DNA from: Lobosporangium transversale | Lineage: Eukaryota > Mortierellomycota > Mortierellomycetes > Mortierellales > Mortierellaceae | NCBI RefSeq assembly: GCF_002105155.1 | Contig: NW_019028979.1 | Coordinates: forward strand, 806,001-870,000 | Direction: 5' to 3' | DNA: 64,000 bases | In this document: piece after piece, positions 1-64,000 of the stretch | Position numbering within the stretch: the stretch's first letter is position 1 | How the letters are laid out: every line of letters begins with the position of its first letter | Notes under the pieces: generated by a model | What the model was told of the DNA's origin: nothing | The model's database searches: none | Seen by the model: the letters and a program-made list of their open reading frames with translations, nothing else | Program-made: the position numbers and the translations under genes

Positions 1-144
1 GTTGCTTTTTGAATCATTGGTAAATATACATAGTAGTGCTTTCATATTGTGTATAAAAGAAGAGATTTGTTGTATAGAATAGTTAATTTGATGGTCATCG
101 TTGTATTGTCTCTGTAACAAGTTGTTCCTTTCTTTCTTTCTTTT

Positions 145-177
<33 letters not shown>

Positions 178-178
<1 letters not shown>

Positions 179-547
179 TGATAATAAATGTCAAATAAAA
201 CATCAATCACTTCGATCGGTGGCAAGATCAGCGCTTCGGGTGGGATGTCGATATTATGTGCTTCATGTACATCAAATGAAATCTCTTCATCCCAGAATTG
301 ATTCTGATCTGTTGAAGTAAATAGCATAGATCCTTTTCCGAAATAGACGGATGCATCAAATACTCTCAATTTGTCCATCGTCGCTGCAAGCTCACTCATC
401 TCCTCTCCATCATCTCCATCGCTCTCTCCTTGCGTCTGATCTAAAGTGGATGAATGTGATGGTGTAATCGACGATGTTGGCGACTTTATGGACTGGGACG
501 ACTTGACACATATAGACACAAATCAGGAAATAGAAGAGTAAAATAAA

Positions 548-583
<36 letters not shown>

Positions 584-2589
584 TTCTAGAATAGGTTGGA
601 TTAACTTTGCTTACTTGATGATCTGGTGTGAAGAGTGGAAGGGGATCAGGCTCTTCCTTCAAAAATGGCAGTAATGGTGTTTCTATTCCTGTTGCTCCTG
701 CTTTGCGTAATGATAACGTCGGCGTTGAGGCCGGATCAACGTTCTATAAAAAAAATAAAAAAAAAAAAATCCGAAGCATAGGATAAAGAGGATAACGAGA
801 AAAAGGAAAAGGAAAGGAAAGGAAAGTGGAAAAGAGTAACAAGTCTTTAGTAACCATCAACAGTAGTTGACTGAAGAATACAAGAATCTATAATCCATGC
901 ACCTGTATTGTATTACCATAGCTGGGGTGCCGAAATTACGATCCCATTGAGCATCGAAAAGAGACACTTTATCCAAGGGGGAGTTGACATCCATCCAACC
1001 ATCATCGCTTGCTGGAGGTATATCTATGGGTACGTTGGTGTTAATTCCTGCTCCTTTCATAACACGATTTGATTGCTTTCGCTTATTAGTAGTGGTAGTA
1101 GCTGTAGTTGGAGTAGTTGGAGTAGTAGTTGGAGTCGTAGTAGTAGCGGTGGTAGTAGTAGTGGTATCATGAGTGGTATTAGCAGCAGCAGCATCAGAGG
1201 TGGGTGATGATGATCCTTCTTCATTCTCCTGACCCGTGGGTATGACTTTACTCAATATCGATTCCATATGACTGATTCGTTCAGAATAAGTAGACTCAAT
1301 ATTTTCCAGGCGTGCTTCTAGAATTTCGACTCCAGGGTGCGGTTGCTTCTTACGTTTGGAAGCAGGGGTCTTTCCGAGTAAGAATGTGCATTCCATCAAT
1401 CCTGCATACAGACAAGGTCCACATGTTGGTCGTCCTTGATCACATTTTGTCTATTTGAAAGAGGTATTATATAACAATGTTAATGTTAATGTTAATGTTA
1501 ATGTTTTTTTTTTTTTTTTTTCTAAAAACTAAGCTCTCAAGTTACAGATTCATAATTGACCAAGTCCGCAGCTACAGCCTTCAGTTATATTTTCTCTTTT
1601 CTTAAAAATGTATTTCAACTGCGGATATTGGCGTTGAGCATGAGCATAAATAAAATAAGGACACACAATACTTGTTACATGTACTACCAACACACGCCCC
1701 CCTCTCTCTCTCCTTCTTTCTCTCTCTCCATATACCGCGGGAGGATTTGCCGAAATGTGTAACGATGAAGAAACAAAATATCTCATCCATCCACACCTTT
1801 GGAGCAATTAGACAGAAAAATAAAAATCCATTTTTTCGCATCCTTTTCCGATTAGTCACAGCCTGATCGAAACTCAAAATTAACGGAATCAGTGCGATTT
1901 GTGGCTGTCCCTGTCTGTTTCTTTCGCCTGTTTATTCTTCCGCTCTGACAAGGAAGCATACAAACATGTAAACATGAATGCTTAAACATGATTAAGCCTT
2001 TTTATGAATATGAACAAAAAAAAAAAAAAACTCCCAAGGATCAATTGACCCTTAACTTTTTTCTCTTTTCATTTCGTCAAGTCTATGACATGACATGACA
2101 AAAAAGGTTTACAATGCAAGGCGTAGCTGCGGAGGGATCATCGCCCAACCATCTAAAATGCACAATTTCCCATCCCCTTTCCCACTCTTTCACTTTTTCG
2201 CAGCGCTCTCACTTTTTTAGACTATCAACCACTTTTTGTTGTTGTAAACTGCATGGCATGGCAGCTTTGTTGTTGTTAGCTATCGACTGCATGTAGACCA
2301 AAGTCTAAGCAGGAGGACAGATTGACTGTAATGAATGGACCTGCTTGACCATTAAATATGATATTATATTTTTTTACCCAATGGTTAATTCTTTTGTATC
2401 CCATTATTGTTTTGCACTCTTTTACATAGCCTCCATTGAGGATACTTGAAAGTACCACTGGACATTTCAGAGTTCTTGATTCTCCCTCTTTGTATTTACA
2501 GCAGCGTGTTAGTCTTGACTACTGCAATCCTTTTTGAAAAGAGGGATCATTGCCTTTTTAAATATCATTAACCGCTAGTCTCACACTGG

Positions 2590-2638
<49 letters not shown>

Positions 2639-2952
2639 TTTTCACATCTCTTTGTTTAGGTAGACCCTCCCATCAGCATAGACAGGGCTCTCTTCTCTAT
2701 CATTTATCCATTGTGAACCCAAACACGTAATAAACAAGTGCACACGCGTGCACACACACAATGCTGAAGTGAGTGCGTGTGCCTGTGTGCGTTTTTTTTT
2801 TCTTTGTTCCCTTCATATCTATTGCTCTTCAAATCGATTTTTTTTTTTTTTTTTTTTTTTTTTTGCACGGTTACCTTTCTTCTACGACATTGATCACAAC
2901 CTTGAACAACAGAAGTTCTTTTCTTTTTGGGTTTTATGGTTGCTGTCGACAT
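178..2952 (-). CDS. Zn2Cys6 fungal transcription factor (5' part; 3' end outside window)
   Basis: Exons by splice reading are 2875-2952, 917-1450, 615-743 and 178-501, all joined in phase 0; the gene runs off the left edge. The first intron splits the zinc cluster. Exon 1 ends in GCDQCRRRK and exon 2 opens with TKCDQGRPTCGPC, giving a C-x2-C-x6-C-x6-C-x2-C-x7-C binuclear zinc cluster at about residues 19-48. A short coiled-coil-like helix follows (HPGVEILEARLENIES), then a Thr-rich linker and an acidic, Pro-rich stretch. Exon 4 ends in the segment typical of the start of the fungal transcription-factor middle homology region (VYFGKGSMLF, then FDIYYQ). By family it should be a nuclear DNA-binding regulator; target genes are unknown. 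The start is the only ATG in frame with the zinc cluster. The 1424-nt first intron is unusually long for a fungus. Confidence 0.85.
2593..2640. repeat. (TTA)n microsatellite
   Basis: About 16 uninterrupted TTA/ATT units lie inside the long first intron of the Zn2Cys6 gene. Confidence 0.9.
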
Positions 2953-3234
2953 GTTAGTATGTGATTTTTTTTTTGTGTAGAGTAAAGGGAGGAGAAGAAG
3001 CAGGAAGAGCTGTTTGTCTCTTTTGAGTTGCTATCTAAGATGCTGGTTATTGATTGACTGACTAGGTTAATTATTACTTTGTTGTGTTCAAATGAAAGTG
3101 TGTCAAATGAAAGTGTGAAGAAAAAAAAAGATGAAAGAAGGGGTTTCTTTTGAGAAGAGTGAAGTTCTATTCTGTTTTTCCTTTGACTGTGTATATGCTG
3201 TTTTCTATAATCTTTTTTCTTTTAACATAATTAA

Positions 3235-3266
<32 letters not shown>

Positions 3267-5045
3267 GAAAGGGCGAAGCGTTGTTTGTGTGTTTTTTATT
3301 GTACAGGTGTTAAACTGATGTGATATTGTGGGGTGAATGATATTTTGTGTTTAATATTATGATGAATATTGAAGATTGTATCAAACGAATAGGTTGTTTA
3401 ATGAAAAAATAAAAAGAGGGGGCGGGCGAAAGGGTTTTGTTCAAACCGGGGTAGAGTGCAAATGAATAGTTCAAAAAAAAAAGTGCCGGGATAAAAGAGG
3501 AGAAATGAGAATTGAGGAATGAGTGAATGATACAATCTGATGAAGGAAAAGGTTGAAATGAATGAGAGAATAGATGAAAGAGATGCGCAGCTTATTATTA
3601 TTATTATTTTTTCTTTTTTTCTTTGAAATAAAGTATGCATGGGCAATTAAAACGAGAGAGAGAAAAGGGGATGAACTGTTGTGTAGACAGAGAAGGGGAA
3701 AGAGTCGTTCACAACAAAGGTAAAAAGGAAAAAGGGAAGTGATGGGAAAGCCAAGCCATACACATGGATAAACATTGGATACAAATTGTATTCAGGTTAC
3801 ATGTTTACGACATTCTCGATCTCTCTCGCTCTCTCTTTCTTTCGTTCCTTCTTTTTCTCTTTTCATTTTGAATTTCTTGTCTTGGCAAAGACACTCGTAT
3901 TACCAAACATTATGTCGCATGGAATATGGTCGCCACAAATCAAACAAATCCAACAAGTTCTAACAATACCTTGACTTGTCGTCTTGTATATCAACCTCCA
4001 TTCCTTCACTTGTCTCAATCAATCAATTAATCCATCAATCAAAGATAAATAGAAAGATCTCTTCATTTTCCTCAAAGAGCTAGATCTATTACACCTCATG
4101 GCCAATAATCAACATGAATAAGAGTAAGTGCATTGTCCCTCCATCAAATTACCCCCCTTCCTCTCTCCTTCCACCCCTTTTCTCCTTTTTCTCGAAAGGA
4201 TCAAGAGGAGCGAGAAGGGTGAGAAAGACTGAGAAGAGTGAGAGAATGAGATTTGATAAAATTGAGATGAAACCAAGGATCGCTTTTGATTGGATGGTGC
4301 CTGGTATTTATCTTTGATGTGAGCCAATCACGCGGCTGTACCCGCTGCGCCACATCCTGACTCTTACATGTTCAAACCTTTGTCACTTACTTGCACACTG
4401 TTTTCCCTTTCATTTTTCTCCTTTCATCTCATATTTCTATATCGTAAAGAGAAGAGAAGAAAAACGAAAGAAGAGTAAATATGAGAAGCACGGAGGGAAA
4501 AGAGCGAACGAATGAAGAGAACGAAAGTGTTTTTTGTGGTTAACAATTGATTGTTGTTGTTGTCAAGATCCTTTGTCAACAAGATATAAACATTTACATT
4601 TCACATTTCTCCGAACAAGCTTGTGCGTGTCGTTGAACAAGTAACAACTGAAAATAAAATAAAAACCACAAAGCAGGAGGTTTGCTCGAAACTCTCAAGT
4701 ATTTGCGGACAATGATGAGCACACAGCATTTAAAAAAACAAGAGGTCTTTGAAGGGAGAGAATAGGCCTCTGCAGCATCTCGCATCATCCAACAACCATT
4801 TTTTTTTACATGTCTATTTTATCTGTCATCTTTTTGCCCATGAACAACCAACCAACATTGCAGAAATGCAAGAGCAAAACGATAGTCCGTGTGCTTTCAA
4901 AAAAATGTTTTTGCTCACAAAGTCTCGAAAAAGAAAAGTCATTCATTCCATGAATCCATCTCTCTTTGATCCGAGTGAAGGATGAATTCTTTTGAATTTC
5001 AACATCATCCCCACACTCGCCCATTCACTCTCCCCCACTCTTTCG

Positions 5046-5078
<33 letters not shown>

Positions 5079-5674
5079 ATCTTTTTTCTTTTACTGTCCA
5101 TGGTTTTTTCATTCTACAATCTCATTTGTATACATCGTTCATTTGTGTGTTGTGGTGTGCAACGGCCATTACTCTTCCTTGTTGACATTTAGACTCTCTC
5201 ACTCATTCTCGCTTGTTAAACCCCTTACTCATTCACAAAATATCCCTTTGTATATTGACACAGTTAGTTTCTCCTCCCCTCATCCTTCTATCGTTTCCTC
5301 ACATCCCTACTATAATCGAAAGTCTTCCACTTGCTCTTCTCGACTTTTTTTTTTTTTTTTTTTTTTTTTTAAGTCTCCGCTCCTGCAGTTCACACATTAA
5401 TCTTTATAATTTTTATTTTCCTATATTCCTATCTCCATCAGCATATTTACATATAACAAGTGTTGTAATGGTGGTTCTTTTTAATTATTAATTCTATTTT
5501 TTTCTATTTTCAACGGTCTATACTCTAATTGTAATTGCCTGTTTATCTTATCTTCCCACACTTTAAATCATTCTTTTCCTCCTTTTTTCATTTTTTTTTC
5601 TTTTCTTCTTTTTAACATCTCCAGCTCAACTTTTGCCCATCATTTCGAAACCACCGACCTTTGTGTTTGGAGCG
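2953..5674. other. divergent intergenic region between regulator and permease
   Basis: This 2.7-kb stretch separates two divergently transcribed genes. It contains AAAG-type microsatellites (about 3236-3268), long T tracts at 5048-5075 and 5345-5370, and CT-rich runs. Short open frames here are low-complexity and have no recognisable domain. It probably holds both promoters and 5' leaders. The CT/T-rich stretch ending in a CAG near 5622 could be the end of a leader intron of the permease gene. Confidence 0.6.
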
Positions 5675-5991
5675 ATGGACGATGATGAAGGCTATTACTA
5701 TACAGGCCAGACTCCGTTCAGAAAACCCAACGAGTCCAAATTACGATATCACGCTCGAAGGTTGGTCTCGATTCAAACTCTCGCCCGTCTTGAATACACA
5801 GTGGAGGAAGCAGAGACCAAATTCAATCGTTCACTCGGACCTGTGGAGTTGACCTTTGTAGGATTGGGTAAGCATAAAAATAAAATAAAACAACAACAGC
5901 ACAGCATTACATTACATTACACAGCGTTATAATCCAACATCCAATCCACAAACTAGCATGTTTGTTATCATCCATGGATACATCTGGCACC

Positions 5992-6025
<34 letters not shown>

Positions 6026-8381
6026 GGAAATAGGTCATGTGTAGTTTGACTGTAATGTGTTTTTATGATTGTAAAAAAAAAATAGGTGGAAGGTTTTTTT
6101 GCTCACACTTCTCACGAAAACAATTTCAAAAAGCCCCCAATTCGACGTTCAACTCTTTATTCGAACATGTGGGTAAAATGTTGCAGAATGAAATGCATTA
6201 GGAATGTATTCTGGCTGGTTTGCTGCAGGATTATTCTTACCGCATAGTCCATCATCTATCCTCATCCCCCATTCCTTCTTTCTTTTAAAATGACTCTTTT
6301 TTTTATATTTTTTATTGTGCTTCTTTTATACTTCCAAGACTGTTCAACCATCAGCCCCTTCCCTTGTCCCTTGTCCCTTGTCCCTTGTCCCTTGTCCTCA
6401 TTCCCTTTCCTTTACTTTCTTTTTTTTTATTTTTTTTTTTTTTTATTTTTTTTATTTTTTTTTATTTTTTTTTATTTTTTTTTATTTTTTTTTATTTTTT
6501 TTTATTTTTCTATTGGTATGCGAGGTTGTGTTTGTTCGCTCTGTGCTTTCTTGACTTTCCATGGGAGCAAAACTGCAATTGGATTTGGAGTAGAATGTAC
6601 TCAAATGTCCCAAAACCTGGGTTTTGTCACACCTTCAGGACACATTGACCATATTTTTTTTTTTGTGTTTGCTGCAGGAAAAAAAAAAAAAAAAAAAAAA
6701 AGATGGAGATGCACAAACGACGCCGATCCAAACAAACAAAAAAAGACAAAACCAAAATCTATAACTAATCACTTTTGGCTTTTTTTTTTCTCAATTGCTT
6801 CTAGGTGCTGTTGTTGGTACTGGCGTCTTTGTCATTCTTGGTAAGAATCTCTTTTTTTTTTCACCTTTGTCGGCTTACTCAAACTGGATTAGATTTTAAC
6901 AAACAAATAAACAAATCAATCATTTATATATGTATATTATAATATAATAACTGTGTACTTTTGTACGTTTGTTCTCAAATACAAAAAAACAAAAAAACAA
7001 AAAAATAGGTAATGCTGCCGCTACTCAGGCAGGCCCCTCAGTCACAATCTCATTTCTTCTCGGCGGTATCGTCTCTGGGATCGCAGCTCTATCCTATGCA
7101 GAGATGGCCTCCATGATCCCAATCGCTGGATCAGCTTACACATATGCCTATGCAACCGTCGGAGAATTACCCGCATGGATCATTGGATGGAATCTCATTC
7201 TGGAATACATGATTGGTGCTGCAACAGTCTCCATTGGCTTTTCATCTTACTTTGTAGCATTGGTCGAGGATGCCTTTCATGGAACACTCTCACCCAAATG
7301 GACAAAGGCTCCCATTGTTTGGGTCAATGATGATTTCGAAATGTCGGGTTCCTATTTTAATGTGCCTGCCTTTGTGATCTCAGCCCTGGTAACAGTGACG
7401 ATCTATTCAGGAATCCATTTGACAGCCAAGATCAACAATGTATTGGTGGCATTCAAGATCATAGTCTTGATCATCATGATCATTGCCATGATCCCCTCCA
7501 TCAAAAGAGAAAACTATCACCCATACATTCCACCCAACACGGGGACCTATGGGGAATTTGGTGTCTCTGGATTATTACAGGGTGCATCCTCAGTCTTCTT
7601 TGCTTACATTGGATTCGACAGTGTCTCCACCACAGCCCAGGAAGCAAAAGAGCCCCAGGTGAATTTACCAGTCGGAATTATGATGACCCTGGTGATCAGT
7701 GCGACGATTTATATTGCTCTCAGTGCTGTGACCGTGGGCGTGGTGAATTACGAGCAATTGACAGGCGGATCACCTCTAGTGTTCACGGTCCGGTCAACGA
7801 ATATGACCTGGCTTGTAGTCCTGACAGAATTAGGAGCTCTTGCTGCGACGACTTCGGTTATTTTGGTCTTATTGATTGCTCAACCACGTGTCTTTTACGC
7901 CATGGCTAATGATGGTTTGATCCCCCGTGCCTTTGCAAAAGTTCATCCAAAATATAAGGTAAAAAAAAAAAAAAAAAAAAAAGAATCGAATGAGCGTTAT
8001 TCAATATCTTACATATTCGTATATTGTAAAAAAGTTTATTTGATGGCGTTTTCTTAACTCTTTTTCTTTTTTTTTTTTTTTTTTTTTTTAGACTCCATAC
8101 GTTGCTACATTGGTCTCAGGAATCATTTGTGCAATTTGTGGTGCGTTACTTCCTATTGAGGTGATGAGCGACATGTCTTCTGTTGGCACCATCTTTGCAT
8201 TCTTTGTTGTCAACATTGGTGTCATCATCCTCCGCTATACTCGGAAAACTGTCCCTCGTCGATTTAAAGTACCAGGAGGTAAACGCTTTACAAAAAAAAG
8301 AAATGCATCGGCTTTTTTTTTTTTTTTTTTTTTTTTTTTATACGACCCATTCCCCTCTTCCTAATCTTTGTGCTACCCATC

Positions 8382-8420
<39 letters not shown>

Positions 8421-9094
8421 TAGGTCCATTTCTTTTACCTGGAATTGGTGCGATAAGTTCATTAGTATTGATTCAAGGTGCGAAACGGGAGGCGATTATC
8501 CGGTTATTGGTCTGGATGGCTGCTGGTGTCTTTGTCTATTTGATCTATGGTCGATCCCATTCGGAAGTCAACAACCCAAGGATCATTGCAGATGAACCCA
8601 TGCGAGTCTTGCATGAGAATTTCTCGGTCGATGCTGTGAACCCTTATGGACAATATGGAGAGGATTATCAAGGATATTCAGATGAACATTTACGGAGACA
8701 GTATGAACGTCAGTTGGCAAGGAGACGGATGAATGGGATGAATGGGATGATGGGTGATATAGCCGCTATAGGTGGTGTAGGCAATCACATAGAGATGGAT
8801 ACCTGTCCTGTCGCCGAGGCTGAAACTGCAGGTGAAGTTGAGAACGGTGTTTATGGAAATAATGGGATGAGAAGAAGACCACAACAGCAAGAATATGAAC
8901 CAGGGCGGTCACAAGAAGAAGAAGAGACAAGAGATAATTTTGATGGCTTTAGTGGCGTAGGAAACGATCTAGCGCAAGAAACAGGAGCAGGAGTAGCAGT
9001 AACCTCAGCATTATCAACAGCGCCTCCATCATCGACACCATCACCAGCCCCACCTGCGCCAACGATAAAAGAGGAAGATGGACGTGAATCATGA
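5675..9094 (+). CDS. cationic amino-acid transporter (CAT/APC family)
   Basis: Five exons (5675-5867, 6805-6840, 7009-7958, 8092-8278, 8424-9094) give a 678-residue protein. The APC-family first helix is built over three exons: the GLG of exon 1, a 36-nt exon coding GAVVGTGVFVIL, and GNAAATQAGPS. Further helices carry the family-typical segments SYAEMASMIPIAGSAYTYAY, FFAYIGFDSVSTTAQEAKEP and QPRVFYAMANDGLIP. The last exon holds the C-terminal permease domain (GPFLLPGIGAISSLVLIQGA), then a cytosolic tail rich in Gln, Glu and Pro of about 190 residues. It should be a 12- to 14-helix proton-coupled amino-acid importer in the plasma or vacuolar membrane; cationic specificity is inferred from the CAT-like architecture. 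The start is the first in-frame ATG after a likely leader intron. Introns contain long A/T tracts and a TTGTCCC heptamer repeat. Confidence 0.88.
6358..6401 (+). repeat. TTGTCCC heptamer tandem repeat
   Basis: Five or so head-to-tail copies of CCCTTGT lie in permease intron 1, directly followed by a (ATTTTTTTTT)n array at about 6421-6510. Confidence 0.85.
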
Positions 9095-9519
9095 TATTTA
9101 AAGCAGCTACACATGAGATAATACCCAACGATGACTGTTCATCGTCAATCATAACCCTCTCCCATGTTCCTCCTTTTCCTTATTACTTTATACATAATCT
9201 TAATAATAATTAACATAATGAGAAAAAGAAAAAGAAAAAGAAAAAGCCTTTTTTAATTTCGTCTATACTATTTGTCATTTTTTTATTTATTTATAAATGG
9301 AATTGTGCCAAAGATCTGGTAATATAGGAAAGGGATGAAGAGAGGATGGAGAGAGGATGGAGAGAAGAAGTGTTGAAGAGAGAGAGAAAGCAAAATAGAA
9401 AATAACGGGTAGTAGCAGCAATGATAATAGCAATGAAAATAATAATAATAAAAAATAAAAAATAAAAAATAAAAAATAAAAAAAAAAAGATAAAGTAAAG
9501 AAAAAACAATTTTTTGAAA
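9095..9519. other. convergent intergenic region
   Basis: Shared 3' region of the permease and carrier genes. It holds AAAAAG and AAAAAAT microsatellites (about 9220-9245 and 9438-9490). No gene is seen. Confidence 0.6.
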
Positions 9520-9856
9520 TTAAATGCGCTTTTGAGCACGAACACCAAGGATAGTCAACAACTTGGCCACATATTCGACCAAACTAGCCTGAGCCATGAA
9601 CAAGAACGAGGCTGTCAAGATGGATTGAACAATCTTGCTAGAAATTCCCTTGTAAAGGCCAGCAATGCCCTCGTATTTGACGATCTTGCGGAAACCATCC
9701 AAGATGGAGGTATAGCGCTCGTTCACATTGTCCGACTGCTTCAATTGCATACGAGACTTGACCACACTATTATTGACCATAGCAATATGAAAATAAGAGC
9801 CAAAATGTTGAGCGGATCAAAATGTAATTCTTTTTTGTGGAAGTAAAAAGTTTTTG

Positions 9857-9904
<48 letters not shown>

Positions 9905-11389
9905 CTTACATGTATGGATAGGTAATGCTGGTGGCGGCCAATTTGCTGACGGCGCCGAGAAGAAAGAAATCAAAGCTGGTGAGAGCCCGAGTCTTTGCAA
10001 TCTTGGCCTTGATCTTTTCAAAAACAGTGTACTGAATGATGGGGTTGGCCACCAAGACCAATGCTGGCATGACGCCTTGCCAGAATGACTTGAAGCCGTT
10101 TTCCTTGATCATCTCAGCTGCAGTCTCAAAGGTGCTCAAAGGACGACTATTAGGTGAACTGGTGTTTCGAGTATTAATGCGGGTCTAAAAAAAAAAAAAA
10201 AAAAAGAAAAAAAAACTGTTATTAAAAAAATAAAAGAATTAAAAGAGAAGTAAAAACACGAGTCTATGATAGAAGTAGTTCTTACATTGATAACCCAAAT
10301 AGGATTGGTGATCAAGACAGTGGCAGCACCTATTCAAAGACCATAAAAACAAGAAAATAAGCCCATTACTCTTTGATTCCATAATGCCCTCATCAACTAT
10401 TTTAAAAATAAAAGATATGAAAACATTATCTTATCGTCCTTCTTACCTGCAACAGCACCAGCAGACATAGATTCGATGGTGCTCATCTGAGCTTTGTTGA
10501 TCACACTCTTGGTGAACTCATAAAAATAGTAATAGCAGTAGTTGGTAAGCGAGATACCGAACAAGGCACTATCCAGGCCACTAGTTTAGGTTTTTTATTT
10601 TTATTTTTTTATAAAGGACGTCATCAGTTTTATCCCGCATTTCCCATGTCATACAAAATGAACAAGATCAATTCTTTCTTGGCGAAAACGTTTCTGATTC
10701 GTGTATATTCCAATTAGGTTGAATACGCCCAAGGGACTGTGGTGTACTTACGAGTAAAGACCGGCGATACCTTCCTTGGCAATAACCTTCCTGACAACAT
10801 CCAAACCGTTCTAAGAAAAAGAAAAAGAAGAAAAAAAAAATCCAAACACCCTGGTCAGAAAATACTCCAAATTCTCAGTTTTCTTGTTTTTCTCCCTTTC
10901 TACATTTTTCCTGAATCCGATCCATGAACGGGAAATCCTTTTTTTTTTTTTATTTTTTTTTTTAGCCTTGCTGTCACTTTATGAGAACCGCCATGGTCCA
11001 TAAGGATTAGTTGATGTTTATGAGGTAAGGTGTTGAATTGATAAGATATTTACCTTGTAAGCCTCCTTGTTGGTCTTATCTTTCTGAACTTGAAGTCTAT
11101 TGCTGATGGTGACCAATGGATAGGTCAAAGTCATGGAGACGATTCCTCCTCCGGCACCTGCGATGTCAAGATTTTTTTGATCAGGTTAGTATTTCAAAGA
11201 TCATAGAGATCATATGCGGTAAAAAAAAAAAAAAGATCAATGACGTTGAATAGGATACGCGTTAGCCGATGTTTGTCATTCTGTATGCCAAGCTATTCAT
11301 AGTGGAGAAAAACTATTATCTTATCCCGAAAGAGAAAAAACAAAGAGAAAGACATTACCGGCAATAGCGTGAACTGTGCTGTCAGACAT
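9520..11389 (-). CDS. mitochondrial-carrier-family protein, peroxisomal adenine-nucleotide/CoA carrier type
   Basis: Seven exons (11359-11389, 11054-11157, 10752-10810, 10447-10580, 10286-10329, 9910-10184, 9520-9766) give 297 residues, the normal size for this family. All three repeats show the PxD/ExxK/R-type signature in variant form: YPLVTISNR in repeat 1, NPIWVINTR in repeat 2 and YPYIVVKSR in repeat 3. The order of variants and the end (YKGISSKIVQSILTASFLF) match the peroxisomal branch (yeast Ant1, Candida PMP47, human SLC25A17). These exchange ATP, AMP or CoA across the peroxisomal membrane to feed fatty-acid activation. The exact substrate is inference. The start lies in a tiny 31-nt first exon (MSDSTVHAIAG), as is common for this branch. 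Intron sequences hold long A/T runs. Confidence 0.88.
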
Positions 11390-12376
11390 GTTGAAATGTA
11401 GAAAAGTAAATGAGTTAAAATGAGAATGTTATTTCCTGAAAGATGAAGGGGGAGAAAGAAAGGGGTGTTAAGAGTATAGAGAAAATCCTGGAGTGGAGAG
11501 TGGGGAGAGAGAAGAGAAAGAAAAAGAGCTTCTTGAGTTTCAATAACAAAGCACTTTGATCAATCCTCCACAATTTTTTTGCCTGCCTCCGTGGGATTGT
11601 GGGATTGTCGTTGTGGGACTGTGAGACTGTCCTCTCTTCCCCTGTTCCCCTCGTATCACATGCAAATTATATTAAGCTGTGGCTCCCAAACTTCCCTCCA
11701 TTGCAGTAGCTTGATGGCCTCGGTGACACACCGCACTGGACAACTATGATTCATCCACCCGGTTTGTTTACTTTATGTATTTATCCTTTGTCTTTATTTG
11801 GAAGCAATCTCTTTTCCGAGGTACTTGGGATCTTTTTTTCCTAGGACCCTGCTATCGTCATTTTTTTTTTTTTTTTTTTTTTTTTTAACTGAAGATCACA
11901 CACGTGGATTTTGAGGAACAGGGAAATACCACCTTTGGACATTAAAAGAGCTGTTGTCTGTGCTTCTGGTCAAAAAACATTCCTCAGGAATTTAAATTGC
12001 ATTGTAATTGTCATCTGTGAGAAAATTGACGCAGATAATGTCAATTGATCAACCTTCTGTTGTTCATTATTGTATCGACCATGTCCAAACACATGCAAAT
12101 AGATGGTGGAGCAACCAATATGGGGTGCTTTGTGGAGGAGACTTCACTCTATTATTACAAGGGTCGCTTTTACCTTTTGTCTTGGTTCTTTCCCTGTCTC
12201 TGTCGCCAGTTGATATTAACAAGCAGGAACGAAAATGAATGACTATCTTTGTTGTGGCTTCGTCCGAATCGCGCTAGAGAATCGCGTAAATATGGTAATC
12301 ACAAAACTGCTCATAGTTACTTTTTTTTATTCAGTCATTCATTCACATTCATTTCCTCTTGAAACGAAAAATTACC
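11390..12376. other. divergent intergenic region
   Basis: Promoter region shared by the carrier (minus) and the small membrane-protein gene (plus). It contains a T24 tract near 11862-11886 and a purine-rich stretch at 11440-11530 just upstream of the carrier start. Open frames of 60-80 codons here are not protein-like. Confidence 0.55.
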
Positions 12377-12839
12377 ATGTCATTAATGAATCGTTACATT
12401 CCACTGGCAATTGCTGTTGGTGTCGGTGTCTTTTCTGGCTACTATATCTGGGAGCCCTCGCTGAAGAAGTATCAGAAGTAAGGTTTATTGCGAACAACTC
12501 CTTTCTTTTTCTCCTCTTGTATAATGTTTCTGTCTTACCAACCAACCATGCCTTCTTTCTTTTCCCCCCTCTTTCCTCTCTTTGGCCTTCGCCAGAGAAA
12601 GCAAAGGCACTTGGAACTATGATGTTGTAAAGCAGACGAGAGCGGAGGAAATGAATCAGCATGCAGATCAGCTTGCCGGGACTTCAGGAGCGTCAAAACC
12701 TGCAGATGCACCATCATCATCATCTTCATCATCGTCGCCGGAGAGTCCTATCGTTGCTGCCACCGCTGCTGCTGCCGCGCCTGCAACAGGACCCACTGTG
12801 TCAGTCAAGGAGATCAAAGACGCTGTTTCTTCCAAATAA
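12377..12839 (+). CDS. small single-pass membrane protein of unknown function
   Basis: Two exons (12377-12477 and 12596-12839) code 114 residues. The first exon reads into a TAA unless the GTAAGG donor is used; splicing restores a continuous frame. Residues about 7-24 (IPLAIAVGVGVFSGYYIW) form one hydrophobic helix preceded by a single Arg. It is followed by WEPSLKKYQKESKGTWN and then a Ser/Ala/Pro-rich tail ending in a short charged helix (VKEIKDAVSSK). The short, lightly basic start and single helix suit a mitochondrial or ER membrane protein, but I do not recognise the family with confidence. Confidence 0.7.
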
Positions 12840-13373
12840 GCAAAAAAAAAAAATGTCGAGCTTGATCTCACTTATTCAGCTTTCTTTTTTTTTTATAAAA
12901 CAAAAAGTTACTCGATAGAAGAGAATCAAGAAAGCGAATGGAAAAATGTAAATATGAAAAGGACGAATAATAAAATAAGGAGCAGCGACCGTAAAAGATT
13001 TTATGAACAACACTCCATGACAAAGTTGTTAAAAAATTTTGGGCCTCTTTTCTAACTAACGGTTCTGGTTAAGGGGATTTGCATCCAGCAATTTTCTAAA
13101 ATGAATGTGCCTTTCATCAACTGACTCTCCTTTGTCATTTACCTCATCAAATCTCCTCTTGAACAAACTACATTTCTCACGCGAATAGCTTCCTATTTTT
13201 CACTTTGCTGCTTCATTCATTTAAGCACAAATACAATACTCAAACACATCCCACACACTGTTCGATAATCTATATCAACGCAACGCATCCTCACAAGCTC
13301 ATTTCGTTATCATTTTAAAAAAGCAAATCCTCCGACCGCATTTCACGCATTTCTTCCTCCTCACGAACACGAC
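12840..13373. other. intergenic region upstream of NOT3
   Basis: AT-rich spacer between two genes on the same strand, with the 3' end of the small membrane-protein gene and the NOT3 promoter. No gene is seen. Confidence 0.5.
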
Positions 13374-15103
13374 ATGGCAACACGGAAACTGCAGAGTAAT
13401 CATAACATGCATTGATATCGATCAATTGCTTTTATTATTTTATTTCTTTCTTTCTTTCTTTCTTTTTCATTCCTTTGCCACCATTTTTTTAAAGTATCCA
13501 TTGAACCCATGGCTACAAAGTTGAAAATCAACAAACATTGTAGCCTGGGAAGACGTTGGTGTTTTTCCCTCAGAGTTTGTCTCCCATACGTCCTTCTCTT
13601 TTCAATCTGACCTTTTTTTGATCGTTGTCCGAATATCTTATCCTTTTTTTCTTCTTCCTTGGGATGGGGTTCTTGTTTTTTTTTCTTCTTATTTTTGTAT
13701 ATAGCCGAAATTGACAAGGTCTTGAAAAAGGTTGCGGAAGGTGTTGAAACCTTTGAAGAGACTCTAGAAAAGATTGAAACATCAACGAATGCCAACCAAA
13801 AGGACAAGTATGAATCGGACCTTAAGAAGGAAATTAAGAAGTTGCAACGACTACGTGATCAGATCAAGACTTGGATCTCCTCAAATGACATCAAGGACAA
13901 GAGGGCACTCATGGACAACCGAAAACTCATTGAACAGGTAAACTAAAATCAACCACATGAGAAATTCATGTCATTTCATTGAATTCCAAAAAAATAAAAA
14001 TAAAAAACAATCCATCCATTTTTGAAAACGTAAGCCGTTCAACTAACATGCAATCAACTTTTTTTTTTTGAAATTTTATCTGCCCACCTGCATATCCGGT
14101 GTGGCTCCTTTTTTTATGCGTGGGGGTTATTCTTTCTAGCAAATGGAAAAGTTCAAGGCAATTGAAAAGGAAATGAAGACGAAAGCATATTCCAGAGAAG
14201 GATTGATCATGTCTGGACGCATGGATCCTAAGGAGAAGGAAAAAGCGGAGACGTGTTCTTGGGTAACAGATCGTGTTGAAGCATTGAGTATCCAAATCGA
14301 AGCTCTAGAGGCTGAGGTAGAGACTTTACAAGCAGGCACAAAGAAGGGCAAGAACAACTCTTCAAAGGAAAGGATATCAGAACTGGAGGAGAAGATTGAG
14401 CGACATAAGTGGCATCAAGGGCGTCTGGAACTAATCCTAAGGCTTTTGGAAAACGGTCAGATCGATACCGAAAAGGTAAAAAATAACCTAGAAAAATTAT
14501 ATAATCATTTCATCTTTAGACTTTTGAATTCAAGCTTGCCTCAGTATGCTAATGGCTTTTTCCCTAAATAATGTTCAATTTCCTTGTAGGTCATTGCAAT
14601 TCAGGAAGATGTGAACTACTATGTTGATGAGAACCAGGTATGCAGGAGGCTTTGAATGTTAAGATCGATGAGCTTCCTTCAGTTGGATTGCCCCAACTTA
14701 TTGACCATTCATCTCACTTTTATATATATTCTACACGTATTCCTATTTATTATGATGCATAAATTCAGGATCCGGATTTCGCAGAAGACGAGGAGATTTA
14801 CACGGATTTGAATCTGGAAGATGAAGAGGATTATTTTGCAGTTGGTATGGAAGATCATTCAGTTACTCATGATTATGATGAGAAGGATGATACACCAACG
14901 CCTACCAAGAAGCAGGCAAAGGAACCAGAGCCAGAGCCTTCACCCACAAAACCTCCTGTCAAGATTATACCAGCAAAAAGTAAGACATTCTATGAATTGA
15001 TTTTAAGCCAGAAAGAATTGACCGTAGATACTGTAGAGATACTTTTTTACGTCTCTTGATGCTTATACCTTTCTCTCTTTATCTCTATCGATCGCGCGCA
15101 CAC

Positions 15104-15145
<42 letters not shown>

Positions 15146-16602
15146 GTCAGTATCAGAATCCAAGGAAACAAAGCCTGCATCAACGCCCAGTCAATCAACA
15201 GCAAAAACGACAACGGTAGCTCCGCCCAACCGACAACCAGCTTTGCCGCGTACAGGGGCTTCAGAATCCCCCGTCATCCAATATGCGACTGCAGTAGCAG
15301 CCAACTTGCCATCCGATCCATCTCGCACTACTTCAGCAGCATCACCTCAAGTTTCATCAGCAGTGTTGACAAAGGATTCTCCTAAGCAAGCAAACGAAAC
15401 AGCTAAAGTAACATCACCATCACCGCAGGCGGCTACGATAACTACACCAGCGTCATCGTCAGTGCAGACACTAGCATCAGAACCCAAGGATGAATCCAAA
15501 TCTTTATTAACATCATCAACTGACCCCGCTTCAACGGCATCTAAAGCGTTAGAATCTCCGTTTACAACATCCATAGCAGAAAAACAAGCTAGCGCAGAAA
15601 TTGAGGGGCTGTCAACGCCACCCAATGTACCTGAATCAGTAAGATTTAATTATTTGTTTAGCTTTGTCAACAGTGTTATTGCAAGGGAACAAATGTCCAC
15701 TGCATTGGGTGAAGATTATTTCAATTAATTTCTAACTTTATATTCCGCAGCAGAATGAAGCCAAGCCAATAGAATCACAGCCTGCACCATCTAGTGTACC
15801 AACATCTGCACCTGCACCTGCATCGACATCTATGCCAACGCCACCGACAGCACTGGTGGCACCAGAACCTGAGATTAGATTACCTGCAGCATTGGCTGAT
15901 CTTGCACATAGCTTTGAAGCGTCCAAGGAACGAGCGCTACAAAAAGAGGTTGGATTCTTTGCTCAACAAATGTTGGAAGCCAGTTATCAATTCATGCCAG
16001 AAGCTGTGGACACTGAACGGTATGAATCTTGAGATACATATCTACTAGAGTCATGTGAGGGGGGGAAAGGGATTGCCGTTAGAACACATGTTAAATCTAA
16101 CACCCATGTTTACCATTCTTTAATCAATTTAGACCAAAGAATTATGCACCCAAGGATCCTTATCCAACACCATCCTATTACCCACAAGCACCGATGCCAG
16201 GAGTATTTGACAGTCCTGCCATGTTTGAGAAGTTTGACATTGACACGCTGTTCTTTATCTTTTACTACCAGCAAGGGACATACCAGCAGTAAGCCTTTAT
16301 AATGAACGTGCTTTATATAATTCCAATATTTTAAGATAGGATCATTCATATTGCATTGTTTTTTTTCCTTTCTTTTAATTTTCCTTAGGTATCTTGCTGC
16401 GCGTGAGTTGAAGAAGCAGTCCTGGCGCTTCCATAAAAAGTATCTAACATGGTTTCAACGGCATGAGGAGCCAAAGGCAATTACGGACGATTATGAACAA
16501 GGCACATATATTTACTTTGACTATGAAGGAGCATGGTGCCAACGCAAGAAGACGGATTTCCGTTTCGAGTACAAGTTCCTGGAGGACTCTGAACTCGTGT
16601 AA
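13374..16602 (+). CDS. NOT3: CCR4-NOT complex subunit NOT3/NOT5 (CNOT3)
   Basis: Nine exons (13374-13395, 13705-13937, 14140-14475, 14590-14637, 14769-14979, 15142-15638, 15751-16019, 16133-16288, 16389-16602) sum to a clean 661-residue frame. The N-terminal Not3 coiled-coil domain (residues 1 to about 225) is very well kept, for example [20 protein letters not shown] and [20 protein letters not shown] Ser/Thr/Pro/Ala-rich linker follows. The C-terminal NOT box starts at [17 protein letters not shown] and runs through [40 protein letters not shown] and [11 protein letters not shown]. The protein is a scaffold of the cytoplasmic and nuclear CCR4-NOT deadenylase, which shortens poly(A) tails and represses translation. 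In most fungi NOT3 and NOT5 are paralogues; this one is closest to the animal CNOT3 form as far as I can see by eye. Confidence 0.95.
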
Positions 16603-17422
16603 AAAAGAATAATTTAGACAAATAATGATAATGATTGCTGGATTTTTCACTGAAATTTAATTAAATTGTTTTTTATACACGTCACCACTGGAGTAACCCA
16701 GCGGGAACCATGTAAACTATAGATAGTATGCTTACGAACACACAAATGCTAAATGTTAAAAGTTTCTTGAGTCCTCTCTTTGTGCTTTCTGGCTTGCTAC
16801 GAAGCAAAAATGCTGCTGGTCGCTTACTTCTTTGGCCACGATCCGGCACAGTGCCCAGACCTAGATTCAACCCTGTACCTGTACCTGTGTTTGCTGTTGA
16901 TGGCGCTCTTCGTTACATCCGAACAGACAGTCCATTCTCACTCACAGGCTGAAGATAGAGTAATCATCGTTTCCTCTTCAGGTGCTCACGCAAAATACAC
17001 TACAGTGCAAACGAGAAATCCCCGCTTCTTCAACAGAGTCTTCATATGATGGGCGTTTCTTGGACAGCATAGTGTTGGTTGACTCCAACAATCACGTAAC
17101 TAAGTGAGCAAGTCTACAAAGGAAGATTGAGTTAGAGAGAGAGTAAGAGTAGTAAAGGAGTAGCTTTCATATAATAAGAAAAACCTTGTCTTGACGAGAA
17201 TTGAACGAGACTCACTCTTATAATAACCTTGTTGGGATCGTGTTTCTGTTGAGCAATACGTCCGCCGATTATTATCATTCTTTATTTTTTATTTCTTCAC
17301 TTCCGTTGATTGAATGAATGTATTATTAAAATGCGTTATTGTAAATGAATCAAAAGCCGATTTATCGTCTGGTAGTATATATCATCCTTATTGCATCTTC
17401 ATCACCATAATTATTTTTTATT

Positions 17423-17453
<31 letters not shown>

Positions 17454-19869
17454 TAAATGCATCTATTAGTTACTTTGAGCCGGTATTTCGAGACCAGACT
17501 ACTATATTCTCTCGCGGTCTATTTACCCTTAGAGCATAAAATTGGGTAAATTTTACTCACCTAGCTTTCATCAACTCATGGGTAGGCCAGATCCAGTCCT
17601 CTATGCTTGCTATTAGCATAGGAAGCGTAAAAAATGATCGCTTATTGACTCGTTATCACCCATGTGAGGCCATAATTACGGCAGATGATAGCACTACAGA
17701 TGTTCCGACCTACTCAATACATTTTTTTCATATTTTTTTACATGTTACTTGATATGATAAGCACGAACTTGAAGAACTGGGACGCAATCAATGCATTCAA
17801 GTGCTATACACGTGCCAGTGAGTCCATACCAAGGAAGTAATGAAAAAGCAAGCAGCGAAAAACTATATGTCAAGTCATGTCATCCACTACCAACTTTCAT
17901 CATTTTTCTCTCCTGCTTTCATTCTCTACCCCCAGCCTATAGATAAACAAAGCACCAAAGGGGTTAATTCTCTTATTTTATCTTCTTTTTTGCTAGAGAC
18001 ACCTTGCCGAGTCTCTATACTGTTCGTTCTAAAGATGGCTGCTATTCGAGGCATTCCCCCCCTCCCTTTTTTTTAATCGATTGATTGCAAGCTTAAGTTC
18101 TAGCCTTTAACAGCAAGTACCAGGTTAAACCGCTAGGACACGAAGCTGTTGGAACCTATGAATACCTCACTAGAGCGCGTTATATCCCCTCCCCTGTATC
18201 AACTGCATTACTTCCTGGAATTAGTGTAACTAAGGCTAAAACACTGTCGTAAAAAAGAGGTGTATTTTGATCATATTTCCTTACAGAAACTTTGTCTTAA
18301 ATGCGACCCGAGAAGTCCAAACCCATCATGGCGGTAGCAAGGCTGTGAGGGGTTGTAGCGCCTACGAGCGCTCAAGGCAGCAATGGTTAAGGAGATCGAT
18401 CTTCCTTTTACAAGCTTGTAAGCGGAGTAATCATAGCATTTGCATTCTCGAGATATCACAGTAATCCTTCCTTCAGTCCATAGATAATTTAAACTAATTT
18501 CAACTTGTCAGATATCAAACGACCTATTAGTTACCTCAACAACAAATACTCCTAGAGATGGGTTAAGTTTGAGCAACTCATTCCATACCATCAAAGGGCA
18601 ATCACCGATGTATTGGTCGACAGCAGACTTCCAGACTGTCGCAGATAGAACAAGGATCAGTGATCTCGAAGCTAGGCAAGGTAAAGCCAAAACGAGATGA
18701 TCATCAAGCAATTACCAATAAATTCCAGAGCGAGTTCGAGGAGGACTGGTTCTTAAGCTGGCCCATATCTGATACTTACAAGGAGGCACTGAGAGCCATA
18801 CACTTCTTGAGCGCAAAACATTATTGATAAAGGTGGTTTGCAAGGAATAGGAGCAATACTTTCATCAAAGGAAGTAAAAAGGGGACATCTTGAAGCCCAG
18901 AGATACGATTGTATAGACGCAACAAATACGTCGAGTTAGAAGATGGTATATTTTTATGCAAAACAAAAAATGTGGACGCTAGATTATGGAAACAGACGAT
19001 AGTGAGAGGCGTCTCGCTACCTTTATCAACAAGTTTAACCATGTGCCCGACGTCCAGGAAGTGCAAAGAGAAATACAATGTGGTAATTGTTATGGCAGCA
19101 AATAGAAAGTATAATAGCCAATCTATGATGAAGATGGCTTCGAGGATATCGATGAGAAGCGAAACCTGTTACTTATTGACAAAATCCTTATTAAAGACTA
19201 TCTCTCTCCTACCATTGCGCATCGTGACATACTTGCGTTCCTAAACGAAATCCAAGAGTAGGAGGACCCCGCAAGCGTTATTTAATAAAGACATCCATCT
19301 CCAAATGCATGTCAAGGAAGACGCACGACCTTCGGCCCTCTCACATTACGAAAAGGGTAGAAAAGAATAATAGAATAAGCGAAAGCTCTACTCAATCCAG
19401 ACGTTGCAAAAACTGCAGCCGTAGAAAATCTTGGCCGGGGGGAAAGACATGTATAAAAGACTGTGGTTTGCCAACAAAAGCATATATATGAACGATATTG
19501 TAGTGCCTGCTATCCCTTCCAGTGGATGATTAAATCGCCTTCTATATCGAGAAGAGAGTCCACTGCTGCCATGGATATAGGCAACATCATTCTCCTGTCT
19601 TGTTTGCGCCTTAATCATTACAAGCATAGAAATGCCCTGCAAGCACATGAGTCTGGCAGAGAGGGTGATTCGATGTCAAACGCAATGTTAGTTCCGCGTG
19701 CACCCAGGTTCTAAAATACGATTGATAGTAATGTATTATATCAACAATCATTTCAGACAGCATCTCCAGGGCCTCCTCTCGTTGTCTTTGTTGCGTTGGG
19801 GGAAGTGCAGGCAATGAGAGTTGAAGAGGGAAAAAAATAAATAAACATTGAGTTGTCTAGACAGAATAA
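16603..19869. other. gene-poor region with decayed coding remnants
   Basis: No intact gene is visible over 3.2 kb. Between about 18500 and 19500 several plus-strand segments read like protein but are cut by stops and frame changes, for example EEDWFLSWPISDTYKEALRA (about 18740-18800), NVDARLWKQTIVRGVSLPLS (about 18970-19030) and RNLLLIDKILIKDYLSPTIA (about 19155-19215). They may derive from one broken gene or a mobile element; I cannot name the family. At 17073-17090 the string TGTTGG-N6-CCAACA could mark an LTR edge. The stretch 16680-17050 holds an open frame on each strand with no recognisable domain. Confidence 0.5.
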
Positions 19870-19990
19870 CACTGAAGTTGCACCTGAGACTAAAGGCAAG
19901 GCTGGATGAATTGATCAGCCTGCAGAGTCTGGTTTTGCTGGTATTCAGACATAGTTTTCACCGGTAAATGAATCCTTGAAGTTGCACAGT
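19870..19990 (+). pseudogene. remnant of an F-box/LRR paralogue (C-terminal piece)
   Basis: The plus strand reads TLKLHLRLKARLDELISLQS here. This aligns with the C-terminal LRR of the intact paralogues, such as TLDLRLRTGLDELANLKSLK of the copy ending at 61088. About 120 bases can be aligned before similarity is lost. It shows the array once extended further left, and is the most decayed of the copies. Confidence 0.5.
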
Positions 19991-20631
19991 ATATTCGTTT
20001 ACTGATAGACTGAAGTATATATTATCAACAAACCTGAAATGGAGGGCAAGAACTCTTAGGCACGAGCCATCCACCCGCTTACGAATGATGATGATAGATT
20101 CTTGGTGAAGACGGTAAAGGCACCTACAGTAATAATATTTACAAAAACATTAGCATTATGCGTCCCCAACCATGTAGGATTTCCTAGCTAAAAGAGAATT
20201 TGCAACTTGATTTGCACCAAGACAATTTTTCTACGGATGCTAATTACACTGTGCGAGATATAGTTTAGTAGAAGAGAAAGCCGGACCTTGTCTTCGTTTA
20301 GTTCCGCTTTCTTCTTTTCTTTACTTCTTCTCTCTTCTAAGTGGTTCTTTTCACGGCTTTGATATAGATAGTACGCACTACCGTTAGTACCATTGCCAGA
20401 ATCCCCTTGCCAGATATGATGCAAACTAAACATTCACAATTATACAATACTTTTTTTTATAAGTTCAATATCCATATATCTCTCCTGTCTACGTTCCTGA
20501 ATGCTTAAATCGCACTTGCATAACATTATTTAATGCTTGATGCAAAACGTAGCCACACTTTTTTTTTTTTTTTTTTTTTTTTTTTCAGATGGGCCATTAC
20601 CACATTCCATCATTGGGTTTTTTTTTGCAAC
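19991..20631. other. upstream region of the first intact F-box gene
   Basis: Contains a stretch (about 20255-20400) that resembles the 3' flanks of other F-box copies (22380-22510 and 26520-26620) and a T25 tract at 20561-20585 just before the start codon. No separate gene is supported. Confidence 0.45.
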
Positions 20632-22152
20632 ATGGACCACCATAATTTAAATCCTTTAAAGATCCCTGAAATCCTCTTACTCATTGGCGGTTTGCTCAAC
20701 CAAAAAGACCTTTTAAACTGTATCCGAGTCTCAAAGTTTTTTCATAGTTCTCTTATCGGACTCATATGGAGAAAAATCACCATTACATCGCTCAAATATC
20801 CTGCTAGTAAAGCGCGACAGAAGCACAAGGAATACATTGAAAAGATTACATTTTCACATTTTGCATTTAAAGATTCTTTCCCAGTATTACGAGAAATTAG
20901 ATCCGTCGGATATGGAAAAGGATGTTCATGGCTCACGCCGAGGCACCTTTACAAGCAAATCAAAGTCCATAGCTCCATCCTCACGAGCTTTCACTTGTCC
21001 AGCGATATTGAGCATTCACATGAGCTCTGGAAGGCTTTACTGGAATGTAGCAACCTCTACCACTTGGAAGTTTACCACACAACTATCAGTGAGTCGGCTG
21101 ATCTATTCCTTCAAGTCTGTAAGAGAGTTAGGCGCTTAGAATTGGAGCATGTAACCATTCACCAGCTACCTGTTAATTTCCTAAATAACGACGATAGTGA
21201 ATATATTCTCCCGAAAATACACACACTGCGTCTTGAGGATGTCCGAATGGCCGATCCTCCAGATCTATATACCAGCTGGGGTTGCCTCGGCATGTTGGTC
21301 AGGAGATGTCCAGAATTGTTTTCATTACATATTAACAGCCGGGATCCGAATGATTACCATCCAGACTTCCACAGGATAGCATTTCTTCAGAAACCTTGGA
21401 CTTTGAACAATTTGTCAGATCTGGTTACCTTTTATATGAGGGTAAAAGACGAGGATATGGCTGTGCTCCTCAGACGGGTGACTGGATTAAGACGGTTAAT
21501 CGTCCCTTGTGGTGAATTCGGCCAGCTCTCTTTACAGGAGTTACTAGCAGACAAGCAAGAAGGATTGGATAGTGGACAAATAGTATGGAAGACAAGAGTT
21601 CGGAGACTCTGTGAGACAATTGAGACATTGGTGTTCAATAAGCTCGACATCATAGATGGTAGTGTTCTAACCATTTTATTGAATTGTCCACGACTGAAAA
21701 GGCTGGAAGGCCTTAAAACTACAGTGACAGAGATTTCCAGTGGGGCAGAATGGGTATGCGTTGGGTTGACTAAACTGGATATCTATCTTGAAAGAGATAT
21801 TGATCAAGAGACTGAAGAAGGCATGGCAAAGGCGCGCATGGTCTTTAGACAACTAGGCAAGCTGACTCAGCTAGAATATCTTGGCCTAACAGGATGGTGG
21901 AGCAAAAGAAGCAATGATAGAGAGACGCTGGACTTGAGATTAAGAGCAGGTCTGGATGAACTAGTCAATCTAAAGAAACTACGCACACTATGGTTCAAGA
22001 ATGATAAGAGCCAGCGATTACAACTCGAGGATGCGAGATGGATGGTGAACAATTGGCCAAGCATCAGAAACGTGAATGGCCTCCTGAATGATGAGAAGAA
22101 TGTAGCTATTTCGGTGAGAGGGTTCCTTAAGCGGTATAAGGTATCCAATTAA
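20632..22152 (+). CDS. F-box/LRR protein (paralogue A, intact)
   Basis: Single exon, 506 residues. The N-terminal F-box spans about residues 7-50 (LKIPEILLLIGGLLNQKDLL, then CIRVSKFFHSSLIGLIWRKI). The rest is a run of irregular leucine-rich repeats, with family landmarks such as LLECSNLYHLEVYHTTIS, FLQVCKRVRRLELEHVTIHQ and RWMVNNWPSIRNVNG near the end. By family, the F-box should bind Skp1 and the LRR should pick substrates for an SCF ubiquitin ligase. I chose the ATG preceded by TTTTGCAAC because eight other copies have the same context; an upstream in-frame extension lacks any matching sequence. Substrate unknown. Confidence 0.85.
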   Translation: MDHHNLNPLKIPEILLLIGGLLNQKDLLNCIRVSKFFHSSLIGLIWRKITITSLKYPASKARQKHKEYIEKITFSHFAFKDSFPVLREIRSVGYGKGCSWLTPRHLYKQIKVHSSILTSFHLSSDIEHSHELWKALLECSNLYHLEVYHTTISESADLFLQVCKRVRRLELEHVTIHQLPVNFLNNDDSEYILPKIHTLRLEDVRMADPPDLYTSWGCLGMLVRRCPELFSLHINSRDPNDYHPDFHRIAFLQKPWTLNNLSDLVTFYMRVKDEDMAVLLRRVTGLRRLIVPCGEFGQLSLQELLADKQEGLDSGQIVWKTRVRRLCETIETLVFNKLDIIDGSVLTILLNCPRLKRLEGLKTTVTEISSGAEWVCVGLTKLDIYLERDIDQETEEGMAKARMVFRQLGKLTQLEYLGLTGWWSKRSNDRETLDLRLRAGLDELVNLKKLRTLWFKNDKSQRLQLEDARWMVNNWPSIRNVNGLLNDEKNVAISVRGFLKRYKVSN

Positions 22153-23195
22153 TGAAAGATTAAAGAAGGAAAGAGAAGCATTGTCACATCATAATCTGAA
22201 ATAGAGGACGGAGATCTTGAACATGAGAATTTAGTGAAACTATGCCTCTTGGTGCTTGCCATACAATCTAAGTAATGATAGTATCCAAAATATAAATGGA
22301 GGATGGTTCTCCCAACTCGAATAGCGTTTGTACCTTTTTTTTTTTTTTTTTTTTTTTTTAACAGCTGCACCAACGAGTTGTAGAGCAACTTGGTTTAGCT
22401 GAAGAGAACGCTGAGGAGTGTCTTTGCTTGATTTCCCTTTCTTCTTTCCCTAAGTATTCTTCTAAATAGTTTCATCCGCAGCTGAGTATAGCTAGTACTC
22501 AATGATTCTCGAAAAGACAATCTCATCATTGTCAAGACTCTCACGGCATTTTCGATATCAAGTTATACTTTAACCATAAAGATGCTTGGAATGTGTAAAG
22601 TGCATTTTTATGACATCTATATGCATCTGTTCCACATTCCTGCGTTAAATGAAACGATAGTATGATAGTCAAATATCTAGATTGACACTGTGAACTGTAC
22701 CCATGCCTGCGCAAGGTGACAGAGGGCTGAGGCGATAGCACTGAGCTATAATGTTCCATAGTTTGACAACTACCGATAGTTGATTGAGAGGGGGAAAGAG
22801 GCCTGAAATCAGAAAATGGCGCTTGAGAAAGATAGACTAACAAGATGACTATGGCAACTAGAAGTTTGAGGGGTGAGGAAAGACATAGCAGCTGAATACT
22901 AGATAGAGAGCGATATGTTGCTGTTGCAAATAGAAGTCGCATCAGGTATATATTTGCTGTTGCGCTGAGGAGCCCTGGATGACTGAAATAAAAGAATGTC
23001 ACTGATAACATCTAACAAAATATATATTTATACTATCATTTACAAAAATCAGCCAATGAAATGAGGCTGGTGGCAAAATGTCAAGCACAAAGTTGACATT
23101 TACCGCCATCAATAAAGAATATAAATACCTTGAATTTTAAGCGCCTGTTCACAACTATGACTCAATGATCACACTCAGCGGCATCTTTTTACAAC
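22153..23195. other. duplicated F-box flank unit (A to B)
   Basis: This spacer is similar along much of its length to the spacer after paralogue C (26260-27290), including matching minus-strand frames (MEHYSSVLSPQPSVTLRRHG here, GEHCNSASWPQLPIILCRHG there). The frames are unlikely to be genes; they record duplication of gene plus flank. A T24 tract lies at 22336-22359. Confidence 0.5.
23050..23063 (+). promoter_or_regulatory. CCAAT-type motif upstream of F-box copy B
   Basis: CAGCCAATGAAATG matches the motif before copies C, K and I with one change. It lies about 130 bases before the start codon, with an ATATAAATAC TATA-like box between them near 23117. Confidence 0.5.
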
Positions 23196-23818
23196 ATGGA
23201 CCACTTTAAGTTGAATCCCTTTGACATTCCAGAAATCTTCTTACTCATTGGTGAATTCCTTGATCGAAATGACCTTTTAAAATGTATCCGCGTCCCTCAA
23301 TCCTTTCACAGTTCCCTTATCAGATTCGTATGGAGAGAAATCACTATCACATCGGTCAGAAAGCCTACCAAAAAAGCACTACAAAGGCACAGGCATATGT
23401 TGAAGAGATTACATTTAAAGACTGCAGATTTAAAGAACATTCTCCAAAGGAGTATGAGTCATTACAGGAGCTCAAGTCCATCACATACGGAAAGGGATGT
23501 TCCAAACTGACCCACCCTATCAACCAGATCAAGGCTTACAGCTCCATCATCACTAGCTTTCACTTAGGTGAGCGTATTTGGGCTTCGCGCGAGCCCTGGA
23601 AGTCTTTACTGGAATGCACTAACCTCTACCACTTGGAAGTTTATCGTAAATATATTAGAGCTTTTGTTGATCTATTCTTTCAGGTCTGCAAGAAGGCATG
23701 TGCAGACAACAAAGAAGACAACAACTGTTTGCTCACATACATTTTTTTCACTATTGGTATCCCTGTATGCCTTTTAAGCACAATAATGCAATGCTGTGCA
23801 TGGAAGATAGGGCCTTGA
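23196..23818 (+). pseudogene. F-box/LRR pseudogene (paralogue B)
   Basis: The copy starts well: ATG in the TACAAC context, then LNPFDIPEIFLLIGEFLDRN and the rest of the F-box. Near 23392 one base is missing relative to the paralogues (CACAGGCATATG instead of the expected CACAAGGCATATG), so the frame shifts. The original reading continues in the other frame (AYVEEITFKDCRFKEHSPKE) as far as LFFQVCKKA near 23700. There similarity ends abruptly and unrelated sequence follows, so more than half of the LRR is lost. Product, if any, would be an F-box with a short tail. Confidence 0.85.
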
Positions 23819-24703
23819 AACTATGACCATTGTTATGCGGACTCACCGAAATCAACTTGTGATCACAGCTGCTACTCATGCTCTGTTGCCAAGGACTTGA
23901 AAAGGGATACAAATCCCTTCTTCCTTGCTCTCATAATCACTCACATCCTCTCAATACTTTCTTTCGCCGTAAATGTCCATTACATCTGAATCACACACAG
24001 GCATTTCACCATTCGCTCCAACATAGATATATGTATCATCTTGAGTATGATATGTTGGGATTCCCTCTGGTTTCAACAGGTCCAACAAACTCTATTAGCA
24101 GTGTTTATCAACCCAGATATATCAAGGGAACGCAAGAAGATGAGGAAGCAAACGATATGACAAATCAAGTCTCGCCGAGTTGTACAGGAAAAGATCAAGT
24201 TAGTCAAGCTCCATGGTGTGGTAGAATGAATCAACTCAGATTGCCCTCCTTTCAAGCCAATACTACGGCGGCGGGTATCATCACCGCTATTACACCAGTC
24301 AATAAATAAACGATACAATGAGCTCCCAAGCGGATGCTAGGGTCATGCGAAAATCTTTTATGAGTTTTTTTATTTGCACAAATAAAGAAGCCAGGATAGC
24401 TCCATGACAGTTTGGTTTCCGGTCATTTATTTCGAGACAATGCCCATGGATTGCTGGATTTCAAGTCCATTTATAATAGTAAATTTGCCCTTGTTACGGA
24501 CGAAGGGATAAAAGCAAGTCTGCTGATCAAATAAAGTTAGTTAGTGGCAAAGCGGTCGACTCAAAATATTGTCCACTCTCCAACACATTGCATAATAGAA
24601 GGTTAGCCAATCAAATGGGGCTTATGCTAAAATGTCGAAACACATGCAGTCACCATGTCCACATTTTGGCGTTCCAACAGCATCCTCTCATTTGAATTGT
24701 AAC
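23819..24703. other. junction and promoter region between copies B and C
   Basis: The plus-strand frame at 23878-24309 has no known domain. Bases about 24145-24250 resemble 42630-42740 downstream of the F-box fragment G. The last 100 bases are the promoter of copy C. Confidence 0.45.
24605..24617 (+). promoter_or_regulatory. CCAAT-type motif upstream of F-box copy C
   Basis: AGCCAATCAAATG, identical to the motif before copy K (59452-59464). It is about 90 bases before the conserved start codon and 15 before the alternative one at 24632. Confidence 0.55.
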
Positions 24704-26251
24704 ATGAGCGACAGTATAAATCCCTTGCATATTCCTGAGATCATTCTCCTCACAGGTGCCTTCCTCGATGTAGAAGGCCTTCTAAACTGTATTCAAGTCT
24801 CCAAGGCTTTCTACAACATACTTATTGGGCTTCTTTGGAGAAGAATCGTTATCGGACCTTCACCAGCCGAATATCCTTCTAGAGAAGTACTGCAGAAATA
24901 CAAGGGGCACATTGAGGAGATTGTGTTTATAAACAACTTCCCTAAAGAGTATACGGAACTGCAAGGATGTACTCGTCTCCAGTCCATCTATTACAGGTCA
25001 AGGCTTCGTATGGCGATTGGATCAGATTGCCTATTAAAACTTTCCAATCTCATCAAGGCACACCATCCCACTATCACCAGTATTTATTTCCACGCATTTC
25101 AAAGTTCACATGGGCTCTGGAAGGCACTACTGGAATGCACCAACCTCAATATATTGAAGGCTTGTAATACGAGTATAAAGGATGGGGTCGATCTATTTCT
25201 TCAAGTCTGCAAGAAACTGAGACATTTGACCTTGGAAGATGTAGCCATACATCAGCTGCCTGCCAACTTTCTAAGTAATGAGGCCAACGAATATTCCCTC
25301 CCAAATATGCACACACTGTGTATTGAGAGGGTCAAGATAGCCGGCCCTCCCAAACCGTACACCAGCTGGTATTGCCTTGGGACGTTGGTTAAGAGATGTC
25401 CAGTATTGTGTGAACTGATTGTTGACGACAGCTACGAGCAATATCATCAAGCGGACTTCTACAGAGCAATACTCCTTCAGCATCCCTGGGCTCTAAATAG
25501 TTTATCAGCGCTGAGTTTGCATAATATGACAATAGAGGACAAGGATATGGCAGCACTTCTTGGTCGTATGACTGGATTACGACAGCTATCCTCCCTAAAA
25601 TGCGAATTCGGCCAGTTCTCTTTACAGGAGCTACTAGCAGACAAGCAAGAGATACTGGATGATGGGGAAATAGTACAAAAGGCAAGGCTTCAGAGACTCT
25701 GTGAGACACTTGAAATATTGGTGCTCTATACATACAATGCCGGCATTGGTCAAGCTGTGTTGTCAAGTTGCCCACGGCTGAAAGAACTAGAGGGACCTAA
25801 AATTACAGTGACAGAGATTGTCAATGGAGCAGAATGGGTATGCACAGGACTGACTGATTTGACTATCATTCTTGAGGCAGACGTTGATCAAGAGACTAAA
25901 GAAGGCATGGCAAAGACGCGCCTTGCGTTTAGACAACTAGGCAGGTTAACTAAGCTACGATCGCTTGCCCTACTAGATAGCTATTCGTGGAATGAAGCTA
26001 GATCGGTGCTGAACTTGAGGCTAAAGACAGGTCTAGATGAACTAGCCAATCTGAAGAGTCTACGCTCACTAAGGTTAGAAGACGATAAATACTGGCAAAT
26101 ACAACTTGAGGAAGCGACATGGATGGTGAACAATTGGCCAAGTATCAAATTCGTGGGTAGCGATCTGAGCGATGAGGAAGCTGAACCTAATTTGGCGATG
26201 GAGTTCCTAAAGTCGCACAACATATCCAATATCTGGGAGGACATGGATTAA
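24704..26251 (+). CDS. F-box/LRR protein (paralogue C, intact)
   Basis: Single exon, 515 residues from the conserved start. F-box at about residues 6-52 (LHIPEIILLTGAFLDVEGLL, then CIQVSKAFYNILIGLLWRRI), followed by LRR to the end (WMVNNWPSIKFVGSDL). An in-frame ATG at 24632 would add 24 residues; copy K has a similar in-frame extension, but in copy F the matching upstream ATG is out of frame, so the inner ATG in the TTGTAAC context is favoured. Expected role: substrate receptor of an SCF ubiquitin ligase. Flanks on both sides are shared with copies A and K. Confidence 0.85.
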   Translation: MSDSINPLHIPEIILLTGAFLDVEGLLNCIQVSKAFYNILIGLLWRRIVIGPSPAEYPSREVLQKYKGHIEEIVFINNFPKEYTELQGCTRLQSIYYRSRLRMAIGSDCLLKLSNLIKAHHPTITSIYFHAFQSSHGLWKALLECTNLNILKACNTSIKDGVDLFLQVCKKLRHLTLEDVAIHQLPANFLSNEANEYSLPNMHTLCIERVKIAGPPKPYTSWYCLGTLVKRCPVLCELIVDDSYEQYHQADFYRAILLQHPWALNSLSALSLHNMTIEDKDMAALLGRMTGLRQLSSLKCEFGQFSLQELLADKQEILDDGEIVQKARLQRLCETLEILVLYTYNAGIGQAVLSSCPRLKELEGPKITVTEIVNGAEWVCTGLTDLTIILEADVDQETKEGMAKTRLAFRQLGRLTKLRSLALLDSYSWNEARSVLNLRLKTGLDELANLKSLRSLRLEDDKYWQIQLEEATWMVNNWPSIKFVGSDLSDEEAEPNLAMEFLKSHNISNIWEDMD

Positions 26252-28272
26252 AGAAGAAGGGGAAAGCATTGTCATACCATAACCTGATATAGAGGATACA
26301 GATCTTGGGCATGGGACTTTTAGTGCATGCCTACTTCATGATCGTCAAATGATTTAAATGATGTTGGTTATAAGAGTCACTATAGTAATAAAAACAAATA
26401 CAAAGCATTGCACATTGCCGAAAGTGGAGGATGGTTCCTTAACTAAAAGAGCCAGTGCAATCTTCGTTTGTGTAAACTTTTTATCTTTTTTTTACGGCTG
26501 CCTCAACGAGTTGCACAGCTATTTCACTTGCTACAGGAGATGTGGTTAAGCTGAAGAGTTAAGTATTTCTCTAAATGGCTTCATCCACAGTCTGAGCATT
26601 GATAGATAGATCTCAATGATTTTCAGAAGGTCACTATCATTATTGTCAAGCTTCTCTTTGTCATTTTCGATACCAAATTATACTTCTTCAACCGTATTGG
26701 CATTTTGAATGTGTAAGATGCTTGGTATTTTTTGATATCTATAAGTGCCTACTCCATATTCCCGCGCTTAATGAATTGAAGGTCAAGTATCTAGATCTAA
26801 AAGGCACCATGAACCATACCCATGTCTGCATAAGATGATAGGGAGCTGAGGCCATGAAGCTGAATTACAATGCTCCCCAGTTCGACAACTATCGATAGTT
26901 GGTTGAGAGGATAGAGAACTGGGTTGAGGAGATAGTGCATGAGCAAGATAGACTTCCCTCAAGTTGAGAAGACTCGCAAAATGAGTATAGTAACTAAAGG
27001 TTTGAAAGGTGTGGAAAGACATAGCAGGCGAATACTGGACAGCGAGTGATATGCTGTTGCAAATAAAGGTTGTGCTATTCATTCGCTGCTGCATAGACGA
27101 GTTGTGAATGACCGAGCTATACGAGCGTTGCTTGTATAGTAGCGATGAAAGTAGCATAGCCATGGAAAAAAATAGGTTGTTAGATATTGCAGACATAACC
27201 AAGTGGCAGATGTACTTTCGAGTAAAATGATATTGCAGCTTATTTTTGCCTCTCTGGCAATTTTTTGTGCAAATGCATCAAACAAGTTTATTTAAAAGTG
27301 CTAATGAAAGGTTTTCCGGGTGTCGGTAGTGTTTATGGGGGACGAGCGAGTCATGTTTTTGTTATAGCAGTTTTGATACATGACAGATTTTCAGTGACAA
27401 TTGATCCGGCGCCATAATCATTGATTTTTGTGTACAGGATGTCGATGTCATTGGGCAATGATTAAAGAGCCTAGGTGGTTACACATCGGTAGAATAGACC
27501 TTTTATTTCTGAAAGGTGGTCAGTTATACGCGGCCTTTTTGTTGTAGAGTATGACGCTTGTTATTAAGCTGTACTATCCAAGCATATGGCTGTCATAGAT
27601 CTCAGCCGTCAGTTGACTTATAATTCATTCTTTGAAGGTTGATTAAAGGATGAAAAGTGGGAAGGGGATCGTAGACAAGGATTAAGCATTTGCCTGTTAT
27701 ACCTTTCTTCATCTTCGAACCTGCTGCTGATATCGTTCTAAAGTTACTTCAACTTGAACAAGTCTGTATTTTTTAGAGGCGAAGCTTCGTCAGCCTTTTT
27801 TTTTCTTATTATTTTCGTTTTGTTGCTACTGATTATAGATGACATGAATAATGGAGTGCCGCAGGCCATGTCAAGCTATTCACAATATGATATTCAGAAC
27901 ATTAGGTGCCATTGGTCTAAATGAAATGAGAAAAAAAAAAAAATGTTTAATACAATCCAAAATCCTTTTGTCCAGTGTACATCTGCTTTAGCAAAACCAG
28001 CACTTCGCACGAGTAGATGGAGAAGCGGCTGTTGCAGTGGCGTTTAAAGCTGATTTCTTACAGCTGTTACAATAAGTTATAAGTTTGGTCCTTCAAAAGA
28101 CAAGAATTCTCACGTAACGATCATTGGTTCTATGCAAACGAACAATATAAACCTTATTAGACTTGGATGGATTGGTGGCGGGATTGCACGTAATCATCAT
28201 ATCCAATTAAAAAAACTTTAAAAAGGATTCAAATCTGCATTTCCATGCTTCCACCACCATCATTTTCACCAC
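26252..28272. other. duplicated F-box flank, then anonymous AT-rich DNA
   Basis: 26260-27290 matches the flank after copy A, including the block ATGAGTATAGTAACTAAAG (26981-26999). From 27300 to 28270 I see no gene or repeat; the last 100 bases should be the remains of a promoter for copy D. Confidence 0.5.
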
Positions 28273-28484
28273 ATGAACAGCATTAAAATAAATCCCTTGA
28301 ATATTCCAGAGATTATCTTAATTGTTTCTGACTTTCTCGACCAAAGGAAACTTCTAAACTGTGTCCGTGTCTCCAAGCTTTCATAGTGTACTTATCAAGT
28401 TCACATGGAGAAAAATCACTGTCAGGCCATTCAGATATCCTACTGGCAAAGCACTGGGGAAGTACAGGAAATACATTAATATCG
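28273..28484 (+). pseudogene. F-box pseudogene fragment (paralogue D)
   Basis: The ATG is followed by NSIKINPLNIPEIILIVSDF and LDQRKLLNCVRVSK, a good F-box start. One base is then missing (AAGCTTTCATAG), giving an immediate TAG. In the shifted frame the copy continues (SVLIKFTWRKITVRPFRYPT, then GKALGKYRKYI) and stops matching at about 28484. Only the N-terminal sixth of the gene remains. Confidence 0.85.
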
Positions 28485-28787
28485 ATGGATAGTCTGCTTT
28501 TACATCTTTTTTATGAATATTATGAGCCCAGTACCTCAAAGGAAGGTTATTTTACTTGTACTTGTCCAAGTCTACAGGCATTCGAATTTTTGTATTGAGG
28601 CATTGTTTGAGCACCAGTGGTGGTCATTAGAACATTAGAGATGAGCGCGAGTCATCGTTTTTGTAAGAACAATTATTGTTACAGGTCGGATCCTGAGCTT
28701 TATTTGATCAAGTGCTATTTACACAATAATCGAGTTTTTTTTTTTATTTTTATTTTTATTTTTATTTTTTATTTTTTATTTTTTTAT
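28485..28787. other. intergenic spacer
   Basis: Short AT-rich stretch with a (TTTTTA)n microsatellite at about 28738-28788 next to the end of the sterol-carrier gene. No gene is seen. Confidence 0.5.
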
Positions 28788-30605
28788 TTAATTCCGCAGC
28801 CTCCAATGAGATTTAGCTTCATCCTCTCGAATGGCCTTGGGACCTGCGATTTCCACAAGTGTTCGCTTCAAGGCTGTGAATACCTTTCCGATCTCATCAG
28901 CATCTTCATCCACTAACTTGAATAGCTTTAGATCGTCCGCTTGAGTTTGGCCCTTCTCCTTTCTTGCCTTGGCTAAGGCACGTTGTGCCTCTTCAATCTG
29001 TGATTTTTCCTTTGAAGCAGCGTTATAATCGTTGTTAAGGATGGCTTGAGTCACAGGTGCCCAAAGTTTAAGCGATTCCAATGGTCCCATCTGATCCAGT
29101 GGCTTCAGTTCCGGCGGAATAGCTTTATCAGTTTGAGCATCAAAGAAAGGTTGACCGGTGCTAAGATGATTACTCTTGTTATCCTTTTTGATGCTTTTTC
29201 CAATTTCATTCCCAATAGCTCTGTTTCCGTTTCTATTACAAGTGCTTAAAGTAGATACTTTGCTCCAGACACCTTGAGCTTTATAAAACGGGTCCTCGTT
29301 TTCTTCGATGGGTCTCAATATAGCCTCAAAGTGATTACGTTCGCCTGAAAAGAATCCCTTTGAGCTATACTCGATTGTGGTGATGTGCCCTACACTGCTA
29401 ATAATATAACTAGATCCAGCCAACTCAAGGGTTGGTCTTCCTGTGATGATCCCACGGATATGGAGTGTAGGAAGGGTAATCAGATAAGTCTCATTGAATT
29501 TTGGAAGTGTCACGATGGCATGGCCTGTTTGAGAGACATTAATTCCTGCGGGCATAGCAAAATGTGATTTCTGACCGCATTGTCCCTCTAAAATGACGCC
29601 TGCTGTTTTGTTTTCTAAATGAAAGGCCATAATCTGTGTAATTTGGGATAAACAAATACCCATGTTAAAAAATTAAGTTTGACGTCTGCGTAGAACAATT
29701 GACCCTCAAATAAACAAACGCGTTCCCATTCCACGGCTATTTTGTAATAGTCATTTTGGAAGGGAAAAAAAAAAAAAGAAAGAAAAAAAGCTTACAGGAG
29801 GGTGATGGCTGACTTGTTCAGCTTTTAGAAAAAGATCCCCAGTCTCTTGATCTCCTGTCCACTGAGCAAAGTATTGTTCACCCAAAATGGGATTATAGGG
29901 TTTCTTTTCCATGCCTGAAGCCGTGGATCGAGATGAATAAGAACTGTAGAGCGTTGAGATGAACCAACGTGTGCAACTCAGCAGACGATCCTCAGGTGTA
30001 GTCCCTGAAGAGATGGATGCAAACAGTTTGGGATGGTCACCCCAATATTGGCTACAGTATAGGAAAAAAAAAAAGTCAAACATATTTCAGAAACCCAATC
30101 TAAAAGCAGCAACAACTGCTGCGCAGATGTCTTTGTCTACAATGAAAAGAATGAATTGGAAGGATAGGTCCTTCTCTCCTCCCTCTCCCTCTTCCTCTGT
30201 CATTACCGTCTCTTTTACAGAGTAAAGCAAAGGACTTTTTTTTCTTCTTAAATATTTACCCTTAAAGTTGTCAAATATGAAGATGAGAAATAAAGATGTG
30301 AGACAATTTTTTTTTTGCACCATCTACCACAAACACGAATCCGAAGATGTGGATTCTGGGCACCATCTGTTTCTTTTAATTGGAAGTGAAAAAAGGGGAA
30401 GGATAAATAGGTAATAATATATAATAATAACAATAGTAACCTGCCTATATTCGAGCAAGCTGACAGAGCTCAAGAGAAAACTAGGACATGTCAATGCAGA
30501 GAGGTCTCCAGAGAAACTAGCAAGAGTAGTGATGAAACTGCGGAGGGTATCCTTATGAGCAGCAGGAGCTTCTCCCATAGAGGTATTGTCACTGGATTGT
30601 CTCAT
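28788..30605 (-). CDS. OSH4: oxysterol-binding protein homologue, Osh4/Kes1 type
   Basis: Three exons (30445-30605, 29796-30051, 28788-29633) give 420 residues, close to yeast Kes1 (434). There is no PH domain, as in the short Osh4-7 group. The N-terminal lid and early strands read SFSGDLSALTCPSFLLSSVS; the family fingerprint EQVSHHPP is at residues 132-139, at the end of exon 2. Later segments (MEKKPYNPILGE, FFSGERNHFEA, AKSHWRLRN) match the ORD fold. It should exchange sterol and PI4P between membranes. The first intron only keeps the frame if its donor is GC (AG|GCAGGT at 30444-30443); this restores YSQYW, as in the yeast protein. The start ATG opens a normal-length N-terminus. Confidence 0.9.
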
Positions 30606-32187
30606 GATGTCCTTGATTGAGTAATATGTTTTGTATAAAGTACAGTTCAAATTTAAAATGTTTTTTATAAAAGAAAAAAGAGAATAAAAAAATAAAAATA
30701 CAAATAAAAAACTGAAAGGAGAGAATAGTGGAGAGAGTGTGTGCGGAGTGGGATAGATCAAAGCAGAAGAGCTTGGAAGGGGTTGACAAAGTTGAACATT
30801 AAAAAAAAAAAAAAGAGAAAAGAGGCAAAAGTGAGAGTGAAAGAAAAAAAAGATGTCTTTTTAAAACAAGACTGTTAAACGCATCATTACATTGCAATCA
30901 TAAAATTATTTGTTCACAGCCAATGTGTGTGTGTAAATGCTACAAAATAAAATAATCAAATATGAGGTTTAGTGGCATACATGAAGCAAGTACAGCAAGA
31001 TCCTGCTGACTACCATCCATCATCCGATTACAGCGAATAGGCTGCATAATGCGTTGTTGCTGATTGTTATTGATATTGTGCATGATTTGCTCTAGTTCTC
31101 TTCCTCTTTCCAATCCAAGGTGTTCACACTTGGCAAAGTCGAGTTGCAATCGGGTAATACTTTTATTCTTTTCACACTCCAGTTCCACCCCGTGGCTCCT
31201 CGTGCCTATTGTCTCAGGTTGGTATACGGTTGGCTGTCTCGGCTAATTGGATGCACTTCACACTTTATAGGCTTAAACAAGCTCTTGTTGCTTCTTTGAA
31301 GCAATAGGCTGTCTCTTCTCTTCTCTTAGCAAATTTCAACCATTTCTTTGGAGCCAAGACCATGACACGGACTAGATCGACTATAATGTGTAGTAAAAAT
31401 TGCATCTATTCTACTCAGGATTCTGTTCTTCAACGTTTCCTCATCGTCGCCAAAATTCGTACTATTCTATAGTGAGTTTGCATCTTTCCAGACTTTCTGC
31501 ATGTAAAACGATCTTGTCCTTGATCGATTTTGCTTTTAGATCTAACCTGATTCCTACCATCTCTACATCGTGGGACCTCACGAATCCATACATTCAAAGG
31601 CTTCTTTTTTAACCTTCTTGTAATACATCTTGACTAAAACTGTAGTTGCTTCCAAGTCTGATTTCAAGTACTGCTAGGTTGTGCAAACGACAAAGCAAGC
31701 AACGCAATAGTAAATGTAATATCTTGCATCGAAACATTCCTAAGAGCCGGTGGCGTTTTTATCGTGACTATGGTCATGAGCTAATTTTTGAATTGGCATC
31801 ATTCTGATTCCCTGTTGCTGTTCTGAGACCAACCCCTTAAATCCCATAATGGGCTCCATAATCAACACCATATTTGTAACAATGCGTTTCATTCTCACAT
31901 TCACACATTCACATTCACACACATTCACATTGACAGGTCCGAAACATGAGTTTTAATTAAAACTCAGTGACACTCGGTCTCATAGCACATTTCGCAACAC
32001 TTGCTCATTTTCCTTTCATTCTTTTTATCGTGTACACGACAGAAAAACACCTTGGGTACCAGTCTTCTTCATCCTAATATCTTTGATATAACAACAACTG
32101 TTACTATCACTCTAGTTGCAACGGCAATAGCTAGTTCGGATTAAAGAATTTTTTGTTCCATTTTATCATTTTTTCCACGCGTCATCA
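30606..32187. other. divergent intergenic region with weak coding signal
   Basis: Region between the sterol carrier (minus) and the PPR gene (plus). On the minus strand 30940-31242 is open after a possible acceptor (ATTAG) and contains a protein-like piece (LQLDFAKCEHLGLERGRELE); another open piece is at 31740-31928. I could not link them into a gene and see no known domain. Confidence that a gene exists here is low. Confidence 0.35.
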
Positions 32188-33865
32188 ATGAATACTGCCA
32201 CAGCAACTGCAGCAACGGCTGCAGCAGCCAAAATCCCAACATCAGCATTCATTATCGGAACGCGGACATTGTCGGCGACGACATCTCTCGGACTTTCCTC
32301 TACTTTTTCTTTTTCTCTCTTCCATGGATATAGAAATGGGTCCGGACTTTGTTCTCGACTTGAAAAAGCTACTATTCCTTGGTTTCAGGGACGATCCTCA
32401 CAGCATCCATCGCTCCCTTCTCAAAAAAATCAACAACAACGGTTATTGCAGCCATCTTTACATCATCAACGATTGGGCACAGCCACATTTTCAACCTCAA
32501 GTATGACTTGTCGGTCTTCACTATCAAAAGAAGAGGAAGATCTTTACCAGGTACTTGAAGAAAAAAAAAAAATGTAATACAGTATATTTTTTTATGATCA
32601 ATCAAAAGCAGTAGCATTGACATCATTACATAATATCATTTTTTTATTTTATTTTTCATCTTTTAATTCCTTCAAAGGCACTTACAGTATCATTCAGGAC
32701 CCGATTAGCGGAACAAATTCATAAACCCGAAGATGAATACAAAGCAGTGATTGAACATTGGACAGCTCATTCACAGAAGGATGCTCTAAGTCGTCAGCGG
32801 ACACGGGCTCTAAAGGAACGACTGGCAGCAGCGATCAAACACAAAGATTTAGGTTGGATCCAAAAGGAACAAGAGCGGCTAGAATTGGAGGCTAACGGGA
32901 CTGCGGATGACTATTTCTACATTATTCAAGCATGGATCAAATGTGGCGAACTTAAACGAGCCACCATGACGTTTGAAAAGATGGAGGCCATGCCAAGTAT
33001 TCCAATGACTTCGCGAATATTGGCAGCTATGACAAGGGCACATGCTCGAGCAGGAACAGGGGCAGGAGCAGAAGCAGGCAGCTTGGCAATTGCAGGGACG
33101 ATGGTTCAAAAGATGAAGGATTTAAACTTGCAACCGACCTCGATATATGACGCTAGTGCAGTCTTGGAGTATTATATCAAAATGGCACCAGCCTTGACAT
33201 CATCTTTATCAGAATCAGTCTCAATAACAACCTCAGTAACAGCAACGCGGGAGTCCGATCCAAATCATCAGCAAGTGGAGGCAGTCTGGAAGACAATAGA
33301 GCCTCAGGTACGACTGACAATCTCAACAGCCGCCAACAACAATGCCTCTTACTCTTACAGGATTTATCTACTGTATTTGGTCGGTCGAGCCCATGATCTA
33401 GAACGAGCTGCAGAACTGATCGACACCATGACGAGCCGAAATGTGTCTCCTGAGCTTGAAAAGTATCCCAAGACAGCTGTGAATGTGATTCAACAATTAT
33501 GTCAACATGGTTACTTGACAGAGGTTCAACAATTGTTGGATCAAAAGGAGGCAGCTTTAGCCAAAGTGCTCCCACAGTTGACATGGAGTCATTTAATGGA
33601 GGCTTGTATGGCTCGAGGAGAGGATCAAAAAGCGAGATGGGTATATAATGATATGATTCGGTATGGAATTCAACCGAACAGTCGATGTAAAAAGCTATTT
33701 TCGGATCTGCAAGTAAAAGGGGGCACAGTAGATCGAGGAAGGCCTGATGTAGCGGGGATATCGTTAGGATCGGGATCAGGCATTGAATCAACAGCAACAA
33801 GGAAGTCTGATGCAGAAATTCTGAACATTCTGTTCAATCGACAGTCAAAACCTGCGCTATCATGA
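32188..33865 (+). CDS. PPR-like mitochondrial protein
   Basis: Two exons (32188-32550, 32678-33865) give 516 residues. The first about 100 residues are Ala/Ser/Thr/Arg-rich with almost no acidic residues, typical of a mitochondrial targeting region. After the intron a helical domain begins. Helix pairs resembling pentatricopeptide repeats are seen at YFYIIQAWIKCGELKRATMT, then FEKMEAMPSIPMTSRILAAM, and near the C-terminus at WSHLMEACMARGEDQKARWV, then YNDMIRYGIQPNSRC. PPR proteins bind organelle RNA and help its processing or translation, so a role in mitochondrial RNA metabolism is inferred. Repeats are degenerate; TPR-like helical repeats remain possible. Confidence 0.75.
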
Positions 33866-34281
33866 AAGCGTTTCTTTTCCTCCGCCTGCACTCTCATTAT
33901 CTCTTTCTTTTATATATTTTTTATACACATTACTTATCTAGATCCTTTATTATCTTTTTAACATCTGGATGGGGGCACAAATCGCGATTGTGCACTCTCT
34001 CCCTTTCCTTTGTTTGTACTTTTAAGAAATAAACAAGTAAAAAAAATGGGGCGAACTGTTCTGTTTTTTTTTTTTTTTCTTTTTTTTTTTATCAAATGCA
34101 ATGGTTGTACAACACACACATGAATTATAATTAACTTGTGGGCTAAGGGTGAATGAGAATGAGATTCAAACATCATTCCTTTACTTTCTTTCATCCTTTT
34201 TTTTTTTTTTTTTTTTTTTAAGTGCCTATTTTCCTTATTTTCTTTTTTTATCCAAAATCTGTACCGCTTTCTTTTCTAATA
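33866..34281. other. intergenic region
   Basis: AT-rich spacer with T tracts at 34064-34090 and 34198-34219, between the PPR gene and the monooxygenase. No gene is seen. Confidence 0.5.
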
Positions 34282-35603
34282 ATGTCGGCTGCTGATAATT
34301 CTTCAAAATCTATCAGGAAACCCAAGGTTTTGATCGTGGGTGCTGGTCTTGGTGGATTGACCCTTGGAGCCTTGTTAGAGAAGGCTGGGGTACCATATGA
34401 GATCTATGACAGGATGGCTGAGATCAGAGCTCTTGGTAAAATAAATAAGTATGAACTGATGATGAGAACCATTATTGTCTGACAACTGATTGTTGCTCTT
34501 TTTTTTTTTTTTTTTTTTTTTTTTCTACTTTTTTGACTTAGGAGCGGCACTCGGAGTGGGCGCCACAGTGGCCCCAGTGTTTAAACAGATAGGCATCTGG
34601 GATGAATTTGTGTCGCTTGGCAAAGCAATGCATACGATCGACAACTACAATGAACAACGACAATTGGAGTTCTCCATGGATTTCAGATCTATGCAAGAGA
34701 TGTAAAGAAAAACTAAAGGAATTGCATACTATCTGTTGCAATCAATCATAGTAGGGGAGAAGAGCCACCTTGCTTAATGATTACGCTCATCTTTTTCTTT
34801 ATTTCTTTCCTAGGGGAGGATCCACCAATTATATTTCTTCAAGAGCCGCAGTTCACAGCCTAATTCAGCGTCAAATTCCTGCAGAAAAGATCCATCTAAG
34901 CAAACGTCTAGTGTCCATAAAACAAACCGAGCCATTGGATGGTAACGGTGGCAGTGGCGGTATACAGATCCAGTTTGCAGATAACACAACTGCTGAAGGA
35001 GATATCCTTGTTGGAGCGGATGGAGCATATAGCAGTGTTCGGTTAAGCCTATATGAGCAGTTGCAGAAGGAGAACAAGTCGCCGCCGTCTGATAGTGCAG
35101 GTCTACCTTATAGTTGTGTATGTCTCGTCGGAAGGACTCATCCTTTGGATCCAGCAGAGTTCCCGGAGCTTGATGATCCGATCTGTAGATTCACGTCTGT
35201 GATGGCGACAGATAAGCCCTATTCGGTATGACTTGTATACAAAAATGCAGATACCGCCATACGCTTAGGGCTCGAGCACTAAAAAGAAAAAAAAAATCCC
35301 TTTCTTTTTGTAACCCAGTGGAGCATCTGGACCGTCAAGGACAATGTTTATTGCTGGGTAGTGACCCATTATCTGGACGGGGTCTCCTCCTTAGATCATA
35401 GTACATTTCAGAATGCGGAATGGGGACCCGGAGCCGCCGAATCCATGTGCAAGCATGTACGTGACTTTGCTATCCCTGGAGGGCTGAACAACTCCCTGAC
35501 CATTGGAGATTTGATTGATCGTTCACCTTTGATCTCCAAAGTCTTGCTTGAAGAAAAGGTCTTTGATACTTGGTACTCTGGACGGACCGTGCTACTTGGC
35601 GAT

Positions 35604-35644
<41 letters not shown>

Positions 35645-36421
35645 ACTGAGCGAAATATTAAGGATAATGATATCTTTCGTTATTTTCCGCTCGTTGACAG
35701 CTAAATATTTTCTGTTCTTAAATGTGAATGTACTGAATAGCTGCGCACAAGGTAAATGATCTACTCTTATGAGATTAATCAACACATCTTCATTTTTTTA
35801 TATATCCTTTCTCTGGCATTCTTTTTTTTTATTAACCATCATTATTATTTTTCTATCTCCAGGTTCACCCTGCAAGCGGTTCAGGAGCATGGAATGCTAT
35901 GCATGATGCGATTGTGTTGGCCAACTGGTTAAATGTTTTATCTTCTTCTGCATCTGTGAGCGAGATCGAGGCAGTCTTTGAAGAGTATAAGAAAGAGCGT
36001 TACCCTGTTGTTAAAATCTCCTTTGACAATGGTCGAATCTTTTCGCAAGTGATTGCGCAGGTAAGAAGAAATAAATAAACTTGCTTTTTTAGGTTCTCAA
36101 CTCTCCATAGACATTTATTTGCAAAATGGATGAGAATGATTGATGATGGCATCTTCTGAATCATACCTTTCTTTATCTTTATATATCTTCCCTCACTTCT
36201 TCTTCCTCCTCCTCTTCCCCTAGACCCTGAAGGCCAAGACTATACGCTTTATCATGAGGAATGTGCCCAACTGGCTTTGGCAGATAATGTTGACTCGGAT
36301 GGTCGAATCACGTCCGCAGCTCTCCTTTTTGAAATTGATTCAAGATAACGCCAGCGTACCTCCTCGGCATCAACCTAGTCTTGAGAGGACTTTATCCATC
36401 CTTCATGCCCAGAAAGCATAA
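34282..36421 (+). CDS. FAD-dependent monooxygenase (aromatic/salicylate hydroxylase-like)
   Basis: Seven exons (34282-34435, 34542-34701, 34814-35225, 35319-35604, 35741-35751, 35863-36060, 36224-36421) give 472 residues with a clean total frame. The Rossmann dinucleotide motif GAGLGG is at residues 20-25. The DG motif (DILVGADGAYSSVR) lies in exon 3 and the second FAD motif GDAAHKVHPASGSG starts at residue 336. The GDAAHK motif is completed by an 11-nt exon (CTGCGCACAAG). The fold is the class A flavoprotein monooxygenase family (FAD-binding type 3), which uses NAD(P)H and O2 to hydroxylate small ring compounds; the substrate cannot be told. The end is a helical tail. Intron 4 begins with GT and about 32 A's. 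Confidence 0.88.
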
Positions 36422-37004
36422 GAAAAAAAAAATCATACGCACATACAAAATCAAATACATATTATACATCAATACACAAGAGCAGCCGTAACAAACAGCG
36501 AGCCTTTCTTGCATTCTTGGCTGAACAAAAAAAAAAGGACTTTACTTGGCCAAGCTCAGGCCCTTGTTGACATCGTTGTGTATATTCATTTTCGTTTGTT
36601 ACCAGGACGATTGAGATAAAGCCATTGAACTAAGTCAAATTTGGCTGAGCCGCCTTATTCTAAAGACAAGCCTAGAATTTGTGGTTGGATTTGCAGAATG
36701 ACAGACAGCGTCTAGCTACCCTCCAAACTATTTCAATCACAAGAATGTATTGCTTTTGACATTATAGAACATCTATCTTTCTATCAAGCATGTCTCCATA
36801 TCACCTTTATTTGTAAGGGAAGGCTCCAAAATGAGTATGGCAACTAAAGCCCTGAGAGGAGAGCTGAGACATAATAGGTGAGTAGGTGAATGCTGGACAG
36901 AGCTGCTGTTGACGGTTGTAAATAAATGTCTTTATACGACATCCCAGTGTGGTAAGATTGGGATCGTGAAATAGTTTCTCACTTTTGCCACCACCATCCA
37001 TTCA
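36422..37004. other. intergenic region with F-box flank unit
   Basis: After the monooxygenase 3' end, the stretch 36820-36910 matches the pre-gene flank of other F-box copies (ATGAGTATGGCAACTAAAG at 36831-36849, then a GAATGCTGGACAGAG block). No gene. Confidence 0.5.
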
Positions 37005-38385
37005 TGTCCATATTTCATCAGTTGCATCTCTTCTCGACATTAACAGCCTTTTGAAGGCTCCGCAAATACTTTCACTTGTTGGCGACTTCCTCGAGCGAAA
37101 TGAGGTTCTAAACTGTATCTGTGTTTGCAAGACATTTCACCTTAATCTTATCAAGTTCATCTGGAGAGAATCATTGTCCCTCCAAAACTCCGTATATCGC
37201 CGCTACCCTGCTGGCGAAGTACTCATGACCTACAAGGTATACATTGAGAAGCTTAGATTCAAAGTACCCATCCTTCCAATTGAGCATTAGTCATTGCAGG
37301 GATGTACCCGCCTTCCGCCCATCATATCCGAGGGACTACAGTACAGAGCAGCAGGCGTCTTGGAATTAATCAAGACTCACAATTCCACCATCACCAGGTT
37401 TTGTATAAGAAGCATCCAAACCTTATGTGGAGCCTGAGTGGCGCTACTTGGTTGTACCAACCTTAACCGGAAGTCTCTGGCACTGATATAGGTGATGGAG
37501 TTGATACTCTCCTTCAAGTTTGCAAAAAACTTCGACTCTTGAGCTTGGAAAGTACATTCATACAGCGGCTACCCATCGGCTTCCAGAATAGCGAAACCAT
37601 CGAATACAATTCCCCAATATATGCACACTATATATTGACAAAGTTTGGATGAAGGACCCCCCACATCCGTACACACCATCATATTGCCTTGGCATGTTAG
37701 TGAGGAGATGTTCAGGATTGGTTGCATTTGTAGTCGCCTCCAGTTAATCGGAGTCTATGGTTTAATATTACCTGAACCGATTTACTTTTGAATTTGCTCA
37801 AGGCACATAACTCTATCATTACCAAGGTTACCCTAGAAGATGCTCAAAGCCCACAAAAGCTCTAGTTGAGACACTGTTGCTCGATGAACGAAGCATTGGG
37901 ACTGACGGTATTGTTCAACAGATTCTGTCTAATTGCCACAACTAAAGCAGCTGAGTAAACTTAGAATCAAGCTGACAGAGATTACCGATGGAGCAAAATG
38001 GGCATACAATGGATTGACGAGTTTGATGATCAGAGGGCTGAAGAAAGCATGGTGAAGACGCGCGTTGTGTATAAACAGCTAGGTTAATTGATTCAGCTAT
38101 GTTCTCTTAGCCTGAGAGTGTGGGACACAAGGAAAACGAATGCTGAACTTCAGATTAAGAGTAGGTCTGGATGAACTAGCTGACCTGAAGAGTCTTTGTT
38201 TCCACGAAAACTGTCACCAGCCAACGCAGCTTGAGGATGCGATGTGGATTGTGAACAATTGATCAAGTATCAGATACTTGTATGGTCGTGTGTGCCAAGT
38301 GCTTGGTGGAGACGAAAAACTTTGGTGCATGAGTCTCTCAAGTCGCATAATATATACTTTGGCCGATAGTCTAAAAGAAACAAAT
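37005..38385 (+). pseudogene. F-box/LRR pseudogene (paralogue E)
   Basis: The F-box is readable (LERNEVLNCICVCKTFH, then NLIKFIWRES), but the conserved start codon reads ATT (about 37039) instead of ATG. A stop follows at about 37288, and more frame changes, stops and internal deletions follow. Recognisable family pieces remain along the whole length: LELIKTHNSTITRF (about 37360), the CLGMLVRRC segment (about 37690) and IRYLYGR near 38280. About a fifth of the normal length is missing. It is an old full-length copy in decay. Confidence 0.85.
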
Positions 38386-39307
38386 AAATACACTGTCAAT
38401 TCACAACCTAGGATAGTGGGTAAGAACCTTGAGCATGAACCTTCTAATGTCTATCTACTTGCTGATGGTTTTGAATGACCTTGATGATAATGATAAATAG
38501 TAATAAATGTGCATTGCTAATATATATATAGGAAGAGTTGCGAAATAAAACCCTTTGCAATTTGCAGTTGTGTCAAACTCATTGTTTATGGATAATCCAA
38601 TGAGTAGCGCAGTTCGCCTCTATGGGATATGGTTTAGTTGTCAAAGCTTGTCATTGTTTGGTTCTCATTAAACAACCTTCGGCAACGGCCAAACAGGACA
38701 AAACACTGTAATTTAATCCTGTTATAAAGGCTCCATGCCATTTTGTGCAGAGATTTATATAATCTACGAAGCCTTTCCTATAGGAATAGCCGGACTACCA
38801 TTCAATGTTGAATAGGTGCATACAACTTAAGCAATCCAGACAAAAAGAAAGAAAGGAAATATGGCTTGTTCAAAATCGACTATAGAAGTGAAGAAGGATT
38901 GTTTGAAACCATTTCTAATAAGAGAGCTCTAACAGCTGTGGGTATTAGCATTCCATGAATCATTGTATACTATCGATACTCGAGAAATAGAGGTCGTTTT
39001 TAGATAAACTTGTTCAAATTAAAAAAAAAAAAAGTAAGGCTCCAGCGCGGTTTTGAAGATAGTAGTAGGCGAATGCTGGACAGAGGGCGATGTCTTGCCG
39101 TTACGCTGACTAGCTGCTGGCATGAATACAGGAACGTCAACTGATCTCATCAAGACATACAAACCATGATATCCAGCATGGCAACAGTAAACGATTTCAT
39201 TTTGATTTGAAAAGATATTGAAACTAGCCAGCCACAGAACGTGTAACCGTTCGAAAAAAAGAGCCAACGAACATGTCTACATTCCTTTTGCATCATCTCT
39301 TTGCAAC
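38386..39307. other. duplicated F-box 3' and 5' flanks
   Basis: 38690-38960 resembles 41190-41480 and part of 51970-52100 (shared CATTTTGTGCAGAGAT-like block). 39060-39120 has the GGCGAATGCTGGACAGAG block found before other copies. No independent gene is supported. Confidence 0.5.
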
Positions 39308-39311
39308 ATGA
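39273..39311 (+). other. upstream ORF overlapping the start of F-box copy F
   Basis: ATG TCT ACA ... ACA TGA codes 12 residues (MSTFLLHHLFAT). Its TGA overlaps the main ATG as ATGA. If the leader includes it, it could lower or couple translation of the main frame. Confidence 0.45.
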
Positions 39312-40861
39312 GCAATCTAAAATTGAATCCTCTGGAGATTCTAGAAATCATTTCACTCATTGGCAGCTTTCTCGATCGAAAGGATCTTCTAAACTGTCTC
39401 TGCGTCTCCAAAACTTTTCATGGAGCTCTTATCTGGCACATTTGGAGAAAAATCATAGTCAGACGACACGGACCTTTCACCCCCACTGGCGAAGCACTAC
39501 AGAAGCACAAGGAATATATTGAGAAAATTCACTTTATATACCCTCAAAAGGATATTCCAGAAGAGTATGGGTCATTGCAGGGATGTATTCGCCTCCAGTT
39601 TATACAAACCAGCAGAATATCACCGCGCGAACCGGCTCCAACTCGTTTTTTAAATCTAATCAAGGCCCACAACTCTACCATTACCAAAATTAACCTAGCT
39701 TATGTTCAGAATTCACAATTGCTCTGGGAGACACTGCTTGGATGCGCCAACTTCAATCGCTTGAAGGTTGCCTCTATGTGTATAAATGATGGGGTCGACA
39801 TATTCTTTCAAGTTTGCAAGAAACTTGGGTACTTGGATTTCAAAAATGTATCCATACGCCAGCTACCTACCGACTTCCTAAGTGGTGAGGCCAGCGAGTA
39901 TACTTTCCCAAATATGCACACGTTGCGTGTTGACGATGTTCGGATAGATGACCCTCCACATCCGCACACCTCACCATATTGCCTCGGCACGTTGGTGAGG
40001 AGATGTCCAAACTTGTCCACACTTGAGTATAGAGAATGCTACCCGCGCATAGACGTCCGTGATAAATTCTACAATGAAGCGTTTTTTCACCATTCTTGGA
40101 CTCTGGACAATTTGTCAGAGCTGTCTTTCCCTAGCATAGGGATAAAAGACGAAGATTTGGCGGCACTTCTCAGACGGATGACTGAATTAAGACGGTTAGA
40201 TATCCCATGTTGTGATTTTGGCCAGCTCTCTCTGCAAGCATTACTAGCGGACGAACAAGAGATATTGTATAATGGACAAGTGGTACGAAAAATAAGGCTT
40301 CGGAGACTCTGTGAGACGGTTGAGATATTGATGCTCGATGTTCGCAACAAGATAGATGGGCTTGTTTATACTATTTTGTCTAACTGCCCACGATTGAAGC
40401 GACTGTGTGGACCTAGAATCATGGTGACAGAGATTGTCGATGGAGCAGAGTGGGTTAGCACTCAACTGACTGACCTGATTATCACTCTAGTGGCAGACAT
40501 TGACCAAGAGACTGAAGAAGGCATGGCAAAGACACGGATTGTGTTCAAACAGTTAGGTAAATTGACTAGACTACATTCTCTTTGTCTAACAGCTTGGGTT
40601 AGGTCAATACGGACACTTGACTTGCAGTTAAGAGCAGGTCTGGATGAACTGGCCAATCTGAGAAGTCTGTATACGCTAAGTTTCCGAGATGATTTTCACC
40701 AACAAATGCAACTTAAGGATGCGACATGGATGGTGAACAATTGGCCAAGCATCAGATACTTGTATGGTCGCGTGAACTGGGAGTCGGATGAGAATGGAGA
40801 GGATATAAATACTTTGGTACAGAGCTTTCTTAAATCGCACAATATATATTGTTTCCCCTAG
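39308..40861 (+). CDS. F-box/LRR protein (paralogue F, intact)
   Basis: Single exon, 517 residues. F-box at about residues 6-50 (LEILEIISLIGSFLDRKDLL, then CLCVSKTFHGALIWHIWRKI). The LRR part contains CPNLSTLEYRE, GLDELANLRSLYTLSF and ends WMVNNWPSIRYLYGRVNW. The start is the ATG in TTTGCAAC; no upstream in-frame ATG exists. Closest relative in the window is the broken copy I (53150-54540), with shared segments such as LLNCLCVSK, GEALQKHKE and ANFNRLKVAS/INLNHLEVIS. Expected SCF substrate receptor; substrate unknown. Confidence 0.85.
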   Translation: MSNLKLNPLEILEIISLIGSFLDRKDLLNCLCVSKTFHGALIWHIWRKIIVRRHGPFTPTGEALQKHKEYIEKIHFIYPQKDIPEEYGSLQGCIRLQFIQTSRISPREPAPTRFLNLIKAHNSTITKINLAYVQNSQLLWETLLGCANFNRLKVASMCINDGVDIFFQVCKKLGYLDFKNVSIRQLPTDFLSGEASEYTFPNMHTLRVDDVRIDDPPHPHTSPYCLGTLVRRCPNLSTLEYRECYPRIDVRDKFYNEAFFHHSWTLDNLSELSFPSIGIKDEDLAALLRRMTELRRLDIPCCDFGQLSLQALLADEQEILYNGQVVRKIRLRRLCETVEILMLDVRNKIDGLVYTILSNCPRLKRLCGPRIMVTEIVDGAEWVSTQLTDLIITLVADIDQETEEGMAKTRIVFKQLGKLTRLHSLCLTAWVRSIRTLDLQLRAGLDELANLRSLYTLSFRDDFHQQMQLKDATWMVNNWPSIRYLYGRVNWESDENGEDINTLVQSFLKSHNIYCFP

Positions 40862-41511
40862 GCTAATAAAGCAAAGAAATACACCGTCATCACATAAGAG
40901 CCTTAAATAAGGGCCTTCCAATGGGTATCTACTTCCTGATGATCGTGGTGCGACCTTGGTGAGATGATAAAAGTCTCTATAGTATTAATAATAACAATTA
41001 AAAAGCATTACACGTTGTAGGAAAATAGACAACGGTGTAGTAAGATTTTCGAGATAAAAAAAAGGATCTTCGCAATCTGTTACGATTGCACTAGCGAATA
41101 GCACATTTACTCTACTTGCTTTACGAGATATGTTCTAGTTGCCGAAGCTTGTCATTGTTCGATTCTCATTAAGCGGCCCTCGACAGGTGTCAAACAGGTA
41201 CAACATTGCGACTCAACTTTGTCGTCTAGGCTCTGTGTCATCTTGTGCAGATATGAATTTATAGTCAACGAGGTCTCTTCGACCTAGATAGTCGACTCCC
41301 ACCCTAATAAACTCAGAAATGTTGTGCAGGCGCATATCCATGCGATAGAAAAAGATATAAGTTAAGCAATTCAGGTAAGGGATGAGGAAAATATGATTGC
41401 TGAAAAGTGAATGTATAGTTGAGGAAGACATAGTTCGATGCCATTAACATGAGGGTTCTAGCAGTTTTGAGAGTTGCATTGCAAGAGTCAATGAAATGCA
41501 TGAGTGCACCC
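40862..41511. other. shared F-box 3' flanks
   Basis: Downstream of F (plus) and of fragment G (minus). 40880-41020 matches the 3' flanks of C and K (for example the AAAAAGCATTACACGTTG block). 41200-41480 matches 38735-38960. No gene. Confidence 0.5.
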
Positions 41512-41766
41512 TCACAACTTTGTATGCTTCTTTGAGAAACGGCCTCCAAAACCAAACTTTTCAACGTATCTCTTGTGTTTCAGCAGTAGTTCACCAACAA
41601 GGAAGCTAGGCCTGATATGGATGTTTCTCCAAAGAGATCTGGTAAGAGCACGATGAAAAGTGGTGGAGACGCGAATACAATTCAGAGGGCCTTTTCGATC
41701 AAGTAATTCACCAGTGAGGATGAGAATCTCTGAAATATTTAAATGAGCCATGTTAAAGCTGTTCAT
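41512..41766 (-). CDS. F-box-only fragment (paralogue G, truncated)
   Basis: An intact 84-residue frame begins at the ATG in the TTTGCAAC context and carries a full F-box (LNISEILILTGELLDRKGPL, then CIRVSTTFHRALTRSLWRNI). It continues to KRYVEKFGFGGRFSKK and ends at a stop; the LRR domain is missing and downstream DNA is unrelated to it. A TATA-like CCCTTTTATA (41818-41827, TATAAAAGGG on the coding strand) lies about 52 bases upstream. If expressed it could bind Skp1 without substrate, but it may equally be a dead remnant. Confidence 0.55.
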   Translation of the reverse strand: MNSFNMAHLNISEILILTGELLDRKGPLNCIRVSTTFHRALTRSLWRNIHIRPSFLVGELLLKHKRYVEKFGFGGRFSKKHTKL

Positions 41767-43750
41767 GTTGCAAAATGATGCTACGGATAGGTCACAAAGA
41801 CCTCATTGCCAGTAGGACCCTTTTATACACGAAGCGGTGATTGGTGGTTTTCATTTTAATCACATGCAGCGAACGAGTTGATGCTCCGCCACGGCCAGCT
41901 TTTGCTTCCACAGCTCTAGTAAATTAGGGTTATGGGGGAAGTACTCGCTGGGCCATAGATCGCAGATATTAGCGAGAAGCCGTTATTGATGGTGTTTATC
42001 GCTTCTTCAAGCAAAGACAAGTTAACAGGTATTTGATCGTCCTCTTCTTACTAGAAGGATCCTCATTGATGGTCACGTACAGAGCCTTGCAGATAGAAGA
42101 AATAGCGAGAGCGAGATAGATAGGCCAGGCTTGGCAGTCTTTAATAGCCTTGAAGATGGTGGAGGGAATAGGCATGTGTGCATGCGTGATTTCGATAGTC
42201 GGTACAATCTATGAGATGATATAGTAGTTACAATAAATGGCATACACGGTACGTTATGGACAAGTAACTATATATATAACAATCAAAAGTATTAGATGAA
42301 AGTAATAGCAGAGAAATTGAAGCGGAAGGGCACGGGGGTTATATGAAGAGATATCAGGATAACTGAAGACGACCTGTGATTACAGCGAATTTTTGCGACA
42401 ACATTCCATGTATATGTATTCCGGGTATGCTTCCTTGCTATTCTCTGTAGAATATTGACGCTTTTGTGCGTCTGTCATTGGGGCTTATTGGTAGTTATGG
42501 CTGAGGCTGCCTTAATCAGGGAACAGATATCTACAGAACATGGTCGGAAAAGAGTGTTCATCAATTATTATAAGCGTTATACGAAAAAAAAAAAAAAAAA
42601 AAAAAAAAAAAACAAAGACGTATCTTCTGTCTCTGCCATATGTGACAAACCAATGTTCGCTGAACTGTATAGAGGAAGATCAAGATAGCCAATCTCCTTG
42701 ATGCAGTAGAATGAATCAGCCCAGGTTGTACCAGAGCCAGGGGATAACGGAAGCTCAACAAGGCGGAGTTTGAAATTGGTTGAGTACTAGGCGCCTGAAT
42801 CGCTCCGTGGACATGAGGTTGGATAAGGATGAGAGAGGGGATATTTGCCTAAAGCTATTTTGATGGCACAAAAGATTCGTAAAAAGGAGGAAGCGTTGCA
42901 GAGATAACCGAGGAAAGAGACGGAAAAACCTCATTGTGGAAGGGTTTTCTAATATTTGTATGGAAAGGAGGACCATCGGAACGTTTCTTTTACTTTATGA
43001 ATATTTACATGGACAGAAGCCATTGGGACATTTTGGAAGCTTTTCTTCACTCAGGCCTAATGGCTCAAGCAAAATGATGCTGGAGACGTTGGCTTCATTG
43101 TCATCTTGAACTCTTTTTTTCTTTTTTTTTGTGGATTAAAGTGTTTGGGACGTAAAATGATGCAATGTGATTAATGTGATTAGCATTCCAAGTACTGTGC
43201 ACTGATGTGAAAAACCTTAAAATGTGTATGACCCCTGGCCTTTGTCATCTTACATACGCTTATTCTTTATCTTTTTTTTTTTTTTTTTTTTTTTTAAGGC
43301 ACCATTCCTCTCCTCTCTTCTCTTCTCTCCCCTCCCCTCTTCTCTTTGCTCTTTGCCTTGCTCACACACTCTTCCTCTCGTTCATTAACTTGTCTTCATT
43401 CATTCAATTGTTCATTTTGAAGTGAAGCTGACTTTTTTTTTAAGTGTCAGCCCTAAAAATCTTATTTCCCTTTGACATTTTGTCTGGGCTTATTTCTGAT
43501 TGCGAATCCCCGCTTGGTGTCTCGCCCACACTAGTTTTTTTCCGACATTTATTCCTGGCATAGACACTCTTTATTCTCAATCAACCTCTCTTTTTACAAA
43601 GCCTGCCTTTCCTCGGTTCTCTTTTTTCTTCTCCTTTTCTCTTTCATTTTCTCTTTCTCCTTCACCTACACCCACTCTCTTTTTCCGTAAATACTTCTTC
43701 CTTTTTTTTTTTTTGCCTTTATCCTCTCATACCCCAGTTAATTTATAAAG
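41767..43750. other. intergenic region with remnants
   Basis: The left end is the promoter of fragment G. On the minus strand about 41998-42208 is open after a possible acceptor and reads plausibly (IFKAIKDCQAWPIYLALAIS), but no partner exon or family was found. 42630-42740 matches 24145-24250. An A28 tract lies at 42584-42611 and CT-rich runs at 43310-43700 lead into the next gene. Confidence 0.4.
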
Positions 43751-44043
43751 ATGGGTTGGACACCAATGGGACCGGACCTCGATACCTGTGGGATGACCAA
43801 TTGGGTTGGATCCTTTGATCCCATCATGTTCATCTATTTTATGCTCGCAACAGTCTTGATCCCATATCCGGTTTATGTTGTTGTCGCCACGGTCTTTAAT
43901 TGGGAGCACCTTGCAAAGCGACCCGCCAGACATTATCAAGACCTTCTCCATGCGACTTCATATGGTGTTATTGTGTTCATCTTTGGGAATTACGCACGGA
44001 CATTAAAGTAAGTTTTGGGAGGTCATTGGATCATCCACGTGTA

Positions 44044-44078
<35 letters not shown>

Positions 44079-45302
44079 CAAGCTGACCATACTCATGGAG
44101 ATTGTACACTAGCTGGATCACCGTCTTGGCTTTCTGGATTACATGGCCATGCTATTCAGTAAGCAAAGAGTTTACCCGATCTGTGTCTATATTCATGTAT
44201 AACATAACATGGATTTCTATAAAGCTAATCCTCTGACGACTTGTAAAAAAAAATCTTTTTTGTAAAGATGATTGCAGAACTTGACTTCGCTAAGACATCG
44301 TTACCGTCGTGGAAGTCGTGGCCATTTGGAATGTATGCATTGTTTGCAGGAGCTACGGGAGTTGTTTTGGTATTTGCAGGATTCCATATATATCTTGGAG
44401 TGGATCTCAACAAGACCGTGCCTGGGTTCTTGGGCTATTACTTATTAGGACTATTGGTCCCTGTGATCCTGACATTGATCGGGTATGCATGCTTGAAACA
44501 ACAGAACATGGATGCGTTTGGGCTATCAAAGGTGTATAATGGTATGTTGAGGCTGCGGTGGAGATGGAGCACACGTAAGGCCAGGCGTGGATTAGAGAAA
44601 CAAAGTAGATTGGAAGCAGCAGCAGCGCCAAAGGTACCGACGATCGATTCAGGAAGTGCAGCAGCGCCGGCAGCAGCGGATCAGCAGGTGCAACAAGATC
44701 GATCAGAGCAACAGGATCAACAACCATCAGGTACAGTTGTAGTCCGAATGGATAACCATTATCAACAACAATCGAGTCATCATGTCAGTCGTACAGGGAG
44801 CCTTGATCCCTTGGTGGATTCCTCTAGTAACCTTCGTTATTCTTCTTTGGAAAATATTGACAATGCCAATGCCAATGCCAATGCCAATGCAGCTGGGGTT
44901 GAAACTGGAGCAGAAACTAAACCTGCAGCTGGAACTTCTACTGCTTTACAGACAGTAGAAACAGGAGTTGTTGTTGAACCATATAAATCCTATGTCTGGT
45001 CCGTGGCTGTTCCAGGATACTTTCATCCACACCACTGGCAGCTATTTTATATCCTCGCTTTCTTTACTCGATTTGAGCATTGGGTTTCAAGAGTGGGTGG
45101 TGGCATTGTTCTGGGCTGTTACATGCAAGGTGTCATGGGTAAGTACTAGGAGCAATTTTTTATTTTTGTTGATGTTGCTGCTTCCAAAGTCTGTCATCTG
45201 ATAATTGACTTTTTTTTTTTACAAATGTATTTCCCACCATGCCCTAATGGATGTAATGATATAATGATAGCCTATGGCTACGACTACCTAATTGAAGAGT
45301 AG
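43751..45302 (+). CDS. multi-pass membrane protein of unknown function
   Basis: Four exons (43751-44007, 44113-44158, 44268-45138, 45271-45302) give 401 residues. Hydrophobic helices are seen at about residues 25-50 (PIMFIYFMLATVLIPYPVYV), 67-80, 87-100 (WITVLAFWITWPCYS, split over exons 2-3), 119-140, 150-170 (two close helices) and two near the C-terminus (QLFYILAFFTRF, VGGGIVLGCYMQGVMAYGYD). A long polar loop rich in Gln, Ser and Ala lies between; it includes an (AN)n stretch coded by an AATGCC repeat. The conserved-looking ends (WFHPHHWQ-like PGYFHPHHWQLFY and AYGYDYLIEE) suggest a real family, which I cannot name. Confidence 0.75.
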
Positions 45303-45601
45303 TTTAAAAAAAAAGATGTCATTCTCGTCGTTATAAATATAATGTTTTATATATAAATTTACACTAATTAATTCCTGTTTGGGATGGGATGGGAATGGGG
45401 ATATCATTTCAGTCATGTCATAATGCAATAGCGCGAGTCGCAACAGATCCTTTTGACCAAGTCTAGGCCCAAATGAAACATGTCTTTACAGCGGCTTGAT
45501 TTCTTTATTGCCTGCCTTTCAACTTCACTTTCCCACTTGCTACGACACCCTTACAACCACAACAACGGCAAACTATTTCTAAAAGTTCACTGCACTGAAC
45601 C
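45303..45601. other. short spacer before NAD kinase
   Basis: 300-base spacer between two plus-strand genes, with the 3' end of the membrane-protein gene and the promoter of the kinase. No gene is seen. Confidence 0.45.
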
Positions 45602-48235
45602 ATGAGTTTCGCGCTCAAGCTAACTCATTCCCAAAACTCAGTTCATGTATTGGTCGCTGGTAAATTGAATTGTGCAAGCATCCATGTGTGAATCTTGAAT
45701 TGGCATTGTAAATGTTAATTTTTACACTCTTTGAAAAATGACTGGGTTAGTAAAAATTGTCTCTTTCTTTCCTTCTCCTTCCTTGCTCCTCCTCTCTCTC
45801 TCTCCAAAGATCTTCAACCGAGCACTATCTACAGACGGTTCTTGAAAGAATTCCCTGACTGTCTTGAACCACAACCACTCCTTCGATGGCTTGATCATGA
45901 CGGCGATTGGATCCCAATTCGTCAAGGTGATTTAATATCCCTTTTCACAATTTTTATTCTTTTGATATTGTTTATCCATTAGTCGACCCGAATGATTAAT
46001 AAACAAACAAATATGCAAATTTGCTTAATTTATTCAACCCTGCCTGCTTTTAGATGACAAGGATTTAGAGACGATTTTAAGCAAAGAGATTTCAAAGAAA
46101 GGAATAATCCATATTCAATCCGGAGAAGTTGACGGGATATTTGAACCTGCTCAAATAGGCACATTGTTGAATCGGTAATTTTTGATCCATTAGATAAAAG
46201 AAGTTCGAGTTTTAATCATCAAGAGTTTTAATCATCGAGAGCTTAATCATTAATCTGGCTTTTTATTTTTTATTTTTTAAAAAAAATTATTTTCTCTATA
46301 CAGGTATGAACAAGTCATGATATTGTTTGATCAGCTCTATCGAACAGTTGTGAAGGTTAGTCATTCTTACTTTTTCATTTACATTTTTTTGAGATACTCT
46401 TCATAATAACATCTTTATTTCTTTTTAGCTCCCTCCGATTTCCAGTATTCTAATTGTGACAAAACCAGATCCAAAGTTGACAAAGATGACCAGAGTACTC
46501 ACAAGGTGGTTATTGGAGAGATTCCCAGAGGTTACCATCTTTGTAGACAAGAAACTTCAGGAGCGACCTTCGTTTAAATATCATGAATTTCTAGAACATC
46601 ATCCAACTTGGAAGGACCGACTTCAATTCTGGACCTTTGAATGTCACAAGAAATCATCCAAACAAATTCACCTTGCTGTCACATTAGGAGGCGATGGCAC
46701 TGTCCTCTACACTGCCTGGATGTTCCAGAGTCGTGTTCCGCCTATTGTATCTGTAAAGCGAAAAGGAAAAAAAGTGAAAAAGGACTTGTTTTTGTTGTAC
46801 GAGACGTAATAGCTTGTTTTACTAATCCAAACTTTTTTTTATTTTTTTTTTTTTTTTTATTTTTTTTTTTTTTTTTATTTTTTTTTTTTTTTTTATTTTT
46901 TATTTTTTTATAAAAAAAAGTTTCATCTCGGAAGTCTAGGTTTCTTGACCAATTTTAACTTTGAACATTATCAACAAACCATGACCAATATTCTTCGTGG
47001 CGAAGGGATGAACCTCAATATCCGCATGAGACTACAGTGCTCTGTTTATAAATACAAGGATATCACTCAACACTTAAAAGTCAGCAACATCAAGAATAGA
47101 AGGGACAGCAGTGTCGACAACACGAGTAGTAGTAGTAGTAATAGTAGCACAAGTAGCAATAATGGTAGCAATAACGCCAGTACAGGTCTCGTCACCAATC
47201 TTCAACTCAACTCTAATGAAAACATCGCTTCTACGGCAAGCCTCGCTAGTAACGACAACGTTGTTGTGCTTGATAATGATGGTGGTGATATTGAGATTGG
47301 CAATGACAGCGACAGTGACAGTGAGAGTGACAGTGACGGCGATAGCGAAAGAAACAATCATCGTCTAAAGGAGTTGGCAGAACAATACAGGAAAGCCGAG
47401 ATTATGCGCAAAGTTAAGGCGATGGATTCGAAAAGTGGAGCAGAGGTAGCAGATCTTGAGTCCTGTCATGAAAACGGACATGCCCTCATCACTCGAATCC
47501 CAAAACCCAATATTGAAGAGTTCATGACTCCCTCCGACTCTTATCACGTATTGAACGAAGTGACCATGGATCGTGGATCTAATGCAGGAATGTTGCAGCT
47601 GGAGCTATTTGTGGATGGAAACCCGGTGACGACCATCTTGGCAGATGGACTTGTCATCGCTACCGCTACAGGCTCGACAGCATATTCGGTAATTTTATTA
47701 TTATTATTATTTATAATTTTTTATGATAGTGATGATCGATCCATGACTGATATTAAAGTGTATATATACTTTATTTCTAAAAAACCATTAGCTCTCGATT
47801 GGAGGTTCATTGATCCATCCGGATAAAAACTCAGTTATTATATCGCCTATTGCGCCTCACTCCTTGACTGCACGGCCTATGATTATCCCTGGAACCAAAC
47901 ACCTGCGTATCTGTGGTATGTCACCAAGGAAAATCCGATCAACATTTCCTATGATGAATAATGATGAAGATGATGGCCTTAATCATTTTTTTTTCCTCTT
48001 CATTCAAATCTTGTATTTAGTGCCTGCCACTAGTCGAACGACGGCTTGGTTATCGTTTGATGGTCGACATCGTCAGGAATTGGGGCGTGGGGACTCAGTT
48101 ATGATCACAGCATCAAAATATCCAGTCATGACGATTTGCCGACGGGACCAGAGCACGGATTGGTTCACAGGATTGACACAAGTCCTGAACTGGAACAGTC
48201 GTGTTATTCAGAAGCCATTGGGATCCCATTTGTAA
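45602..48235 (+). CDS. NAD kinase with N-terminal PB1 domain
   Basis: Eight exons (45602-45659, 45810-45926, 46054-46174, 46304-46355, 46429-46752, 46921-47688, 47792-47915, 48021-48235) give 592 residues in one frame. Residues 1 to about 85 look like a PB1 domain: FALKLTHSQNSVHVLVADL at the start and the acidic OPCA-like motif LDHDGDWIPIRQDDKDLETI. The kinase domain begins at about 117 (ISSILIVTKPDPK); GGDGT is at 203-207, FHLGSLGFLTNF at 225-236, NEVTMDRG and ADGLVIATATGSTAYS near 437-480, and the end DWFTGLTQVLNWNSR is family-typical. Between residues about 278 and 424 there is a Ser/Asn/Asp-rich insertion. The enzyme makes NADP+ from NAD+ and ATP. The N-terminal part is not a targeting signal, so a cytosolic place is likely. 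Confidence 0.9.
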
Positions 48236-48416
48236 ATAAAAATGAAAAGAAATATATTTAATAGCTAGGGATGGTTAAAGCATATGTTGTCCACGTGATT
48301 ATTTGTATAATTGTATTATATTCATGTAAATTAAAAGACATGGATGAGATCTCCGAAATATGTCTATCCTTGCAAAAAAAAAAACGAGAACAATAAATAA
48401 ATGTGTATCGACTAGA

Positions 48417-48761
48417 ATGGAGCACCGAGGAATGAGACAAGAGGATCACCCCCACCGCTACGAACCAGATGGATCAGTAAAGATTAGGACAGTTCAGAAT
48501 AACGAATGTACATTGTGGTCATTGGTTCAATACGAATGCGATGCGTCTCCAGCAAGGATTATTTGTCGACCTGTTTATCGAATCATGAAAAAGTAAAAGC
48601 AAGACGACTCTATCCTTTGCTTCCATTAAGTTGAAATATATATGATTTGCTCAGTTTCCTGATCCCACAAAAACTTTTCTTTTTTTTTTAGATGCAAAGG
48701 AAGGCCTACAGTGGAAGTAACACCGTTGTATGATCCTTTGGGCAACGTACTTTACTCTTGA
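48417..48761 (+). CDS. SOM1: Som1-like twin-CX9C mitochondrial protein
   Basis: Two exons (48417-48592, 48692-48761) give 81 residues. The core shows a twin CX9C pattern: ECTLWSLVQYEC then ICRPVYRIMKKCKG, the second half crossing the intron, followed by RPTVEVTPLYD. The order of these segments matches the fungal Som1 family, a small intermembrane-space partner of the inner membrane protease (Imp1/Imp2) that matures some exported proteins. Import by the Mia40 oxidative relay is expected for such a cysteine pattern. An in-frame ATG at 48360 would add 19 residues, some coded by an A11 tract; I prefer 48417. It lies 180 bases after the NAD kinase and convergent with the next gene. Confidence 0.75.
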
Positions 48762-48894
48762 TTCTTTATCTTGTGAAGAAGTGAAGAAGAAGAAAAAGAC
48801 AAAAAAGAAAAAAAAAAAGTTTTGTATATATATATTCTTTTGAATATGTCTTTCTTCGACCCATTTTATATTTGTACAAATAAAAGTATCTATT

Positions 48895-49549
48895 TCATCC
48901 CTCATGATACTTTTGGCTGATCAAGTATTCTTCCCAAGAGATCTTGCCACTAAGCAAATTGAAAAAAAAAAAAAAAAAAAAAAAGCAAAATTAGGATAAA
49001 TAATAGTTGCCTTATAGATACATATAAAGTATAGAGAAAGAAAGAAAGAAAGAAAAGATCTTACTCGTTGTTGATATCATCTTCAGCAATGACATGGTCA
49101 ATCATTTCAATCATCTTTTCCAATTCCAGTTGAGGATTCGAATCCTCTTTAGCAGGGTCACTGGCTTGACTGAATGCAGCACGAAGTTCGATTCCGTCCA
49201 AGTATCCATCCTTATTGGTATCATGAATCGAAAACAACATCATCAATTCTTCTCTTTCTGTCAAGTTCTTGCCTCTTTCTCCCATGTGTTCCTTTGCGAA
49301 CCTATTTTTATTTCAAATATTTCAGGTCAATTCAAAGCTAACCAAGTCTAAAAAAATAAAATGTAATAACACAACACTCACTCACTCCTTTGCTTTGCCC
49401 ATATCTCCATAATTGCTATGGTCAGCATCGTCCATTGGAGGCTTCAACACTTTTCCAGCCTGTGCATTGACCGAGACTGAGACAGAGAGAAGAGTCAACA
49501 TAGCGACTGCAACGACAGTAGTCGAAATGCTCCATGACAATGAGTGCAT
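48895..49549 (-). CDS. secreted EF-hand protein, MCFD2-like
   Basis: Three exons (49386-49549, 49065-49301, 48895-48949) give 151 residues. Residues about 9-29 form a signal peptide (STTVVAVAMLTLLSVSVSV, then NAQA). Two EF-hand loops follow: DTNKDGYLDGIEL in exon 2 and DINNDGKISWEEY across the exon 2-3 junction. Spacing and the segment between them (EKMIEMIDHVIAEDD) resemble MCFD2, the calcium-binding partner of the ERGIC-53/LMAN1 cargo receptor in ER-to-Golgi transport. By analogy it would act in the early secretory pathway; no ER-retention motif is seen at the C-terminus (KYHEG). The call rests on similarity seen by eye. Confidence 0.8.
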
Positions 49550-50225
49550 TTCTTTATTTTTTACTTTTTTTTGAATGAAATGGAGTATATTGAAAAGATG
49601 CAACTAGAAAAAAGGATGCAAAGCAAAGCAAGTAAATCAAAGTAAAACAAGGCAAAGCAAAAAAGGGGTGAAAGTGGGGTTAGAGTGAAGTGATAAAAAA
49701 TAAAAAGACCAATCATGGACTGCCCACGCACACGCTTAAACAAAAAAAAGGGCTGCATTGCAACATGTAGCACAAACGATTCAAAACTAAACAAGCAGAA
49801 AAGAGTCAAGAATGAACCATCATTAATAAAAACGCGTTCACGAGCTTTTGCCTGCATTGTCTGTACGTTATTTTAAAGGATAAATGTTGTATATGCATGT
49901 ATATATAATACTTATCATAAAATAAAAACAACGCAGCGCGTATTATTGCTAGTCCATGGCCTTGAGTAAGATTCGTCCAGCTTTGGTAAGCGACTTTCTC
50001 ATGCTACTACAGCAAAAGTCTACCATAGATAGACACAAGCGTCAAGTATGAGGAAAGCACTCTTTAAGGATATCTTGACAAAAGTATGGTAAGCATCAAT
50101 GCAGCAGCTTCTCTCTTTTTTTATTTCTTTGCAGGAAATAACGATTTACAGGGAAATAAAAGATTTCGTCCAGCTGAACGTGCATACTCCACCACTTTGT
50201 ACTTTCAACTTGGGTTTTTTGCAAC
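49550..50225. other. intergenic region
   Basis: Contains the MCFD2-like promoter on the left and the remains of the promoter of F-box copy H on the right. The minus-strand frame at 49561-49857 is low complexity. No gene. Confidence 0.5.
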
Positions 50226-51660
50226 ATGAGCAATTTCAAGTTGAGCCTTAGAGATTCCCGAAATCATCTTACTCATTGGCGACTTCCTCGAGCAAGATGG
50301 CCTTCTAAACTCTATTCACGTTTCCAAAGCTTTTCATAAAGCACTTATCGGACTCGTATGGAAAGAAACCTATCGAACCTTTCCCGAGCAAAAATCATAC
50401 TGGTCTTGCACTACAGAACCACAAGAAATATATTGAGGAACTACGCTTTGGAGTAGACGACATTCCAAAGGAGTATGTCTCATTACAAGGATGTGATCGC
50501 CCCCAATACATCATATACTCAGGTAGAACATGTAATAAACCGATCCGCTCTTTGAAGCTGATCAAGGCTCACAACCCCACCATCACTAAGTTAGGCTTTT
50601 ACAGAATTCAAACTACATTTTGGCTTTGGCAGCCACTTCTAGAATGCACCAACCTCAATTCCCTAGAACTTTATGATACTCCATTGATGACGGAGCCGAG
50701 ATATTCTTTCGAGTCTGCCAGAAAGTTGGGCAATTGGATTTGGAGCTTGTAACCATCCACCAGCTACCCACCAGCTTCCTAAGTAGTGAGGACAGCGAAC
50801 ATGTTCTCCTGAATATACACACATTCCCTACTGAGGGTATCGAGATAGACCCTCTAGATCCGCGCATTAGCTGGTATCTCCTTGGCATGTTGTTATGGAG
50901 ATGTCCCGGATTGCGTGTACTTGAACTTTGTTCAAATATAAGCAACGAGGATGCTCTTTTCTGTCTAGTGTTCCTCCAGCACCCTTGGATCCTGATTAAC
51001 CTGTCAGAACTATCTATTCCTGACATGTTCCTAAAAGACAGGGATATAGCGACGCTTCTCAGACGGATACCTGGATTATGACGGCTAGATATCCCATATA
51101 GTGAGTTTGGCCCGCTCTCTCTGCAAGCATTACTAGCAGACGAACAAGAGATATTGTATAATGGACAATGAATATGAAAGAAAAGGGTTCGGAGCCTCTG
51201 TGAGATGATTGAGATATTGGCGATCAATGTACTCAGCGACAGGACGGGTTGTCTTTCTCAATCTATTTTATCCACTTACCTGAAACAACTAACGGAACCT
51301 AAAATCACAGCGATGCAGATTTTCCGTGGGTCAGATTGGGTATGCACTGGACTGACTGATCTGACTCTCAACCTTGTGGTAGACATCGACCAAGTGACTG
51401 AGAAGGCCTGGTATTGCAGCACTTTAACAAATACGACGCTGAACTTAACGGTAGGGGCAGGTCTGAATGAACTAGCCAACTTGAAGAGCCTGCACACATT
51501 AGCCTTCAGACGAGATCTTTATCAACGAATAACACTCAAGGATGCAGTATGGATCTTGGACAATCGGCTGAGTATCAGATTCCTGAAGGGCCACATTTTC
51601 TTAGTGCTGGATAAGTTTGACCTGGTGAAGTATGATCAGGATGGTGTTGGAAAGAGCTCA
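50226..51660 (+). pseudogene. F-box/LRR pseudogene (paralogue H)
   Basis: Starts at an ATG in the TTTTTGCAAC context, but the F-box needs a frame change within the first 40 bases (then IPEIILLIGDFLEQDGLLNS and VSKAFHKALIGLVWKE). More frame changes follow. A long middle piece is open (50734-51081: LELVTIHQLPTSFLSSEDSE, LRRIPGL) and ends at a TGA where the paralogues have an Arg codon. TGA codons also occur near 51169. The C-terminal third is open again from 51205 (LTDLTLNLVVDIDQVTE) with an internal deletion. It is a full-length copy inactivated by several small mutations. Confidence 0.88.
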
Positions 51661-53149
51661 TATACATCGATAGCACAGATGTTATCCAGGATGAACGCTT
51701 TATGGGATCCCTCCGTCTATTCGATGAAGATGATGAAGAATATTTATGTAATAATAAAAGGTACAATTGTACATTATACAGGAATAAAAATGAGATAAAT
51801 GAAGAAATTCGCTTAAAGAAAGAAAGAACAACGAAGTCACGGATGTCATATTCATTCCCTAGTTGTTTCTACTCATGCAGCTTTGTCTTTCATCAGCACT
51901 ACCACCTCATTCCAGACTCCTTCTTTCCTTCTTCCCCTCCTTCAATTAACCTTCAACAGCTCAAACAGACGCAGTACTGCAGCCCAGCTCTGTCCTTTAA
52001 GCTCTGTGTCATCTTTTGCAGACATGAATATAGTCTGCGGAGCCTTTTCAAGAGGGTCGAGCAGAAGGCATATTCATGTCATAAAGAGATTCAATTCAAG
52101 TAGTTCAGATAGGGGAAAGGAGGGAGAGATGAATGTATAAAAAATAGCTGTATGGTATAGTTTGACACTATTGAACGAACCTAGCAATAGCAATAGCGTC
52201 ATTTCGAGGAACCCACTGCAGATTAATGATAGTCAATCAATGAAAGGTGCAAATTAAACAAGTCAATCTATAAAAAGAAAGAAAGAAAGAAAGACGTTGA
52301 ATTTTTTTTTTTCTTTGATGACTATGACCGCTTTTATCAATATTACTGCAGCTATATCACTATTGTTTATGAAGTGAATGTCCAAGAGCTCATGTCCGCC
52401 ATATTATAGGATGTAGATTGAAAATATCTGCTTTTGAACTTTGAAATTACTTATTTCCAATATTCCAATATCCCATGACGATAATTACGTGTTTCTTGAG
52501 CGTATTTCATTAAGATATGCCTATGTGTGTACGGAAAGGTCATGATGCTATAAGTAAAGTCGTTCATTTTAGATCCAACTGGATTATCTCGGCCTGAGGC
52601 CTGTTGCTGGTAATGAAGTGCAGCTTTTAAAAGATGGTTTCACGCGTGCAGTAGCCCATTGATTATACATCAGAAATGGCGTAATTTTACTTTATTCTGT
52701 GCATACCATACTTTGTACAGATGTTACTCCATGGATCCTGAATGGATTCTTTTAAAGGTAGTTTCAAACTGAAGGTAATAAGTTCCCAAATTGGCTTTTA
52801 CGAAGGCGTCTGCATTGTAGCACTCTAACAGGAGCCATTCGTGCTTCAAGCCTGTAAAGTTTTTAAAAGTGACCAACTTTGTCATGATATTTGGTGCTTC
52901 TTTTATATGCTGAACAGATCCTTTTCATTCTTTTTTTATGGCGGGTATTAGTGCCTTCTATCATATATTTGATGGGGATAATACCATCTTTTCGAGAAGG
53001 ATACTTATAAGGGCTCTAGTAAGTTCAGTGATGATTTTTGGCACAGTATCCAGCATATTTACTACAAGTGTGTGGAAGCGCTTTAATTATCATCCTAAAT
53101 GGAACTACATCTAACGAAATGCCAAAAAACCTCTGAAGCATACTGTTGA
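51661..53149. other. F-box flank and anonymous DNA with one coding remnant
   Basis: 51970-52100 resembles the 3' flanks at 41227 and 38735. On the minus strand about 52725-52866 reads LKHEWLLLECYNADAFVKAN, then LGTYYLQFETTFKRI, before a stop, with no match I can name. The rest is AT-rich without a visible gene; an AAAG microsatellite lies at 52272-52294. Confidence 0.4.
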
Positions 53150-54540
53150 CCAATTATCCACAAGCCATGTCGCATCCTCGGGTTCTATCTTCTGGGAAAT
53201 ATCTGATTTGAAGCTTAGCGTATGTAGACTTTTCAGTTGACTAATTCACCCAGGCCTGCTCTTAGCCTTAAGTTCAGCGTTCGTACTATAGGATCGCGAT
53301 AATCCTTAGTCAGCCAAAGGTAGCGTAGCTGAGTCAATTTTCCTAGTTCTTTATACACAACACGCGTCATCGCCATGCCTTCTTCGGTCTCTTGGTCAAC
53401 ATCTGCCACTAGAGTAATATGCAGATCAGTCAGTCCAGTGCATACCCATCCCACTCCATCGACAATCTCTGTTACTGTGATTCTAGGTCCTGTCAGTTTC
53501 CTCAGTCGTGGACAATTCGATAAAATAGCCTGGACAATGCCATCCGGCCTGTCACTATCTTCATTGAGTATCAATATCTCAACAGTCTCACAGGCTCTTC
53601 GAAACTTTTCCTTTTGTACCATTTGTCCATTATTCAACACCTCATACTTGTCCGTCAGCAATCCTTGCAAAGAGAGCTGGCCGAACTCGCAACCTGGGAC
53701 ATTTAGCCATGTTAGACCAGTCGTCTGCCTGAGAAGTACTACCATACCACTGTCCGTTATTTTCGCGGACGGGGAAGACAGCTCTGCCAAATTATGCAGA
53801 GTCCAGGGATGTTGGAAGAAAGCTTCCTTATAGTAATCAACTTGGATATTTTTACCAAACTTAAGCGTATATAATCCTGGACATCGCACCAACATGCCGA
53901 GGGAATGTGATGGTGTGTAAGGGTGTGAAGGGTCGAATATCCGGACACGGTCAATGTGCAGTGTGTGTATATTTGGGAAAGTATGTTCGCTGACCTCGCT
54001 ACTTAGGAAGTCGGTAGGTAGCCGGCATATGAAAACATCATTGAAATCCAAGTACCCAAGTTTCTTGCAAACTTGAAAGAATATGTCGACCCCATCATCT
54101 ATAGACATACTAATAACCTCCAAGTGATTAAGGTTAATGCACCCAAGCAGCGTATCCCAGAGCAATTGTGAGCTTTGAACGTCTTCTAGGATAACCTTGG
54201 TAATGGTAGAGTTGTGGGCCTTGAATAGATTCAAAAAGTGAATCGGCTCGGATGATATTAAACTAGAAGCTTTGATGAACCAGAGGCGACTACATCCTTG
54301 CAAAGACCCATACTCTTCTAGGATATCATCCCCAGGATGTTTAAAGTGAAGTTCCTCAATGTGTTCCTTGTGCTTCTGTAGTGCTTCGCCAGTGAGGGGC
54401 AAAGATTCGGTGTCGTCTGACTATGATTTTCCTCCAAATGTGCTAGATAAGAGCTCCATGAAAAGTTTGGAGACGCAAAGACAGTTTGGAAGATCCTTTC
54501 GACTGAGGAAGTCACCAATGAGCGAGACAAGTTCTGACAT
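53150..54540 (-). pseudogene. F-box/LRR pseudogene (paralogue I)
   Basis: The F-box is read from the ATG at 54540 (SELVSLIGDFLSRKDLPNCL, then CVSK). One base is missing in TCCAAACTTTTC at about 54465, so the frame runs into a TAG soon after. The original frame resumes and is open for 389 codons (53233-54402: GEALQKHKEHIEELHFKHPG and the LRR). Near 53245 a second one-base loss (GTCAACTGAAAAG) ends the frame just before the last repeat. Very close to intact copy F, so inactivation looks recent. The 389-codon frame could be mistaken for a gene. Confidence 0.85.
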
Positions 54541-54565
54541 GAGGAAAATAAATGTGTTTTGGCCA

Positions 54566-54578
54566 ATTTGATTGGCTG
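54566..54578 (-). promoter_or_regulatory. CCAAT-type motif upstream of F-box copy I
   Basis: On the coding strand it reads CAGCCAATCAAAT, the same as before copies C and K, about 26 bases before the ATG; the usual spacer seems deleted. Confidence 0.5.
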
Positions 54579-55478
54579 ATTTTGTCAGTTCACGTTCCTG
54601 AAGTCCATGCCATCCAGGCCATCCATTGGTGGTCAGCGTAACAGCAAGATTGGTAACAAATAAACAAATACAATAAAAATAAAAAGTTAGCAGGCTATCC
54701 TCCGTCAAGCATGCACCTGCTACGTCTTTTCTCATTTCTCAAGGCTTCAGTTGCCATACTCATTTAGGAGTCTTTTCAACCCGAATAAGCCAACTCGAAT
54801 AAAATAGCCTTCCTTATGTATTGTTAGCTCATTCCATATCTCCTCTCTTCCCTGCTCTTCTATTCTTCTAACTCATTTCACAAAGATAGACAGCTTATAT
54901 TTTATTGATACTGGATAGCCAAGAATTGTAATGTCATTAAACTCACTGAAAATAATAATAAGCTAGTCTTCTTCTTTTGTAACACTTTTAAAAAGACAAA
55001 AAAAAGTATCCAAACCTCGGCCGACAGTCACTGCATTTTCAGCAAGCATTGTTACTTGTGCATCTACTGTTCTACTGTCCTCATACTCTATATCTCTCCT
55101 CGGAAGCTCACTTTGCAGCATTCTTGAGTTGAATGTTAAACTGTGTAATAATATCTATGAAATTGCTTTCAAAAATCTCGTGATGAATATTTACAAGGAG
55201 TGTGAACATTGTATATAGGTTTCAACAAGAGGAAGGAATCAAGGGCCGCATTGTCGTATGGAATCTCTTATTCCTTCTACATCTGCTTCATATATCTACT
55301 CATAATGTCCCCTAAATAGTTTAAACTAGAGAGAGGAGCCAAGTTTCATCATATAAAATTTCCTTTGCGCTCACCAGTATCGCCTAAGTAGTTAAAGTAA
55401 GGGAGAGGAGCCAAGTGCCTCGTCGTCATATGAGATCTCCTCTCCATCCATCTCATATATCCACTCATTAGTATCACC
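54579..55478. other. intergenic region
   Basis: Holds the inverted F-box flank block at 54745-54763 (reverse complement of ATGAGTATGGCAACTGAAG) and a degenerate tandem repeat beginning near 55250. No gene. Confidence 0.45.
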
Positions 55479-55490
55479 TCAATCATCCAA
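55250..55490. repeat. degenerate tandem repeat, about 70-90 bp units
   Basis: Two to three imperfect units share the blocks TCATATATCYACTCAT, TCGCCTAARTAGTT and GAGAGGAGCCAAGT. The right end overlaps the last exon of the hypothetical minus-strand gene. Confidence 0.6.
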
Positions 55491-55926
55491 TTTGTCATCT
55501 TGATCCCTCTGATGGCATTGGAAATAATTATTCATTGCCTCTTTGACACCGGTCTAAAATGAGATATGTGTTAATAGCAGCCCAATAATTAAAAAACCAA
55601 TCAGGCTGGGAAAAAGCATATACTCGAACTCGTGGAATATGGGCAAGGATCTTAAACTGCGCTTTTAGGTCGCCAGCCTTCGTTGGTAGCTTGAAAGGGC
55701 CATAGATTTTTATAAGAGAAACATATGTTGTGGAAGTAGCCCACTTCAACTCAATAGTTGCCAGCCCCCTATCTGTAATGAATAGAAGGCAAAGGGGCGT
55801 GACAAGTGGGGTAAGACCAGAAAACGAGATAGATACCTAATGAACGCTTACTCTAACTTACCTCCAGATCAAATAAAACTGAGGATTTGTCGTGCGATAG
55901 CTAGCAATGTTCGGTAAACCTTTCAT
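55479..55926 (-). CDS. hypothetical small protein, three exons
   Basis: A frame-consistent model is 55862-55926, 55624-55768 and 55479-55553, giving 94 residues. It starts MKGLPNIASYRTTNPQFYLI and has the segment YVSLIKIYGPFKLPTKAGDL in exon 2; exon 3 ends in a charged tail (NNYFQCHQRDQDDKLDD). If the last intron is not removed, exon 2 instead runs on to a stop at 55528 (101 residues). No signal peptide, membrane helix or known domain is seen. The splice sites keep the frame, which argues for a gene, but it is short and could be chance. Confidence 0.35.
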
Positions 55927-56186
55927 TAAAACAGTTTAAGGACCGTTAACTTGAACAAGCTCACATTACAACTAATAGCTGCAGATGAAGTTTACCGTAC
56001 TTAATAAACTCAATCGAAGTACATTAAAAGTTTCTCAAGGTGCAACGCAGACTATAGTGTCTTTTTTTTCTTTTCTGCAATATACTATGGTAGTGAATAG
56101 ACTATGAGCACAGGAAGGCCTGCATCCGAATCTCAATATCCTGCATACTAGACTGGATTGGAAATGCAATTCTTTTCTTCTTTAGT

Positions 56187-57749
56187 CTATCTTCTAACGA
56201 ATATCTCGTGAGACTCAAAGAATTTGTATATCAAATTGTATATATCATTTTCATCCTTATTCGGATTTGAGTTCAGGCGACCCTTCAAGTATTTGATCCT
56301 TGGCCAATTGCCCACAATCCATGTTGCATCTTCGAGTTGCATTCGCTGGTGATTGTCACCATAAAACCATAAGGAAACTAGATTCTTCAGATTGACTAGC
56401 TCATCCAGACCTGCTCTGAGCCTCAAGTCTATTGTCCGTATTCTCTCTTCATTATTTGAATTCTGCGACGTAAGGCTGAGGTATTGTAGCTGAGTCAATT
56501 TGCCAAGTTCCCTAAACGCAATACGCGCCTTCGCCATACCCTCTATAGTTCCTTGATCAACGTCTGCCTTAAGATAAATATTCAAGTCAGTCAGTTCAGT
56601 ACAGACCCATCCTGTCCCGTTGACAATCTCTGTTATTGTAATCTTAGTTCCCGTCAATTGCTTCAGACGTGGACAATTCGATAAAACAGCTTGAACAATC
56701 CCATCCATCCCGACACTTTGTTCATCAAACATCAATACCTCCAGTGCTTCACAGAGTCTTCGGGGCCTTGTCTTTCGCAATATGTGTCCCTTGTCCAACA
56801 TTTCTTGTTTATCAGCTAGCAACTCCTGTAGAGAGAGATGACCGAATTTACATTGTCGGACATCTAAATGTCTTAATTCAGTGATCTGGCTGAGAAGTGC
56901 CATCATATCCTTGTCTTTTATTCTCATATAAGGCAAAGACAGATATGACAAATTCGCCAATACCCAAGGATACTGTTGGAATGTGGTCCTGTAGAAGTCA
57001 TTTATTATTAGTTGCTCAGGTCCCCCGTGCCCGCTTTTATCAACAAATGTTAATTCACATAGTCCTGGACATCTCCTCGCCAATATGCCGAGACAAGATG
57101 ATGCTGTATATGGATGTGGAGGTTTAAGTATCTCGACGGCTGTAATGGACAGTGTGTGTATATTTAGGAAAGAAAATTCATTGGCCTCGTTGCTAATGAA
57201 GTTGCTTGGTAGCTGAAATATGGATACACATCTTAAAGTCAACCGGGCAAGCCCCTTGCAGACTTGAAGGAATGGGCCGACTTCATCCTTTATACGTGTG
57301 TAGGACACTTCCAAACGCTTGAGGTTAGTACATTCCAGTAGTGCCCCCCAGAACTCATGTGAACTTTGAATATCGTCAAAGCAAATCCTGGTGAGAGTAG
57401 AGTAGTGGGCTTTGATGAGGTTTGAAAGGTAGTTCAATTGGGACGATGTACCAAATTCCCGTTTGTAATCGATGAACTGGAGGCGATCACACCCTTTCAA
57501 TAACCCATATTCTTTTGGAAACCTGCTTTCAAACCTTAACTCCTCAATGTATTTCTTGTTGTTTTCTAGTGCTTCTCCAGTAGGATATTTACAGACAATA
57601 TTGATCTCTCTCCATCTGGACCTGATAAGAGCCCTGTGAAAGACCTTTGAGACGCGGATACAGTTTATAAGGTCTCTTCGATTGAGATGCTCGCCAATGA
57701 GGGAGATGATTTCTGGAATGTCCAAGGGACTCAATTTAATGTTTTCCAT
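56187..57749 (-). CDS. F-box/LRR protein (paralogue J, intact)
   Basis: Single exon, 520 residues, on the minus strand. F-box at about residues 6-50 (LDIPEIISLIGEHLNRRDLI, then CIRVSKVFHRALIRSRWREI). LRR segments include CTNLKRLEVSYTRIKDE, CPGLCELTFVDKSG and GLDELVNLKNLVSLWF; the end reads WIVGNWPRIKYLKGRLN. The start codon is in the TTTGCAAC context shared by the family. Unlike C and K, no CCAAT-type CAGCCAATCAAAT motif is seen within 150 bases upstream, so its promoter has diverged. Expected role: substrate receptor of an SCF ubiquitin ligase. Confidence 0.87.
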   Translation of the reverse strand: MENIKLSPLDIPEIISLIGEHLNRRDLINCIRVSKVFHRALIRSRWREINIVCKYPTGEALENNKKYIEELRFESRFPKEYGLLKGCDRLQFIDYKREFGTSSQLNYLSNLIKAHYSTLTRICFDDIQSSHEFWGALLECTNLKRLEVSYTRIKDEVGPFLQVCKGLARLTLRCVSIFQLPSNFISNEANEFSFLNIHTLSITAVEILKPPHPYTASSCLGILARRCPGLCELTFVDKSGHGGPEQLIINDFYRTTFQQYPWVLANLSYLSLPYMRIKDKDMMALLSQITELRHLDVRQCKFGHLSLQELLADKQEMLDKGHILRKTRPRRLCEALEVLMFDEQSVGMDGIVQAVLSNCPRLKQLTGTKITITEIVNGTGWVCTELTDLNIYLKADVDQGTIEGMAKARIAFRELGKLTQLQYLSLTSQNSNNEERIRTIDLRLRAGLDELVNLKNLVSLWFYGDNHQRMQLEDATWIVGNWPRIKYLKGRLNSNPNKDENDIYNLIYKFFESHEIFVRR

Positions 57750-58109
57750 GTTGCAAAGATGGTGGCGTAATCACACGAGGTGCTTTCACCGACCTGGTGG
57801 CGTATAACGATACTCAAACGCTCGCTCAGATACGCGTCGCAGGAGTATGAACGTTATTGAAGATGAGAATGAAATTTATTGAAGGAATGGGGAGAGTCGT
57901 TATGATGAGATGGTGCATGCGCCAGATCTTTCTCGCTCGACTTTGAAGAAAAGAGGAGGCGACTTTTAAAAAAAAAAGTTCGCGTGGCGCAGAAAATTTT
58001 GCACATTGAAATCTTGTCCACATTCCATCTCTTGTGGATGCTTACATAGACCAAGACGTGTGGTGTGGTGGGAGCTTCAGCGGGCTATTAGTCTAACAAA
58101 ACACTGGTG
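57750..58109. other. spacer between copy J and the Tc1 element
   Basis: Promoter side of copy J followed by DNA of unknown origin up to the TA target site. Short frames on the minus strand are not protein-like. Confidence 0.45.
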
Positions 58110-58111
58110 TA

Positions 58112-59437
58112 CAGTCACCTAAAACAAAGATTGGACAAAAAAATAAAATATTGAAATAGTTACGTAGGGAAGCGTTTCCTTCAATCTCTTTCCTTTCTGT
58201 TTTTCACATACAAACAGCTTGAGTAAACCACCATGGCGAGACACTTAGACATTGAGAATAAAGGTATCATCGTTGGAATGCACCTCGCGGGCATGAAGGC
58301 TGCGGAAATCGCATTGCAACGCGGTGTACCCCGAACCTCTGTTATTAATATTATCAGGGTGTACCAAGAAAGAGGCACCACTGCTTGCACTCCGATCCCA
58401 GGACGGCCCAAAGTACTAAGTGAACGGGACCTCAGGAGCATCGTTCGCCATACTAAGCAGAATAGAAGGTGTACTCTTAATGATATCACTAACCAATTGC
58501 CGAACAAAGTTTGCGAGAGGACAGTTGCGAAGGCATTGCATTCACTGGGTATTTTCAGCCGGATTGCAGTAAAAAAACCATTCTTAAAAGAAGGACATAT
58601 AAAAAGGAGGCTGCAGTTTGTCAAAAAATATATGAGTTGGTCCATGGAAGACTGGAATCGGGTAGTTTGGACTGACGAATAATCATTTGAAGTTGGTGAG
58701 CATTTTCGTCAAATAAGAGTTTGGCGTAAAGTAGAGGAAAAGTACGATCATGATTGCCTCGCACCCACTTTCAAAAGTGGTAGAACAACTCTGATGGTCT
58801 GGGGGGCGTTCACAGCAACCAGAAAGTCTCGGTTGGTTGTATTTGAAAGAGGTCGTAAAGATGGACGGTGTTTCGTGGAAGATGTATATCAAGGCGAGCT
58901 AGCCAGATTTATGGCTGAGGTAGAGGATGGCATACTTATGGAGGATAATGCTCCAGTTCATACTTGTAAGATTGCAAAAGAATGGCGCGAAAAAAACAGC
59001 ATCCCGAGGATTCCAGACTGGCCTTCATGCTCCCCAGATTTGAACCCTATTGAACATGTATGGTCACTTCTTGCGGATGCACTCGATAGGCGCGCTAAAG
59101 GGCCAAGAGATCTTCCCACTCTCACACGGGCTCTTATCGAAGAGTGGAATAATTTACCGCAAGAGAGGCTGGCCAGCCTTGTCGCTACCATGCCCGAAAG
59201 GCTGGAAGAAGTGAATGGGGTCGATGGTAGGAACACTCACTATTGAACCTACATGGCACTTTTGCTACTCTAACAATGCCGTCTTCAAAACCCCAATAAA
59301 TAACAGTATTGACCTCTTTAGTGAGCATGTAAAATTTCATGTGTATTGATGAAGTCTTTATGTATGTTGCATATGAGCTGTTTGTCCAGGTTGTTCAAAA
59401 AAAAATCATTTTGTCCAAACTTTATTTCAGGTGACTG
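58112..59437 (+). mobile_element. Tc1/mariner-type DNA transposon
   Basis: The element is 1326 bp, flanked by TA on both sides (58110-58111 and 59438-59439), the usual target duplication. Its ends form imperfect inverted repeats: the left end starts CAGTCACCTAAAACAAAG, the reverse complement of the right end starts CAGTCACCTGAAATAAAG, and both continue TTGGACAAAA after one more mismatch. It encodes one transposase. The TA and the sequence to its right match the undisturbed site upstream of F-box copy C, so it entered the promoter of copy K. Confidence 0.92.
58233..59246 (+). pseudogene. Tc1/mariner transposase with one in-frame stop
   Basis: The frame is open over 338 codons except for a TAA at codon 150 (58680-58682), inside the block WTDE-stop-SFE, where related transposases have Ser or a similar residue. 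The N-terminal part (MKAAEIALQRGVPRTSVINI, RPKVLSERDLRSIVRH) forms the paired helix-turn-helix DNA-binding region that contacts the inverted repeats. The catalytic triad is Asp in WTDE, Asp in MEDNAPVH and Glu in SPDLNPIEHVW; I count 35 residues between the last two. Everything else seems intact, so the copy was inactivated recently, and transposase from elsewhere could still move it. Confidence 0.9.
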
Positions 59438-59450
59438 TACAAAAGAAGGT

Positions 59451-59464
59451 CAGCCAATCAAATG
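59451..59464 (+). promoter_or_regulatory. CCAAT-type motif upstream of F-box copy K
   Basis: CAGCCAATCAAATG lies 12 bases right of the TA that ends the transposon and about 85 bases before the conserved start codon of copy K. Same motif as before copies C and I, near-identical in B. Confidence 0.55.
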
Positions 59465-59549
59465 AGACTTCTGGTGGAACGTCATGTCTACAAAGAATGC
59501 AAAGACATCACGTCCAACATTCCATGCATCCTCTCTTTGTAATTGCAAC

Positions 59550-61088
59550 ATGAGCAAAATGAGCTTGAATCCCTTGCATCTTCCCGAGATTATCCCCCTC
59601 GTTGGCGACTTCCTCTATGAAAAAGATCTTCTGAACTGTGTCCGTGTCTCCAAGACTTTTCACAACGCATTTATTGGACTCTTATACAGAAGAATCACTG
59701 TCGAACCTTCATCCAGATATCCTTCTGGTGAAGCATTGCAAAAACACAAGAAACATATTGAAGAGATTTTATTTCAAAACGTCTTCCCTGAGGAGTATAC
59801 GATATTGCAAGGATGTGCTCGCCTCCAGTCCATCAATTACTGGTCGCAGTTTCGTATGTCGGCTGAATCAAGTCACCTACGAAGTCTTTCAAATCTCATA
59901 AGGGTACATGGTTCCACTATTACCAGGATATGTTTCCATAGAGTTCGAAGCTCACATGAGCTCTGGAAGGCACTGTTGGGATGTACCAATCTCAATAGAT
60001 TAGGAACCTATAATACAAGTATAAGGTGCGCTAATAAAGAGTTCGATCTATTCCTTCAAGTCTGCAAGAAAGTTAGGCACTTGGAATTGGTGCATATACT
60101 CATGCTCCAGCTACCTGACTTCTTCAGAAACAGCGAAGGCAGCGAGTATGTTCTCCCAAATATACGCATACTGCATATTGAGGATGTCCAGATAGTTGGT
60201 CCTCCCTTTCCGTACACTATTTGGTATTACCTCGGGATGCTGGTTAGGAAATGTCCAGGATTGTGCGAACTGACTGTTGATGGGGAGTTCGAGCAAAATC
60301 ACCAAGCGGACTTCTACAGAGCAGCACTCCTTCAGCATCCTTGGATCCTGAATAGTCTGTCAGATTTGTGTTTGCTTAATATGACTATAGAGGACGAGGA
60401 TATGGCTGCACTTCTCAGGCGCATAACTGAACTAAATCGGCTAATCAGCCGATATTGTAAATTCGGCCAGCTTTCTTTGCAAGAATTACTAGCTGGTGAG
60501 CAAGAGGTACTAGATAGTGGACAGATGGTACGGAAGACAAGGGTTCGGAGGCTCTGTGAAACAGTCGAGGCATTAGCATTCCGTACAGACAATAGCGGTA
60601 TTACTCAAGCAATTCTATCGAATTGCCCTCGACTGAGAACAATGGAAGGATCTAAAATCACAGTGACAGAGATTGTCAATGGAGCGGAATGGGTTAGCAC
60701 TGAATTGACTAGCCTAGTGCTCGATCTTGAGGCAGATGTTGATCAAGAGACTGAAGAAGGCATGGCAAAAGCGCGAATTGCATTTAGACAACTAGGAAGG
60801 TTGACTCAACTAAATTCTCTCGCCATAGCAGCAGGGTGTCAGCCTAATGGAAGACGGACGCTGGACTTGAGGCTAAGGACAGGCCTAGACGAGCTAGCAA
60901 ATCTGAAGAGTTTGAAAGTGCTAATGTTCGGATATGGTTATCTCCAGCGAATAGAGCTACAGGATGCGGTGTGGATCGTGGACAATTGGCCAAGTATGAG
61001 ATACTTGTATGGTCGTTTGGAAGTACCGATGGGTGTAGATACTTCAGTTTATGACTTCCTTAAGTCGCACAATATATCCATTAGCTGA
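59550..61088 (+). CDS. F-box/LRR protein (paralogue K, intact)
   Basis: Single exon, 512 residues from the ATG in ATTGCAAC. F-box at about residues 6-52 (LHLPEIIPLVGDFLYEKDLL, then CVRVSKTFHNAFIGLLYRRI). The LRR includes CTNLNRLGTYNTSIR, CPGLCELTVDGEFE and GLDELANLKSLKVLMF; the end is WIVDNWPSMRYLYGRLEV. A second in-frame ATG at 59484 would add 22 residues. Closest intact relative is copy C; they share promoter motif, leader and 3' flank. The transposon ends 110 bases before the start codon, so DNA beyond the proximal promoter has been displaced by 1.3 kb. Expected SCF substrate receptor. Confidence 0.86.
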   Translation: MSKMSLNPLHLPEIIPLVGDFLYEKDLLNCVRVSKTFHNAFIGLLYRRITVEPSSRYPSGEALQKHKKHIEEILFQNVFPEEYTILQGCARLQSINYWSQFRMSAESSHLRSLSNLIRVHGSTITRICFHRVRSSHELWKALLGCTNLNRLGTYNTSIRCANKEFDLFLQVCKKVRHLELVHILMLQLPDFFRNSEGSEYVLPNIRILHIEDVQIVGPPFPYTIWYYLGMLVRKCPGLCELTVDGEFEQNHQADFYRAALLQHPWILNSLSDLCLLNMTIEDEDMAALLRRITELNRLISRYCKFGQLSLQELLAGEQEVLDSGQMVRKTRVRRLCETVEALAFRTDNSGITQAILSNCPRLRTMEGSKITVTEIVNGAEWVSTELTSLVLDLEADVDQETEEGMAKARIAFRQLGRLTQLNSLAIAAGCQPNGRRTLDLRLRTGLDELANLKSLKVLMFGYGYLQRIELQDAVWIVDNWPSMRYLYGRLEVPMGVDTSVYDFLKSHNISIS

Positions 61089-63293
61089 AAGCCTGAATGA
61101 GCAAAGAAATTATACATTATCGATTCACGACCTGGTATAGAGAACAATAATCTTGGACATGAGCCTTCTAATGGTCTTCCGTTTGCTTACTGATGATTGT
61201 GATAAGACCTTGATGGGGACGATGGTAAAAGTAGCCATAATAATCTTTACGAAGCATTGCACGTTGCCAAAGATAAATGAATGATTTTTTTTGGATAGAT
61301 AGACAAGCAATCAGGTAGAGAAGTAAATGGGGATAAGACATGGATCCACACGCCACACTCATATAACATACATTCGCTTTCTAGTGCAAAGAATATCACC
61401 AGATACCTCTATATTAGTCTAAAGAACAGCACGAACTCATTCTGCAGCCCCATGCTTAGATCCATCACGTATTGATAATGTCTGTTAATGCCGCTGCCTA
61501 CTGAAGATTATTTATTTGCCTATGGTTTTTTTTTTTTTGTGTTCTTAAAAAAAAGGTGTCCCCAATCAATCGGAGAAGATGAATTAAAAAGCAGATTTTT
61601 GTAGAAGTGAAAATAAGCAAAGTGTTGTCCAGTTGGGAAAAATTAAATTTTCGCCCTCCAAGTGCTTCTAGGAACTGTAAAAGATAAAGTGTCCCAAAGT
61701 AAAGCCTCTCTTTTCAGTCCCAAGCGTACTGCGCCTCTCAGGGTCTGTATCCCAATTGAACGCGTCTTCACAAGGGCAAATAACGTATTTTGAAGAGATT
61801 TTGATTCAAGATTTTGAAAATGTGGGTGTCTAGAAGCCAAGTTCACAATGAAAATTGTCTAGCTTGTAGTCAAAAACACTGCAGAACCACTAGAATATCT
61901 CCAACCCCTTCCGAAATTTCGGAAGAGCAGGAATAAGGAATGTATATTGTAGTCCAGCAAGCATTTATGGATATCCTTACAAGGAGATGCGAGGCTTCTT
62001 AATGGAAAGTCGAAATCTCACTAAAAAGAAAAAAGACGCGTCTTGGACTATGGATTTTAGGTTTTAGGAAACCAAGGCTCGATATAATGCTATGAGACAT
62101 GTCTACCATATAGTATATAAAGAAGCATATTGGCTCACTTTGAAGGAGTGGCAGACATCGCGGCTTGACGCACAACCTCTTTCTGTTGTCTGTAGTGTAT
62201 TAGAAGCACTGAAATCTGTGCAGCGATCAGCTTTTGTGCTCAGCTCTAGAACTAGAATACCTTACTGACACTGGAGTCTAGGGTATGTATACTCCTTCTT
62301 TTCCTTATAAAGATAGTAATTGTATTCTTTATCGCAGATGGGCCTGGTGGGGATACCATAGCATTTGCTTTGTCATTATACTCGCTCCTCGGAACTTTTA
62401 TACTATTCCCACCCTCTTTCTCTCCCAGATGTTATTGCAGGAAGAGATGTCATGCTAGGTTTGCCTGGTGATTTTACAAAGAGAGATAAAAAAGACCACT
62501 AGCCCACCATTACAGAAGCAGAAAAAAAAATTCATTAATGAGAAAGGCGGAGGATAGAGACATAAAAGGTCAACAAGGAAAGGAAAGATAGCAGAAATTT
62601 AGGGGAAAGCAAGGAAGAGGGCTGAATAATATTTTGTCAAACAAACTTAAGACAGCGCATACCTTTGATCCTTGACCTCCAAAAAAGTTCTCCACACCAA
62701 GGGACTGCGCATTAAGCGAGAACTCCAATTGGAGAGTATCGAAGATCAACGCCCAATCCAAGAGGTGCAGAAACAAGACAAAAGGCGCTGGCATGAATAA
62801 AGTCTTAGGCAAAAAGTCATCAGCAGTATCTACTGTTCTTTTTGCGAGATGAATTGACCGCATCGAAGCCATGGCTTGTGGCTCGTAATAATATTAGGTG
62901 GATTACACATTCATGCGAATAAAGCTTAGTCAAACACCACCAGGCTGAAGCTTTGCCCAAATAAAAGGAAAGAATGCATGTACATGTGTATGCAAAAATG
63001 GCAATAGCTATTTCTTTTTGAGACCCTCTTCGCGTATAAAATGGAGGCACCTTGTGACAGTATATAGCCTTAAGCCTATAAAAAGGCTTGTTTTAATAAT
63101 TATAATAAAATCATCTTTTATCTCTCTTAATTATTACACACCCCCATCCAAAGTTCAGCACTAACACACAACCGAGCCAGTCTCAAGACTCGAACCTTTT
63201 CGCGTACACTAACACGTCTTTGCCAAGCTCTCAAGTGGTTCTCTCTATTTACCTCATATCCTCTTTGCCAACGGCCGCAAGTCTCATTGCATT
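61089..63293. other. intergenic region right of the F-box array
   Basis: 61100-61270 is the shared 3' flank of copy K. Beyond it, minus-strand frames at 61643-61846 and 62570-62872 (LFMPAPFVLFLHLLDWALIF) have no domain I know. The last 250 bases are the promoter and leader of the secreted-peptide gene, with a TATAAAAAGG box at 63078-63087. Confidence 0.4.
63078..63087 (+). promoter_or_regulatory. TATA-like box of the secreted-peptide gene
   Basis: TATAAAAAGG about 205 bases before the start codon; the leader after it is CT- and AC-rich, as in many strongly expressed fungal genes. Confidence 0.45.
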
Positions 63294-63527
63294 ATGAAGT
63301 CGCTTACATCTATTATCGCAGTTTTCTCGGTCTGGGCAGCATGCATGGCAGTTGGTCAAGCTGGTTATGGCTGCTACAAAGGTCGATGCTGGGCCAATTG
63401 TGGTGTCAGCAGCTTGGAATGGTGCTACACTACTAAAGGCTCGACGTGGGACGGTCAGTACGTCCCTTGCTCATCGAACGGCGAATGCCAGCCCCATTGG
63501 TCGTGCGCTGGAGCCTGTACGGTTTAA
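63294..63527 (+). CDS. small secreted cysteine-rich protein
   Basis: An intronless frame of 77 residues. Residues 1 to about 23 form a signal peptide (MKSLTSIIAVFSVWAACMAV, then GQA). The mature part is about 54 residues with eight cysteines, enough for four disulfides, in the order C-x4-C-x3-C-x7-C-x15-C-x5-C-x5-C-x3-C, and is rich in Trp, Gly and Tyr. It is probably secreted and disulfide-stabilised. Function cannot be told: an effector-like, antimicrobial or wall-associated role would all fit. The start is the first ATG after a TATA box and a typical leader. It stands alone at the right edge of the F-box array. Confidence 0.75.
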   Translation: MKSLTSIIAVFSVWAACMAVGQAGYGCYKGRCWANCGVSSLEWCYTTKGSTWDGQYVPCSSNGECQPHWSCAGACTV

Positions 63528-64000
63528 CTCTATGTCTAGAGTCCTCGTCAACAAGTCGTTAAAAGCCAATGTATTTTTAAGCTTTTTAAATTGAATAAGA
63601 TACTTTCCATTTCTAGGCAGAAAAAAAAAAAGAATAAAGTCAAAATCGGTCACCAAATCGAAATTATGAATGGACTAGTAAGCAGGTAATGGGCACATGT
63701 AAATGGTAAATGAGAATAAGATATAGATCTGTACACCACACCCATGGGTTAAATATTTGCCATCTGGTGCAAAGGATATTGCCAGGCATCTATGTGTTTT
63801 TCTAAGCATGCTGTAGAATTATCGCTTATTTACATAGTTTTATTGCTACTAATATCTACTGTTCTTAACCACATAGTACATTTATATCTTTAATTAGTTA
63901 TCTTTACGAGCTCTTTCTCTTGCAAAAGTAAAATATGCAACAAAGGGTTTCCCAACTATTGGCAGCCAATTACTGTCAAAACTATTCTTTTATGGTTGCT
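63528..64000. other. 3' flank of the secreted-peptide gene
   Basis: AT-rich DNA to the window edge. 63690-63790 resembles 61320-61410 (shared GATCCACAC-like and TAACATACATTCGC-like blocks in diverged form), so part of this flank is duplicated. No gene. Confidence 0.4.

Follow-up and report, generated by a model that had tools for sequence, protein, structure and literature searches.

The window, by which we mean the whole 64-kb stretch of DNA analysed here (C1:806001-870000 of the 42.7 Mb Lobosporangium transversale assembly; Mortierellaceae), contains twelve members of an F-box/LRR family, nine on the plus strand and three on the minus strand (Table 1). Five are intact intronless ORFs of 517-539 aa identified by an ORF scan, six are broken copies, and one is an ORF with the F-box only. 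Searches of the window with the five intact proteins (tblastn) returned six further family places, and remnants were sought with an nhmmer profile built from 33 family coding sequences. The initial annotation had listed twelve members in these same classes and on both strands, and all twelve were recovered by ORFs, tblastn or nhmmer. Even the smallest, a remnant that it had placed at 19870-19990, is present at slightly shifted borders, with 18 tblastn HSPs at E <=0.1 (best 8.7e-5). With at least three frame changes and an in-frame stop over 53129-54540, copy I has suffered more than the two single-base losses ascribed to it, and the array passes the 41-kb borders originally drawn: it runs over C1:826,638-953,734 with 20 loci, the window being its middle only, and four further family loci lie at 726-761 kb on the same contig.

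Table 1. Members of the F-box/LRR family in the window, in window positions.
Feature	Position	Strand	Evidence
C-terminal LRR remnant, ~125 bases	19852..19976	+	nhmmer E 2.8e-13, model positions 1301-1425
Intact gene A, 539 aa; database model start 20632	20533..22152	+	F-box-like 25.5 bits; P0021 100%
Broken, truncated copy; F-box and first LRRs across two frames, remainder lost	23172..23752	+	tblastn, nhmmer
Intact gene B, 539 aa; database model start 24704	24632..26251	+	F-box-like 25.3 bits; P0007 100%
Broken F-box-only remnant with frameshift	28273..28480	+	tblastn, nhmmer
Broken long copy, many frame changes; middle missing, earlier piece repeated there	36985..38403	+	tblastn, nhmmer
Intact gene C, 517 aa	39308..40861	+	ORF; structure predicted, pLDDT 87.3, pTM 0.84
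F-box-only ORF, stop after 84 codons counted from ATG	41503..41775	-	tblastn, nhmmer
Broken near full-length copy; several frame changes and stops	50226..51693	+	tblastn, nhmmer
Broken copy I; at least 3 frame changes, one in-frame stop, LRR frame mostly open	53114..54588	-	
Intact gene D, 520 aa	56187..57749	-	F-box-like below cut-off; LRR_4
Intact gene E, 534 aa	59484..61088	+	F-box-like 16.4 bits, below cut-off

The Pfam F-box-like domain (PF12937) is matched within residues 12-84 of all five intact proteins; they score weakly (16.4 to 25.5 bits) and exceed the curated cut-off in two of the five. Of the Pfam LRR matches, that of gene D (LRR_4) lies above the cut-off and that of gene C (LRR_At5g56370) equals it. 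Neither NACHT nor NB-ARC is matched in any of these five proteins at E <=1. The SLF proteins of plants carry an F-box-associated (FBA-type) C-terminal domain, and at the same threshold the five proteins have no match to the FBA family. Public gene models in the array region are unreliable; one (P0050, 952 aa, 53236-57749) joins gene D to the adjoining broken copy I, and another (P0037, 355 aa) consists of parts only of gene E.

For gene C, AlphaFold predicts an LRR solenoid preceded by N-terminal helices (residues 8-46) that lie in the F-box part and have low confidence. FBXL proteins, namely FBXL2, SKP2, FBXL5, KDM2A/B and the plant TIR1/COI1, are among the best fold and profile matches, and many unrelated LRR proteins in the fold list score near FBXL2. 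Like the Lobosporangium proteins, FBXL proteins combine an N-terminal F-box with a C-terminal LRR solenoid; identity in the fold alignments is ~12-16%, and FBXL genes are conserved, whereas the family described here is an expanded set under diversifying selection. The genome also contains three whole Skp1 domain matches and one split match; taken with its F-box-like matches, counted below, this means that the SCF may be expanded on the Skp1 side as well as on the F-box side.

The array had been described as lying among housekeeping genes, and the neighbours recognised by Pfam are indeed ordinary (an amino-acid permease, Not3, an oxysterol-binding protein, a PPR protein and an NAD kinase); the exception is one Tc1-like element at 58112-59437, between genes D and E. 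Its HTH_Tnp_Tc3_2 and DDE_3 parts share one frame with a stop between them, its inverted repeats (58108-58155 and 59394-59441) are 79% identical with TA at each side, and it ends 46 bases upstream of the first ATG of gene E. The presence of such an element in the array is congenial to the idea, raised in the initial annotation, that the proteins are quality-control or transposon-control receptors directed against products of the fungus's own mobile elements. We consider this improbable: nothing ties the receptors to transposon proteins, and a single element seen in 64 kb is no enrichment.

Across the genome, a search with gene C gave at least 89 matches (83 of 287 candidates scored), which merge into at least 83 loci spread over many contigs. 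In 63 of the 83 loci the matched stretch is free of stops, and 48 of the 63 are at least 1,380 bases long; in the other 20 it contains stops. The loci are strongly clustered: 70 of 83 lie within 50 kb of another, whereas 200 random placements gave 14 on average and never more than 25. F-box-like domains have at least 146 matches genome-wide (150 of 280 candidates scored), so the F-box/LRR family belongs to a broader expansion of F-box genes. Members on contigs C56, C34 and C108 and at C1:1834 kb match only the first ~410-440 residues of gene C, with no stop in the match, and perhaps form a sub-family whose C terminus is shorter or of another kind. Two loci, on C48 (L056, 40001-46000) and C50 (L057), are 100% identical over 6,000 bases with a broken family member inside, which reflects either a recent segment copy or an assembly duplicate; members on C63 and C118 likewise have equal or near-equal scores.

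The five intact window genes, at ~50-60% identity, are old and not recent duplicates; mean identity among the 33 intact copies of the codon set is 51%. Gene A falls in with clusters on C66 and C87, and gene C with a gene at C1:759 kb; B and E are sisters, 60% identical, whereas D branches by itself. Young genes occur elsewhere: clade X consists of five genes at C1:878-947 kb with dS 0.07-0.13, and clade Y of three genes on C66, whose dS is 0.07-0.14, together with a pair on C87. The claim of active birth and death is supported for the family by its 20 stop-bearing loci and its young DNA-level duplicates near decayed copies; the recent births observed lie outside the window. The intronless genes raised the possibility of retroposition, which is disfavoured: the DNA shared by young copies reaches well past the ORF, as in the pair L027 and L037 (96% over 2,810 bases, including 1.3 kb upstream), and young pairs sharing flanking DNA were therefore copied as DNA. 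Among 311 alignments longer than 800 bases, which include trivial 100% matches between the overlapping loci L034/L036 and L019/L028, only 20 continue past the query ORF by over 100 bases on its upstream side and 14 on its downstream side, which would be expected if most pairs are old. Proteins from BX616 were considered as a second strain and rejected for that purpose, being nearly identical to those of the assembly and silent on copy-number variation: P0005 and P0039 are 100% identical to assembly loci, P0055 is 100% identical to the L048 protein, P0012 reaches 99.8%, and P0033, P0044 and P0047 reach 97-99%. BX616 may be the same isolate as the assembly studied here.

What is the evidence that the LRR evolves under positive selection? 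The codon set comprised 33 intact ORFs of at least 480 aa, drawn from 45 distinct family ORFs (at least 83 loci in the genome). After removal of 263 of 760 alignment columns with occupancy below 80%, 497 codons were left. Codon models were fitted in a custom Python program, whose tree scale agrees with that of IQ-TREE to 3 in 100,000, with branch lengths fixed in proportion, and hot sites were called by NEB. Under M0 the omega of the 33 paralogs is 0.63. Models allowing positive selection are strongly preferred (2dlnL of 642 for M2a against M1a, 653 for M8 against M7, and 518 for M8 against M8a), and M8 assigns an omega of 2.55 to 18% of codons. The M8-M8a comparison also favours M8 in clade X (87.6), in clade Y (62.6) and among the five window genes (62.0). 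Gene-wide M0 omega is 1.52 in clade X, significantly above 1 (2dlnL 9.4), and varies between 1.45 and 1.66 depending on the codon frequencies chosen; it is 0.85 in clade Y, not distinguishable from 1. Pairwise NG86 ratios range from 0.70 to 1.55 within clade X; over the codon set as a whole they exceed 1 in only 3 of the 528 pairs, and because such pairs are so few the claim of selection rests on the site models.

The strongest result for selection is a cross-validation, in which 72 sites picked in the 23 other paralogs gave an omega of 4.51 in clade X and 3.1 in clade Y, both significantly above 1 (2dlnL 23.4 and 16.5, respectively), with 1.11 and 0.66 at the remaining 425 sites. Could the site-model test be inflated by misalignment near indels, by gene conversion or by saturated dS? 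Removing columns near gaps, which left 273 codons, lowered the M8-M8a statistic of the full set from 518 to 140, as such an artefact would predict. The test nevertheless stays significant in the full set, in clade X (18.9) and in clade Y (12.7). The signal also appears in clade X, with its low dS, and in each half of the gene analysed with its own tree (18.3 to 90.4, significant in both clades), this division into halves being the sole way in which gene conversion was addressed. Finally, 19 simulations under a null of no positive selection reached at most 7.45, with two of 19 above 2.71, and so fall short of the observed value. We therefore give a purely statistical origin very little credence. 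Positive selection on the LRR has strong, cross-validated support, and the codon models exclude purifying selection along the whole LRR, one part of the outcome that the initial annotation, in proposing this dN/dS analysis, had named as refuting its view.

The selected positions are unevenly placed on the fold. Of the 74 hot sites, two align with gaps in gene C and are unmapped; the others occupy 51 of 159 positions in the strands of the modelled LRR solenoid or in the turns that follow these, and 21 of 335 positions elsewhere. If the strand side is the ligand face, as known LRR structures suggest, codons with omega above 1 would be concentrated there. Over the family as a whole the F-box is constrained (omega 0.52) and the LRR positively selected, a combination that points to changing ligands and unchanging machinery. 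Within the young clades F-box omega (1.10 and 0.82) cannot be told from 1, and at short time scales this counts against such a contrast. These young-clade values, the many decayed copies and the high overall omega would also be in keeping with genomic drift, in which chance governs the duplication and decay of genes and relaxed constraint lets the LRR vary. Relaxation, however, cannot yield an omega of 3-5 at sites picked in other paralogs, so that the cross-validation already contradicts it, nor can it focus change on the strands and following turns; we regard drift as a poor candidate.

We propose, with a probability of about 0.7, that the array encodes a set of FBXL-type substrate receptors of the SCF, which diversify against protein ligands that themselves change. 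By analogy with the FBXL family, the N-terminal F-box would dock on SKP1 of the SCF ubiquitin ligase, and the concave face of the LRR solenoid would grip a protein that is then ubiquitinated and destroyed. Copies arise by duplication of the gene together with its flanks, as the young pairs show. Positive selection drives apart the residues of the solenoid strands and of the turns that follow, as the codon models show when mapped on the predicted structure; the F-box stays constrained family-wide, less clearly so within the youngest clades; and other copies decay. The outcome would be a set of receptors able to follow protein ligands as they change.

F-box expansions under positive selection have been described in nematodes and in plant S-loci; here the FBXL-type proteins are fungal, and the diversifying selection falls on the LRR. 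Several linked F-box proteins of the S-locus jointly recognise non-self S-RNases. The S-locus genes (SLF/SFBB) resemble the Lobosporangium family in being linked F-box copies diversified by positive selection, as described in the sections of PMC6649718 consulted, and differ in that the Lobosporangium proteins have an LRR substrate domain and no S-RNase-like partner is known for them. That pattern of linked F-box genes diversified within one haplotype (PMC6649718, same sections) would also suit receptors that sort own from foreign strains or mating partners, although the members of this family are scattered over many contigs, and we think such within-species recognition unlikely. Both it and transposon control are variants of our proposal that differ in the ligand, and for the within-species variant the odds overlap with those of the proposal. 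The nematode F-box/DUF38 and MATH adaptor families are tied to the infection response and, like the family described here, have undergone a large lineage-specific expansion in which the substrate-binding domain is positively selected, according to the portion of PMC5392922 drawn on here. Their substrate domain is a different one, and infection induction was shown for them.

Fungal NLR repertoires are likewise diversified intracellular recognition candidates, and are depicted without LRRs in the part of PMC5658179 cited here; the Lobosporangium F-box/LRR proteins differ in having no NACHT or NB-ARC match. We had expected the genome to contain no NLRs, wrongly: NACHT has 75 matches, 73 above the cut-off and 57 in open frames of 1,312-2,146 codons, with many on C36, C40, C64, C77, C94 and C97. 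The fungus therefore also carries a large set of NLR-like genes. NB-ARC has no match in the whole genome; neither has HET, for which the control was likewise silent.

Which proteins might the receptors bind? The initial annotation had suggested, as an inference, non-self recognition or the disposal of effector or transposon proteins; mycoviral, endobacterial, transposon and rival-strain proteins are candidates. Non-self proteins such as those of mycoviruses or endobacteria seem to us the most likely ligands, an assignment that we would hold at somewhat less than even odds. A survey of 27 Mortierellomycotina isolates reported that 25.9% of them carry RNA viruses and that L. transversale has a gene of viral origin (PMC7482067, in extract), and NLRs of Mortierellomycota have been linked to Mycoavidus endobacteria (PMC11291939, likewise in extract); these reports make the idea plausible and prove nothing. 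More tentatively still, Lobosporangium might possess an LRR-based system of non-self recognition, in which dozens of SCF receptors with differently shaped concave faces destroy foreign or rival proteins within the cell.

We found no paper on the Lobosporangium F-box/LRR family, and none containing both F-box and Lobosporangium, in the literature searched, which leaves most subscription papers outside. A 101-species survey describes LRR receptors as absent from fungi, in the passages of PMC2939053 that bear on the point, and given that description a fungal LRR family under diversifying selection on its predicted binding side is unexpected. The family offers a concrete candidate, with named residues, for the recognition of invaders or rivals by early-diverging fungi, and it extends the idea of an F-box arms race from nematodes and plants to fungi. 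If the receptors do act on non-self proteins, this SCF system would be a stand-in for the LRR receptors that fungi reportedly lack, and would parallel the R genes of plants, with a ubiquitin ligase in place of an NLR.
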